Shown here: piece after piece, positions 1 to 64,000 of the stretch | Numbering within the stretch: the first letter of the stretch is position 1 | Layout: each line of letters starts with the position of its first letter | DNA from: Pseudeuparius sepicola | Lineage: Eukaryota; Arthropoda; Insecta; Coleoptera; Anthribidae | Length of the DNA: 64,000 nt | NCBI GenBank assembly: GCA_963920635.1 | Contig: OY987302.1 | Location: forward strand, 43,031,500-43,095,499 | Direction: 5' to 3' | Notes under the pieces: model-generated | Told to the model about the DNA's origin: nothing | The model's input: the letters and a program-made list of their open reading frames with translations, nothing else | The model's database searches: none | Translations under genes and position numbers: made by a program

Positions 1-1662
1 GTATTTATTACCATCTAAACTCATAAAATAAATCCCTATAAATTTAAATTTAGTCTATAGGTTAAATTATTTGTGAATTGTGGGATATGTAGGTATGTAT
101 GTTTATCCTCAAACAGTCAAACTTGTCGAGATGATTACAGGAAGCGGAAATAACCAGCATATTATGAGACTATTAGCTCCAGTGTAAAATTCGTTTTTAT
201 TCAGCGTAGATAGACCACTAAGACCTACAAGATTTTTCTTAAACGTTAAAGCAGTTTTAGTTTAGTACAGTCAATCTGTCAGATCGAAAAAATTCCAGGA
301 AAGCTGAATTTTTGATATGTTGTTTCCGATGGTTAGAAAGGCGAAAGCACAAAATGGCACATCTCCATCTTGAAAAAATTTGGAATCGATTTATCTCATT
401 TTCTATTGGTCGGGGGATAAAAAAAATAAGAGGACAAAAATTATAGAACTCAGAATTTTAAACATTTTCCGTCTTTCTGTAGTTAATTTCCAAAAGAAAC
501 AGGACGCCAAAGTTTCCAAAAAAAATTTTCCACATTTTGAGCTAGAAAAGTTAATGTAAACCATTTGTTTAACATAGGTATATATCTTGAAAGTATCTAT
601 AAAGTCATTGGTATTGTTTGTTATTTTTTCAAACCGTCTGAGTTCCCGGAAGTCACTAAAATTGGGTTGGATTTCCGCAGGTACCATCGAATTTTTAATG
701 TTTTTACGATGAATTCTTTAACTATTAAAAGAAGAAAAATTTTTCGTTATTCGTCATGTTTCAACAATAATTTTAATTTGACGAAATGTCAAATATTATA
801 TTAATCATGTCTATACTGTTTGTTTATTTCAGACGTCTTTCATTTATGTCTCCCTCAAAATCACTATCTTCTCCTTCGGACATGATTTCTTCTTGTCGCG
901 AATTACATTGTTAACAAGCGCCTACCGGCCCTGCTGGACCATAGGCCTTGTTATGGCTCCCGCTCCTGTGTAGTAATACATGTACCTATGCTCTCGTATT
1001 CAGGGCGCAGTTTTCGATATTTCGAACCCAAATTTGGCGTACGACCGTCCGAGCTCAAGGGGAACAACCTTATTGAAGGGGGGAATTTTTTTTTTCCGTT
1101 TTTTTTTTGGGAAGAATGGCTAGCGATTGGAAGGGGGAGCGCCGGTTCAATTTTCGCGTGTGGGGCCGCCGAAGGATACGGGCCTCTCGGCTGTCAGAGG
1201 GCACCCCGATCGAAAAAGCCGTTTGGGCCGCCTTTTTTTCGCGATTTGGCGAGGTCCGCGGGATCATACTGTATACATCGTGTCCGACGCGCAAGCCCCG
1301 CCCCCGATACTTATTCGTAAAGATCGATTGACATTTGGTATTGTTTTGGTGTGGAGAATTTCCAAATTTCGTACCGATTTTGGACTTTGGGGGCTCAGAG
1401 GCCCATCTGTTATTCCATATGTGACTTTTCCAGGTACGGGCGCGCTGTATTTTTATGTAAAATCTTTTTAGAAAACCCCACGGGACACCAACTATACCTT
1501 ATACGGCTGTATCTTTTGAATCGTAATAGGTAGACACTCGAAATTTTCACAGAGTGTGTATGGCCGCTATAACAACAAATAATAAAAATAAAATAAAGGT
1601 AATGTAATAGTTGTTCCGATTTTGTTAACAATCATGACACGGCTAACTAATATTTCTCAAAC
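1..1662. other. AT-rich intergenic DNA, no gene supported
   Basis: Only short ORFs occur here, and none has a recognisable motif or codon pattern. A locally GC-rich patch at about 1010-1330 opens several overlapping ORFs on both strands, which is what base composition alone would give. I see no supported gene or RNA in this stretch. Confidence 0.5.
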
Positions 1663-1734
1663 AGCGAAGTAGCGCAGTGGAAGCGTGCTGGGCTCATAAC
1701 CCAGAGGTCCAGCGTTCTAAACCACGCTCTGGGG
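1663..1734 (+). pseudogene. tRNA-iMet-like pseudogene (CAT anticodon)
   Basis: The D arm (GCGC, AGTGGAA, GCGT) and a perfect anticodon arm (CTGGG, CTCATAA, CCCAG) match the eukaryotic initiator tRNA-Met pattern. The T arm is altered: AGCGT pairs with ACGCT around an 8-nt loop that lacks the usual TTCGA, so the B box is damaged. The acceptor strands (AGCGAAG and CTCTGGG) pair poorly. T-rich DNA follows and could terminate Pol III. The anticodon half is well kept but the acceptor and T arms are not, so a retired or tRNA-derived copy is more likely than a working gene. Confidence 0.5.
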
Positions 1735-1814
1735 CAAACTTTTTTATTTCTTTTTTTAATTATTTTTGACTACAGTATTTTTAAAATTATGTACCTAGTG
1801 TTAAATATTGTACA

Positions 1815-1865
1815 GTGGTACGGAACCCTTCGTGTGCGAGTTCGACTCGCAGTTGGCCGATTTTT
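1815..1865 (+). repeat. Fragment resembling the 3' tail of an insect LINE/SINE
   Basis: The words TACGGAACCCTTCGTG, GCGAGTTCGACTCGC and TTGGCCGA followed by T-rich DNA resemble the 3' tail shared by many RTE-like LINEs and SINEs in insect genomes. The middle also forms a small stem (GCGAG TTCGA CTCGC) that imitates a tRNA T arm. The identification rests on remembered similarity. No upstream body of the element is visible. Confidence 0.3.
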
Positions 1866-1869
1866 AACT

Positions 1870-4800
1870 TTATACCTACTTACTTGTGTATTGTTATAGA
1901 TAGTTGCATTGCATTTGGCATTGCAGGAGCATGCTGTAGAGACGAGTTATAGAAATTACCATTAAATGATATTAACGACATGGATTCTATCATAACTATG
2001 AAAATGCCCGATAGCAAGACAAACAAACCTCGATCATTATTTGTAAGAAGCGGTAAAATTAAATGTTTTAATTTTGTTGAAATTTATAGCAAAAATGCAT
2101 CCCTTCGTCCCCAGTCTACCAGGCACGCTAGATTCTTTATAAGATATTATAACGGAAATGCTCCGTTCAACCTGTTGGTATAAATACTTTTAGTAAAATT
2201 TCAATTTCTAAAAAAAAAATGAAATAGGTAGCTGCTCAAATTCTGGAAACCAGTACCGGAAACTTCACAACAATTCGAAAAAAGAGTTTTAAGTGAAGAA
2301 CCTGAGATCTTCACAGGCAATGAAGAAGACAAAATTCAAAAAATACTGGAAATGAAGTTTGTTCATCAGTTACCTCGACTGCGTCTCGAGCTGCACTTTT
2401 TGCACTAGTTACACAAATAACTATTTTTCTAATTATAATAGAATTGTGTTTTGCTCATAGCAAAAAGAGAAACTTTTTCAGGATATATTGGGTGTCTCAA
2501 ATAAAGTCCGATTATATGCTTAGTTTTTGAAATGAAAAGACCAGCTTAAAACCAGGATGATGCAGTTTTCTCTGGAGAATCCGAATCTAGCTTCAGAATT
2601 TATATACAGGGTGTTCTAGAAAAGTTAAGGACATAAATACAGGGTGTCTATTTAAGAAGGGCCACTCGACAAAATCTTGACAAATATGCATTTTTCTGGG
2701 AACTTTATTTAAAAAAAAATGCTTTTTTGATGAGCTAACTTTGCGTAAAAACACACTTGAAACCCATGGCCTACTTTCCGAGATATTTTCCAAATCCCGA
2801 AAATCGCCGAAAAATTCTTAATGAAATTTGTGCGCAAAACTGATTGCTTTAAACCTAGTTTATCATAATTTGGAAAAAACCATGGTTTGTTGTGTGCTCT
2901 ATTAACACTTAATTTTTTTTTATTTATAGCTGACATGGTCATGCATACTAGAAAATTTTAAAAATGTGAAAAATGTGCAAGATACCGATACCTCGCAAGA
3001 AATTTCCAAAATTTCCATACTACATTGGAAATTTGGGGAAAAAATACCTGAAACTACAGGATTCGAGGCCACGGCTCGCTACAATAAAATGGGCACATTT
3101 TTCGGTGGGTACTAAGAGAACATCCGTTAAACCGTGGCATTGTTTTAAATTCTGATAAAGTAGCAATTAGTTTTGCCCACAAATGACACAAAAATAAATG
3201 GTAAGATTTATTGGGGGATTTGTTGGGCGAAAATTGTTATTTGTAAAACAGACTTTAATAAATGGAGTATTGTGTATAGGCGCTTGTAAGCCTGCCGTGG
3301 TTTCAGCACGGCCACAAGTGGGCACTCCTCAAGTTGGTGGCGCTCCGAGGTCTGTACTTGTTACAATTTTGCTCCGGGCCGAACTATCTGTTGTTCATTG
3401 CCAAAAAAAAAAGAAGGCGCCAAAGATTCCAACAAACTGTTTTCGATATTTTGAAATAAGTATTGTGTAAACAATTTATTTCGAAATTTTTGGTTAATTA
3501 CCAGAAACATAATACAATTTCAACAATTTATTAATAGCATTCAACTACTCATCGTGAAAACACCAATAATTCTGTGATATAACTGAAGAAATCCCATCCA
3601 TTTTTTTAGCAATTACGCTTATGGCTTTATGGATGTGGCCCTATGAACAAAAGTTCTGCACCCCCTTTGGTAAACGAGACAACCAACTTATTGTTCTCTA
3701 TAATACTGTACCAGGATTCCCGAGGATAAAAATAATAAATACCTACCACTAAAATAAACACTAATTATACCAACTTATATGGGCAAAACGTGTTCATATA
3801 AAAAAATCTACCTACTTATTTTGACGTTTTCTTCAGATTCTAGAAATTTTGCCCATAAAAGTTGGACCATCCTGTATACTAACAAAAAGAAATAATTAAT
3901 TATTTTGGAGACATGAAAAAAATTATTAGAGGTATACATTATTGCAATTGGTATAAATATTAATTCGAAATAAAATACTGTAGGTAATTGGGTTTTCAGT
4001 TGCTCACAAAACATGGCAAATATCAGATTCAATCATTATTAATTTGGTCAGTATATGGATATGATTTTTAATCCTGAAGAATATTTATCAAATGATAGAT
4101 TTCACCAATACAAGGTGAAAGCACATTTCCCATACAAAGAATACCAAAACACGAAAATAATATTCACTTAAACTTTTTTCAGTAATTTTGTTTGTTATCT
4201 TCTACCAAAATGTATACATTATTTACATGAACAAAATACACAACTAAGCAGGGCCGTATATAGCGAAAATTTGGGGGGGGGTTCAGGATCGGCTCAAGCT
4301 TTTGTGGGGCTGGGTGCTGGATAAAAGTGCGGGGCCCCGGCAACGAATTATTTAATCCATTAAGAACAAATTTTCGAAAATTGATATGCCACTAGAACGG
4401 TAGCTTTATTGCATGTCACTTTTTAAAAAAGTAGGCCGGGGCGATGAGTTTAGATCACTTCAGTGACGTATATAGAAATTAATTTCGGGTGGGGAGGGAC
4501 AAATTTTGTGAATTTCTTTCAAACAAGTGCATTTAATATAATTCTGTAAAATGCGCCGCAAGCGAAATATTTTAGTAATAAGATAAGGAAATTTACTTAA
4601 AATTAATCTTAGGAAATCCCAATATCTTCAGATTTACAAGCTGCAGTGAACATTCTCAAATTCTGAAATGGTTTCGGCCCTGCTCTTTTAAATAGGGAGG
4701 CGCGGGGCCAGTCAAAACGCACCCGCCTAGAGCCGGCCCTGGAGGGGTTAGACCAGTGGCTGTTGAAGTTGAAATAGCTTTAAGTTAAAAAAACTACTAT

Positions 4801-5650
4801 TTTTAAATGGTTTTTAATAAAAAATTGAAGCAGTTTTAAGTTGAACACGTTTAACGTTAAAACTTTAAAAATATTAAATATTAATTAATAATAGCTGAAT
4901 ATTCCTTCTCGCATTTATACATATCCCTTTTCTACTTATTTGTTTTCTCATTATTAGGGATCTATTCCTACACATTCTTCGCTTGGCCTGACGACACGTT
5001 TAGAATTGCCAGTAGGTATGGAGAGGATTTCTTCGCGCCACTTGCCTAACCGAACCTTTCATAAAGATAATAAATAAATCTTCAAATACAAATTAGTACT
5101 ACCTAATCTAAATATAATAACTAACGGAAAAGTACCTGTATGATTTTTACAAAATGCAAATATAATGGTGGACAATAATATCCATATATACCTACTTTTG
5201 GAGGATCCAAGGAATTGAGAGGAACTTCTGAAAATAGCATTTCTCGTGGGTTTCATTAAAATCAAAAGCGACGATATCTGTATAAGTGGATTTTCTAAAA
5301 ATAGAATATTCGAGTGTGTTCAGTTCACCCTCGGTAAATTTAATTGAGGGGCGTAAAGGACTCCTTCAGAAGATGAGCATGTTCTTTCTACATAGGCCTT
5401 ATAACTCTTGTTGACTACTTACGACTGCAATTTTCTTACTCCACTATAAAATAATTGACTATTTCTGCAAGCAAATAAATTATTTTGATAAATTTTCAAT
5501 TATTATAATAATGAATTTTGACTTTATTTATCGCTAGAACGCACCACCAAGATATAGTGTTCAGATTTTAAAAATATATGAAAAAAGCAAAGAACAAAGT
5601 ACCTTTATGTGTAAAGATACTGTAGAAAGTAATTAGTAAAAGTTGTTGCG
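1870..5650. other. Intergenic DNA made of decayed repeats
   Basis: No gene is supported. At 2470-3150 there are several 'cagggtgt' type termini and a dispersed repeat that recurs in the same orientation at about 49,700-49,870, with related pieces at 44,905-45,060. The shared words are 'ctgggaactttattt' and 'gctaactttg'. The remainder is AT-rich sequence with short spurious ORFs. Confidence 0.5.
4249..4741. mobile_element. Probable hAT-like MITE remnant
   Basis: The segment starts with CAGGGCCGTATATAGCG and ends with AGAGCCGGCCCTG, short inverted termini (CAGGGCCG) typical of hAT-like non-autonomous elements. The inside is G-rich near both ends and carries no ORF. I could not find a matching 8-bp target duplication, so the exact ends are tentative. 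Confidence 0.35.
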
Positions 5651-5669
5651 TGTGAAATGCCTAAATGTA

Positions 5670-6270
5670 CAGGGACTGGCAAAAAATTCCACCCTTTATA
5701 AAATATGATTTCCTGTATATGAACATAATACCCTTGATGCCATTACAAAGAAATACGAAACGCTTGTAGAGCGTGCATTAAAATGGTTCAAAGATGCGAG
5801 GAGGTTGGTGGAGGAACCTTTAAATAGTTTTAGTATTGAAAATACTTCTTGGCGCATTTATATGGGACCTCTCTTCGTAAAATCGAATGACATGCGGCCT
5901 GGTTCCGGTTCGTCGAGTCGGCCGAGTTTTGTTTGGGTTACAAGGAATAAATAAATGTACCACAAAAAATACTCTCCAATTCCTCGGAGGAAATTGGAGA
6001 GTATGTTCTGTGGTACGGCGCAAACGATGGCTTCTCCGTTCAGCTACTATACAAACAGACCGACTTATTTCAACGGTTCAGCGTAGTATAGTGGTAGAAC
6101 GTTCGCCTAGCAAGCGAGAGGTCCCGGGTTCGACCCCCCGGCGCTAAATATTTTTTTATAATAGTACTTAGTTTTCGGCAATTTCTCGTATAATATAAAG
6201 CTTTTTTTTAATTTATAAAAAAATCAAAAAATCATATTTTATAAAGGGTGGAATCTTTTGCCAGTCCCTG
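5670..6270. mobile_element. Tc1/mariner-like MITE carrying a tRNA-like gene
   Basis: About 45-bp inverted termini beginning CAGGGACTGGCAAAA lie between TA dinucleotides (5668-5669 and 6271-6272). The symmetry extends roughly 10 bp outside the TAs. There is no transposase. Inside are a second hairpin (5957-6016, arms around ACTCTCCAATTCC) and a tRNA-like sequence at 6077-6148. The inverted termini and TA boundaries are seen directly; assignment to Tc1/mariner is inferred from them. Confidence 0.7.
6077..6148 (+). tRNA. tRNA-like gene, AGC anticodon on a Gly-type body
   Basis: A cloverleaf can be drawn. The acceptor strands are TTCAGCG and CGCTAAA (one mismatch), the D arm is around AGTGGTAGA, and the anticodon stem is TTCGC and GCGAG with loop CTAGCAA. 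The T stem is CCGGG and CCCGG with loop TTCGACC. An A-box-like TAGTATAGTGG and a good B box GGTTCGACCCC are present, and a T run follows at 6150. The AGC anticodon would read Ala, but the body resembles tRNA-Gly. I cannot see the G3-U70 pair expected of tRNA-Ala. It lies inside a MITE and may be a passenger or a SINE-like derivative. Confidence 0.5.
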
Positions 6271-6278
6271 TACATTTA

Positions 6279-7271
6279 GGCATTAAGTCAAAATTTGGTA
6301 CGAGTCCTAGCTTTTCAAACCCAACAATGTTTACTATTTACTTTTCATAGTATCTTTATAAATAAAGATATTTTGTTCTTAGCATTTTCCAAATATTTTT
6401 TAGATTCTGCGAACACCCGGTAAATGAATCTGACAAAATCCGATGCTTTTAAATAAAAAAGTTTTCCCTCTTTGGGAGTCAATCCATGGACACACTGTAG
6501 AAGACCCCGGAATATGTTTTAATTAAAAACGCATTATTAATTGAAAAACTATTTAACCTTTTCATTACCTTTCCAAATATAGATAAGATGCTAAACTAAA
6601 ATGTAAGGCTGTATCATAATATGCGCGAAAAAATTATTCGAAAGAAAAAATACTCATCTTTTCCTAGAATCATATCTTGTACCTATGCTTAAAATTTGGC
6701 GGTTTTAAGAGGGGACAACGTAAATAATAATTATTATCACCCTCACAACACTCCCAACTTGGAGTACCTCGGGAGAAACCACATACTTGTGCGGGGGAGG
6801 GGGAGTTTCATTACCATTTGCGGCTAGAGCTGACTTTTTCTCGATAGAACCAGTAGAGCATTTGCTCAAGTACTACGAAAAACCCTAGGTCAACCGTAGT
6901 AATCTCAATGAGTGTACGACAATTAGTAACACACACAGGTAAAACTATTAAAGAGAAATACCGTGAATCTACATTTTGCTCAGCGCTCTTGGCCATCATT
7001 GGTGTTTTTCTGCCCCAAACTCGAATCGAACCAAGGTCGATCGAAGGCAGAAAAACATGCAGTCGAAATAGTTCGCGACGATACGAACGTCGCCACCGCG
7101 GACCCGGTGACGGTGGTAGAATAAGTCAACTTATAAATCCAAAATAAACGTTTACATGGAAATTATTGTTCCGCATAATGGGCCTATACCATTACTGATT
7201 AGCTCATTAGGAAAACATATTTTTCTACAAAAGTAAAGAAAAGTGAACATTAAAGCATCGTTTTAATGCAC
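6279..7271. other. Intergenic DNA with half of a dispersed inverted repeat pair
   Basis: No gene is supported. The part at about 6720-7064 is a diverged reverse-complement relative of 60,838-61,060. The words ATCGAAGGCAGAAAAACATG here and CATGTTTTTCTGCCTTCGAT there are exact complements, so both are copies of one unnamed repeat family. Confidence 0.5.
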
Positions 7272-7968
7272 AAAACATAAGGAAAATTCGATTTTTCGAA
7301 ACAGAAAAAAAGGTACTAATTATCACTTATGCCATGTTCACCGTATATGATTTCTTATACTATTCTGACCTCGAAAACCCAAAGGCATAAGTGTAGCGTG
7401 TGGAAAAAGGGTTGAATTAAGGGTTTGGCAGATCACACAAAAAATGACTCCGTCAGTTATGCCGTTCGAAATGATGAAAACTTATATCCTCACTAGGCCA
7501 AAAATTGATTGGCAGAAGTGACGCGTGGGGAAAATTGCACTTTTGGGTCGGAAAATAACTCGGAAAAATTGTTTTTTTTTCGTCAACTGATTTCTGCACT
7601 TTGCCTCTGAAACTATAAAAGGTTTTATTGCTATTCATTTTATCCCTGACAAAATCAGTTGACGAAAAAAAAATTTCCGACTTATTTTCAGACCAAAAAG
7701 TGCATTTTTCCCCACTTCTGCCAATCAATTTTTGGGCTAGTGTGGATATAAGTTTTCATCATTTCGAACGGTATAACGGACGGAGTCAGTAAACCTAGTC
7801 ATTTGATCTGCCAAACCAAACCCTTAATTCAAACCTTTTCCCACACGCTACACTTATGCTTTTGGGTTTTCGAGATCGGAATAGTATAAAAAATCATACG
7901 ATGAACATGACATAAGTGAGAATTAGTACCTTTTTCTGTTTTGAAAAATCAAATTTTAGTTATGTTTT
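7272..7968. repeat. Foldback element with about 320-bp inverted arms
   Basis: The left arm (7272-7593) and right arm (7652-7968) are imperfect reverse complements separated by about 58 bp. The inner ends are CGTCAACTGATTT and AAATCAGTTGACG. The outer ends are AAAACATAAGG and TTATGTTTT. Arm divergence looks like 10-20 percent, so the insertion is old. No coding capacity is visible. Confidence 0.75.
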
Positions 7969-8791
7969 CCCCGGGGGCCAAACTTAAAATTATTATTTTC
8001 CGACTCAGCATCGATTTACTTTTCAACCCTCTCCAAGGCATAAAGGAGAAAATCAGTAAGGAAAATCTGTCACTGTCTGACGGTCTAAAACTTCAAACGG
8101 CAAAGTCAACTTCGAGGTTTATTATCGGTCCTTTTAGACTCGATCTTCGGCGTCTCCAAAATATGTAGGTACCTACTGTAACATATCGTGCCCTAAAGAC
8201 GCTTTGTGCACTAGTTGCATAAATTATTAATTTTTTTTCCAATGATGCAATAAAAAATATGCGTTCCATTTGAAAAAAATGAGATTTTTCAATTTTTCGA
8301 TGTTGATATTGGGAATTTTTTCCCGAACACCCTGTACAATATTATGATATGGCATACAGACCATTTAATAAAGTTGACTTTCGCCTACGACAGTCCAAAA
8401 TTTCAGTTTTCCAGATTCATAAATTTCAAAGTTATCATCACTATGGTCGATGGCTGCAACACTAAAAAAAAAATTGCGAATATCTCGAAAATGGTTAGAG
8501 ACAGGGTACACATTATATTCAGAAAAAAGATTTGGAATTTAATAGGGAACCAAATGGTGTAATAATATATAGGGTGTTCTATTTGAAGTTGCTATCGACT
8601 TCCGGTATAACCGGAAGTGATCGGGAGTTGAAGATATTTTAGAAAGAAAGTTTACAACCTGTTATATAAGTTCAAATCAAATTTCGCACTCCTTCCCCGT
8701 AAACTTCTTATGAACCACTTACGTGAATCACCCTGTATAAGTAGGCATGTGGCATAAGAAAACAATTATGTGTTTGCGATTAAAAGAATAT
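7969..8791. other. Intergenic DNA with small repeat fragments
   Basis: No gene is supported. 'accctgtac' and 'cagggtgt' type termini at about 8325-8340 and 8570-8590, and a short palindrome around CTTCCGGTATAACCGGAAG (8610-8628), are remnants of the small foldback repeats that recur across the window. Confidence 0.45.
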
Positions 8792-9166
8792 ATTTTTCTT
8801 GAAATCGGCATTAAAATGTCCCAAAATCGTCATTAAAAGCACAGAAATCGTACAATAATGTAGCCCATTATTGTACGATTTTTTCAATAAGTAGGCCTTG
8901 GCGAGATGTAAACATCAAACGTCAGACGCGGGGAAATCGCCCGTCAAAAGTGACTAAATATTCAAAACCCGGCCGATAAAGGCTCATTTAACTTTTCGTA
9001 CACATTGCGAAATTGTTTCCTATAGAAGCGCAATCCTTCAGTATACATATTTTAGTAAATTTGAAAAGCAATAGATTTGTTGTGTAGGCTGCACAAGAAG
9101 CAGCAGTTGGTTTTTCTGTCAGAAGGTGCCGTACATCATTATACTTGTCCTAGGTAGAGCGATCGG
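8792..9166 (+). repeat. Dispersed repeat family A, copy 1, left half
   Basis: This is collinear with 31,506-31,880 and with 51,836-52,200. The copy is interrupted at GATCGG by the Polinton and resumes at 25,614 (GATCGGTAAAGTCAAGC). It contains a perfect 15-bp-arm palindrome at 8846-8880 with a 5-nt loop, TAGCC. No ORF is evident. The family function is unknown. Confidence 0.85.
9161..9166. other. Left 6-bp target-site duplication of the Polinton
   Basis: GATCGG directly abuts the element start AGTAGTTAAG. The identical hexamer follows the element at 25614-25619. Comparison with the uninterrupted repeat copy at 31,869-31,880 (GAGCGATCGTCAAAG) shows that a single hexamer existed before insertion. 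Confidence 0.95.
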
Positions 9167-9180
9167 AGTAGTTAAGTAAA

Positions 9181-9258
9181 GCGGATCCTGGCTCAAAGAT
9201 GGCCGCCATATGTGAGCCAGCTTCCGCATAAGGGTTTTGAGCCTGAGCCAGGATCCGC
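9181..9258. repeat. Subterminal hairpin, left tip
   Basis: GCGGATCCTGGCTCA (9181-9195) and TGAGCCAGGATCCGC (9244-9258) are perfect 15-bp inverted arms around a 48-nt loop. The loop holds a partial direct repeat of the right arm (TGAGCCAGCTTCCGCAT). The hairpin begins 15 bp from the element end. In protein-primed or hairpin-primed linear genomes such structures lie at replication origins; that role here is inference. A G-rich stretch (9287-9310) follows. Confidence 0.8.
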
Positions 9259-9329
9259 ATAGGGTTTTCGGGGATAAAATCTAGCGGTGGGGGGGATTTG
9301 TGTGGGGGGATCCCCTCCACTTTTTTTAG

Positions 9330-9337
9330 TATATATT
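9330..9337 (+). promoter_or_regulatory. TATA box of the 106-aa gene, left arm
   Basis: TATATATT lies 74 bp before the ATG at 9404. A start region around CACAGTTC (9363-9370) falls about 30 bp downstream, the expected TATA-to-start distance. The same box occurs mirrored at 25443-25450. Confidence 0.5.
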
Positions 9338-9403
9338 TCGATGTTTGATTGGTAAAGTAGTACACAGTTCTCACTTTTAACTTAACTAAATAAGATTAAA
9401 AGT

Positions 9404-9724
9404 ATGGCATCGTTTGTGACCCATTTAAATAACAGTTTGTTCCTGAAGAAATTCATTAGGGTCCAAGATTTGGAAGTCAACCGAAAGTTTGAGGTACATG
9501 CATTTACGAAAATAAACACCAAGTTCGGCGAGAAGATATCCTTGGAATTCGACGATTTCAAAACAATTTTACCGCAAAGGTTCACGGTAGAATTTACAGA
9601 AGAACGAATTGAGCAAGTAAACAAGGACATTTTCAACGGGCGAAAGTATTATCTTATTAGTTATGGACCTGTCGGGAAAACAACTAATATTCAATTTTCC
9701 GTCCAAGAACCGGAACAGCTATAA
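9404..9724 (+). CDS. 106-aa putative OB-fold-like DNA-binding protein, left copy
   Basis: Identical to the right-arm gene at 25056-25376, where the product is described. This copy reads inwards from the left tip, starting at an ATG 238 bp from the element end. Confidence 0.65.
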   Translation: MASFVTHLNNSLFLKKFIRVQDLEVNRKFEVHAFTKINTKFGEKISLEFDDFKTILPQRFTVEFTEERIEQVNKDIFNGRKYYLISYGPVGKTTNIQFSVQEPEQL

Positions 9725-9739
9725 AAATACTTTGGAGTC

Positions 9740-10087
9740 TCACATTCGAAAATTACAGAAACTAAAATATGAAATTGATATATATGAAATTAATAAGAAC
9801 TTTAAACAATTAAAAATAAAATATATATAGCATAAGAGATGTTTCATTTCTTCTACCCATAGTAAATTAATAAAATAACAAACTACCCAGCAGGTGTACA
9901 ACAAAGTAATAGTATAAAAAAAGTGCAAAACTGAAACTTGAATTAAAACCAAACACAATTTTTTCTTGCAGCTTGATGTAGCTCCAAACAAAAAATAATA
10001 ATGCCTAATGATAAAAATTCTAACAAAAATAATAATTTCTGTGCCCTCTAAGGAAGTCCATACATAGTCCCCATGCAAATTCCCCAT
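9740..10087 (-). CDS. Hydrophobic 115-aa ORF, left copy (doubtful)
   Basis: Mirror copy of 24693-25040; see that entry for the reservations. It converges on the 106-aa gene with 15 bp between the stop codons. Confidence 0.3.
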   Translation of the reverse strand: MGNLHGDYVWTSLEGTEIIIFVRIFIIRHYYFLFGATSSCKKKLCLVLIQVSVLHFFYTITLLYTCWVVCYFINLLWVEEMKHLLCYIYFIFNCLKFLLISYISISYFSFCNFRM

Positions 10088-10939
10088 GTAAAGTCCCCAT
10101 TTTAAGTCCCACTTAAGCCGCCCACTTTAGACGCCAACTTTCGACGCCAACTTTCGACGCCAACGTCTCAGTTGGATGCAGTACTTTTATAAGGATCTAC
10201 TAAGTAGGAGGAAGCTTTTCAGTTCCCACCTACAATTCTATAAACAGCCAATCCAGCGCAGATAGTGACTCGAACCATTTTTGGCATAATTCCAGAGAAA
10301 GTTAACCCTTTCAGAGTTTTACACCCGACCGTTCAAATTAGTTACACCTTCACCTGGTTTTAGTACCTTGAATCTTTTTGTGCCGAGTCAACAAAAATGC
10401 AGACAAGTTTGCCCCCTTTTACTTTTATAGCAGGCTGTTCACATTCTTTAGACTTTCACCTGTTTCTAAATCTTCTTGCGCGACCCTTCCTTCAAGGGAT
10501 AATCTTACATAACAATGATCCACTTTTAAATGTTTTTTGTCAGACTTTTTTTTTTATAGTCCTGTAAATGGCATGTTATAAAAATTTACTGCCTGGTAGT
10601 TTTATAGCAGACTGTTCAAATTATTTAGATTTTCACCTGCTTGTAAATCTTCTCGTGCGACCCTACCTGAGATTTTAATAAAAAAAGGCTTTCAATGTTA
10701 AAACTTAAATGAGAATATTTTGCTGTTATTGTTATTTTGATAAAAAAAACTGTGTACATTATTAATATTCCACTTAAAATTCCTCGATAAAAATATTGCT
10801 TTAAAGTGGGTTAGTAAGGAATAGGTAAACAAAACTAAACAAGAAACCAGTATATAAATAAAACAAACTAAAATTAATTAATGTTTTGTTTTATTAAAAT
10901 AATTCATATATTTTGTTACAATAAACTTATATACAAATA

Positions 10940-11437
10940 TTAGCACTGTCGTTGTCTGCGTAGACGGTCGAACCAGCCTTCATAATATGCATAATTATAA
11001 GTCGTTCGATTTCGTATTATGTCCTCATTATTCGCAAATCGAAAATACCCTGCCACATAGCCAGATTCGTATTCGATTTGACGCTGATGATTAAACCACC
11101 CTGCGTAGTACGCCTTATTATATGCAATGATATCAGATTTAGCCATGTAAATGTCATTAGCGTTCGCAAAACACTGACCGTATCTGATCCATCCATCTTG
11201 ATATCCTGCACCATATTGAACTTTATCCATTTTCACGTCACCCTCCAGAAAACGCCTATTCTTACCAGCCTGATGATCAAACCATCCCGCGTATAAACCT
11301 TCATTATAGTGCCTCACATGAGTGTCCCTTAATCGCCTAATTGGATTTGCGTTTTCTTCCGTTTTCCACTGACTATACGAACTCCATCCTGCACTGTATC
11401 CATCATCTGTCACTTTTCTTTTATTCTGAGAATACAT
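10940..11437 (-). CDS. 165-aa triple AGW-repeat protein, left copy
   Basis: Identical to the right-arm gene 23343-23840, with the same ATG choice and the same upstream TATA box (mirrored at 11541-11548). Transcription runs toward the left tip. Confidence 0.75.
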   Translation of the reverse strand: MYSQNKRKVTDDGYSAGWSSYSQWKTEENANPIRRLRDTHVRHYNEGLYAGWFDHQAGKNRRFLEGDVKMDKVQYGAGYQDGWIRYGQCFANANDIYMAKSDIIAYNKAYYAGWFNHQRQIEYESGYVAGYFRFANNEDIIRNRTTYNYAYYEGWFDRLRRQRQC

Positions 11438-11853
11438 CTCAACGAGTGTTATAAACTTTTGCCACAATTATCTAACTGAAGCAATATTTAATTCTTTGTA
11501 TTGAATTGAATTTAGTGAATTTTGTTAAGGATGTGGCTGCCTTTTATATTTAACGTAAGCATTGCCTATCCCCACTCAACAGCGTTGTCGTCTAATTAGA
11601 AAATAGAGCAATTTGAAGTAGAAAATTTTTTGGCAACGCCGAAGGGGTGGAGTTACCCCCACTCCCACCAGAGCAAAGTTAACGCCTAAATTAAAAAGTA
11701 GCAACGTTGAGAGCCATCCCCACCAACGCATTCATTTTAAAATCTACAAAAGGGTGTAGAAATTCAGCAAAAGCATCAGTTTTCTAAATTTTGTTGAATT
11801 GTGTTCGAGTTTTGTCGTGTGTTATTTTTAAATTTATTACTTTGCTTATAATT

Positions 11854-12872
11854 ATGAGTGTGTTCCAAACTAAGGCGATTGTCCACTACAATGCTGTTGT
11901 GAGGGTAAGTCAAAACTTATTTTTTATAATTATTAAATACGTTATTTCAATTTGCTTCGAGAAACTATTTTGCTTTTTCGCATCAGAAAATTTTTAGCCA
12001 ACTTTTTTCTTGTTAGCCGCAAGTTGGAGATTTTCTTATGCGAAAAATATTTTTTTATTTGCGATATACTAACATTCAATAATTATTATAGTCACCATCT
12101 GCTTATAATCTCATCGAGACGCTTGCGGCAGAGGGGTCAGTTGAAAATTCATCCGAAGAAAACAATGTTGATCATGTAAGTAGACATGTTTATGAATTCT
12201 AACAAATAATAAATGTTTATCTTATACTTATAGTATTCCGAAGTGGACGATGAAAGCATTAGAAGCGCAACATCGTTTGCTGTGTCGCAGATCGAGCGTG
12301 AGCTGGCACATGAACAATCGGTATATGTACAGCCTGCACAACCTGCCGAATCGACACATGTGCAGCCTGCGCAATTGACATATGTACAGCCTGAACAACC
12401 CGCACCTGAATATTCGGCACATGTGCAGCCTGCGCAATTGACATATGTACAGCCTGAACAACCCGCACCTGAATACGAGCAACCCGCGCAACCTGCAGGG
12501 CATGCGTCGCCTGCTCAGTCTGAGCAAACCCACCGGCAGAACGTCTCCAGTCCTGTGAGGACTGTTGGGAAAAATATGGAGACGTTGAGAGCGGTTTATA
12601 ACAGGGGGCGCCGCACAAACAGGTTTCCGGATGACAGCTTCGATTTTGAAGATCCAGCAGCTGGAGGACGTCACAATTTGGAACTTAATAAAGTGCTGGA
12701 AGATAATGTTGTCGTCTTACAGCTTCAAAGTAATAAGCTGGCCAAAAACAAGGCTGGTTTAAAAAATAAAATAGATAGGTTAGATAAATTAAGAAAAATT
12801 TTAGTAAATAGGATTAGTATAATAGAAATAGATGAAGCGCGTGTGAATAAAATATTAACTAGTTATAAGTAA
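11854..12872 (+). CDS. Three-exon gene for a 257-aa Gln/Pro-repeat protein, left copy
   Basis: The exons are 11854-11904, 12092-12175 and 12234-12872, all joined in phase 0. They are identical to the right-arm copy at 21908-22926, where the evidence for the introns and the domain layout are given. An initiator TCAGT (11776-11780) lies about 30 bp after a weak TATA-like TACAAAAG (11745-11752). Confidence 0.75.
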
Positions 12873-13051
12873 GCATAAGTTGAATCATATATATATATAA
12901 TATTACACATAGTTTTAAACCAACGCTTTGTTATTCATTTCTCACCCAATACCATTATAAACACCAAGCAATAAAATTTTATTACGTGCAATACAGAGTC
13001 GCTCGGTAGCTAAATACAAAAGTAATATTTTTCTCCTAAGCAGACCATACT

Positions 13052-13740
13052 TTAGCATAAGCGTACGTGCACACTTCCGGCTGAGGGAGATGTAAGAAAG
13101 GTAAAAAATATAGTCAGGGGATTTTACATAGCGATCGTCCTCGCTCGAACTCGCACGGACAAGCAGTAGCAAGCGGATACCTAAAATCCCAGAACATTTG
13201 TAGTATCAAACTGTAGTTTTTAAGTAAATATTTTATTAAACGTTTATTTTCTTATATTCGAGAATTTAATTTAAATAATAATAATAATAAAACAATTATC
13301 CAATAATACATTTCATTTACAATAATACCAATGGCCTAGTTTTTGCACCTGTTTTACATATTAAGCATGTATCTTGCCGAAAAGCTATGCTTTAGCATAA
13401 CCGTACGTGCACACTTCCGGCTGAGCGATGTAAGAAAGGTAAAAAATACAGCCAGAGGATTTTACATAGCGATCATCCTCGCACGGACAAGCAGTAGCAT
13501 GCGACTACCTAAAATCCCAGAACATTTGTAGGTATCAAACTGTAGTTTTTAATTAAATATTTTATTTCACGTTTATTTTCTTATAGTCAGGAATTTAATT
13601 TAAATAATAATAATAAAAACAGAATTATCCAATAATACATTTTATTTACAATAATACATTTTATTTACAATAATGGTATAATTTTTGCACCTGCTTTACA
13701 CATCAAGCAGGTGTCTTGCCGAAAAGCTATGTAAAGCTTT
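13052..13740. repeat. Tandem duplication of a gene 3' end, left copy
   Basis: Mirror of 21040-21728: two direct copies of about 345 bp, the one nearer 13740 containing the last codons of the Zn-ligand gene. See the right-arm entry. Confidence 0.7.
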
Positions 13741-14165
13741 TCTTTACAGGCACTACACCGCATGAATCTTTGCAAAGGCATTTCTGTCAAAGAAAAATGT
13801 AAAGTTTCATGCCGATGCTTCGCATTGTCGGTGAAACCATTCAGGGAAACCTCTGTAAAATCTACCACATACGCACGGTAACAATTTAGGCACAAACGCG
13901 CCCTTTCTGTTACCTTTACATATGCGGCAGATACACAGAGGCCCCCCACTGTCCAGTTATTATAACCCTCGCTCGGGTTAATGGGTACACTTTTCGCCAC
14001 GACGGAGTCATCGCGGTCAACGTCTACCCCTTCATCTTCGTCACTAGCATCATCGTCGTCAATGTCGTCTATGTCTCTTCTCAATTCTGCAGGCACCGTT
14101 TTCTCAATCTCTTCTTTTTCTTCTAACGCAAGTTGGTATAGGGAATTATTTATGGAGGCAGCCAT
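13665..14165 (-). CDS. 166-aa acidic Zn-ligand protein, left copy
   Basis: Identical to the right-arm gene 20615-21115. Its TATA box is mirrored at 14230-14237 and its TCAGT at 14202-14206. Confidence 0.75.
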   Translation of the reverse strand: MAASINNSLYQLALEEKEEIEKTVPAELRRDIDDIDDDDASDEDEGVDVDRDDSVVAKSVPINPSEGYNNWTVGGLCVSAAYVKVTERARLCLNCYRAYVVDFTEVSLNGFTDNAKHRHETLHFSLTEMPLQRFMRCSACKEKLYIAFRQDTCLMCKAGAKIIPLL

Positions 14166-14229
14166 TGTTATTAAATTTAATTTGTTTGGAGAAAAACTGT
14201 AACTGATGTCTATTGAGATATCTCCAGAG

Positions 14230-14318
14230 TTTTTATAGTCTAAAACATCAACCTGTACGAGATGTCTAGGAGGGGATCCTAGTGTTTTATGTCCTATTTA
14301 AATATATGCTATAAAAAG
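14230..14318. promoter_or_regulatory. Divergent TATA pair between the Zn-ligand gene and the KAND ORF, left copy
   Basis: A minus-strand TATAAAAA (14230-14237) serves the Zn-ligand gene. A plus-strand TATAAAAAG (14310-14318) points toward the KAND ORF and ATPase. The spacing of about 75 bp suggests one shared bidirectional control region. The mirrored pair lies at 20462-20550. Confidence 0.55.
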
Positions 14319-14676
14319 TGATACATTTTTTTAAATTTTAATTCATCCATTTCAGAAAACTGTATTTTTTGCTGTTTTTTATTTTGAAATAAATGGAACA
14401 ACTAATCTGCATATTTGAGTTATTCCAAATTTCATAAAGATTGCAACTACTGATTTTCTTTTATGAATTGACGTGTAATCAATACAATGAAAATATTAGA
14501 TTTTTAATACAGGTCGTGCCCTCTATTTCTGTAGGGAAACAACTACAGTCGTGCTTCAAAAGTACTACCAATTGATCGATATTTCGCCGAATACTTTACC
14601 CTTGCAACAGGTATGCGCAAGGGGGTTCGAAAGATACCGCTGGGTGGTTCGAAGGCCCCGCCGTCGAGGGCGCGCT

Positions 14677-15069
14677 ATGAGTCTCAGGAACGCGGCGGCT
14701 GTCACAAAGAGAGAGATGGGAGATATGGAACTGAAAATTTGGAGCACTCCAAAGGCGAATGATCTAAAGGCAAAGGCAAATGATTCAAAGGCAAAGGCAA
14801 ATGATCGGAAGGCAAATGATTCGAAGGCAAAGGCAAATGATCCAAAGGCAAAGGCAAATGATCGGAAGGCAAAGGCAAATGATCCGAAGGCAAAGGCAAA
14901 TGATCGGAAGGCAAATGATTCGAAGGCAAAGGCAAATGATCCAAAGGCAAAGGCAAATGATCGGAAGGCAAAGGCAAATGATCCGAAGGCAAAGGCAAAT
15001 GATCGGAAGGCAAAGGCAAATGATCCGAAGGCAAGTGATCCGAAGGCAAATGATCCAAAGGCAAATTAA
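14677..15069 (+). CDS. 130-aa KAND-repeat ORF, left copy
   Basis: Mirror of 19711-20103. In this arm the upstream open frame reads RRPRRRG where the right arm reads RRLRRRG, the only difference noticed between the arms. It lies before the chosen ATG. See the right copy for doubts about coding. Confidence 0.4.
   Translation: MSLRNAAAVTKREMGDMELKIWSTPKANDLKAKANDSKAKANDRKANDSKAKANDPKAKANDRKAKANDPKAKANDRKANDSKAKANDPKAKANDRKAKANDPKAKANDRKAKANDPKASDPKANDPKAN
14754..15064. repeat. 12/18-bp minisatellite, left copy
   Basis: Alternating units built on GGCAAA, GGCAAATGATC and a variable final base pair, in 18-bp (two lysine codons) and 12-bp forms. Units contain no stop in most frames, so long ORFs appear in five frames and openness alone does not prove coding. 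The copy number is identical in both arms. Confidence 0.9.
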
Positions 15070-15103
15070 AAATATAGTATGAATGTATTGTAACAATGTG
15101 TTA

Positions 15104-15140
15104 GTATATAATAAAGATAAAATTAAGTATAATTGTCAGT
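15104..15140 (+). promoter_or_regulatory. Promoter of the ATPase gene, left copy
   Basis: TATATAATA (15104-15112) and an arthropod-type initiator TCAGT (15136-15140) are about 30 bp apart. The ATG follows at 15162, giving a very short leader. The TATA region overlaps an AATAAAG that may serve as the poly(A) signal of the upstream KAND ORF. Confidence 0.6.
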
Positions 15141-15161
15141 GTTTTATTCCCCACCTACGTG

Positions 15162-15728
15162 ATGTATATGTGTGATATTTGCGGTACAACATTTTGTAGA
15201 TCGGATAGTTTTACAAGACACAAGAATATTCACAGAACTATTATTTTTATGTGTGAATTCTGTAGTAAAACGTTTTCGAGAAAAGATAACTTAAAAACTC
15301 ATAAAAGAATCCACCAACTTCAAAACGACTTAGTTGTTAGCGAGGTCGTTGGATACAACGATTCGAAAGACGCGATGCAAATCCATCAGCAGACAGTTTC
15401 ACTTCCAGTAGAAAACCTAGATATTGTGCAAGAAAGTAGTGCTAAATCTAAACACGGTGTACTGTTTCCAAACTCATTTAGGGCAATTTTTTGTGGACCT
15501 AGCGGATGTGGAAAAACCAACGCTTTACTTAGTTTAATATTTAATGAAAACGGACTAAAATTCGAGAATATTTACTTGTACAGTAAGTCACTGTACCAAC
15601 CCAAGTATCAGTTATTGCAAGACGTGCTTAAACAAGTTAGTGGCGTTGGATATTTTCCCTTTAACTCAAACGATGATGTAATTGGTCCATCAGAGGCTAG
15701 AGAAAATTCAAAAAACCCATATTTGTAG
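15162..15728 (+). pseudogene. Truncated zinc-finger ATPase, left copy
   Basis: The first 183 codons are identical to the right-arm ATPase, including both C2H2 fingers and the Walker A motif. At 15709/15710 the sequence leaves the inverted repeat and the frame ends after five unrelated residues. Walker B, the sensor region and the rest of the ATPase core are missing, so it cannot be an active motor. A stable fragment could still bind DNA or interfere with the full protein. The cut defines the inner edge of the duplicated arm. Confidence 0.9.
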
Positions 15729-15740
15729 AACGTTGTTTTA

Positions 15741-16376
15741 TTAAACCAACCTTCTCCTATACAAATCAGCCAACAGAAACTCTTTGTAAAAACAGAAGAG
15801 TTCAAAAATACAAAAGGTTTCTATACTAAATGTAATATTACATAATATTAATATAATGTCTGTTTCATTTAAGTTACTACTTACTACTAGATGATTGACT
15901 TTATCTAAGAAATTACAATAGAAATCATAAAAATCAAAGCGGAGCAAAAAGCCAAATCTCAAAGATGCACTTATGCTAACGTTTAACAATTCAAAAATAT
16001 CTGCCTCGGTAAAATAAACATACACATTATTTTTTCTAAGCGACACGTGCTGATTTCCATCGGCGTCAATCACCGTACTTAGAACCATACGTGAGTCGAA
16101 TCTGGCAAACATTGGAGCTCCACCATTATTAATAAATTCACATACATGTTCCAATAATTTATTCCATTCAGAGTAGTTCAAGGAAATTACTGTCCGATCA
16201 TGACAAAGGTATGTGATGATTACTGCTGGCTCAAAATATTTCTTGAGACTCAACCCTGTATGAATGAATAATCCATTAGTTGATTTGATCGGAAAACATG
16301 CTGCCAAAAGCAAAGAATCTTCTACAATATCATTTTCACTGCTGCTTACATCGGATTCGTAACCACTGTCAGACAT
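15741..16376 (-). CDS. 211-aa uncharacterised protein, last gene of the central block
   Basis: I chose the ATG at 16374-16376 (MSDSGYESD). An upstream extension would need a TTG and would overlap the integrase stop. The N terminus (1-20) is Ser/Asp/Glu-rich. Residues about 45-80 (KYFEP, VISLNYSEWNKLL) have an SxxEW-type spacing slightly reminiscent of PC4-like ssDNA-binding folds, which is too weak to name it. The middle has a beta-rich stretch (VLSTVIDADGN, VYVYFTEADIFELL) and the C-terminal third is aromatic and hydrophobic. It begins 25 bp after the integrase stop on the same strand. Its stop lies 31 bp from the arm junction, so downstream genes of the ancestor may have been lost here. Confidence 0.7.
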   Translation of the reverse strand: MSDSGYESDVSSSENDIVEDSLLLAACFPIKSTNGLFIHTGLSLKKYFEPAVIITYLCHDRTVISLNYSEWNKLLEHVCEFINNGGAPMFARFDSRMVLSTVIDADGNQHVSLRKNNVYVYFTEADIFELLNVSISASLRFGFLLRFDFYDFYCNFLDKVNHLVVSSNLNETDIILILCNITFSIETFCIFELFCFYKEFLLADLYRRRLV

Positions 16377-16401
16377 TTTGGCGGTTCGTTCACCGAGAGA
16401 A

Positions 16402-17346
16402 CTACACAATGTTTGTTTCGCTTATCCACGAGTCGTGGCTTTTATCTAACCCGAGCCATCGCACAAGAACTTTCCCCCTCCTCCTTTGAAGCACTTTTTC
16501 CACCAAATAGATGTCAGGATTTGCCACTTTTTGCAATTCTTCATTATAAAAACCACCCTTTATAGCTCTTCCACGTAAATCTTCTAACAAATATGTGGGA
16601 GGATTGGTGTGTTGTACTTTGATTATTTTGAACAACTCCGTTGTCCAATTAGGTCGATATCCCTTGTCAAATACATGTCTAGCTTTACTTATTCTCACAA
16701 TGTCACCCTTCCTAAATTTACGAGTTTTGAAAACTTTTAAGTGACTGTTGTACACATTGGTGACTAAATGTTGCTCGTTGTTTTTGTTAACTTCACCAGG
16801 CTTCATTTGTATCGTTCTATGTTTCCTATTATTGTACTCATTTACTACAGTAGGCAAAATATCAATCCACCTATATTTTCCATTTAGACTGAAATACTTG
16901 AATAATTTTTCTTTCAAAGTTCGTATTACTCTTTCCACTATAGCTGCCTTTTTGTCGGTAAATGTACTGTAGTGATTAATTTGAAAAGTTTTCATCAATT
17001 TCTGGAATTCAGAGTTGTAAAATTCTTTGCCCTGATCGGTTTGTAAATTGTGAGGCTTGCGTCCCCCACTGTTTTTTAAAATATCTTTAAAAGCCTTTGT
17101 AACATCTGCTCCAGACTTGGATTGTAGCGGTCTACACCAGACATATTTGGAGAAAGAGTCAATTACAACTAATATGAATTTATTACCTCTATTACAGTAA
17201 GCATATTGATCTAACTGAGCAAGATCGGCTTGCCAAAGATCATCTAAGCCTTTGATAATAGTTCGACGTCGAGGATAATTTTTTCGAGCTGGTTTATGGA
17301 GTTCCCTAACTAACCGAACTTTTTCATCACTATGACCGAAATTCAT
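16402..17346 (-). CDS. Polinton-type integrase with chromodomain-like tail
   Basis: 314 aa. The catalytic core of the rve superfamily carries D41 (LWQADLAQL), D104 (LQTDQGKEF) and E138 (AAIVERVIRTLKEK), about DD33E by my count. A basic N terminus (KNYPRRR) takes the place of the expected HHCC zinc domain, which is not visible. An SH3-like region at about 200-260 (FRKGDIVRIS) is followed by a chromodomain-like end at 279-314 (YLVEKVLQRRRGKVLVRWLG, then a W near 307). In Polintons this enzyme joins the AG ends to target DNA with a 6-bp stagger, matching the GATCGG duplication. All catalytic residues are intact. It sits 33 bp after the coiled-coil gene. Confidence 0.93.
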   Translation of the reverse strand: MNFGHSDEKVRLVRELHKPARKNYPRRRTIIKGLDDLWQADLAQLDQYAYCNRGNKFILVVIDSFSKYVWCRPLQSKSGADVTKAFKDILKNSGGRKPHNLQTDQGKEFYNSEFQKLMKTFQINHYSTFTDKKAAIVERVIRTLKEKLFKYFSLNGKYRWIDILPTVVNEYNNRKHRTIQMKPGEVNKNNEQHLVTNVYNSHLKVFKTRKFRKGDIVRISKARHVFDKGYRPNWTTELFKIIKVQHTNPPTYLLEDLRGRAIKGGFYNEELQKVANPDIYLVEKVLQRRRGKVLVRWLGLDKSHDSWISETNIV

Positions 17347-17379
17347 TGTTCAACTGCTCAATTCCAACTTAAAATGAAA

Positions 17380-17727
17380 TTACTTTACACCGCTCTTTTG
17401 TTTATCCAATTTCAGTTGTTCTTTAATCACATCCTGCTCTTGTGTTATTTTCTCTATGGCAGTTTGCAAAGCAACAGTATTTAATTCTAACAACTCTTTA
17501 AAATCCTGTATTTGCTGGGAAACGTTATTTTTAAAGTCGTTTACTGACCGTAATAAAAAGTTATGACGCTCATCTAATATATTTCTAAGCTTTTCGTTAT
17601 CTTTATTATATTGAAATGAAATAGCTGAAGCATCGCTATTCAATTTTTGGTTTTGGGACAAAGGAGAGTGCACAATGCCGCTAGCCTTTTTGTATTTCGA
17701 CGAGCGTCCGAACTTGTTAAGAGTCAT
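17380..17727 (-). CDS. 115-aa basic and coiled-coil protein
   Basis: The N terminus (about 1-20) is basic (KFGRSSKYKKASG). From about residue 40 the sequence is predicted-looking coiled coil rich in E, K, Q, N and L heptads (NEKLRNILDERHNFL, ELLELNTVALQTAIEKI), ending in a lysine-rich tail. I do not recognise the family. Its place between the DUF8207-like protein and the integrase, 36 and 33 bp from them, argues for a conserved part of the element. A structural or oligomerising role is only inference. Confidence 0.7.
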   Translation of the reverse strand: MTLNKFGRSSKYKKASGIVHSPLSQNQKLNSDASAISFQYNKDNEKLRNILDERHNFLLRSVNDFKNNVSQQIQDFKELLELNTVALQTAIEKITQEQDVIKEQLKLDKQKSGVK

Positions 17728-17763
17728 TTTGTAACTAACTGTATATTGACAGTAATTATACTT

Positions 17764-18687
17764 CTAGTAAATAACTTTAGCTTCCTTTAATTCATTTAAG
17801 ATGGCTGCGATTTCGTTGTCGTGAGAAGTGTTTCCGGCATCTTTAGAAGCTACAAGTAACTTCAACCTATCTACTAATTCATTGACATTATCCCAGTATA
17901 CGTACTCTATGGGTTTTGTGTTATAAGTAAGCTGCATACCTGTACCTTGCGCATCTTGAGTTTTACTTTTTATTAGAGGTCTAATGATATTAAGGTATTT
18001 GGTCTTGTGAGAACCCCTCAATTTACCATTCGATGTAAGGTGAACACCAGTTAACATTAAAATTTTCTTGTAATTTAACAAATCCGCCTGACTGTATTCT
18101 GGATATTCATAGAAAATGAGTTGGTAAAGTCCGTCGGTGCTCTTGAAAGGAGTGTTATCGATTATTATATCTCCCGTGTCTTTATCAAAATCGATATGTT
18201 TATTTCCTAAGGTCCATGTGTAGGTACTGCGATCAAGTTTAGGACCATAAGTATTATCAATATCAGCAGATTTTGAGATGAAATTTTGAATGTATGGTAA
18301 GGCCGTTTCAGGATAACCATAATCTGCGTCATCTTCAACATCATCATCGTATTCAGTTACTTGAGATGATTCTAAGACCGTTGTAGGTAATGTATTTTCT
18401 CCCGATATTTCAGACGGTAACTTTTTACTTGGCGTACTAGTAAATAATTCTATCTTAGGTTTTATCCGAATTGCAGTTTGTTGCTTTGATCCTACCTTAA
18501 CTTTCATATTATTTTTTATTTCGCTTAGAGAATCTTTTACGGGCTTGAATATCTTATCTAAAGTCTCATCCATCTCAGATTTACCCGTTTTTAACGCAGC
18601 ATATTTTCTTCTAATAGATCTAGTTAGCTCTTTAATTTTTTTAGCACGCTGTGCTCTCTGAATTTGTTCTTGTGATGTCAAGGGCAT
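17764..18687 (-). CDS. DUF8207-like protein
   Basis: 307 aa. The N-terminal third (about 1-75) is basic and helical (QRAKKIKELTRSIRRKYAAL), and an acidic linker follows at about 115-125. From about 150 the pattern YGPKLDRSTYTWTLGN, TDGLYQLIFYEYPEYS, NYKKILMLTGVHLTSNGKL and YVYWDNVNELVDRLKLL resembles proteins common in insect genomes that I recall as DUF8207. The G-L-x-x-L-I-F and NELVDRL words are the family hallmark. Function is unknown. Such proteins recur next to integrase and ATPase genes in mobile or virus-like elements. It starts 28 bp after the ATPase stop on the same strand. Confidence 0.8.
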   Translation of the reverse strand: MPLTSQEQIQRAQRAKKIKELTRSIRRKYAALKTGKSEMDETLDKIFKPVKDSLSEIKNNMKVKVGSKQQTAIRIKPKIELFTSTPSKKLPSEISGENTLPTTVLESSQVTEYDDDVEDDADYGYPETALPYIQNFISKSADIDNTYGPKLDRSTYTWTLGNKHIDFDKDTGDIIIDNTPFKSTDGLYQLIFYEYPEYSQADLLNYKKILMLTGVHLTSNGKLRGSHKTKYLNIIRPLIKSKTQDAQGTGMQLTYNTKPIEYVYWDNVNELVDRLKLLVASKDAGNTSHDNEIAAILNELKEAKVIY

Positions 18688-18715
18688 GTTGGCTACTAAT
18701 AAAGATACCGAGTCA

Positions 18716-19618
18716 CTAGAGTTTTATATAGCTATCAAATCCTTTTCTGTATCGCCCATTATCTAAACTAAAGTCTTTGGCTATCACTAATGTTCCAAAA
18801 ACACTACCATTCCAACAAAATGAGCAAAGGTTTTTAAACTGCTCGTAGGTGATATCTGGTGACACATGTTCATCATAGACATGCTTCAGATTAACGTCAT
18901 CCTGTTTGAACAGAATAATCATGTTACAATTGTCTCGTATTAATTGCTTAGGAATTTTAGAATATGTCTGACAAAGATAGACAACATCTATAGATTTATG
19001 ACGTCCCATTGAATAAAATTCTCTAATTTTATCTTGTTTATCGCAAGGCACGTCATCAAATATGAAAACCGAATTTTCTCTAGCCTCTGATGGACCAATT
19101 ACATCATCGTTTGAGTTAAAGGGAAAATATCCAACGCCACTAACTTGTTTAAGCACGTCTTGCAATAACTGATACTTGGGTTGGTACAGTGACTTACTGT
19201 ACAAGTAAATATTCTCGAATTTTAGTCCGTTTTCATTAAATATTAAACTAAGTAAAGCGTTGGTTTTTCCACATCCGCTAGGTCCACAAAAAATTGCCCT
19301 AAATGAGTTTGGAAACAGTACACCGTGTTTAGATTTAGCACTACTTTCTTGCACAATATCTAGGTTTTCTACTGGAAGTGAAACTGTCTGCTGATGGATT
19401 TGCATCGCGTCTTTCGAATCGTTGTATCCAACGACCTCGCTAACAACTAAGTCGTTTTGAAGTTGGTGGATTCTTTTATGAGTTTTTAAGTTATCTTTTC
19501 TCGAAAACGTTTTACTACAGAATTCACACATAAAAATAATAGTTCTGTGAATATTCTTGTGTCTTGTAAAACTATCCGATCTACAAAATGTTGTACCGCA
19601 AATATCACACATATACAT
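18716..19618 (-). CDS. C2H2 zinc-finger and A32-like packaging ATPase fusion
   Basis: 300 aa. ZF1 has C4, C7, H20 and H24. ZF2 has C31, C34, H47 and H51, with TFSRKDNLKTHKRIH in classic form. A linker (about 52-100) leads to an ATPase with Walker A GPSGCGKT (112-119), Walker B VFIFDDV (184-190) and a sensor-like segment LCQTYSKIPKQLIRDN (215-230). This order fits the FtsK/HerA-superfamily genome-packaging ATPases of Polintons and related viruses, which drive DNA into capsids. I do not know N-terminal C2H2 fingers as standard in that family; they may target the motor to element DNA. The ATG was chosen one codon after an in-frame GTG. The 5' 183 codons lie in the right inverted repeat and the remainder in the unique centre. 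Confidence 0.9.
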   Translation of the reverse strand: MYMCDICGTTFCRSDSFTRHKNIHRTIIFMCEFCSKTFSRKDNLKTHKRIHQLQNDLVVSEVVGYNDSKDAMQIHQQTVSLPVENLDIVQESSAKSKHGVLFPNSFRAIFCGPSGCGKTNALLSLIFNENGLKFENIYLYSKSLYQPKYQLLQDVLKQVSGVGYFPFNSNDDVIGPSEARENSVFIFDDVPCDKQDKIREFYSMGRHKSIDVVYLCQTYSKIPKQLIRDNCNMIILFKQDDVNLKHVYDEHVSPDITYEQFKNLCSFCWNGSVFGTLVIAKDFSLDNGRYRKGFDSYIKL

Positions 19619-19639
19619 CACGTAGGTGGGGAATAAAAC

Positions 19640-19678
19640 ACTGACAATTATACTTAATTTTATCTTTATTATATACTA
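19640..19678 (-). promoter_or_regulatory. Promoter of the ATPase gene and possibly the central block
   Basis: On the minus strand TATATAATA (19678-19670) precedes an initiator TCAGT (19644-19640), with the ATG at 19618. The following four genes are only 25-36 bp apart and leave no obvious room for separate TATA promoters. This may therefore drive one long transcript, or the downstream messages may arise by splicing or internal initiation. Confidence 0.55.
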
Positions 19679-19710
19679 ACACATTGTTACAATACATTCA
19701 TACTATATTT

Positions 19711-20103
19711 TTAATTTGCCTTTGGATCATTTGCCTTCGGATCACTTGCCTTCGGATCATTTGCCTTTGCCTTCCGATCATTTGCCTTTGCCTTCGGATC
19801 ATTTGCCTTTGCCTTCCGATCATTTGCCTTTGCCTTTGGATCATTTGCCTTTGCCTTCGAATCATTTGCCTTCCGATCATTTGCCTTTGCCTTCGGATCA
19901 TTTGCCTTTGCCTTCCGATCATTTGCCTTTGCCTTTGGATCATTTGCCTTTGCCTTCGAATCATTTGCCTTCCGATCATTTGCCTTTGCCTTTGAATCAT
20001 TTGCCTTTGCCTTTAGATCATTCGCCTTTGGAGTGCTCCAAATTTTCAGTTCCATATCTCCCATCTCTCTCTTTGTGACAGCCGCCGCGTTCCTGAGACT
20101 CAT
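19711..20103 (-). CDS. 130-aa KAND-repeat ORF, right copy
   Basis: From the first ATG the product starts MSLRNAAAVTKREMGDMELK and then consists of repeated KAND and KAKAND units up to the stop, with a modest net positive charge. If made, it could resemble a disordered basic core or DNA-condensing protein. The minisatellite opens several frames on both strands, so coding is uncertain. A plus point is the stop placed directly after the array, followed by AATAAAG. The open frame continues upstream of the ATG through an RRPRRRG/RRLRRRG stretch. A donor-like CAG|GTATGC near 20,170 suggests an unspliced leader, and I could not define exons. Confidence 0.4.
   Translation of the reverse strand: MSLRNAAAVTKREMGDMELKIWSTPKANDLKAKANDSKAKANDRKANDSKAKANDPKAKANDRKAKANDPKAKANDRKANDSKAKANDPKAKANDRKAKANDPKAKANDRKAKANDPKASDPKANDPKAN
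19716..20026. repeat. 12/18-bp minisatellite, right copy
   Basis: Reverse complement of 14754-15064 with the same order of 12- and 18-bp units. Tandem arrays normally change length quickly, so equal arrays in both arms are further evidence that the arms are young or homogenised. Confidence 0.9.
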
Positions 20104-20461
20104 AGCGCGCCCTCGACGGCGGAGCCTTCGAACCACCCAGCGGTATCTTTCGAACCCCCTTGCGCATACCTGTTGCAAGGGTAAAGTATTCGGCGAAATA
20201 TCGATCAATTGGTAGTACTTTTGAAGCACGACTGTAGTTGTTTCCCTACAGAAATAGAGGGCACGACCTGTATTAAAAATCTAATATTTTCATTGTATTG
20301 ATTACACGTCAATTCATAAAAGAAAATCAGTAGTTGCAATCTTTATGAAATTTGGAATAACTCAAATATGCAGATTAGTTGTTCCATTTATTTCAAAATA
20401 AAAAACAGCAAAAAATACAGTTTTCTGAAATGGATGAATTAAAATTTAAAAAAATGTATCA

Positions 20462-20578
20462 CTTTTTATAGCATATATTTAAATAGGACATAAAACACTA
20501 GGATCCCCTCCTAGACATCTCGTACAGGTTGATGTTTTAGACTATAAAAACTCTGGAGATATCTCAATAGACATCAGT
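20462..20578. promoter_or_regulatory. Divergent promoter region, right copy
   Basis: A plus-strand TATAAAAA (20543-20550) is followed at the expected distance by TCAGT (20574-20578) and the Zn-ligand ATG at 20615. A minus-strand TATA (20470-20462) faces the KAND ORF. Confidence 0.6.
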
Positions 20579-20614
20579 TACAGTTTTTCTCCAAACAAAT
20601 TAAATTTAATAACA

Positions 20615-21115
20615 ATGGCTGCCTCCATAAATAATTCCCTATACCAACTTGCGTTAGAAGAAAAAGAAGAGATTGAGAAAACGGTGCCTGCAGAATTGAG
20701 AAGAGACATAGACGACATTGACGACGATGATGCTAGTGACGAAGATGAAGGGGTAGACGTTGACCGCGATGACTCCGTCGTGGCGAAAAGTGTACCCATT
20801 AACCCGAGCGAGGGTTATAATAACTGGACAGTGGGGGGCCTCTGTGTATCTGCCGCATATGTAAAGGTAACAGAAAGGGCGCGTTTGTGCCTAAATTGTT
20901 ACCGTGCGTATGTGGTAGATTTTACAGAGGTTTCCCTGAATGGTTTCACCGACAATGCGAAGCATCGGCATGAAACTTTACATTTTTCTTTGACAGAAAT
21001 GCCTTTGCAAAGATTCATGCGGTGTAGTGCCTGTAAAGAAAAGCTTTACATAGCTTTTCGGCAAGACACCTGCTTGATGTGTAAAGCAGGTGCAAAAATT
21101 ATACCATTATTGTAA
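20615..21115 (+). CDS. 166-aa acidic Zn-ligand protein, right copy
   Basis: Residues 31-52 are strongly acidic (DIDDIDDDDASDEDEG). The C-terminal half holds a set of candidate zinc ligands: C92 and C95, H117, H119 and H123, C137 and C140, C153 and C156. This would fill one or two sites in a zinc-ribbon or RING-like arrangement. The spacing does not match a family I can name. An acidic arm next to a zinc module suits a transcription regulator or protein-protein adaptor, but this is inference. TATA, initiator and ATG are well spaced upstream. Duplicated AATAAAATG words just after the stop give poly(A) signals. The gene's 3' end is tandemly duplicated downstream. Confidence 0.75.
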   Translation: MAASINNSLYQLALEEKEEIEKTVPAELRRDIDDIDDDDASDEDEGVDVDRDDSVVAKSVPINPSEGYNNWTVGGLCVSAAYVKVTERARLCLNCYRAYVVDFTEVSLNGFTDNAKHRHETLHFSLTEMPLQRFMRCSACKEKLYIAFRQDTCLMCKAGAKIIPLL

Positions 21116-21728
21116 ATAAAATGTATTATTGTAAATAAAATGTATTATTGGATAATTCTGTTTTTATTATTATTATTTAAATTAAATTCCTGACTATAAG
21201 AAAATAAACGTGAAATAAAATATTTAATTAAAAACTACAGTTTGATACCTACAAATGTTCTGGGATTTTAGGTAGTCGCATGCTACTGCTTGTCCGTGCG
21301 AGGATGATCGCTATGTAAAATCCTCTGGCTGTATTTTTTACCTTTCTTACATCGCTCAGCCGGAAGTGTGCACGTACGGTTATGCTAAAGCATAGCTTTT
21401 CGGCAAGATACATGCTTAATATGTAAAACAGGTGCAAAAACTAGGCCATTGGTATTATTGTAAATGAAATGTATTATTGGATAATTGTTTTATTATTATT
21501 ATTATTTAAATTAAATTCTCGAATATAAGAAAATAAACGTTTAATAAAATATTTACTTAAAAACTACAGTTTGATACTACAAATGTTCTGGGATTTTAGG
21601 TATCCGCTTGCTACTGCTTGTCCGTGCGAGTTCGAGCGAGGACGATCGCTATGTAAAATCCCCTGACTATATTTTTTACCTTTCTTACATCTCCCTCAGC
21701 CGGAAGTGTGCACGTACGCTTATGCTAA
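21040..21728 (+). repeat. Tandem duplication of the Zn-ligand gene 3' end
   Basis: A unit of about 345 bp occurs twice in direct order. The first copy runs from the last codons (CATAGCTTTTCGGCAAGA) to GTACGGTTATGCTAAAG. The second runs from 21,389 (same start) to GTACGCTTATGCTAAAG near 21,728. In the second copy the coding end is broken by base changes, so it is a relic. The units share poly(A) signals and a GC-rich block around CGGAAGTGTGCACGTACG. They differ by several percent, much more than the two arms do, so the duplication predates the arm duplication. Confidence 0.75.
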
Positions 21729-21907
21729 AGTATGGTCTGCTTAGGAGAAAAATATTACTTTTGTATTTAGCTACCGAGCGACTCTGTATTGCACGTAATA
21801 AAATTTTATTGCTTGGTGTTTATAATGGTATTGGGTGAGAAATGAATAACAAAGCGTTGGTTTAAAACTATGTGTAATATTATATATATATATGATTCAA
21901 CTTATGC

Positions 21908-22926
21908 TTACTTATAACTAGTTAATATTTTATTCACACGCGCTTCATCTATTTCTATTATACTAATCCTATTTACTAAAATTTTTCTTAATTTATCTAA
22001 CCTATCTATTTTATTTTTTAAACCAGCCTTGTTTTTGGCCAGCTTATTACTTTGAAGCTGTAAGACGACAACATTATCTTCCAGCACTTTATTAAGTTCC
22101 AAATTGTGACGTCCTCCAGCTGCTGGATCTTCAAAATCGAAGCTGTCATCCGGAAACCTGTTTGTGCGGCGCCCCCTGTTATAAACCGCTCTCAACGTCT
22201 CCATATTTTTCCCAACAGTCCTCACAGGACTGGAGACGTTCTGCCGGTGGGTTTGCTCAGACTGAGCAGGCGACGCATGCCCTGCAGGTTGCGCGGGTTG
22301 CTCGTATTCAGGTGCGGGTTGTTCAGGCTGTACATATGTCAATTGCGCAGGCTGCACATGTGCCGAATATTCAGGTGCGGGTTGTTCAGGCTGTACATAT
22401 GTCAATTGCGCAGGCTGCACATGTGTCGATTCGGCAGGTTGTGCAGGCTGTACATATACCGATTGTTCATGTGCCAGCTCACGCTCGATCTGCGACACAG
22501 CAAACGATGTTGCGCTTCTAATGCTTTCATCGTCCACTTCGGAATACTATAAGTATAAGATAAACATTTATTATTTGTTAGAATTCATAAACATGTCTAC
22601 TTACATGATCAACATTGTTTTCTTCGGATGAATTTTCAACTGACCCCTCTGCCGCAAGCGTCTCGATGAGATTATAAGCAGATGGTGACTATAATAATTA
22701 TTGAATGTTAGTATATCGCAAATAAAAAAATATTTTTCGCATAAGAAAATCTCCAACTTGCGGCTAACAAGAAAAAAGTTGGCTAAAAATTTTCTGATGC
22801 GAAAAAGCAAAATAGTTTCTCGAAGCAAATTGAAATAACGTATTTAATAATTATAAAAAATAAGTTTTGACTTACCCTCACAACAGCATTGTAGTGGACA
22901 ATCGCCTTAGTTTGGAACACACTCAT
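21908..22926 (-). CDS. Three-exon gene for a 257-aa Gln/Pro-repeat and coiled-coil protein, right copy
   Basis: The exons on the minus strand are 22926-22876, 22688-22605 and 22546-21908. Both introns have GTAAGT-type donors (AGG|GTAAGT and CAT|GTAAGT) and pyrimidine/AT-rich TATAG acceptors, and all junctions are phase 0. The 17 and 28 codons of exons 1 and 2 join the 212 codons of exon 3. The protein has an acidic N part (NSSEENNVDHYSEVDDES) and a repeat region with HVQPAQLTYVQPEQPAPEY in two copies plus shorter variants. A basic stretch (YNRGRRTNRF) follows, then a C-terminal Lys/Leu-rich coiled coil (about 185-250). Function is unknown; a virion scaffold or nuclear factor is possible. Introns show it is expressed in the nucleus. 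Confidence 0.75.
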
Positions 22927-23231
22927 AATTATAAGCAAAGTAATAAATTTAAAAATAACACACGACAAAACTCGAACACAATTCAACAAAATTTAGAAAA
23001 CTGATGCTTTTGCTGAATTTCTACACCCTTTTGTAGATTTTAAAATGAATGCGTTGGTGGGGATGGCTCTCAACGTTGCTACTTTTTAATTTAGGCGTTA
23101 ACTTTGCTCTGGTGGGAGTGGGGGTAACTCCACCCCTTCGGCGTTGCCAAAAAATTTTCTACTTCAAATTGCTCTATTTTCTAATTAGACGACAACGCTG
23201 TTGAGTGGGGATAGGCAATGCTTACGTTAAA

Positions 23232-23266
23232 TATAAAAGGCAGCCACATCCTTAACAAAATTCACT
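23232..23266 (+). promoter_or_regulatory. Promoter of the triple-repeat gene, right copy
   Basis: TATAAAAG (23232-23239) is followed 29 bp later by ATTCACT (23261-23266), a fair initiator. The first ATG after it in frame is at 23343. Confidence 0.6.
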
Positions 23267-23342
23267 AAATTCAATTCAATACAAAGAATTAAATATTGCT
23301 TCAGTTAGATAATTGTGGCAAAAGTTTATAACACTCGTTGAG

Positions 23343-23840
23343 ATGTATTCTCAGAATAAAAGAAAAGTGACAGATGATGGATACAGTGCAGGATGGAGTT
23401 CGTATAGTCAGTGGAAAACGGAAGAAAACGCAAATCCAATTAGGCGATTAAGGGACACTCATGTGAGGCACTATAATGAAGGTTTATACGCGGGATGGTT
23501 TGATCATCAGGCTGGTAAGAATAGGCGTTTTCTGGAGGGTGACGTGAAAATGGATAAAGTTCAATATGGTGCAGGATATCAAGATGGATGGATCAGATAC
23601 GGTCAGTGTTTTGCGAACGCTAATGACATTTACATGGCTAAATCTGATATCATTGCATATAATAAGGCGTACTACGCAGGGTGGTTTAATCATCAGCGTC
23701 AAATCGAATACGAATCTGGCTATGTGGCAGGGTATTTTCGATTTGCGAATAATGAGGACATAATACGAAATCGAACGACTTATAATTATGCATATTATGA
23801 AGGCTGGTTCGACCGTCTACGCAGACAACGACAGTGCTAA
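23343..23840 (+). CDS. 165-aa protein of three AGW-type repeats, right copy
   Basis: Starting at the first ATG (an upstream TTG in frame was rejected), the protein has three related modules of about 40 residues at roughly 13-56, 76-118 and 125-159. Each opens with a GYxAGW-like word (DGYSAGW, AGYQDGW, SGYVAGY) and closes with a YN-x-A-YYAGWF-like word (YNEGLYAGWFDHQ, YNKAYYAGWFNHQ, YNYAYYEGWFDR). A basic tail ends RRQRQC. The Gly-Trp/Tyr pattern suggests a repeated small beta or helical unit. I do not recognise the family. There is no signal peptide or membrane segment. The poly(A) signal AATAAA is at 23885-23890. Confidence 0.8.
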   Translation: MYSQNKRKVTDDGYSAGWSSYSQWKTEENANPIRRLRDTHVRHYNEGLYAGWFDHQAGKNRRFLEGDVKMDKVQYGAGYQDGWIRYGQCFANANDIYMAKSDIIAYNKAYYAGWFNHQRQIEYESGYVAGYFRFANNEDIIRNRTTYNYAYYEGWFDRLRRQRQC

Positions 23841-24111
23841 TATTTGTATATAAGTTTATTGTAACAAAATATATGAATTATTTTAATAAAACAAAACATT
23901 AATTAATTTTAGTTTGTTTTATTTATATACTGGTTTCTTGTTTAGTTTTGTTTACCTATTCCTTACTAACCCACTTTAAAGCAATATTTTTATCGAGGAA
24001 TTTTAAGTGGAATATTAATAATGTACACAGTTTTTTTTATCAAAATAACAATAACAGCAAAATATTCTCATTTAAGTTTTAACATTGAAAGCCTTTTTTT
24101 ATTAAAATCTC

Positions 24112-24464
24112 AGGTAGGGTCGCACGAGAAGATTTACAAGCAGGTGAAAATCTAAATAATTTGAACAGTCTGCTATAAAACTACCAGGCAGTAAATTTTT
24201 ATAACATGCCATTTACAGGACTATAAAAAAAAAAGTCTGACAAAAAACATTTAAAAGTGGATCATTGTTATGTAAGATTATCCCTTGAAGGAAGGGTCGC
24301 GCAAGAAGATTTAGAAACAGGTGAAAGTCTAAAGAATGTGAACAGCCTGCTATAAAAGTAAAAGGGGGCAAACTTGTCTGCATTTTTGTTGACTCGGCAC
24401 AAAAAGATTCAAGGTACTAAAACCAGGTGAAGGTGTAACTAATTTGAACGGTCGGGTGTAAAAC
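24112..24464 (+). promoter_or_regulatory. Three tandem TATA-bearing modules
   Basis: Two closely related modules of about 70 bp (24112-24180 and 24288-24358) share GGGTCGC, AGAAGATTTA, CAGGTGAAA and GAACAG, and end in GCTATAAAA. A third, weaker one (about 24395-24464) shares CAGGTGAAGG and GAACGG and ends GGTGTAAAAC. All point toward the tip. No long ORF crosses them. They may be alternative promoters, an enhancer or an origin-associated array. The mirrored array is at 10316-10668. Confidence 0.45.
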
Positions 24465-24588
24465 TCTGAAAGGGTTAACTTTCTCTGGAATTATGCCAAA
24501 AATGGTTCGAGTCACTATCTGCGCTGGATTGGCTGTTTATAGAATTGTAGGTGGGAACTGAAAAGCTTCCTCCTACTTAGTAGATCCT

Positions 24589-24690
24589 TATAAAAGTACT
24601 GCATCCAACTGAGACGTTGGCGTCGAAAGTTGGCGTCGAAAGTTGGCGTCTAAAGTGGGCGGCTTAAGTGGGACTTAAAATGGGGACTTT
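24589..24690 (+). promoter_or_regulatory. TATA box and short GC-rich repeats before the hydrophobic ORF
   Basis: TATAAAAG (24589-24596) is followed by three copies of TTGGCGTC-AAAG words (24616-24655) and then AAGTGGG- and ATGGGGA-type repeats. The first ATG after the box opens only a 26-codon frame; the second opens the 115-codon hydrophobic frame. Confidence 0.45.
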
Positions 24691-24692
24691 AC

Positions 24693-25040
24693 ATGGGGAA
24701 TTTGCATGGGGACTATGTATGGACTTCCTTAGAGGGCACAGAAATTATTATTTTTGTTAGAATTTTTATCATTAGGCATTATTATTTTTTGTTTGGAGCT
24801 ACATCAAGCTGCAAGAAAAAATTGTGTTTGGTTTTAATTCAAGTTTCAGTTTTGCACTTTTTTTATACTATTACTTTGTTGTACACCTGCTGGGTAGTTT
24901 GTTATTTTATTAATTTACTATGGGTAGAAGAAATGAAACATCTCTTATGCTATATATATTTTATTTTTAATTGTTTAAAGTTCTTATTAATTTCATATAT
25001 ATCAATTTCATATTTTAGTTTCTGTAATTTTCGAATGTGA
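24693..25040 (+). CDS. Hydrophobic 115-aa ORF, right copy (doubtful)
   Basis: The product would have about three hydrophobic segments (near 18-37, 43-76 and 84-112) rich in F, I, L, Y and C. Its start overlaps a shorter ORF that begins at an earlier ATG. AT-rich DNA readily encodes such residues, so this may be chance. In favour are an upstream TATA box and a start directly downstream of it. If real it would be a small membrane protein. It ends 15 bp from the convergent 106-aa gene. Confidence 0.3.
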   Translation: MGNLHGDYVWTSLEGTEIIIFVRIFIIRHYYFLFGATSSCKKKLCLVLIQVSVLHFFYTITLLYTCWVVCYFINLLWVEEMKHLLCYIYFIFNCLKFLLISYISISYFSFCNFRM

Positions 25041-25055
25041 GACTCCAAAGTATTT

Positions 25056-25376
25056 TTATAGCTGTTCCGGTTCTTGGACGGAAAATTGAATATTAGTTGT
25101 TTTCCCGACAGGTCCATAACTAATAAGATAATACTTTCGCCCGTTGAAAATGTCCTTGTTTACTTGCTCAATTCGTTCTTCTGTAAATTCTACCGTGAAC
25201 CTTTGCGGTAAAATTGTTTTGAAATCGTCGAATTCCAAGGATATCTTCTCGCCGAACTTGGTGTTTATTTTCGTAAATGCATGTACCTCAAACTTTCGGT
25301 TGACTTCCAAATCTTGGACCCTAATGAATTTCTTCAGGAACAAACTGTTATTTAAATGGGTCACAAACGATGCCAT
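25056..25376 (-). CDS. 106-aa putative OB-fold-like DNA-binding protein, right copy
   Basis: Starts at an ATG 237 bp from the right tip. The pattern LFLKKFIRVQDLEVNRKFEV, AFTKINTKFGEKISLEF, FKTILPQRFTVEFTEERI and KYYLISYGP resembles a small all-beta protein (OB-fold-like). I recall it from insect mobile or virus-like elements, where a single-strand DNA-binding role is suspected. That name is a guess from pattern. Lying next to the element end would suit a replication or terminus-binding factor. The frame is intact in both arms. Confidence 0.6.
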   Translation of the reverse strand: MASFVTHLNNSLFLKKFIRVQDLEVNRKFEVHAFTKINTKFGEKISLEFDDFKTILPQRFTVEFTEERIEQVNKDIFNGRKYYLISYGPVGKTTNIQFSVQEPEQL

Positions 25377-25521
25377 ACTTTTAATCTTATTTAGTTAAGT
25401 TAAAAGTGAGAACTGTGTACTACTTTACCAATCAAACATCGAAATATATACTAAAAAAAGTGGAGGGGATCCCCCCACACAAATCCCCCCCACCGCTAGA
25501 TTTTATCCCCGAAAACCCTAT

Positions 25522-25599
25522 GCGGATCCTGGCTCAGGCTCAAAACCCTTATGCGGAAGCTGGCTCACATATGGCGGCCATCTTTGAGCCAGGATCCGC
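25522..25599. repeat. Subterminal hairpin, right tip
   Basis: Mirror of 9181-9258, with perfect 15-bp arms (25522-25536 and 25585-25599) 14 bp from the element end. Confidence 0.8.
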
Positions 25600-25613
25600 T
25601 TTACTTAACTACT

Positions 25614-25619
25614 GATCGG
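25614..25619. other. Right 6-bp target-site duplication of the Polinton
   Basis: GATCGG follows the element end CTTAACTACT and is then continued by TAAAGTCAAGC of the interrupted repeat. Confidence 0.95.
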
Positions 25620-25860
25620 TAAAGTCAAGCAACGCCGCGCGTAGTCGGTTCGTGGACGGGTGATCCCTTATTATTATTTTCTTGCCTAATAAAACATTTT
25701 TTTTCCGATTTCAAGAAAAATAAAATATGTACCTCGGCACTGAAGTTCTTTTTATGACTCATGTGGTTTATTTGCCTCGGCCAGAGGCCTCAGCAACTAA
25801 ACTCCACATGAGTCATAAAAAGTTGAACTTCAGTGCCTTGGTACATAAATAACTATTATA
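25614..25860 (+). repeat. Dispersed repeat family A, copy 1, right half
   Basis: Continues the repeat broken by the Polinton. It ends in a long inverted repeat (25,738-25,845): GCACTGAAGTTC and TTTTTATGACTCATGTGG face CCACATGAGTCATAAAAA and GAACTTCAGTGC around CCTCGGCCAGAGGCCTC. The same fold occurs at 31,929-32,036, and its right half at 52,265-52,310. Confidence 0.8.
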
Positions 25861-26737
25861 TGACGATTTCATGTAATTTCATTTCATGATGATTAATCCT
25901 TTTCATATTTTTTATATTCCGTCGTTTAGCCCTTTTCACTAGTAACTGTTAAAACTCAAATAAGGGCAGCTCGTGACGAAGTGCGAAGCCCCCCTCATTA
26001 TAAAAACTTCACCAGAAAGAACGACAGGACACGGAAAGCCGCTGCACTCGCTCTAAAATTAGAAGCGGTTAGGATGTTGGGTATGGCGGATCAGGCGGTC
26101 AGGACTGAAATTCATTTTAATGAGATTTCCACCTCGCCAATCTCAGGCATATCGGAGAAGAAGGGAAGATTGCCCTTTACGTCAAAACTGTTTTGACTGG
26201 GGGGGAGGAGTCATGCTCCATCGCATGCCGAAGGATTTAAAGTGCCGACAAGTAATATGACAACGGTATAATCAGTTTTGAAATTCTGGAAGAATTTTTG
26301 AGGAAACGGAGTAGCTCACCGAATGTTTTCCGTAGTTTTAATTTCTTGTCTGCTGCGCCAAATAGTTAAAATTTCCTACAAATACAAATACTGTGATCAC
26401 GGACTACGGAGACAGTTCCTACAGTAGGTACCTCTTAGTGGTGTTTTCAGTCGCAATGAAGCACCGTCTCACACGTCAATAATTGTAAATCTAATCACTA
26501 AATTCGTCCAAATTGAAAAGTTTCCTACCGACATCATTTTAAGACTTTTACAGCAATTCACGCAACAGAGACATCAGTTGTTATGGACGCCAAGATCGTG
26601 CGATCTAACATTACTTGAAGTTTTATTTTCAGCTGTACGAAAAGGAAAGAGTCTATAGTAGCCCCATTTTATATATTTCGTTTTTGCGATTTGCCGCTTT
26701 AGTACTAAATACCCTTTACAAAAACTAATTCATGTTA
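25861..26737. other. Intergenic DNA, no gene supported
   Basis: One ORF of about 70 codons around 25981-26196 has no recognisable motif. Words such as AAGAACGACAGGACACGGAAAG look like eroded repeat. Nothing else is supported. Confidence 0.4.
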
Positions 26738-28637
26738 TAAAAATTCAGCTCCCGGAATTAATATCGAAATATAAATATCGAAAAAAATATATCGAAAGAA
26801 AACATAACGAAAGGAAAAATATCCAATGGAAAAAATATCGAATCGAGTTTCAATGTACCTACCTATGTAGTTCGTAGCTTAAAATAAAATATTTAAATAT
26901 TTTCCAACCAGAGCCAAATAAAGTCTTTAGGTAAGTTCGTAGAAAATGGAGTAAGAGAAAATCAAAAGTAGAAACCTACTTAAAAAAATCTAATTATTTA
27001 CATTAATAGAGGTATATAACATGATGAAACTATACTTAACTAATTATAATAAATGGTTAACTTTTAAATATTTGCTGCCACTTCTTTTAAATAATCTATA
27101 AAGACTAAAGGACTCAACTATTTTGAGTAGGTAGTCTCTTATTTTTGTCTTTATATTTTCTCTTCTTCGGCTCACTCTCGCCCATTACTTCTTTATTGAT
27201 TTTCGTTTCCGTGAGGCTTTGTTCTCTTTTTATCGCTTCTATGAATTTTTCATTTCGTTTTTTGTTTCATTTCGTGGAGTTTTTTGGCTACTTCCAATTT
27301 TGCTTCAGACCCGGAATGATTGTGGCTGCTTTTTTCTTTTGGTCCTCCATTGACACAGATGGCCCGTCCCTTACATCCACTTTTCCAATTCGCACACTTC
27401 CAATAAACTGTACTTTCCTTATCTTTTTCTTTGGTATAGAAGTACCCGTTTAAATATAATTTTCTCTGGCCTTTTTGAGCGAAATCATACTCGTACTTTT
27501 CGCCAGACATTTTCGAAAAATACTAATTTTTGTTTGTTTGAATTTAACTATGGTTTCGCCAAGACAAATGAACAAAGGCCGACGAGCCGCATCCACGCCA
27601 CCAGCCGTCCCCTCCTCGTACAACGCGCGTACCGTCGAGGCTCGCCCGTGTCTCTTCGATTTAACGTGACGCGAAAGGCGACGGTAGGTCTGGAATCCTC
27701 GAGGTGTGCGGTAAAGAGGTGGATAGGATTTCGGATGATACAGTGGCCCGTGAAAACTGTATCGGCCGAGAGCGAGGCGAAGAAGATGCTTAAATAGGGC
27801 GGTAGGGTGAGGGAAATCGCAACGGGAAGCGAGAGGAAGGTCCGGAGAAGAGATTTAACACTTTTTCGGATTTTTTATAATGTAAATGCGAGAAATATTA
27901 AGCTTTTTTCTCGATATAAATCGGTTCGTTTTTATGTGTCGCGCTGCGCCTAAAAATTACGGCGAAAATGTCGCGAAATTGTCAGGAATTGACCGTTTTC
28001 GTCGGGCCGTAGCTACGTTATTTCGGCTCGGGGCCGTGAGGTTGCAATTTTTAAAGCTTCCTCCATGTCTTCAGGTCATGTTCGGATGCCTCCGGCGCCC
28101 CCGAAAATTCGAGAAATGAGAAAGAACACGTCATTTCCAAGAGTGGTTTCGGAGGATTTTCCGTCGATTTTGCCAATATACAGCCGTCCCATTTCTCGGA
28201 AGAATAAAATCGAGATTGCGAAAATCTGGTAACTATATCTTAGCAGAAAATCTATATTTTTCAAAACTCAACCTATTCAAAAGTAAGAATCCAAAGCGCT
28301 AACACGAGTATTTTCCCTCGAATGTGAATTTACCTTGCCTTGATACAACCTGCGAAATTACATAATTCCTGTTATTTTTTTGAACACACGCGTAATTTTG
28401 CTCGAACGTGACGTCACGTCGAGATGCGCGTGAGCATACCTTTGTTTATTTGTCTTGGGTTTCACCAAATAGCGAGACGACTATGACATCAGGTTTTTCT
28501 TTCGATATTTTTTCTTTCGATAATTTTTCCTTTCAATATTTTTCCATTCGATATTTTATATTTCGATAATATGGATGTCGATATATTTTTTTCGATATTT
28601 CATGTTTCGATATTAATTGCGGGAGCCTAAAAATTCA
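26738..28637. mobile_element. Mutator-like element with FLYWCH gene and 9-10-bp target duplication
   Basis: The element proper is 26748-28627 (1,880 bp), bounded by the direct repeat TAAAAATTCA (26738-26747 and 28628-28637). The inverted ends (GCTCCCGGAATTAATATCGA and its complement) pass into about 100-bp subterminal zones of many ATCGAAA or TCGATA words. The 9-10-bp duplication, long subterminal repeats and a FLYWCH gene fit Mutator-like elements. No transposase is present, so it must depend on another copy. A CpG-rich block (about 27,570-28,120) differs from its surroundings and may be captured genomic DNA. Confidence 0.8.
27250..27510 (-). CDS. FLYWCH-type zinc-finger ORF inside the Mutator-like element
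   Basis: 86 codons with a FLYWCH-like order: KLYLNGYFYTKEK (aromatic and Leu positions), VYWKCANWKSGCKGRAICVNGG (W-x-C-x6-C), then HNHSG as the HxH pair. This DNA-binding fold is often found at the N terminus of insect Mutator-like transposases and as a separate domain. The frame stops soon after the finger. A Lys/Glu-rich sequence continues in another frame to about 27,120 (GESEPKKRKYKDKNK), which points to a frameshift or an unresolved exon. Confidence 0.7.
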   Translation of the reverse strand: MSGEKYEYDFAQKGQRKLYLNGYFYTKEKDKESTVYWKCANWKSGCKGRAICVNGGPKEKSSHNHSGSEAKLEVAKKLHEMKQKTK

Positions 28638-30291
28638 TTGTTTTCCTACAAATTGAGAAAATGGTTTAAGCGACTTCTTCTATAGAATTTTTTCAATTTG
28701 TGGAAAAACCGTACATTTTTGGTTACTATTTTATAAAGAAAAGCCGATCCTTATTTTTCTATGGATTATGGATATTTTTTTCAAAATTTAATGATTATGT
28801 TGCAAAATTTGACCATATATTAAATATTAAACTATGCAGATAGGTATTATATACCATTTATATTAATAACTTCCATGAGCCATAACCAATACCTTAACTT
28901 GCCAGTTTCTAATGTGCGTTCTTTTTATCTTATGATCAGTGTAATCAGTGAATTTGTTACTTACTTACTTATATAATTTATTGCCGTATGGCTGTTAGTA
29001 ATGTATTAACAAATTTTTGTTTATAAAAGCATTAACAACAATAAATATATACCTAAGTGTTTTTTTCTTTATTTTTCTTACTTGATTTCAAAAGACACGC
29101 GCAACGTTATTTTTTCAGAACTCTATAGATACAGTTAAGCTAAGACAAAACCTATACTGAAGCGGCTTTTATCATTCAAATGTAACGGAAACTAGTAGAT
29201 AGGGATTATTTTCACACAAAATTATGAAAGTAGATTTTTTATCATTCGTTTCAATTAATCTGTTCATTGTGTATTTATGATGCGGCCTATTTTACTGATA
29301 TTCAAAATAGTAAAACCATTTAGCAACTATAATGTATATCAATTCCATCAAGAGGTTGGTAATCGAAATGTGATATTAATAGTCGACGTTGTTGGAATTA
29401 TTTGTTGTCAACAAACACTAGTTATATTTTTAGAATCTGGCTTTATCGCATTCGAATAGTCTCTGGATATCTATTAGTTAAATATAGGAATAAGTATAAA
29501 ACGAAACCTAACACTTCTAATGGTTGCCAAAATGTATTTAATAGCATGGTGATTCTGGATAAATTAACGGCAATACTCACCCTAACCATATTATACAAAG
29601 TAAGAGTATATATCGCGAAACAACTAGGTACCTATACCTACTACATTCTGGCGCAGAGGAGTGGACAATTGACGGAAATGTTAATAACAGGTGAGCTATT
29701 TAAGACTGGTAGGTACGAATATAAGATTAGTAATGACGACTCAAAAATCTACCTACCTAGTAGTAGGTGGTTTTTAAAGTGTTGTGCCGCCCGAAAATAT
29801 CAAACTATATATAACTGATGTTCTACGAAATTTCTACTATACAATGAAATGGCTGTGTATGGAAATATTGAACGCAAATTTCCAGTACCGTCACTGTAAA
29901 TGATTTACTGTTGCCGGGTCTTGGGAAACTCGCATCTCAGCAGACCTTATCAGTACGACGATGTCAAATCTGCGCAAATTTTCTGTGATTCATAATTTCC
30001 TTCGCCTACTACATCGGAAGAAACGGGGCTTATCAGGGAAATCGTTTTTAAAATTTTATATCGGTTCCAGTTTTCTAAAGGTTTTATATATTCCTGATGC
30101 CTGATAGATATGCCACTTACAGAAGTAGGTAGGTATATCAAACGAAAAATCAGTGCGGCAAAATTTTATACGTTCCCTTGCAGTCTTTGATAATACAGCT
30201 TACAAATTAACTATTTGATATGCTTTTGGCAATTCAGTGTAGGATGGAGGTTACGATTTTCTTGTTTTGTTCGTCAAAGCAAAGATGTAAA
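28638..30291. other. AT-rich intergenic DNA, no gene supported
   Basis: Open frames at 29277-29459 and 29402-29818 are AT-driven and overlap each other without a motif. No repeat termini are clear. Confidence 0.4.
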
Positions 30292-30845
30292 TTGTACAAG
30301 AGTAAAGTACCCTTATTTCAGAAAATTCAGTAAAATGTTATTAAGAAAAGTTGTCTAGAATTAAAAGTTATGCCTAAATACCAAAACAACATGTCCTCCT
30401 AAGAAAAAAATTATTTTTTTAAAACACTACCTAATTTCAAATTTCTTTTTAATATGCACCCTAAACACGTTCATAAATTAATCAAAATTAAATCAGTTTT
30501 GATTAATTTTGTTCAAATTCAAGCAGATTTGTAAAATTAACTTGGATTTTTATTTTTTTACAAACTTCAGGTTTGTTGTTTGATATAAAACAAAACTTTA
30601 AAATTTCGGAAAAAATCTTCTGAACAAAATAAAACATTAGTAACGATAGTGTGTACATTAAAAAATCTCATTTAAGGTGCAAAATATTTATTTTAAATGT
30701 TTAGTAAGAAATTAATTGACAAAACAAAATTTTTACTTAGGAGGCTTATGTTTTGGTATTTAGGCATAACTTTTAATTCTAAACAACTTTTCTAATAACA
30801 TTTTGCTGAATTTTCTGAAATAAGGGTACTTTACCTTTGTACAAT
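30292..30845. repeat. Foldback/MITE with about 130-bp termini
   Basis: TGTACAAGAGTAAAGTACCC at the left end faces GGGTACTTTACCTTTGTACA at the right. The symmetry runs inwards through TTATGCCTAAATACCAAAAC and its complement, and weakens in the centre. A related inner segment occurs in the MITE at 58379-58850. Confidence 0.75.
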
Positions 30846-31505
30846 TATTATATTTTTACCTACCCTGTTTAACTGCAACCATTCTAATAATAAGAGCACC
30901 TAATATGATTATTGAACATGCATCAACTTTGGGCAATATCTGTATTTTGGTTGTGCAATTAATAAAAAAAATCACATATGTTGCACACTTAAATGACTAA
31001 GTACACTGTATATGATATTTTTTTAATTCATGCAAATTTTCAGTACTCCTTTTACACCAGTATTAAAAAACTAAAGAAGAAATAGTTATTTTTGTTAAAA
31101 GTACCTAAAATGAAGTTCTTCGGGATGAATCATTGCTGTTTCCGGACGAGGCGTTAGCCGAGTCCGGAATAGCAGATGAGTCCTGAAAAACTTTATTTAG
31201 TTACGTGTAACAAACACTATTTTTTGTCATATGCTCCCAAAATTTTGTTATACGCTTGTTGCAATTCTTCAGAACGGTTAAATTTGCAAATTTTTCATAA
31301 TTTTTGAAATCATAATATTCGAAAAAGTTTATTTAGAAATTGATATCCTAGCAACAAGTTTGTTTATTTCATAATTTTGTCATGTTATTCATTCATTTAG
31401 GGACTAGGCCGAAAAAGAAGCATTTTACGGACTTAAATGAGTCCGTAAAATAGCTATTTTTAGGAACGTATGACAAAAATTTCTTTTCGTTTCATTTTTA
31501 ATTGA
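30846..31505. other. AT-rich intergenic DNA, no gene supported
   Basis: No ORF with a motif and no clear repeat ends apart from a short inverted pair (TTCCGGACGAGGCGTTAGCC at 31,139 and related words) near 31,140-31,180. Confidence 0.4.
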
Positions 31506-32040
31506 GTTTTCTTGAAATCGGCAGTAAAGTGTCCCAAACTCGTCATTAAAAGCACAGAAATCGTACAATAATGGGCTACATTATTGTACGATTTTTTCAA
31601 TAAGTAGGCCTTGGCGAGATGTAAACATAAAACGTCAGACGCGGAGAAATCGCCCATCAAAAGTGACCAAATATTCAAAACCCGGCCGATAAAGGCCCAT
31701 TTAACTTTTCGTACACATTGCGAAATTGTTTCCTATAGAAGCGCAATCCTTCAGTATACATATTTTAGTAAATTTGAATATCAATAGATTTGTTGTGTAG
31801 GCTACACAAGAGGCAGCAGTTTGGTTTTTCTGTACGAAGATGCCGTGTCTTGTCTTACTTGACCTAGGTAGAGCGATCGTCAAAGTCAAGCAACGCCGCG
31901 CGTAGTCGGTTAAAAAAAAAATATTACCTCCGCACTGAAGTTCTTTTTATGACTCATGTGGTTTATTTGCCTCGGCCAGAGGCCTCGGCAACTAAATTCC
32001 ACATGAGTCATAAAAAGTTGAACTTCAGTACCTTGGTACA
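31506..32040 (+). repeat. Dispersed repeat family A, copy 2 (uninterrupted)
   Basis: Serves as the empty-site reference for the Polinton insertion: GAGCGATCGTCAAAGTCAAGC is continuous here. Its 35-bp palindrome (31559-31593) has the same arms as copy 1 but the loop is GGCTA, the reverse complement of TAGCC in copy 1. Confidence 0.85.
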
Positions 32041-32057
32041 TAAATAACTATTTTCGT

Positions 32058-32188
32058 CACCAAACTGATTACAAGACAACTTTTTCAAGTTGCCTGGAAA
32101 ATTCATAAATTCTTAACAGTAAATGAACGAACGAATGAATGAATGAATTTTCCAGGCAACAAAAAGTTGTCTTTTAATCAGTTTGGTG
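32058..32188. repeat. Short foldback with about 50-bp arms
   Basis: CACCAAACTGATTACAAGAC and GCCTGGAAAATTCAT on the left are answered by ATGAATTTTCCAGGC and GTCTTTTAATCAGTTTGGTG on the right. A GAAT-type short repeat lies near the turn. Confidence 0.8.
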
Positions 32189-33289
32189 GCTGAAAACCCA
32201 ATTGAAAATTAAATGGAATTGTCTACGCCACAAATAAATTTCCGAAAATATTAAGAAAATATTCTATTTCCGTAGTATAGGTACATACGTAGAATACCTA
32301 CTTGAACAAATGACAAATGTTGTTCTAGATAGTTCGTAATAAAATAATAATTATTATTATTATTACATTACATACCTCAAGAATGTTATGCCCCCACTTT
32401 TTCGGGCCCAGAAGGCTTGGCATGTTAATTGTCAGCCATTACCCATAATTTCAATAACTCTCTCGAAATCCTGATTTAATTCCAAACCATCTGAATTATC
32501 TCTCTCTTTCTGTACAAAATAAAACAATTTTTTGACTAGGCAGTAGATGTATTTTTTAAGGTACATTTTAAGTAACTGTAACTGTCTTAGAAGGCATAAG
32601 TTTAAATTTTCTTTTTTGCCAAAAATACCCCTCAACACATTATGGACTACAAGTAAAATATATAGAGGATAAATTATAAGTGCGTTCCAGAGCTCCAAAA
32701 TTTGTATAATTTCTTTCGCCGTGCGCTTCTTTGGATCTGCATTCTACAGCGACTGCATACTTGCCTATACCTATAGTAGAATACCGATAACTTAATCCCT
32801 CCCCTTTGATTTGAATATTCGCAGATTTCTCTTCAAGAAGTGGCATAACTCCTGGGCCTGGGCGGTTCATTGAGCGTAGAAATATGGTAATCTAATAACC
32901 GAGAGCTGATGACGTTCTTGCCTTCGTCATTTCATAACGGATGCATACATTACATTTTAAATTCTAAAGATAGAATTTTGCTTCTAAAATTCGGCAGTTT
33001 AGCTACGTGAAAGAAGTTACTGGATCTCCGAAGGTACAAGCAAAATCAAAAAACTTTCTGTTTTTTAATTCCTCTCAAGTGTCTTCCGGGCACGCCAAAA
33101 TAAATAGCAAGTCAGTTGAGTGTTAATATGAAAACATTACGCAAAATGAAGAAACTATTTTCAGCCGCTGCTGAAAAAAATGTCCAAAACAAAACGGCAA
33201 GTTTGTTTCCAAGCCTCACATATTTTTTGTTCAAATTTGGTATATGGGGGTTTCGGTGTGTCCTGACTAACGCTGTGGTGTCAGATTGT
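32189..33289. other. Intergenic DNA, no gene supported
   Basis: Two overlapping minus-strand frames (32432-32698 and 32640-32870) have no motif I recognise and would need a frameshift to join. They may be a decayed transposase or chance. An ATTATT microsatellite lies at about 32345-32365. Confidence 0.4.
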
Positions 33290-33495
33290 AAATAAAAAAA
33301 TGCCTAATATGGTTTTTCGAAAAACGCACCCCTTTAAAAAATCGCAGTAGGCCAGGATTTCGCGGCAATGCCAAACCAATACCTCGCAAATAATGACCTT
33401 TCAGGGACATATTTATAAAAAAATTGCCCCGTTCAATTCCTTCAGCCTACTTAGATTTTCAGGCGTGTTAACATGAAAAACGGGACACACTGTAT
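33290..33495. repeat. Dispersed repeat shared with 59.7-60.2 kb
   Basis: CGCACCCCTTTAAAAAATCGC, CAATGCCAAACCAATAC and CCCGTTCAATTCC occur here and, partly in reverse complement, at 59,675-60,200. The right end 'gggacacactgtat' is a typical terminus of the small foldback families in this window. Confidence 0.65.
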
Positions 33496-33729
33496 ATTTA
33501 TTCACTGTATATGTACATGTACATGTACAGTGTGGTCCAAATTGGGCACTTAGGGAAACTCCTATTTTTAAGGGAGCTAAGACGAAAACAGATGTCGATG
33601 GCTGAGGCTGAATTTCCATAATGACGAAAACCGCAAATCGATATATTAATATCATCGTTCCAGAGTTATAATGTTTCCGCAGCACTTTTTTACGTAGAAT
33701 CCAATGGTGTAAATAGATTTTTTCAAATC

Positions 33730-34633
33730 AACGAGGTCGATAAAAAAAATTATCACCAAAAACCTTTTTTCAAAATAATACAATCTAATTTTTTACCTAC
33801 ACAACCATTAGATATAGAACCTTATAGTAGCATTCCCGAATATTTAGTTTTTTGAAATAGTAACTTCCGGTTTTAGTGTAAATAATTTTTTTTTCTGTAT
33901 TTTACAACATACACCTTTCATTTAACCATTATTAGTACTCCTTTTTTAATTCTGAATCCAACGATATGTAATTTGACCTATTTGCGTCCAACCGTTTCCG
34001 AGATATTAACCAAAGAAACTTAATAACATGGTCTCTTGTGTCAGTGTCTGATGTTCGATCCAAGTATGCCAAACATTAGAACCGGATTTATGAAAACTCA
34101 AGTCAGCCATGACAAAAAAACTGATAATCAAGTTCGCTGTGAATTAAATATTTCTACTTAACTCTCAGATTAATTTCAAATTTTGTTGCTGAAGCTATAG
34201 TTTCTAGTTACAGTTTAAAAAAATATAAGAGATGGTCTCTTACGAATAATTCTGTCTCGTGTATAGAAGATTTAGATCCACTGCCTACTTGATTGTCAAT
34301 TTTATTGGCATGGCTGACTTGATTTTTCAAGAATCTGGTTCTAATGCTTGGCCTACTTGGATTGAACATCAAACGAAAGAGACCGTGTTATCTAGTTTGG
34401 TGGAGCTTCTTTGGTAAATACCTCGGAACTGGTTGAAGAAAATAAGGTTAAATTTTATATATATGAAAATCGCATTAATTTCCGCTAAAACCGGAAGCTA
34501 TTTAAAAAAACTAAATATTCAGGAATAGGTACTATGTAATGGTCCTCTAATCGTTGTGTATATACGTAAAATAATTAGATTTTATTATTCTGCAAAAAAA
34601 GATTTGTGTCGGTAACTTTTTTATCGACCCCAT
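33730..34633. repeat. Foldback element with about 400-bp diverged arms
   Basis: The outer ends AGGTCGATAAAAAA and TTTTTTATCGACC, the middle words AACTTCCGGTTTTAG and CTAAAACCGGAAGC, and the inner words AAGTCAGCCATG and CATGGCTGACTT are in mirrored order around a spacer of about 150 bp (34137-34285). Arms differ at many positions, so it is old. No ORF. Confidence 0.75.
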
Positions 34634-35451
34634 AAACAACATCCGAGTACACCCTCAAATTCCCCTTAATTTTAACTACAACTTTGGAGGCCCCCCCAGT
34701 ACCAGAGGCCCGGGGCGGGCCGCCCCCTCCGCCTCCCCCCCCCCCTTAGTCCGCCCCTGGTTCTAATGCAATCTCTTTACTATGTAGATTAACGTAAGGT
34801 CAAATAAAATGCACAATATTTATCTATTTACAAGATATATTCTCCCTTTGACACATGTCGCTAAGGATATAATGTCTTACCCATTAGTCTGTGCAATGAG
34901 TAACGAGATCTCAGCAATTTCTTAAAGGTGCTTTTATTGAAAACAAAGGCAAAGTGAGTAGTTTAAATATCGGATTCAGATGTTTGCTGGTAAAATACAC
35001 TACACATTCTTCAAACAGCAAATAAACAGTAACAAAGGAACCAGTAATTTCAAATAAGCGAAATAAGAAATGTTCAATATACCTACAATGTAAGCAAATC
35101 AGTTTCTCCTAGTAGAACACATTTCAACCTTCTCAGTATCCACGTCTAAAAATAATATACAAATAGTTAGAACAGAAGCACTATAATTTCCCAAAGCAAA
35201 TTATCACCATAAAATGTTTGAATGGGCATTTACTACTTTTAAATTAAAGCAACAGAAAATAGTTACGGAAACACAATTCAGGATTTGGAAATTAGGTAAA
35301 TACCAAATTTTGTCATTTGATTTGTTAATAAATGGGTGCTTTACTGCATCGATTGATTTAACAACCTATTCGCACAAGCTATATCATCTTTCACGTCCAC
35401 CATGGAGAAATTGGGATTAGGTAAATTTATTCAAATATAAAAACAACACTT
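34634..35451. other. Intergenic DNA with a hAT-like terminus
   Basis: A C-rich stretch ending TTAGTCCGCCCCTG (34,746-34,759) looks like the terminus of a hAT-like MITE, but no partner end was found. One 68-codon ORF (35214-35420) has no motif. Confidence 0.35.
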
Positions 35452-36747
35452 TAGGATTGACCCACCCTGTGAAATTTTTATTTATAGCTCGATTTTCCTA
35501 GTGCGTTAAATTCATGGCGGTGTTTTAGTGCTGAAATTTCGAAAAGTACTATTAGGGATTTTTTAGAGGAAAATTAATATCGGATTCTTATTCAGTGTTG
35601 TTCGAAACCCAAACGTACCAATTTGCATTACCGTAGCTCTACAGGGTATTTCAAAATTTTTGGTGCCCAACTTATAGAATGACCACCCCTTTAAAATTTT
35701 TGAATATAGCTCGATTTTCTTAAACTTTTTTTTGTTGGGTATAGCTTCAAAAATGGCATTAAATGCATAATTCAGGAACCTCGTGCGTTAAATTCATGGC
35801 CCACTAAGAGACGGTGTTTTAGTGCTGAAGGGATTTTTTTAGAGGAAAATTAATGCCGGATTCTTATTCAGCGTTGTTGGAAACCCAAACGTACCAATTT
35901 GCATTACCGTAGCTCTACAGGGTGTTCCAAAAAAGAAATTTAAAAGGAAAAGTAAGGTCGGGTTCTTATACGCAGTGAGATGTTCGAAACAAAAACGTAT
36001 CAATTTTTAATTAATTTTCTTAATGTTCTTAATGTTGGTAATGTTTCACACTAAAATATTCATGAGGAACTCATATTCGTTCAAAAATATATTAGCAAGC
36101 AAAATTATTATTTTTTTAATTATTAATATCAAAAATACATGAATAAATTGAACACAAAATAACATAAACTCAAATTTCAATTAGTCCCCCATTTTGTAAA
36201 ACAAATTGGTACGTTTGGGTTACCAACAATGCCGAATTATAATCCGGCATTAATTTTTCTCTAAAAAATCCCTAAAATAGTAGATACTTCTCGAAATTTC
36301 AGCACTAAAACACCGTATCAGTGGGCCATGAATTTAACGCACGAAGCACCTAAATTATGCATTTAATGCCATTTTAGAAGCTCTATCCAACAAAAAAAAT
36401 TATGAAAATCGAATAAATAACAATTTTACTGGGGTGGTCAGTCCTTAAGTGGGGCACTAGAAGTTTTGAAACACCATGCAGAGCTATGGTAATGCAAATT
36501 GGTATGTTTGGATTTCGAAGAACGCTGAATAAGAATCCGGCATTAAATTTCCTCTAAAAAAATCCCTAACAGAACTTTAAAAATTTCAGCACTAAAACAC
36601 CGTCTCAGTGGGCGCACGACGCACCCGAATTGTGAATTTGATGCCATTTTCGAAGCTATATCCGACAAAAAAAAATTAATGAAAATCGAGCAATAAATAA
36701 AAATTTTCCAAGGGTGGTCAGTACTAAAGTGGGACACACTGTATGTT
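35452..36747. repeat. Palindromic cluster of four related repeat units
   Basis: A unit of about 200-300 bp with the words TTCAGCACTAAAACACCGT, GAATAAGAATCCGGCATTAA and AAATTGGTACGTTTGG occurs twice in one orientation (from about 35,500 and 35,785) and twice inverted (from about 36,195 and 36,495) around a 240-bp centre. The outer ends mirror each other (GCTCGATTTT and AAAATCGAGC). This looks like a foldback whose arms were themselves tandemly duplicated. Confidence 0.7.
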
Positions 36748-36786
36748 TATTTCAATAGCAACATAACATGAAGAATATAATATACC

Positions 36787-37490
36787 GGGTGGCCACGGCA
36801 TGTGGCTCCCCCCAATTTTTATTTTATTTTTAAGCTATAAATTTGAAATTGTTTAATGTAAACAGTTTTTTTACATAGTAACTTTTTTCTACTTACCGTT
36901 TTACCGGAAATAACGTCAACTTTGTGTTTTGAAATAGAACGCACTGCATATCTCTACATATTCTGATTCAGCATATAAAATTCTATGTGCCTCACAACAT
37001 TTCTGTTAAATTTTGATAGCTGGGTAGATTTTGGAAATCGACCCACCAAATTAAAGACAACAAAACACTCTTCGATGATTAGGAGCCACAGTGGTCTTAT
37101 TCCAAGAAAATGAGTATTTTGCAAAATTTTAATCTCTACATATAAGATGGCTTGTAAAAATGTGAAAAAATGTTTCTTAAAATTTGTCTGTAGTCACGGA
37201 AGGTAGGTAATTAAGGCATATCTAACTATTTAGCAGTTCTAGATGCAAAAATAAAGTAATAAATCAAAATTGACAGAGCTAATTTGACAGAAATGTTGTG
37301 GAGTATATAGAATTTTATGCTGAATGCGAATATGTGAAAATAAACAGGGCGTTCCATTTAAAAATCTAATGTTGATGTTATTTCCGGTAAAACCGGAAGT
37401 AGAAATAATATTACTAAACGGAAAAAAACCCTTTCACATGGAATACTTGTACTATAAATTTCAAATTTTTATCTTAAAAGATAAAAGAGA
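36787..37490. repeat. Foldback element with about 220-bp arms
   Basis: TATAAATTTGAAATT, CCGTTTTACCGGAAATAACG and ACAACATTTCTGTTAAATT on the left meet their diverged complements in reverse order on the right (37,270-37,480). The termini are of the 'ccgggtggccac' and 'cagggcgttcc' type. No ORF. Confidence 0.65.
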
Positions 37491-38625
37491 AATTGGGGGT
37501 GAACAACATCCCGTAACCACCAGGTATATTTACATGTATGTAATTGCTGTTTTTAATTTAAAACTGCAAATCAGAAAGTAGTACGTACGAAAGCTCGTTT
37601 CACGTTCCCTTATGGGATTGGAGAAAACATTTTTAAGTTTCCCTTCACATGATGAGAACATTTTAATTGATTTGGAAATTGCGTGAGACTGGGGGCCATT
37701 ATTCAGTTTTGCTTTCATGTTAAAAACCGTGAAGGAAATGGAGTTTATCGAATTAGTGTTATAAGGCACTGGCAAATTGCTAGAAAACGACTAGACGAAC
37801 ACGGTATATATGCCTAAATATATTGCCATATAAAAGTCAAGCTATCTATATACCTATACCTTTTTTCTTCGCTACGTAGATCTTCTTTAGATATTAACAT
37901 TAATAGTTTATGTAGGGGCACTTTTTTATTAGGTATTTAAAATAATCATTACTCACTCCTTTCAAAACGTGGCGGCATTGTAGTATAATAGGTAGGTATC
38001 TAATATGATATTTGTTCGCCGTCTTCACACCTCGGATACTTTAACACTTCTGCATCAGAGCTAGCTATTGCTATGGATGCCTAAGCAGGTGAAAATCGCT
38101 AAGGGTGTTTCATTTTAGAACGGAATTTTGAACAGTTGTAAGTTAAACAAACTTTTGGTCACTGTACTGTTTTTTTTTTAAGTTTTTTAAAAATGTGGGT
38201 AATTATTCGCTAAGTAGGTAAATAAGTTTGTGGTCTCTGAGAAAAATTTATTGAGTGGCTCATCGCTCTAAATATCTCGGCTATTTTTTGACAGAAATAA
38301 TCGGTGGCGCCTGAGGTCGACATTAGATATATCAGTTTTGAAATATTATAGATAGATATGACCAGCGGCGGCTCGTGGGTTAATGCACAGGAGGGGCTAC
38401 GTTTTGGAAAAAAAGACACTACTACTGGTCGATTGAAAAAAAAATTGGTGATTACCGAAGTGGATACCTACTTCCGGCGTGGGCTTTTTTATTTTTATTA
38501 GCAATTACGTATTTTTTTAACGCAAACATTTCCATCGTGTACACATCTAAATATCATTTCTATTTGACAATTATTCGAAATGTTTATTTGCTCTCAAATT
38601 TCTTGCACCGTTTTTGACGTACCCT

Positions 38626-38627
<2 letters not shown>
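37491..38627. other. Intergenic DNA, no gene supported
   Basis: Short frames only. CAGCGGCGGCTCGTGGG near 38,362 resembles a known type of hAT-like MITE end, without a partner. Confidence 0.4.

Positions 38628-38656
<29 letters not shown>
38628..38656. repeat. TAA microsatellite, 5' flank of the Dong-like LINE
   Basis: About nine AAT/TAA units. TAA units reappear directly after the LINE at 42612-42622, so the element sits inside a TAA array. Confidence 0.9.
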
Positions 38657-38659
<3 letters not shown>

Positions 38660-39060
38660 CGCAGGGGGGATCTGACTTGTGAGGGAGGCAGATCCACGGG
38701 TGTGACAATCCCGCGCTCCCCAGTTACGCAGGGATGAGTCTGGCCTGTGAGAGGGGCAGATTCACGGGTGTAACGATCCCGCGATTCCCAGTTACGCATG
38801 GAGAGGCTTGGCCTGTGACAGGGGCAGACCTACGGGTGTGACAATCCCGCGATATCCAGTTGCGCAGGGAGGGGTCTAGCCGGTGACGGGGGCTGATCCT
38901 CGGTGGTGACAATCCCGCGACTCCCAGTTACACAGGGATGGGTCTAGCCTGTGAGAGGGGCAGATCCTCGGGTGTAACGATCCCGTGTTTCCCAGTTAAC
39001 GCAAGGAGGGGTTTGGCCGGTGACAGGGGCAGATCCTCGGGAGTAACGATCCCGCGTTAT
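38660..39060. repeat. Six to seven tandem units of about 62 bp in the LINE 5' region
   Basis: Each unit carries GGGGCAGATCC-like, GGGTGTGACAATCCCGCG-like and CCCAGTTACGCAGGG-like words. Tandem 5' repeats often supply the promoter in non-LTR elements; that is inference here. Confidence 0.85.
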
Positions 39061-39169
39061 CCTAGTTGACCCGTATGGGTAGCGGGTTAGAATACTCCTA
39101 TCGTGGCTCCGCGAGTCGTAAAAGGCGACCGAGGGCCGTCACTCCGACGTTACGGGAGAAAACTATGGA

Positions 39170-42100
39170 ATGGAGAATGATAGGATGATTGTCATAGGGC
39201 CGCTGCCTGGGGATCGCCAGGGCATGTCTGGAGCCGGCGCTGGGCATGACAGCGAGCGGGACGTCGGTGACAGGGCGCTGATGAGGCGGGCCCCTGTTGC
39301 ACAAACAGCTACAGCCCAACAACAACACGAACATCTACAACATGGGAGCCAAACGAGAACTAGGGTTCCACCCACCGAAGGTGCTGCGCGGGAACTTCAG
39401 CCAGCGTTCACAGAGGCGGGATTACAACGACGACGCATGAAATGGACTGTGTCCATGAATGAATCGACTATGCGTATTTTCTACAGGGTGACAAACTTAG
39501 GACAAGAGATTATCGGCTACCGACAACAACTGCATGCCGAGTTCTGCAGGGAGTTTCCACACATGCAAGTGTCTGAACAAAGAGTGTCAGATCAGTATCG
39601 AACTATTATAAGAAATAACCGAATTCCAGAAACGCGACTTAACGCTATCAAACGGGAAGTTGAGCTAGAGATCCACGGCGAACACATAGACATAGATGAC
39701 AACAACAACAATGGGGAACTTCAAGAGCCTGGACAACAACTAGAAGCCGAAACGGTAGAACCAACAACCGAGAGTCTGGAACGGGTTAACGAAGAACATT
39801 TTGAAGGCTTGGACACACATATGAGACAGGCAGTATTGCGATACGAAGGCACAGACCCACTTAGCAGGCCACCGCTACCAAGATTAAATTCTTCCAGGAA
39901 ACTTGCGATCGTGCTCGATCTTATGAACACAAGAATTTTACCAAGCTATGTTTCAGTGACACCAACATTAGAACGTATGCACATGTTAATCTACTGTGCC
40001 GCAACGGCAGTCATCACTGTAATGGGTGCCAACCACGAATGGCTCAATGGGAAATGCGACTAAATCGGAAGATCGAGAGTCTCCGTAAAGACATAGGACA
40101 AGTGACGGAATATATCAGAGGAGTTAGAACTAGAAGGATCCAGAGGGCGGTGCAGGCAGTAATGAGCCGCACCCAAATGCATTCTCGGCATGACCCCGCG
40201 AACATCACTGCTCAACAATGTCTTGACACATTAAAACAAAAACTTTCTGTTTTCGCAGGGCGTCTGAGGAGATACAAGGCTAGTAACAACAGGAAACGAG
40301 ACAATAAACTCTTTGAACGATCAGAAAAGGGTTTCTACCGTGCTTTTAATTCTAGCGCCGATGCCACAAATGCGAGTTACCCTAGCAGAGAACAGGTCGA
40401 CGGTTTCTGGAGAAATCAACTTGCCACACCAGGTCCATACAATGTCAGTGCAAGCTGGATCAGCGAAGAACGCGAGATGGGCCGGAACTATAGCCAGATG
40501 CAACACGAGCAATTCACAACCGCTGAGGTCTCCGAAGTCATCAAGAATTCCCACAACTGGAAGGCACCAGGTCCAGATCATCTCCAAAATTATTGGATTA
40601 AGAAGTTGTGGTGCACGCATGAACAAATAACTACCTTAATTAATGAAGTCTTGCTCGATCCTCTGAAAATGCCATTGTTTCTTACACAGGGTGCAACTTA
40701 CCTGTTACCAAAAGACCAGCGGAATACGGATAACCCTGCCAAGTACCGCCCAATAACCTGCTTGCCTACGCTTTACAAGATAATCACATCTTGCCTTACG
40801 CAGCGAATATATGCTCACTGCGAACGGAACAACATCATTGCAATGCAGCAGAAGGGCTGCTCGAAGGGCGCAATGGGATGCAAAGAGCAACTCATCATAG
40901 ACTCTGTCATCTGCAACCAGGCTCATTCCAAGCAACGAAACCTCCACATGGCTTATGTGGACTACAAAAAAGCATTTGATTCCGTACCTCACGACTGGCT
41001 CACAGGTATCTTAAAGCTGTATAAAATAGATCATCATACAGTTTCCTTTTTAGAACACGTTATGACAACCTGGCGCACTAAGATACAACTCAGAACCGCA
41101 GACAGTAACATCGAGACCGACACAATCAACATCCGAAGAGGGATTTTCCAAGGAGATTCACTCAGTCCACTGTGGTTCTGCATGGCGATGAACCCTCTAT
41201 CACATCGGTTGAACTCTACAAAATATGGCTTCGCTATCAAAAGCAACAACGCAGAAGCGATCAAGTTGAATCACCTATTATATATGGATGATTTAAAACT
41301 GATCGCCGCAACCAAAAACCAACTAACGCAAATGCTTAAAATTGTAGAGGAGTTCTCCAGGGACATCGGAATGCTGTTTGGACTGGACAAGTGCCGCACC
41401 CTTAATATCATCCGGGGAAAGCTCGAACAAAGCGCACACGAGATGCAGGACGGCCAGGAGATCGAAGCAATGAGCAAGGGAGATACATACAAGTATCTCG
41501 GGATGAAACAAGCTCAAAGGATAGACCATCGAACAATGAAGACTGATTTAACGAATGAATTCATCAAGAGAGTAAGACAAGTAGTGCTCTGCGTGCTCTG
41601 TACTCAGCTATTCGTTCGGAATAGTGAATTGGACCAACACGGACATCAACAACCTGCAACGAAAAGTTAGGACACTACTGACAAAAGCTCATAAACATCA
41701 TCCCCGTAGCGCCGTAGAAAGAACAACTCTGCCACGTCAACTAGGAGGAAGAGGATTGGCAGATCTCAGCAAGCAATTGGACCAACAAATATTAAATCTG
41801 CGTAATTATTTCTACAGGCAGGCCAACAGCTCCACACTACATAGGGCTATATGCGGAGCAGACGTCTCGACACCGCTACGTCTGACGGAACACGGGCGTC
41901 AAAATCACCACCGAACCGACAACGATAAACTACAGAGGTGGTTGGGGAAGCCGCTGCACGGGAGACATCCTAATGAGGTTAACCAGGAACATGTCGACAA
42001 GTTAGCGTCGAACTATTGGCTGACCTCGGGACGAATGTTCCCCGAGACGGAAGGCTTCCTACTGGCCATACAAGATCAGGTTATACCAACTCGCAACTAC

Positions 42101-42492
42101 CTAAAATTCATTGTAGGAGATGCATCGGTAGTGGATGACAGATGCAGATACGGGTGCCCAACTTCAGAAACAATCCAGCACATAACAGGAGGATGTCAGA
42201 TGTTCGCATCAACGGAATATAAGGAACGACACGATTCGGTTGCCAAGATCTTGCACCGGGAACTGGCGGAAAAGCTGCTGCTTGTGCAGACAGAAAGGGT
42301 CCCATATTACAACTACACACCTGAGCCACAACTGGTGTTATACCAAAAAGTTTGCTGAGAAACATCAAGGAGCTGAATCTAACTGATAGTCTTTACAGGT
42401 CCATGCAGAAAGCGGTACTACTTGCGACAGCCCGAACCGTCAGGAAATTCATGGGGAATGCAGGATCGTCCAACAACATCAATGTCACCTAA
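39170..42492 (+). pseudogene. Broken Pol of the Dong/R4-like LINE
   Basis: The N-terminal part (39170-40063) includes a Myb-like segment around MKWTVSMNESTMRIFYR. Near 40,035 the frame shifts into the RT part (40039-41670), which has KAPGPDHLQNYW, MAYVDYKKAFDSVPHDW, GIFQGDSLSPLWFC and the catalytic LLYMDDLKL. A second frameshift near 41,616 leads into 41624-42358 with the Cys/His set CRYGCPTSETIQHITGGC. At about 42,340 the reading jumps from YNYTPEPQL directly to VIPKSLLRNIKELNL in another frame, so the restriction-like endonuclease core has been deleted. The final frame ends at 42492. Confidence 0.85.
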
Positions 42493-42622
42493 GGCCCGAT
42501 TACATGGCAAGGGTCTCGTCCGAGCCAGATCCTTTTGGTATCCCGGATGCCCGGGATCTGAGTGAATGTTCCCCGTAGAGGGAGTGCGAATGCCTTTTGG
42601 CTAAGTCGAGATAATAATAATA

Positions 42623-43528
42623 GACAAAATTTTATGCAGTTTATTATTATTTTTGAAAAGCATCTGTTTTATCCACGGCTTCCTTATGTTACCTAATAAT
42701 GTTTTGCCGGTACGTGGAATTTAACAGCTTCTCTGAGAGTCATGTTATAACGTAAACATAATATAGAATTGTGTAGTTGTATGGAGCGTAGGAATAAACT
42801 TTTAAATACCTCTAAAGTGGTTTCTTTGTTTTGGGTGGCAGGGAATTAAATACTTATATTATTTTTTACCTAGAATTGAAGGGGAGTCTCCAATTGAAAA
42901 CATCGTTGACTTATCGTTTATTGTTTTTGGAATCGATAACGAGAAATTATGTTTTACTGTTATTTCAGGAAATTAAAATACGGTTACGTGGAAGTATAGC
43001 CGGGGATTTTTATTAGCTATCATTTCGCGTTTAATGAGGTGATAGAATTCGTCAATATTTTTTACTCCCACGCCTTCTGTCTTATTTCGCTTACTGAGAT
43101 GTTTTTTCACGAAGTCAAATTATTCAATGTCAAAGGTTCAATGATATCTTTAATACCTATACAGTGTGTCCGCGTTTGCACTCTAGAAATCTATGAAGGT
43201 CCTACTAAAATTCGGCATTATATTTTTTTCTAGATTCACCACAAGGGAAGATATCTCACAGACACTACTATTTCGATTGGGTGATTATTCCATGCTAGCT
43301 GTGATTTTTTATGACCAATTTTCAGAATATCATGTAAGGAATAAAAGGGATAGTGCCATCGAATTGGCCATAGCTCAAAACCTTTAGTACAAAATATCAA
43401 TACTCAACAAAGTGAGGCCAAAATTTAAAAAAAAAATGATTTTCCAGAGTAACCTATAGGTAGGAACTATGATCTTTTTTTGAAAATCGATTAAGCTTTA
43501 CCTATAAGGTACCTGTTATTGTACATAG
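42623..43528. other. Intergenic DNA, no gene supported
   Basis: Short frames only. An 'acagtgtgtccgcg' type repeat terminus lies at about 43,160. Confidence 0.4.
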
Positions 43529-43530
43529 TA

Positions 43531-44634
43531 GGGGAACTAGGGGTAAGACGGGGTACTTAATCTTTGAAGTCGAATTACAAAAAAAATAAAAATGAGACAA
43601 AGTTGAACAAACGTTTATTGTAAACTATAAACATTTCCGAACACAAAACGAAAACATAAACTCTGAAAATAAAATAGCATTTAAAACATAGTACAGGTAG
43701 AGTGAAAAGATGCTAGTAATGCTAGGTAATAAAATTCTGTAACTGAACTATTGACACCATTTTCCCCTATCAGTAATTCTTCCATAAGTTCTCACGATAC
43801 TCTGCAAGGAATCGGCAAATAAATAGTAGGAGAAAAAATGATATATACAAGGTGTCCCGTATCGTTATGTTCAAATTTTGGCAGCGTAAAGACTACCTAC
43901 TTCTTTTAAAGTGAAAAAAACGGAAAAATTGTATATCGATTTTTATTTATTTCAAAGTTACACTACATTATTAACATACAATAAAGAATCAAAATTCATT
44001 CTTAACGTAAATAAAATATGGCTTTAGTAAAAAAATGTCAATTAATAATATTTTATACGGGACACCTTGTATACATTTACAAATGAAAATCACACACAAC
44101 ACACAGACTCTCTGCTGATCGTATGGGAAGGAGGAAGAATAGGTAGGTGTTAATGCAAAACCCTCAATTGAAATACCGGTGTGGAAATACAGGCTGCGAT
44201 GGGGCAAAACGGGGTAATACCCCGTCTTGCCCCCTCACAAGGTACCCCATCTTACCCCACAGATACACTTTTAAATCATCTTATTTTTTCGAAAATTAAA
44301 GCGATATTTGTGTGATTTGACTACCGTTATAGAGGCTCTATATGATGTGTTAGAGAAACGCAATACGAATTACAATTAATTTTATGAATTTGCTGACCGT
44401 TTTGTAGAAGAAAACAGCCAAACATAATAACCAGTACTCAGAAATAGAAAAATGCGACCGACTCTGGCGACTGTAGCTGCGAGACTGGTGGGAGCCGATT
44501 AAAATCAACAGCGCATGGTCTGTAGTTGTCAGTACACATAATTCACCGTCAAAATCATAGATGGCTCTAGTAGTTTGCCAGTAATAGCTAGTACCCCATC
44601 TTACCCCGCTACCCCGTCTTACCCCTAGTTCCCC
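43531..44634. mobile_element. TA-flanked MITE with TAGGGGAACTAGGGG termini
   Basis: The inverted ends GGGGAACTAGGGGTAAGACG and CGTCTTACCCCTAGTTCCCC lie between TA dinucleotides (43529-43530 and 44635-44636). Further ACGGGGTA and TACCCCGT words are inside. No transposase. A second MITE is inserted at 43848-44070. Confidence 0.8.
43848..44070. mobile_element. Nested 223-bp MITE
   Basis: CAAGGTGTCCCGTAT and ATACGGGACACCTTG are perfect inverted ends between TA dinucleotides, inside the larger MITE. This insertion must therefore be the later one. Confidence 0.75.
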
Positions 44635-44636
44635 TA

Positions 44637-45207
44637 TAGCTAATCTATTTTATTGTTCGTATTTTAATACTAATTTTGGCATTCAGTACTGCTTAAAAAA
44701 ACCTTTTTGTTACCTATATCGTCGCTGAAAATTTTCCTCAACTTAAAAGCATTATTAGGCGTCTGTTATGCGTTAGTACATTCAGCCACTTTTCCCTTAT
44801 GAAAATCTGAGGGCAATCATATGATATTAAGTTGTGTTGTTATATTTATTTAACACCTTTGTTATTTATTTAATACCGGCGGTGTTGTATCTTTCTGATA
44901 CATGCAACGTACATACTGCAAAACCGATTGCTTTAAGCCTACTCTATCAGAATTTGGGAAAATGCCGCGGTTTGGTGGATGCTCCCTTTTGAACTTAAAA
45001 GAAGTTACTCGATCGTTGCAGCCCATGGCGTCGAAAATTACTTACCTATTTTATGCACTTTCAATCGATATGTTCCAAACGCTTCGCGACTCGTGATAAT
45101 TTTCAAAAAATTCGTGTACTCGTAAAATTTCCGGCAATAATTCAAGCACTAGGGCGATTACTAATGAAAATACCACTAGTGGTATTATCGCTGACATCAT
45201 CACCTGA
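44637..45207. other. Intergenic DNA with a dispersed repeat fragment
   Basis: The part at 44,905-45,060 is related to 2829-2890 and inverted relative to 49,918-49,985 (words CCGATTGCTTTAAGCCTA and AATTTGGGAAAAT). No gene is supported. Confidence 0.45.
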
Positions 45208-47389
45208 TTGGTTAATATTTCAAAAATCATATCATTTCATTGGTTCATATTGGCAGGCGTTGAATTCTCTGCAAATGATAATGGTATGCATACTTGTCTT
45301 GTGATGCTTGATGTCAGTAAAGCTTTCGATACCCTTAATCACGAGTTACTTTGCAGAAAGTTGTATTTTGGGGTGAGTGGATTGGCTGGAAAGTTTTCTT
45401 CAAGGTCGCTTTGAAAGAGTTACCTACTATTGGCAAGAGCTATTCTAAGTATTTACCGGTAACCAGAGGAGTTCTCCCAGGGGAGTGCCTTAGGACCTCT
45501 TCTTTATAAAGGGTGGCCTATAATGTAGTGACACTTTGTGAAGTCTAATAACTTTGCCTCTGAAAAAAAATTAGGTTAAATTTTTGTGTTGCAAAAAAAT
45601 ACAGGGTGTACCAAAGAATTAAACGATTTTCGATCTGAGTATTCTGGAAAAAGTAACCAATTCACATTATCTCCCGTCAAATGACACAAAATCGGAAGTC
45701 ATGTTATTTGGAAAGAACAGGGACCGCGTATTAGATAATCAAAGCTTCGTCATCAATTTACAGATTCATGTAAAAATTTAGGGCTTTTCCTGGATAACGA
45801 TTTGCGATTTACTTGCCATGTTAATCATATAGTTAAGAAATGTTTTATTCTTATTAAGCAACTTTACATTAATAAATTGTATTTAGATCTCATCTACTAT
45901 CAAGCTGACGTTGTGCGATGCTCTTGTTGTATCCTGTCTTTCTTATTGCAGTCTTGTTTATTGGCCTTCACTGTCGCGGACAAACAGGAGAAGCCTTCAG
46001 AAAATGCAAACGCGTGTTTAATTTTTTCATATAATCTGCGCAAGTATGACCATATTATATCGGTTAAATTCAGTGAATCGCATTGGTTAATAAACCTTGA
46101 CCACAGATTTCAAATTCAAATGGCATGTCTATAACTTTAAAATAGAGAAGTTTAAAAAACCTTTATATCTATTCAGCAAGTTAACGAAATGTGCAGATAT
46201 TTGCATTCATCCAAGTCGACACACTTCTCTTTATGTAATTTCTAAACATTCAACATCTGAATATCAGCAATCTTTCTCATATACAGCGAGGGCCAATGGA
46301 AACTTTCCACCCCGATTTTTTTATTTAAAATAAAAATCTGGGAAAACGCTCGGACACGTCGATTTTTGATTTGAGGGGGAACTATTTTTCAGTTTTTTTC
46401 ATCCCTGTAACTTTAACCCCCTAGCTGGGGGGGAGAGCAACCCCCCAAATTTGAATAGGGTGTAGTGGTCGTACCATACCTCTTTTTAAAGGTCTCATCG
46501 AGTTCTTTATGACCCTAAAATTTCGTCTCATTATTTTTATGCGTAACGAAATGACAACTTATCAAAAGAAAATAAATAAAAATAGTTACTAATTAAAGTT
46601 GTATTATTTAGGTGTACCTACATGTGAACTTATCTAACAAACTGTTGTTCACAAAATGTTCACCCCGGATTGTTTAGGAGTTTCGTTAGAAATAATCTCA
46701 CCGGCAAGAATAATTATCGTTGTTATAGTGTCTCCGCCTATAGACATAAAAATTAGCAACAAAACATCCGTTTGTATTTTGGAGTGTTTTTGAACAGTTT
46801 ATTAGATAAAGTTCACGGATGTTTTGTTGCTAGTTTTTATGTCAATAGACGGATACACTATGCCGCTGAGATTATTTCTAACGAAACTTCTAAACAAACC
46901 GGGGTGAACATTTTGTCAACAACAGTTTGTTAGATAAGTTCACGTGTACACCTGAATAATACAACTTTAATTAGTAAGTATTTTAATTAATTTTATTTTG
47001 ACAAGCTGTCATTTCGTTACGGATAAAAATAATGAGGCGAAATTTTAGGATCGTAAAGAACTGGATGAGACATTTAAAAAGAGGTATTGCACGACCCCTA
47101 TCCCCTATTCAAATTTGAGGGGTTGTTCTCCCCCCAGCTAGGGGGTTAAAGCTACGGGGATGAAAAAACTGAAAAATTTTTCCCCCTCAAATCAAAAATC
47201 GACGTGTCCGAGCGTTTTCCCAGATTTTTATTTTAAACCAAAAAAATCGGGGTGGAAAGTTTCCATTGGCCCACCCTGTATGTCGCTGTAAAAATGTTTA
47301 ATAATTTACCCCAGACTCTTAAATCTACGTGTGCTTTGATCACGTTTAAAATGAAAGTTAAAGCATTTTGGAGAAATAATCGCCATTAG
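45208..47389 (+). pseudogene. Jockey-superfamily-type LINE RT fragment, split by a foldback
   Basis: CLVMLDVSKAFDTLNHELL near 45,300 is the RT A-box. A decayed GVLPGE...LRTSS stretch near 45,470 stands for the usual PQGSVLGP. An insertion or rearrangement follows at about 45,505-45,640. The C-terminal part (45,650-46,283, with LFLDNDLRFTCHVNHI and YLFSKLTKCADICIH) breaks at the foldback and resumes at 47,279 (VKMFNNLPQTLK, then a stop at 47,387). Several frameshifts and stops make it dead. Confidence 0.75.
46284..47278. repeat. 995-bp foldback inserted in the LINE fragment
   Basis: The long arms (about 480 bp each) mirror each other: GGCCAATGGAAACTTTCCAC against GTGGAAAGTTTCCATTGGCC outside, and ACATCCGTTTG against CGGATGTTTTG near the turn at about 46,785. 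TA lies at both outer edges. There is no ORF, but both arms carry matching purine and pyrimidine runs. Confidence 0.85.
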
Positions 47390-47679
47390 CCTGGTGCATT
47401 TGAGCATGGAAAAATTCTGTTATGGATATTCTGTTCGTTTTTATGAGTATTTTGCACAGATGGTTGCGTGGAAGAACATTTGTATGAACGCCGCCATAAT
47501 TGATAATGTACTTGTCACTGTACTTATACCAATGAATAAATACAATATTATTATTATATTTCACCAATAATATTACGAACGGGGTATGATAATCATTACC
47601 AAAGAAGATAATAGACTACTTTTGTCTACTCTAGTCGGTCGTGTCTGCAGATCAATTCTAGTTAGTACCTTAGAATATG

Positions 47680-47860
47680 CGGGCGCATTTTCACAGCGAG
47701 CGCGTCGCGGCCCGTTGGCAACCGTCCGGTGATCAACTAGCGACCTAGTTTTTGGCGCGCTGACGTCACGGGATGGAGGCGGGAAGGCCGCCGCGGTCCG
47801 CGGGATCGTTGGTCCAACAACAACGCAACCGACGTCATCGTTCGACACCTTGCCAACGCG
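47680..47860 (+). repeat. GC-rich repeat B with paired CRE-like sites, copy 1
   Basis: Contains CAACTAGCGACCTAGTTTT, TGACGTCA at 47761-47768 and a one-mismatch site (CGACGTCA) about 70 bp further on. Its relatives are at 52,500 and 59,110. No gene is attached to it here. Confidence 0.7.
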
Positions 47861-47869
47861 TAATTAATA

Positions 47870-48289
47870 TAAAATCGCAACCATCATCCTTAAGATATAT
47901 AATTGCTCCACAAACCAAGACTCGTTTCCAACTGAATTTTAGGCAGAAAATTAGTGGAAATACCTAATTCCTAATTAACTATTATCTATTTGTATGTGGA
48001 ATGAGTTTTGCCTGTGGCTTAAACATAAATAAGTACGGCCATAAATCTACCTACAACATACAATTTGTCCCAGAATTGGTGTTAAGGTAGGTACGGTGTG
48101 GTTTGGATGGCCAGCGAGTCAGCGAGACAGACCATAAAAAAACCCAGAAAATCGTGGTGGTAGTTTCTCCTCAAAAAAACATCCCGCATTTGAAAATTGA
48201 CAGAGTACAACCTTGTGTACAAAGTGATTAAGTTTTATTCTGGGAGACTTCAACCGTTGATATGTCGACACAATACTGACAAGGCCTTC
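47870..48289. other. Intergenic DNA, no gene supported
   Basis: No motif-bearing ORF and no clear repeat ends. Confidence 0.4.
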
Positions 48290-48500
48290 TAAAATGTTTC
48301 CATTAGTGTACGATGTTTTCTATAAGTTGGCCTTGGCGAGATTTGCGGACCAAACATAAGAAGGGCTCGTCGCCCGTCAAACGTAGCCAGGTATTCAAAA
48401 CCCGGTCACTAAAGGATCATTTAATTTTTCAACTTCATTGCGGAATTGATATAGATACCTATAACAACGTAATAATCTTTTAATATGAGTAGTTCGATCG
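48290..48500 (+). repeat. Dispersed repeat family A, diverged fragment
   Basis: GGCCTTGGCGAGAT, CGCCCGTCAAACGTAG and ATTCAAAACCCGGTC match family A, with many differences. Confidence 0.65.
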
Positions 48501-50688
48501 GTTTGAACAACTATAATATTCTTTAATGTAGACTAGGAGAGATTGGCCAGAGGAGGCCTGTATATCAATTGCACCGTGGCTCAAATACAAATACAAATAC
48601 TTATTTTGTTAAAATAAATTAGGGGATTATGGAATTTTTGAGAATTTAAACCCCATACCATTGATTAAACAATAGAGGTACCTTTTAAAAATATATATTC
48701 TTTTACTCAATGAACATAGGGATATATCTCGAGAACAAAGCGGTTCTGGAAAAATGTTACCTAAGTATACCAGTCTTATTTCATGGTTTTACCTTTTTCA
48801 CCTAATTTTTGTATATTGTCTTGGTAAAAGAACATAGATAAACACAATTATTGTTTCCCTGTTTCTCATAAAACAAGCTTATTCAAATCCGTGTTTCTCA
48901 TGCAACAAAAATATGCTAAATTATTAAAGGTAATTAAATTCTCCACTGCTCTTTTTATACCCAACAATGGATTGATTAACAGAATAATACAGACGGAGCC
49001 AAGCCAGAACTTTGTCTCCTTTTAGGGCTAGCTAATATTTTCACTGAATTCCTCCAATAGCGTGATAAAGCCAAGACTGAGTAAAATAAATCAGAGGAGT
49101 CGTTAAACATTAAGGGAGGAGGATTCATCCTCTTTAATTATTGAAGTATTAAAGTATAATATTAGTAGGTATCATTTTTATCGTGTCAAATTTATACCTA
49201 CTTATATGTACCAACGAGAAGACTAGCTTTAAAGTACCTATGCCGTTTTAGTAATTTTTTTACTCTTCTTCTACTTCACTATTTTTATAAGTAGCTTGAA
49301 GGTGCTGTGTTTTGTCAAATCAGTACTTCGAGCGTTGCTTATTTTAAAGAGAGGAATTGAGTTTATACACGGTAATCTTTGATTAGCACTTACGCAAATT
49401 GTAGCCACAAAATATGACTGCCGCATATTGTAGCACATCTGACACCTACACAAATTGTAGCCACAAAATATGACTATTTTATGGTTTTACCGCATTTTGT
49501 GGTACTTCTGACAGTTTGAATATCTTTAACTACTTAATAGTTGGATATAAAATATAACGTAAACAGTATTGGGAATTTAAAAACACCATGTGTATCTGGA
49601 AAATGAGGCGGCTGTGGAAAAAAGTTACACCACAAAATAGTCGTATTTTGTGTTTCTATCACCTGTTGAAGTATTCCAAAATAAAACCGAATCACCCTGT
49701 ATATATAGGGTGTCTATTGAAGGAAAGCTACTCAAGAATATCTTACTAAAAAAAATTCTGGGAACTTTATTTGAGAGAAAAATTGCTTTTTTGTTGGGCT
49801 AACTTTGTGTAAAAACACATTTGAGAATGGCCTAGGTATATAAGATTTTCAATGTAGTATACTACTGTTTTATGATTTGCTTGATTTGGCTACTGTTTTC
49901 GGCGGGCACTAAACTGTGGAATTTTCCCAAATTCTATAAAAAGTAGGCTTAAGGAAATCAGTTTTGACACAAATTTCATTATCAATTTTTTCGATAACTA
50001 AGCGGAGGAAATAATCCATAACTTGAAGTGGAGTAGTAGAATATGACGCGAAGGGTATAAGTTACATTCTTAGCTCCACAAACACAGTTTATTAAAGGGA
50101 AAACTGTACATATGTTTCGACCCACCTAGGAGGTCTTCTTCAGCAGTAAAACATTTTGCTAAACTAACAAAGCTAGAAAAAAACGGTGAAACGTGAAAAA
50201 ATGGACTTACCTTCCTAGACATAGCCTTAACTCTGTATGTGGTTGTGGAAAGGGGGGAAATTTCAAAATGGAGGCTTCAACCCGATCAAATCAAATAAAT
50301 AAAAGTTTATAAAACGGTGGCATCTAACATACAGGAAGAAAAGCGTGGTAAACACAGGGCGAAAATATAAAAATTTGACAACTCTTACACGGGAGAGATA
50401 TCACGCGAGCCAATACGTCAACAAAGTGAAGAAATCAAGAGGTCAAAAAATGCTTGTAGCGAGATTTTTGGAGGATTTATTGTCTGAGCCACAACTCAAA
50501 CGATAAAGATTTTTTAAGCTAATTATATAATTATATTTATTAAACATCTCTTTAATGTGCAAAGAAATTGGAACTATGAAAGGTATAGCAAAGAATTTTC
50601 TGGTTTTTGTCTTTTTTATTCAAAAATGTATTTAAATGTTTGTGATAAATTTTATTAAAAACGACCATGGGAAACTGATTGTTACACG
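48501..50688. other. Intergenic DNA with repeat fragments
   Basis: A tandem duplication of about 60 bp (CAAATTGTAGCCACAAAATATGACT words at 49,396 and 49,451) and the dispersed repeat at 49,700-49,990, shared with 2640-2890, are visible. No gene is supported. Confidence 0.45.
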
Positions 50689-51210
50689 CTATTTGAAAAA
50701 TGGTCCCCAACTCGAAGAAGAAGTCGGATTAGAACAGAAAAGGAAGTCGGATTGGGGCACAGAAAATCTGTGCAAAAAGCATTCAAGCGAAACTACCGTT
50801 TGTGAATAAGTGTGAAATGGGTCAAAAGAAATAACATTATCAGTAGTAGTGGGCTTTCCGAAAACCTTAAACTTCAAAACATTATGTGACTTCATGATAG
50901 TCCAGTCAAGAAATTTAATTGAGTTATCTACTTCTAACTCCATAGAAAAATTGATAGAAGGATAGATATTGTTGAAATGGTCAAAAAAGGAAGTCAATTC
51001 CGTGTATGACCCCCACTCAAAAAGTCATCTATATCTGAAATAGAAAATAATTTTGGAAAACAAGGGGTGTTCTTTTGCTTGAATCTCTATATGGTTCATA
51101 AAAAACGATGTCAAAAAAGGTGAGAGATGAGAACCCATGTCTAAACCTGTGCTCTGAGGAGTCAATAAGAGAACAAATGTTAAGTAATTAAGATTGGAAT
51201 TTTCATCCAC
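50689..51210 (-). pseudogene. Penelope-like element RT fragment
   Basis: On the minus strand GSHLSPFLTSFFMNHIE (first part, 51210-51025) matches the RT box that usually reads GSPLSP...ANLFME. The second part (50997-50689) has NSIKFLDWTIMKSHNVLKFKVF then GKPTTTDNVISFDPFH, the FLD and KPTxTD words of Penelope-like RTs. The two parts are in different frames. The catalytic YVDD region between them is eroded, and no GIY-YIG endonuclease is seen. Confidence 0.75.
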
Positions 51211-51337
51211 TAATCCCTAATTAACAGAATTTACCTGGCCAAATCTATCTTTGCACAATGTAATGTAATTTCACAATTATTTAAATAAAATTTCTTTTGA
51301 GGCGATTTTACAGTAAAATAAACTAATTATTACAGTA

Positions 51338-51342
<5 letters not shown>

Positions 51343-51393
<51 letters not shown>
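51343..51393. repeat. AT dinucleotide microsatellite
   Basis: About 25 uninterrupted TA units. Confidence 0.97.
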
Positions 51394-51395
<2 letters not shown>

Positions 51396-51835
51396 CCTAA
51401 CCATGACTGAATTACGGTAATGCTACTATCGTCTTATAACCAGTGATAATTATTGTAAATTCGCAAGATTTATTTTACAGTTGGGTTTTTCATATTAAAC
51501 GCAGAATTATTGTAAATTCACAAGATGTATTTTACAGTTGGGTTTTACAAACGCAGAATTTTTAAAAATACAAGAAAACGTTATGACGCAATACAAGAAA
51601 ATTAGAAAAAAATTACAAAGAAATGAGCTTTTACAAATAGTTATACATAACATAACTTTGAGAGCTAATACACATGAGAGACTTGGAGACGTTGGACACA
51701 TTTGGTAACTTGTCTTCTTTTCTTCAAACTGGATCTATTCATATATGGGCTCTTCTGTACCGTACAAGCTCTCCACCATTAGTCGTAGTGGGGGGATGCA
51801 TAACCTTGAAAAGTAAGACAGCCCAAAGATAAATA

Positions 51836-52325
51836 TATTTTTCTTGAAATCGGCAGTTAAGTGTCCCAAAATCGTCATTAAAAGCTCAGAAATAGACACA
51901 AAAGTAGTCCATTATTGTACGATTTCTTCAATAATCAAACGTCAGACGCGGAGCCATCGCCCGTCAAAAGTGAGCAAATATTCAAAACCCGGCCAATAAA
52001 GGCCCATTTAACTTTTCGTACACATTGCGAAATTGTTATCTACTTATAGCAGCGCAATCTTTCAGGATAAATATTTTAGTAGGTTTGAATATCAATAGAT
52101 TTGTTATGAAGGCTGCACAACAAGCAGCAGTTTGGTCTTTCTGTTCGAAGGCACCGTGTCTTGTCATACTTTACCTAGGTATATAGGGTAGAGCGATCGT
52201 CAAAGTCAAGCAACGCCGCACGCAGTTGGTTCATTGACGGGTGATCCCGTATGGATTATTAACTTCCACATGAGTCATAAAAAGTTGAACTTCAGTGCCT
52301 TGGTACATAAATAACTATTACTTTG
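51836..52325 (+). repeat. Dispersed repeat family A, copy 3
   Basis: Collinear with copies 1 and 2 through GAGCGATCGTCAAAGTCAAGC (52,190-52,210), then deleted: the left half of the terminal foldback is missing. Only one arm of the 35-bp palindrome is preserved, and its loop (TAGTCC) is in the copy 1 orientation. Confidence 0.8.
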
Positions 52326-54635
52326 GTACTGTGACTATAGAGACGAAATTATATGCTTTATCCTAAATTGGAAATGGTCGAAAACGCAATTTTCAAAGGA
52401 GGCCCTAAGTCCTAGAAAAAAAATTAATTTAGCTACCAGCTTGCCCAGAACAATTCTATTCTGAAGCGTCTGTCGTGTCCCTGCAATCCCTGCCCAATTA
52501 CGAGTACGAAAATACGGGCGCGTTCCTTCAGCGAGCGCGATGCGGCACGGCAGCGTCCGACTGCTCATCAACTATCGACCTAGTTTACGGGCCTGCTGAC
52601 GTCACGGGATGGGGACGGGGTGCCAAAGGCCACAGGCCGCGGGATCGTTGGTCGAACAACCATAAACGAACTGACGTCACCATTCGACAGCATTTCAACT
52701 CGATTAATAAATCCCATCCGCACGGCGTGCCCATCGGCTATGCCCCTCCTAAGACGACGTTTGCGCTATTGTCGTTCTGGAAATGTAGAAAGCGAAAATT
52801 CTATATATTATATTGATGCCGTTTGACTCTTGCGAGGAAGAGACAAGGAAAGACATCCAGTCCTCGAAAGGTTCCAAATATGTACCTACTTCAATGATAG
52901 TATAATAAATTACTTCCAAATTTCTACGCTATAGTGAATCTATTTTCGGGGGAAAATATTAATTTTTAAAATTAATACATAATACCATTGATTAAGGTTA
53001 CGAATTCCTTATTCAATGATAATACTTAAACTGTGTTTGTTTTTCAGTTCTGAATTCTTGTATGCATGGTAACGTATCTTGGAATATAGATTTTATGAAA
53101 ATATTCTAGTGGTTTAAGTGTACAATAACAGTGAGGACCGGCATCCAATATTTAGTTACATGCGCTGAATAATTCAAAAGTTTAAAAAACAAAAGTTTGT
53201 GTCATATCTCGAAAATGACAGCTGTCACGGAAAGTAGGACATGACAACCGCATTGGGGACACAATTCCCTCCAACTTTTGTATTTACACTTTTTATCTAA
53301 AATCAGAAACAACGAAGCTAGATGGATTAGAATAAATCGCCAAAATTTCGTTTTTTCAAAATATATAGTAAGCCATTACTTTTGTCTCCACAAGGTGCAT
53401 TAAATTGGGCCTATAAAACTGCAATTCTTTCCCCATTTAACAGTCCTATATCCGCTAGTTTCCGAAATCCCCATACTGATCATCAAAAAAAACTCACCCT
53501 GTATAGACATCATATCCACTCTTATTGCACAAACTAGGTATTAGTGTGCACTGGATATAACAAAACGAAGTATAGGTATAGGTAGTTACGTATATGTCAA
53601 AGCACTGCAACATGTAGGTATAAAGCACTTTTTTACGAACAGGGGATCTAGTAGCAAAGGTAAATAAACCACATAGTGATAAAAGTGCTTCAGTACCAAG
53701 GTAAATATTGCTATGTCTTTTTAATTATTTTTGGTTTACCTAATTAAATTGCCTCCTCTGTAAAATATACGTAGGTATTCAAAAATTGACAAGAGTGAAG
53801 GATCCTTAGTAGATTTTAGGAGCTCCGAAAGATGTTTAGGAAACGTACTGATGGGCCAAGGTTGCTCGAATTGTGATAAATTTAAACTCCGGGCACAGAA
53901 TAACTAAAAGGAGCACAGAATAACTAAAATATTCTGTGCTCCGGGTCAATCGATTTTTTAAAAATTGTCAAGAGTGAAGAATATAAAATTGCGCGCATAA
54001 GTCAAATTTGAAAATAATTGGCGTTACTTTAATGCCATTCAGGAATGAAAACTGCGTGTCTATACCTAGGTAAAAGAATCCACCCCTTTTAATTAAGCGC
54101 ATGCGTTGTTTTTAAAAAATCGGTCGCACTCGTCGATTTTGGTTTAGACGGGGAAATTTTTATAATCATATTTAATTTTTATAAGAGCCACCCCTCGCTT
54201 CCAAAGCCACCCTAGTCTATTTTTTTTTTGTGTCCCAGGTAAAAGTGTCCACCCCAGCAAATATAGACGGGTGTGGGCTATTTTTAAAAAATCGCGCATA
54301 TGTGCTGAATTAGAGGAGGTGGACACTTTTGCCTGGAACACGCTGTATTGAAAATATCAAAATGATAAAATAATGAAATAGTAATAAAAAACAAACAATT
54401 TACAGAAAATGCACTTTACTTAAACCCAAAATAAGTTTATACCTCCTGTCAAGGAATAGTATACTTCATTCCTGAAAAATCACACCATCACACCTACACC
54501 TAGTGCAATCAATCGAGGGGTATACCTATATATGTCACTGGAGGAAACCGCCATCTCCTCCCTTAGATTTCAACCAAATTATCCGTGGAAGTGAGGATGC
54601 GCTTTCCTCTTAAATATGAAAAGATCTATACCTAT
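52326..54635. other. Intergenic DNA with repeat B and small hairpins
   Basis: Repeat B copy 2 lies at 52500-52700. A short hairpin (GGAGCACAGAATA and its complement) is at 53,911-53,944. Related 'gtgtccacccc' and 'ggtggacac' words face each other at 54,245-54,330. No gene is supported. Confidence 0.45.
52500..52700 (+). repeat. GC-rich repeat B with paired CRE-like sites, copy 2
   Basis: Perfect TGACGTCA at 52597-52604 and again at 52672-52679, separated by GCCGCGGGATCG-like sequence. Confidence 0.7.
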
Positions 54636-55214
54636 AAGCCTATTCATTTGATTTATACCCTGACGTCATCAATACCAGCATAACAGCGTTGCCAACTTTA
54701 TGACAAATTGCAAATACGAAGACTTCAGCTGCCACAATATTTGACTTTTAAACCATTTACAGGTTAGTTAATGTACACAGTGTTTTCTTAATCTGAAACC
54801 TTAATAGGCCATGTGAATAAAAATAAGGAAAAGCTTAATACTTAAAAATTCAAAAAAAATGAGAAATCACTATTTAGGTACGAATAATTAATTTAAAAAA
54901 AAATTGGATCATCTGATACGCCTTTATGTGAAAAGAAAGCAGTGGAAATTTACAAAGAAGATATTTCCCTTAATTCAAAATCTTTTATAATATTTTCTTT
55001 TAAAATTTTAAATAAAAACATTTGCTTAAGTTTTATTTACAATAGGTACCCAATGAATTTTGTGCTGTAAATCATTATGTTATTATTTATTAAAATAAAG
55101 ATCTCAAACAATTTTGAATTAAATTTTATCAAGTATACTTAATAACTAAATATCAACAATGAAATAATAATAATAATAAATAAAAAACAATTCTGGGCCA
55201 TTAACTCTACATGC

Positions 55215-55656
55215 AAAGAGAGAAAGAAAAGACCTGTAGTCAATATCGATGATTTCGACCAGACATCAATCCGAAATGTGATATATGAAATGTATAGGGA
55301 CAGTATGTTAAAGAATTTCGCCAATATACTTCAATATGCGTCTAATTTTATAATTCTTTTAGAAGAGCTCGTTACAGTGAATACCCTTTAAAGGCGATAC
55401 TGGAAGGAAGAGATATTTTTCATGGTACCGTAAAGATGATCCTCGACGTGTACTTATGGAGGTGCCTAATATTGCTCTAAAACGTATTAAATTTTTAAGA
55501 AATTATATGCAAGCAAAAATGGAGGGAACACGAGAGTTTCTTTTCCTGGACGAAACATGGATTTTCCAAGATGGGATTATCAGCAAGCCTTGGCAAGATG
55601 ATAGCGTTAAATCCGTTAAGAAAACTAAAGTTATTTTAAAAAGAAAATTTGGTTGA
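55215..55656 (+). pseudogene. Plus-strand fragment of the transposase
   Basis: Reads with stops and frameshifts from SIRNVIYEMYRDSMLKNF to FLFLDETWIFQDG, the first catalytic Asp of a DDE core, ending with KKTKVILKRKFG and a stop. It covers the same protein region as the minus-strand copy but differs at many codons, so it is an independent or old duplicate. Confidence 0.75.
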
Positions 55657-55657
55657 T

Positions 55658-57021
55658 TCAAAAATTGCACTCCTCTTCATCGTCTTCGTAGTCACTATCC
55701 TGTGCTAAGGCTTGGCTCCATACCAATAATGATTTCTCCACCGATCGTCCATCTTCACCAACATGGTCGTTGTAATATTTTATATTGGATTGAAGATGCA
55801 GTGGTATGGTGGTAACCTTAACACAGTATGTCCCTTTTCTTCGGCCATTTTGTCCGCCACATATTCTGTTGGTGGTTTGTGCCTGTAATCTGTAATAAAT
55901 GAAAAATCGTGCTTCAAAGGTAGCAAAGACGATTTTCAATTCAAAAAATGTTTAACTCTTGTAATTAGCAATACAATTCTAATAATATAAGATTATAAAT
56001 ACCTTCTGACTAAATCAATTAGTTGAGTCTTGAACATAGACTTTTCAAATGAAATGTGATTTTCCTCCAGCCATGATTGAATTTAACTTTTTCGAGAATT
56101 TGCTGTTGGTGCTTTGTTAACTATTTTACTATGATAGGATGCATTATCCATGACGATGATGGAAGGTGACTTCAAATTGTTTAGTAGTTTGTGTTCAAAA
56201 CCACTTCAAAAAATTTTCATGGTTCATTTCACCATGATAATCAGCTTGTTGTTCCAGCATGCACCAGAATATATCTTTTCAAAAAATACTTTGGATATTT
56301 GTTTTTATGTATATTACCAGTTACTTTTTGCCCCCAACTTTAGTTGTCTTAACGGATTTAACGCTATCATCTTGCCAAAACTTGCTGATAGTCCCATCTT
56401 GGAAAATCCATGTTTCGTCCAGGTAAACAAACTCTCGTGTTCCTTCTCTTTTTGCTTGCATATAATTTCTTAAAAATTTAATACGTTTTAGGGCAATATT
56501 AGGCACCTCCATAAGTCCACGTCGAGGATCATCTTTACGGTACTTAAATCTTCTAATTTCGCTTTTAGGGTGTTCGCTGTAAAGTGGTTTTCTAAAAGAA
56601 TAATTAAAAAAATTAGAGGCATATTCGGGCAAATTGGCAAAATTCTTTAACATACTGTCCCTATACATTTCATATATCACATTTCGGATTGCTGTCTGTT
56701 CTAAATCATCAATGTTGACTACAGGTTTTTTCTTTCTCTCCTTGTAGGACGAGTAGCTGGTCCTTTTGAAATAATGGTTTTGACCGTGTCAAAACTAATT
56801 CCTAGAGCCCTCTTAAAGAGAAACAAAAATATGATTTTTTGGAAATTATCGAAATTTATACCAGTGAAATAAAATAAAAAGTACTTACCTACATCTTTTA
56901 CAGCATAAAGCGGAAGCAGCGGACCCCCGTTTTCCCTTTCCCTCTCAAAATATTCGCTCAAAGCACGCACCATACCCTGCGCGCGTTTATCAAGATTTTG
57001 AGAACCTATCTTGCGCGGCAT
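55658..57021 (-). pseudogene. Minus-strand transposase copy, disrupted
   Basis: The N terminus starts MPRKIGSQNLDKRAQGMVRA (57021). A probable intron or shift follows near 56,889-56,812, then RALGISFDTVKTI, a helix-turn-helix-like part. The core has VYLDETWIFQDG (first D) and, near 56,155, VMDNASYHSKIVNKAPTAN (second D) followed by a stop. Further on VLRLPPYHCIFNPI precedes another stop where a third acidic residue is expected. The acidic tail DSDYEDDEEECNF ends at 55658. Stops and shifts make it inactive. Confidence 0.8.
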
Positions 57022-57418
57022 TTTTAAAATTAAGTGACAGACTGTGTCAAAATTTTTTGAGACACCCTGTATCTATTTGCGCAAAAGATACAGGGTGTCT
57101 CAAAAAAAATCATAGGCCAAAAGTGAGCGTCACAGTTTAACGAAAAATTTGAATATTATCATTGCAATTATGCCAACATGACAGTTGAAAATTTAACTAT
57201 TATTTGTGTGGCATTTTTGTTGTGTCACTAGAATTTATATTGGCAGCAAAAAAAACCAAACGATAACGTCAGGGTATAAATTAAATGAATAGGCTTTACG
57301 TATAGACTATACTTCTATCTTCGCAACGTTCGCTCCAGCGCTGCGACCAGTCGTCGCCCAGGTTTGTTCTGACTGTAAATAATGACGCACCCATCGGGAT
57401 GGTCTGACACTCCGGAGT

Positions 57419-58961
57419 CATTGGCGTAGCTAAGAGGGGGCTGGGGGGGGGGCTAGGCCCCCCCCCCTGGTATAAAAATAGCCCCCCTGACAAATTCTAG
57501 CGTTTATTTATACACTTTTCGTGCTTTCAAGTCAGCCAGAATTTTGGCATTTTTTGGCGCCCCTTCGCACCTGGCGCCTGTGTGCGCCGCACACATTGCA
57601 CACGTGGACGGCGCGGCCCTGCCTGGCATCACTGCGAACCTGGACGGCTGGACGTGACTGCTTACTGTGATTGATATGTAACACTGCGAAGACGCCAATG
57701 TACATCTATATTTTTACTTATGCAGTAAGCTCAAAAAATGGCCGATTTGATAAGGCCACAGCCAACTATGATTTACATTTAAAAAAACACAAGTTTATGT
57801 CATATCTCAAAAATTACAAACAACATAAAGAATTGGATCAGATTATCTTATTAAGCCCAAAATTATCTACAATTTTTGTCTCGACAGTTTTTCTGTATAA
57901 TCAGAAATAACGGAGCTACAGAGATCTGATGAAATAGCAAAATATCACCCTTTTCAAAGTATCTAGTGAGCCATGAACTTTTTTAAAAATCCAAAAAGGG
58001 AATTAGATTTAGCATTCAAAACTGCAATTCTTTCCCCATTTAACCTTTGTTCTAGCTCTGCTAGTTTCCGAGATCCCCATAGTGGGCATCGAAAAAAACT
58101 CGCCCTGTATGTAGTAAAGTTGTGTGTATTTAAATTAATAACGTTGTGCCGATTAATAAGTAAATAAGCTCTACTATAGTTTGCGTAAGTACTTCAATTT
58201 TATTGACAATTGACTATTCTTCATTCATCCGAGCAATATCCCACGATACACAGAAAACGGTATGCCCCCGCGCAGGTGCTGTGACGTAAACGGTGACGCT
58301 TATTCGACAAAATCACGGCTTACTTTTATTTTTAAACGGAAATTTGAGTCGTTTTATAGTGAGTTAGGTAAACACATACAGTGACAGGCAGAAAGTTGGA
58401 CACAAATGGAAAACGTTTTTTTATTATTAATTTCTCAGAAAATTTTATTCTTGATAAAAGTTGGTGCATCATTTCAAACTCAAAACGCACATTTCAAAAT
58501 ATCTCTTTTTGGATACGAGGTAGATTCAAAAATGTCAAAATAACTCAAGAGTAAAGTACCCTTATTTTTTAAAATACGGTAAAAAGTTACTTACAAAAGT
58601 TGTTTGGAATCAAAGGTGGATGTAAGATTTAAAGTCAGAGCCACCTAGACAAAAAAAAGAAATTTACCTTTTTTGTATTTTTTTCGACCACCCTGTGTAT
58701 TACAAAAAAACAAAATACCACAAGCGCAACTTATCATCGGATAACACATGAATTTGCTACTAAACTTTAATTTTGCTCGATTAGCAGCTATAAATTTAAA
58801 CAGAGTTTAAAAATATTAAATTTTTGTGTCCAACTTTCTGCCGGTCCCTGTATACACCAAAGTGTTTATATGCGGCGCTCCGGCGCTTTTGCGGGTTACT
58901 GAATCTCATCTCCTTCAGGGGCTTAAGCCCCCCGGGAGAAAAAAGGCTAGCTACGCCTATG
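57419..58961. mobile_element. hAT-like MITE with 8-bp target duplication
   Basis: The direct repeat TCCGGAGT (57411-57418 and 58962-58969) borders inverted ends CATTGGCGTAGCTA and TAGCTACGCCTATG. An 8-bp duplication is typical of hAT elements. The left subterminal region has long G and C runs. A mariner-like MITE is nested at 58379-58850. No transposase. Confidence 0.8.
58379..58850. mobile_element. Nested Tc1/mariner-like MITE
   Basis: CAGTGACAGGCAGAAAGTTG and its diverged complement (CAACTTTCTGCCGGTCCCTG) lie between TA dinucleotides. The interior shares GAGTAAAGTACCCTTATTT with the foldback at 30,292, showing a related or recombined family. Confidence 0.75.
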
Positions 58962-59109
58962 TCCGGAGTCCGGAGCGATCGTAATCTCCGCACGAGGCAC
59001 CCGAAAGTATATGCCGTAGGAACAAACCTGCGAAAGCCAAATAATGTCAACCCTTTTATAAGGTTCTGGGCGCTCTGTCGTATCCGCAAAACAATCGACG
59101 ATCTCTAGA

Positions 59110-59280
59110 AAATACGTTCGCATTTCCGCATCGAGCGCGTCTCGCTGGCCGGCCATCAACTATCGACCTAGTTTTCGGCGCGCTGACGTCACGAGAAGGG
59201 GGCGAGGAGGGCACGGGCCGCAGGCCATGGTATCTTTGGTCAACGCCACTGACGTCACCGTTTGCCGCTTGGCACCAATC
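59110..59280 (+). repeat. GC-rich repeat B with paired CRE-like sites, copy 3
   Basis: Perfect TGACGTCA at 59184-59191 and 59250-59257, preceded by CAACTATCGACCTAGTTTT as in the other copies. Confidence 0.7.
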
Positions 59281-59674
59281 AACGAAGTTAAATAAGGCGC
59301 ATCCATGCGCCAAATCTTATAATATGATCATGGAAGAATCTAGAAGGTTCTTATAAATAAAAGTCGTCTATCTAATAACAATATCTAAGTTATATTCCTT
59401 GCTGGCTTAACACTACCTCATTAGGAACTTCAATCTTGCACCCATCAAATGATACCTACCTATACAAAAAAGTTGTCAAATCAATTACTAATTAACTAGA
59501 ATAACTGTTTGTTCATAGGCAATGGGCCACTAATTTGGATGGAACTCCTATTAAATCGATTTTGCAGATTCTCACTTGAGCGTTGAATGAGGGAATAATC
59601 TCACTCAACGACTTGAGGTAGTACTAGTAGAGGGTGGTCACAACAGTAATACTTCTAAAATCGATATACAATGT
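59281..59674. other. Intergenic DNA, no gene supported
   Basis: No ORF with a motif. A short mirrored pair (CACTTGAGCGTTGA and CTCAACGACTTGAGG) lies at 59,573-59,617. Confidence 0.4.
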
Positions 59675-60200
59675 GTCTGATTTTTCGTGTATGCACCCCT
59701 AAAAAAACTAAGTAGACTTGGGGAATTGAGAGGGGCAATTTTTTTATAAGTATGTCCTTGAAAGTTCATCATTAGCGAAGTATTGGTTTGGCATTGCCAC
59801 AAAATCACTGCCTATTGCGATTTTTTAAAGGGGTGCGTTTTCTAAAAAACGATATCTATTAGGCATTCTTTTATTTAAAATCTGACACCACAGCGTTAAT
59901 AAGGACACATCAAAACCTCCACAAACCAAATTTGGACAAAGAATATATACATATATATACTTCGAAACAGTTGGATGGTCATCAGGGCCACTCAAAGTGT
60001 TGGTGTGCAAAGATTCAATACAAAATATGCAGGTTATTTTTTTCTGGACTATTTCAAAATACTGATTTTTATGGAACTTTATACGGGTCAAGAGTGCTCT
60101 GGAATTTTTGACAAAATATTAATAATTGACCCGTTCAATTCCCCTAACCTACTTATATTTTCAGGGGTGTTAACAGGAAACACTATAGACGCACTGTATT
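59675..60200. repeat. Foldback-type repeat related to 33.3-33.5 kb
   Basis: The left portion is the reverse complement of 33,290-33,495 (TTGGTTTGGCATTGCC, GCGATTTTTTAAAGGGGTGCG). The right portion repeats the outer end in the other orientation (GACCCGTTCAATTCCCC, then CGCACTGTAT). Confidence 0.6.
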
Positions 60201-60467
60201 TTGCTTAAAAATATTCTGTGAAAACTGCGATTGTGCCAAAATATCCCGGAAATGCGTCCATTTATTGTACTTGGCATTTTTTTTATTCTTGGTAAATCTA
60301 ACTTGATTTTCTAGTGCAACTTGTAGGTATATCTCCTAGAACAATAACACTCGGTAGGTACAATTTGGTTTTAAGTGGTTCTGAATGAGAATACGTTGTT
60401 ACTTAAAAAAAACTAATATATCTATAATAATACCGGGGTGGCGATGTTCGGAGCATCGCTAACTATG

Positions 60468-60833
60468 TATACTAAAATCGAGCAACTCTTACGCCTGGCG
60501 TAAACAAGAGCACGTGACTTGAAATATTCGCCAGGGCCGCACTGAGGCAGAACCTGTATTTAATTTTAGTTTTACAATTGTTTACATCAAAATATTTCGG
60601 AAAAGAATTATTGGCTTTATTAAAATGGTTCAAAACATCGATAAAATTATTTGTGGCAGTGTCTAAATAGCTGAAAACAACAAGATAAAACCGCATAACT
60701 ACACTTTTGCGATCGAGTACGTCCCTGGTGCCGAGTCGGGTGAAATTTTATAGTCTACCGACCAATCGCGGAACGTCATTGAACACGTGTTTTTTTTTTA
60801 CGCCAGGCATACGGATTGCTCGATTTTAGTATA
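60468..60833. mobile_element. 366-bp MITE with about 36-bp inverted ends
   Basis: TATACTAAAATCGAGCAA and ACGCCTGGCGTAAA at the left are matched by TTTACGCCAGGC and TTGCTCGATTTTAGTATA-like sequence at the right. No ORF of interest. Confidence 0.75.
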
Positions 60834-60837
60834 GACA

Positions 60838-62102
60838 TGTTTTTCTGCCTTCGATCGACCTTGGTTTGAATGGAGGTCAAGGCATGGACAAAAATATGGA
60901 TCGACGGTATTACTCCTTAATACCTCTATCTGTGTGATTTACTAATTATTTTCCTACACTCACTGGGATTACTACGGTTTTCTAGGGTTTTCCGTAGTAC
61001 ACAAGCATTCTGTTGCTTCTGGGGTACTCCTACTTTGAACTATTGTGAGGGCGAAAATTATTATTATATTATTAATAGTATATATCTACTTATCTATATT
61101 CGACAAAAAATAAGTTCATGAAAATCGGTTAATAGCAATTTTATGGACCTTAATAGATACACATAAAATTTATAAGATTTATTTTTAAAATTTTTGTAAT
61201 ATCTCACATATTACATAGTACGCCTTTATCTTACTTTAAAGTAGTTATTTTGATGTGTGTCAATGTTATTTGATACCTTTATTTTAGATTTGGGAGTTGA
61301 AATTGTCCATTAATTGATTTAATTGCTAGAAATTTTGACCACCTGACATGCATGAAGATATTAACATGAATAATATTCGATCACATTTAACAAATAGAAC
61401 AAATGAATTTTAACCCCAAGTTGAATGAACATAAAAATATACGTAGGTATAACTTAGTTTCTGAGATTTCATATAATTTAAGTACAACTCTATTCGGTTC
61501 TTTCTGTATCTCATATTCCTAATAAATAAATGTACCTAATTATGTATCTAGTACTACCTACGTACTGAAGATATCGGATATGGTAGTTACCAATATGTAG
61601 AAATCTTAAGCTTAAGCTAACTACTTATATAAGTTGCGATAAGTTTCCAAATAGTCATAATTCAATTATCTTTCGTAACATTTGGCAAAACAAAGTGAAC
61701 CATCTATTATTGTCAAGTGCATGCCTTAGTTACCTATATTTCCATAAAAATCAATGCGCACTTCATATCATACTGCATAAGCGCATCTAGTCACTAATTA
61801 ATCGATAGGTACAAGTACTTTCCTGGCCTTTTTCATGCGGAATCACTTAAGGTTATTAAGATATTGTGGAGATAAAGCACGTGTAACGCCAGAATATCTG
61901 GATGCATGATTTACCAGTCTTAAGCATGCACTTAAGTAAAAAGAAATAAGCAGTTTACCTAGTTCTAACCTTGACATTGTTAGGCATGTGCAGGTACCTA
62001 ATTGAATGGAAAAATAAAGTAAATGAATTTGTTTCTAGTGTTTTTATGGTTTAGTGTGCCGTGTGGCGACTGGCGATTCCATCAACGCCCGAAAAGTGCC
62101 TA
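60838..62102. other. Intergenic DNA, no gene supported
   Basis: The start (60,838-61,060) is the inverted relative of 6720-7064. The rest is AT-rich and without repeat ends or motif-bearing ORFs. Confidence 0.45.
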
Positions 62103-63479
62103 TACATAAGGTTTTCTCATTACTTTTCTATGGCCAGAATCCTCTGCATGATCTATGCTTTTGAGATAATTTTGTCCGAACAATCGTTGTTCTGTAGCAG
62201 CAGCTAGCTGGTAGTCTCTATCTGTGTGTTACGTATTTCGGATTTCAGGCAAAAGATACTCGCAGCTTAATTTAGCTTTACAGCAACAACACTCCCAATA
62301 CCAGCTACCTCATCAAATGTGCCGCAGAATATGATACATGGTTTTCTCATTACTTCTCTGGAGAAGCCTCTCCATGATCTATGCGTTTGAGATAATTTTG
62401 TCCGAACAATCGTTGTTCTGTAGCACCAGCTAGCTGGTAGTCTCTATCTGTGTGTTACGTATTTCGGATTTCAGGCAAAAGATACTCGCAGCTTAATTTA
62501 GCTTTACAGCAACTACACTCCCAATACCAGCTACCTCATCAAATGTGCCGCAGAATATGATACATGGTTTTCTCATTAGGTACTTCTCTGGCCAGAAGCT
62601 TCTCCATGATCTATGCTTTTGAGATAATTTTGTCCAAACAATCGTTGTTCTGTAGCAAGAGCTAGCTGGTAATCTCTATCTGTGTGTTACGTATTTCGGA
62701 TTTCAGGCAAAAGATACTCGCAGCTTAATTCAGCTTTACAGCAACAACACTCCCAATACCAGCTACCTCATCAAATTTGCCGCAGAATATGATACATGGT
62801 TTTCTCATTACTTCTCTGGCCAGAAGCCTCTCCAGGATCTATGCTTTTGAGATAATTTTGTCCGAACAATCGTTGTTCTGTAGCACCAGCTAACTGGTAG
62901 CCTCTATCTGTGTGTTATGTATTTCGGATTTCAGGCAAAAGATACTCGCAGCTTAATTCAGCTTTACAGCAACAACACTCCCAATACCAGCTACCTCATC
63001 AAATGTGCCGCAGAATATGATACATGGTTTCCTCATTATTTCTCTGGCCAGAAGCCTCTCCATGATCTATGCTTTTGAGATAATCTTGTCCGAACAATCA
63101 TTGTTCTGTAGTACCAGCTAACTGGTAGCCTCTATCTGTGTGTTATGTATTTCGGATTTCAGGCAAAAGACACTCCCAGCTTAATTCAGCTTTACAGCAA
63201 CAAACACTCCCAATACCAGCTACCTCATCAAATGTGCCGCAGAATATGATACATGGTTTCCTCATTATTTCTCTGGCCAGAAGCCTCTCCATGATCTATG
63301 CTTTTGAGATAATCTTGTCCCAACAATCGTTGTTCTGTAGTACCAGCTAACTGGTAGCCTCTATCTGTGTGTTATGTATTTCGGATTTCAGGCAAAAGAC
63401 ACTCCCAGCTTAATTCAGCTTTACAGCAACAAACACTCCCAATACCAGCTACCTCATCAAACGTGCCGCAGAATATGAT
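62103..63479 (+). repeat. Six-unit satellite, 226-232-bp period
   Basis: Units begin near 62103, 62335, 62561, 62793, 63021 and 63250 at TACATGGTTTTCTCATTA. Each contains the palindromic words AACAATCGTTGTT and CAGCTAGCTG, plus TCGGATTTCAGGCAAAAGA and CCAATACCAGCTACCTCATC. Adjacent units differ by a few percent, and the last two are most alike. The first unit lacks the complete left edge. Confidence 0.95.
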
Positions 63480-64000
63480 AAAACAAATTAATGAATAAGA
63501 ACTCTGGATAACATAGATTAAAGGAGACATACATAGTGACGGTCCGCAAAAAATATCCAACTTCACTAATTTTGAAACAGCAAATTAAATTGTAATGTTT
63601 CTATAGATTGTTAAGTTTTTATATAAAATTGAACGCAAACTATTTAGTGAACAATGCTTCTGACAGGCTTAAGGTTCGAATTTTAACATGGTTTCTCAAA
63701 AATTCGCTCATTTAAAAAATCATAGTTAACAATAAAATAATCACATTTTTCAAATAATACTATCACTGTAACTCATGCGCTTACCGATAAAAATAGAGAT
63801 CCTTAAAATCCCTTTGCAGTTTGTATCACTATGGTTTTATTTTTTATATTACTTGGTCTTTGGATGTAAAACGATGTGTAAGATAGGTACTGTTTAGTTA
63901 TTAGTCCGTTATTATTATTTTGACAAAGTCAAATCTATTTAGATGGATACTTTTGATTTCATTGCCTATACTACTCTTTTAAGCCAAAATTACATTTTAT
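63480..64000. other. AT-rich DNA after the satellite, no gene supported
   Basis: No ORF with a motif, no RNA gene and no clear repeat terminus to the window end. Confidence 0.4.

What the first reader, a model, noticed from the sequence alone, without database searches (positions are those of the whole stretch)
9167..25613. A Polinton whose inverted repeats make up 80 percent of the element
The element has 6-bp duplications (GATCGG) and AG termini. Its arms are 6,543 bp each around 3,361 bp of unique DNA, with one mismatch noticed and no net indels. Polinton inverted repeats are usually a few hundred to about a thousand bp. Here six ORFs and part of a seventh are present twice in mirror image. 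This looks like a new palindromic form of a virus-like transposon.
Basis: partly seen in the sequence, partly recalled or inferred. Interest (0 to 1): 0.9.

Follow-up and report, generated by a model that had tools for sequence, protein, structure and literature searches.

The report
Palindromic defective Polinton, helper beside it
A virus-like transposon in an insect-type genome lost its polymerase and capsid genes, kept two mirror copies of one end, and spread to dozens of places alongside the fuller version it most likely lives off.

Summary
It is not an assembly quirk. Ten other copies fetched from the genome have the same mirror structure, each with its own perfect 6-bp duplication. The arm/centre junction occurs 57 times genome-wide.

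The same genome holds the probable parent, a canonical Polinton of about 19.4 kb (76 polymerase/centre junctions). It has 107-bp terminal repeats, PolB, integrase, ATPase and a double-jelly-roll capsid gene. In the palindromic form the PolB block is replaced by an inverted 1-kb piece of the ATPase end. The capsid block is replaced by an inverted copy of the opposite end.

Three copies appear to have only the first change and could be the intermediate. Arms within a copy are usually far more alike than arms of different copies, so the halves are kept alike as the element spreads.

Best reading: a satellite-like, defective genome with its own integrase that borrows replication from the fuller element. 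That borrowing is inferred. A second Polinton family here also looks palindromic, with PolB in its arms; this is a lead only.

The parts
9161..9166 (.). 6-bp target-site duplication GATCGG, left copy
9167..15709 (+). left arm, 6,543 bp
   Evidence: 1 mismatch to reverse complement of 19071-25613
9167..9273 (+). 107-bp ancestral TIR, the only part shared with the right end of the PolB-bearing copy that was read
   Evidence: L048:3860-3966 matches, 99.1%
9404..9724 (+). ORF 106 aa, unknown
   Evidence: no Pfam match
10940..11437 (-). ORF 165 aa, unknown
   Evidence: no Pfam match
13665..14165 (-). ORF 166 aa, only a weak zinc-ribbon match below the cut-off
14701..14703 (+). junction J1 in the left arm: ancestral left end joined to inverted KAND/ATPase 5' segment, no shared bases, one T found in neither flank of the parent copy read
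   Evidence: 151 genome matches
14750..15066 (+). KAND tandem repeat (15/21 bp units, 99-bp higher unit)
15162..15728 (+). truncated 5' copy of the ATPase ORF (188 aa)
15709..15710 (+). junction J2: inverted ATPase 5' segment joined to the centre where the PolB block ends in the parent; no shared base
   Evidence: 57 genome matches
15710..19070 (+). unique centre, 3,361 bp
15741..16376 (-). ORF 211 aa, unknown
   Evidence: no Pfam match
16402..17346 (-). integrase, 314 aa: rve core (1.7e-14); chromodomain-like tail below the cut-off (4.1e-4)
   Evidence: all 40 scored hits (of 1,237 candidates) 100% identical over 945 bp
17380..17727 (-). ORF 115 aa
17764..18687 (-). ORF 307 aa, unknown
18716..19618 (-). 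complete ATPase ORF, 300 aa: A32-type (Pox_A32 5e-11) with N-terminal C2H2 fingers; crosses the centre/right-arm border, where the parent's sequence is colinear
19071..25613 (-). right arm, 6,543 bp
20077..20079 (-). mirror copy of J1 in the right arm; in the parent the capsid block starts here
25614..25619 (.). 6-bp target-site duplication GATCGG, right copy

Best explanation
The element is a defective, symmetric derivative of a canonical Polinton that is present beside it. Shown: the parent form has 107-bp TIRs, PolB, centre (integrase), ATPase region and a capsid block. In the palindromic form the 4.85-kb PolB block is replaced by an inverted 1-kb copy of the ATPase 5'/KAND segment (junctions J1 and J2, no shared bases), and the 3.8-kb capsid block is replaced by an inverted copy of the left end. 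Inferred: a non-homologous joining first swapped PolB for the inverted 1-kb piece; recombination or template switching in that new 1-kb inverted repeat then copied the left arm over the capsid end, giving 6.5-kb mirror arms with no further junction. Inferred: the product supplies its own integrase and ATPase and has the terminal sequence at both ends, while PolB (and capsid, if it is packaged) comes from fuller copies, so it spreads like a defective viral genome. Shown: arms are kept alike within most copies. Inferred: this happens through fold-back (panhandle) replication or gene conversion between the arms.
For: Parent structure: L047, L049, L048 and L013, read as separate pieces. PolB ORF 1,245 aa: 5,170 homologues at E <= 0.001 among 7,973 scored candidates, many of the 120 listed carrying PF03175 or named DNA polymerase; it matches 5 of 6 PF03175 loci tested here, main stretches 42-47% identical. 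Capsid PF21738 2.6e-77, PLA2-like 1.2e-11. 37 of 40 capsid-end hits lie 8.02-8.23 kb in register with a PolB/centre junction; three copies of 19.3-19.4 kb carry both parent-type ends. The left end of one parent-type copy is 100% identical to the window arm over 2,534 bp. Palindromic form: J2 57 times; 10 of 10 other fetched copies palindromic, 11 of 11 perfect 6-bp TSDs; 0 of 127 listed capsid hits within 12 kb of a J2 (126 of 1,984 candidates were scored). Candidate intermediate: 3 copies. Homogenised arms: mean 2.5 differences within copies against 14 between, 9 of 11 copies mutually closest; equal unit counts in 30 of 34 copies against 19.6 expected from shuffles.
Against: The three intermediate-like copies carry a seventh A at J2, unlike the palindromes (6) and the parent copy read (6), so they may be later recombinants; two of the three are a local tandem, and no capsid gene of the C3 one is among the listed hits. 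Only one parent copy was read over most of its length: its outer left ~3.2 kb and its TSD were not seen, and its ATPase frame is interrupted at residue 47, so that copy is not itself shown to be fully functional. One of 76 PolB/centre junctions (C10:7136612) lies 10.8 kb from a J2, and one J2 (C1:87762826) has a PF03175 fragment nearby; neither was read. No read, transcript or replication data, so mobilisation in trans is not shown. Homogenisation is incomplete: L031/32 has arms of two lineages, L023/24 is a near tie, 4 of 34 copies have unequal unit numbers.
Confidence: 0.78

Rival explanations
1. Two successive end replacements, as in poxvirus terminal transposition: first the capsid end was lost and replaced by an inverted left end (J1), then the PolB side was replaced by an inverted copy of the new right end (J2).
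For: Both junctions lack shared bases, as in non-homologous joining of two genomes in opposite orientation, the model described for pox ITR expansion (PMC10230479, passages). J1 is present in both arms, so J1 precedes or accompanies J2.
Against: It predicts PolB-bearing copies with J1 at the right; 0 of the 42 PolB/centre junctions in the part of the genome covered by the 100 listed J1 hits have a J1 within 20 kb. The other 34 junctions could not be checked this way, and one of them (C10:7136612) lies near a J2. Copies with J1+J2 and a capsid side do exist.
Confidence: 0.3
2. Assembly artefact (missed-adapter or collapsed palindrome).
For: Arms are nearly identical, and reads could not be inspected.
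Against: 11 of 11 checked copies have different flanks and perfect 6-bp TSDs; copies differ from each other by about 14 differences per arm and some carry private structural variants; one-sided, capsid-bearing versions share J1 and (but for one A) J2.
Confidence: 0.01
3. The arms are alike because of gene conversion between the integrated inverted arms on the chromosome, not because of replication of the element.
For: Young chromosomal inverted repeats convert readily (established knowledge). Differences of 0-3 single bases between the arms of one copy are usual (10 of 11 copies).
Against: The same symmetric variant (714-bp spacing doubled in both arms) occurs at three separate insertion sites, so symmetry existed before those insertions spread, unless conversion happened three times.
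Confidence: 0.35
4. A self-sufficient palindromic Polinton type that is the older form, the PolB-bearing element being a recombinant.
For: Copy numbers are similar (57 against 76 junctions). The ATPase frame of the one parent copy read is interrupted, that of the window copy is open.
Against: The parent has an uninterrupted PolB ORF where the palindrome is joined, and is colinear with the window across the ATPase; the palindrome has no PolB or capsid sequence and carries a truncated second ATPase 5' end.
Confidence: 0.04

Closest known systems
Polintons / Mavericks (self-synthesising virus-like transposons), insect type
   Same: rve integrase, A32-type ATPase, 6-bp TSD, AG...CT termini; the parent form has PolB, double-jelly-roll capsid and 107-bp TIRs
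   Different: palindromic form has 6.5-kb arms (vertebrate intact range 46-1,447 bp, PMC8097293 passage), no PolB, no capsid block. 'Long TIR' are mentioned for Polinton-like viruses such as PgVV (PMC4642659 passages; lengths not in the passages)
Poxvirus terminal transposition / ITR expansion (PMC10230479, passages read)
   Same: one genome end replaced by an inverted copy of the other at a non-homologous junction, lengthening the terminal repeat and deleting genes
   Different: here the product is an integrated, multi-copy transposon that lost its polymerase; that pox genomes keep their core is from general knowledge
Adenovirus symmetric recombinants (SYREC-type defective genomes; recalled, the searches listed no relevant paper)
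   Same: linear protein-primed genome, one end duplicated in mirror image, essential genes lost, helper needed
   Different: the adenovirus cases (recalled) are packaged virion DNA; here copies are integrated with TSDs and the centre is the element's own
Teratorn (giant piggyBac/herpesvirus transposon; PMC6431247 passage)
   Different: herpesvirus and piggyBac genes, 41-182 kb, internal TIRs at the repeat borders; unrelated origin
Foldback-type DNA transposons such as Galileo (title and abstract listing only)
   Same: very long inverted termini that vary in structure between copies
   Different: P-element-type transposase, not a Polinton

Membership tests
[quoted passage not shown]
   No part of L047:3123-7967 matches the window element; present in the parent form (1,245-aa ORF). 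Protein priming itself was not tested
Polinton/Maverick | retroviral-type (rve) integrase | tested here: met
   PF00665 1.7e-14 on 16402-17346
Polinton/Maverick | 6-bp target-site duplication | tested here: met
   11 of 11 palindromic copies examined; parent copies not checked
Polinton/Maverick | AG...CT termini within terminal inverted repeats | tested here: met
   AGTAGTTAAG...CTTAACTACT in 11 of 11 copies
Polinton/Maverick | TIR of tens to about 1,450 bp | tested here: not met
   6,543 bp in the window copy; 107 bp in the parent form. Yardstick is vertebrate elements only
Polinton/Maverick | A32/FtsK-type packaging ATPase | tested here: met
   PF04665 5e-11 on 18716-19618
Polinton/Maverick | double-jelly-roll major capsid gene | tested here: not met
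   capsid block absent from the window; present in the parent, PF21738 2.6e-77
Polinton/Maverick | adenovirus-type protease and minor capsid protein | tested here: inconclusive
   absent from the window with the capsid block; in the parent a 92-aa ORF with recalled H/D/C motifs and a 240-aa ORF, neither with a Pfam match above its cut-off
Symmetric defective genome (SYREC-like) | mirror duplication of one end with loss of essential genes | tested here: met
Symmetric defective genome (SYREC-like) | replication or packaging depends on a helper | not testable with these tools
   a near-identical helper candidate coexists; dependence is inferred
Pox-type terminal transposition | end replaced by inverted other end at a junction without homology | tested here: met
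   J1 one T of neither flank, J2 no shared base; compared with one parent copy

The most novel reading that the evidence does not exclude
Turning into a palindrome is a recurrent route by which Polintons spawn satellite-like, polymerase-less (or polymerase-doubled) genomes that spread with help from fuller copies and keep their two halves alike by fold-back replication. In this genome it has happened in at least two different Polinton families.
Probability: 0.47. Interest if true: 0.86.

Novelty: new variant of a known kind. Interest (0 to 1): 0.76.

Why it matters
Polintons are thought to be integrated viruses, yet I know of no defective-genome biology described for them, and my searches for it (listings seen) showed no such report in the held library, which lacks most subscription journals. 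This genome preserves a parent form, a candidate intermediate and the palindrome side by side at near identity, so the origin and spread of a defective viral genome can be read directly. Arms kept alike may be a footprint of how a protein-primed linear genome replicates, and the parent/derivative pair makes the question whether Polintons still replicate as episomes or virions directly testable.

Tried and rejected
Assembly artefact: rejected on independent flanks and TSDs. Microhomology at J2: the BLAST boundary (W15703) first suggested 7 shared bases, but reading the bases shows none. Parent TIRs simply being long: a first idea, rejected when the parent's right end shared only 107 bp. J1-first model: kept as a rival. 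The first J2 pattern missed copies with seven A; corrected, which found 3. My draft said that the parent's ATPase frame is uninterrupted; the check showed a stop at residue 47 in the copy read, so that was withdrawn and odds moved slightly (best explanation 0.80 to 0.78, last rival 0.03 to 0.04). The novel case went from 0.50 to 0.47 because of the other matches.

Nothing gained: PDB sequence search with PolB (best E 1.4, unrelated); Pfam on PolB gives no PF03175 match, so its identity rests on homologues; none of the PF03175 genes that I compared (85) lies within 6 kb of this family's PolB/centre junctions, so one search does not count this family's PolB; paper searches for adenovirus symmetric recombinants listed none relevant; searches for insect or beetle Polintons gave context only.
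Full report
Observation. The arms 9167-15709 and 19071-25613 are 6,543 bp each with one mismatch and no indel. The centre is 3,361 bp, the flanks are GATCGG, and the arms make 79.6% of the 16,447 bp.

Not an artefact, not a single copy. The window lies in a 769-Mb assembly of 16 contigs. A probe of the first 1,034 bp gave 40 scored places out of 354 candidates; 28 of the 40 form 14 convergent pairs spanning 16.3-18.6 kb, the window's own included. I fetched 10 of the 13 other pairs as separate halves. In 10 of 10 the two halves are mirror copies (longest aligned block 5.9-7.2 kb), and in 10 of 10 the flanks carry a perfect 6-bp duplication, all different. With the window this is 11 of 11. A 36-base pattern across the left arm/centre junction (J2) matches 57 places with up to 2 mismatches, 55 of them exact; the reversed-pattern control matches 0.

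The parent. A pattern across the right arm/centre border matches 125 places, more than J2, so many copies share only that side. Of four integrase loci fetched, three (L013, L014, L016) leave the window's sequence at the J2 site and one (L015) does not. One such copy (C4:56.55 Mb) was read in separate pieces. Left of the centre lie a 1,245-aa PolB ORF and a 249-aa ORF, then the same left end as the window's arm (W12390-14701) with about 720 extra bases that hold a 176-aa ORF. Right of the centre the sequence is colinear with the window across the ATPase (99.5% over 1,096 bp) to W20077. It then leaves it for a block with a capsid gene (PF21738, 2.6e-77), a PLA2-like gene (1.2e-11) and small ORFs, and rejoins the window's sequence only in the last 107 bp. 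So the TIR of this copy is 107 bp. Its ATPase frame has a stop at residue 47, so this particular copy may not be fully functional; others were not read there. Three copies with both ends in the hit lists (C3:8733907-8753301, C2:95745562-95764952, C2:37344457-37363773) are 19.3-19.4 kb and have the same two different ends over the ~1-kb probes; the left end of the first is 100% identical to the window arm over 2,534 bp. The PolB/centre junction matches 76 places. Of 40 capsid-end hits, 37 lie in register with one; of the other three, two are the J1+J2 copies below and one (C6:32.89 Mb) lies 11.7 kb from a junction. PolB identity rests on homologues: it matches 5 of 6 PF03175 loci tested, main stretches 42-47% identical, and many listed homologues are named DNA polymerase or carry PF03175. 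Pfam itself did not call PF03175 on it.

What changed. Two junctions separate the palindrome from the parent copy read. J1 (W14701/14703) joins the left end to the inverted KAND/ATPase 5' segment with one T found in neither flank. J2 (W15709/15710) joins that segment to the centre, 12 bases after the PolB stop codon, with no shared base. The palindrome lacks the 4.85-kb PolB block, the ~720-base block and the 3.8-kb capsid block. It keeps the integrase (16402-17346), an open 300-aa ATPase (18716-19618), a truncated second ATPase 5' end (15162-15728) and the other centre ORFs. None of the 127 listed capsid hits lies within 12 kb of a J2 (126 of 1,984 candidates were scored). Exceptions not read: one of 76 PolB/centre junctions (C10:7136612) lies 10.8 kb from a J2 (C10:7125771), and a PF03175 fragment lies 5.5 kb from the J2 at C1:87762826, a copy without any listed J1.

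Order of events. J1 matches 151 places (up to 3 mismatches; the 100 listed are exact), and lies in both arms. In the part of the genome covered by the 100 listed hits, 0 of 42 PolB/centre junctions has a J1 within 20 kb. Three copies (C3:59.14 Mb and a tandem pair at C2:73.87 and 73.89 Mb) have J1 and J2 on the left. A capsid end is listed for C3:59.15 and C2:73.89 Mb, and a capsid gene for both C2 copies but not for the C3 one. Two of the three were read across J2. They have seven A where palindromes have six, which is why the first J2 pattern missed them; the seven-A pattern matches exactly these three. The simplest path is therefore: PolB swapped for an inverted 1-kb piece, then the left arm copied over the capsid end through the new 1-kb inverted repeat. 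The alternative, two pox-like end replacements, remains possible. The three copies could also be later recombinants, and their seventh A argues mildly for that.

Arms evolve together. From the terminus to J1 (5.4-6.6 kb), left and right arms of the same copy differ by 0-12 events (mean 2.5, median 1, 11 copies), against means of 13.6 to 14.4 between copies. In 9 of 11 copies the two arms are closer to each other than to any other arm. The exceptions are L023/24, a near tie, and L031/32, whose arms belong to two lineages. The inner repeat region was left out. Among 38 palindromic J2 sites in the covered part, 34 have J1 on both sides; 30 of 34 have equal numbers of the repeated unit, with the same spacing on both sides in all 8 doubled cases (672, 714 or 657 bp), against 19.6 expected when one side is shuffled (1 of 100,000 shuffles reaches 30). 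The 4 unequal copies all have 672-bp spacing. Copies are related, so this is not a strict probability, but three different spacings are each found symmetric. Since J1 and J2 are the same across copies, the form most likely arose once and its arms have been homogenised since.

How it most likely works. The element keeps the integrase and the terminal sequence at both ends, so it can in principle integrate. It has no polymerase, so it should depend on PolB from fuller copies, which are nearly identical in the shared parts: all 40 scored integrase hits have the full score, and 29 of 40 capsid-end hits of the parent form do. Fold-back of a displaced single strand would pair 6.5 kb of arm and offers a simple way to copy one arm onto the other. 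Dependence, fold-back replication and packaging are inferences.

Comparison. Intact vertebrate Mavericks have TIRs of 46-1,447 bp, mean 402 (PMC8097293, passages). Long TIRs are mentioned for Polinton-like viruses without a length in the passages seen (PMC4642659). Pox ITR expansion by non-homologous joining of two inverted genomes gives the same kind of product (PMC10230479, passages). [quoted passage not shown] Adenovirus symmetric recombinants are recalled; two searches listed nothing on them. My searches for palindromic or defective Polintons (listings only) showed no such report; subscription journals are mostly not held.

A second case. Among 86 PolB genes merged from 125 of the listed hits (87 of 1,839 candidates scored), six pairs within 30 kb are all convergent; none is direct or divergent. 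At C5:31.30 Mb two 400-base pieces placed by mirror symmetry inside the pair are 400/400 identical, while two outside are not (127/400). The inner piece recurs at 96-99% as inverted pairs at C3:42.02, C7:27.34 and C2:73.32 Mb, and once singly at C6:41.83 Mb. Against a simple reading: parts of that piece also match many places at 78-92%, some as inverted pairs 10-21 kb apart, so it may be a terminal-repeat-like sequence, and the arrangement could involve nested elements. Ends and TSDs of that family were not read, so it is a lead.

Noticed in passing
G000 C5:31297250-31309203, C7:27332072-27342571, C3:42016954-42028194, C3:44255499-44260540, C2:74764059-74779479, C11:39471801-39479224: Six convergent pairs of PolB genes, no direct or divergent pair among 86 merged genes; one tested pair is mirror-identical 400/400 between the genes. 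Other Polinton families here may be palindromic with PolB in the arms.
   Followed up: partly
G000 C2:73868876-73894490: Two J1+J2 copies lie exactly 15,110 bp apart, a local tandem with a period shorter than the 15.9-kb C3 copy of the same kind.
   Followed up: partly
G000 C10:7125771 and C10:7136612: A palindrome junction (minus) and a PolB/centre junction (plus) only 10.8 kb apart, closer than two full elements allow; possibly a composite or truncated pair.
   Followed up: no
window 14750-15066 and 19714-20030: KAND-type tandem repeat varying in length between copies and coding for a repetitive peptide in one frame.
   Followed up: no
window 13047-13731 (mirror 21049-21733): Two ~340-bp segments about 85% alike in tandem inside each arm.
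   Followed up: no
L031/L032 (G000 C3:15554821-15571804): Palindromic copy whose left and right arms resemble different lineages, probably a recombinant between palindromic elements.
   Followed up: partly
L047:1982-2702: About 720 bases with a 176-aa ORF, starting at a poly-C run, present in the parent copy and absent from both arms of the window copy.
   Followed up: no
window 39170-41670: Two neighbouring ORFs (297 and 543 aa) that look like a non-LTR retrotransposon with reverse transcriptase (recalled motif, no search).
   Followed up: no
G000 C3:38165060-38185737: Three capsid genes with identical scores in 21 kb, two in one direction and one inverted.
   Followed up: no
window 32051-32252: A dispersed repeat, 84-90% alike, also flanks the parent copy at C4:56.563 Mb.
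   Followed up: no
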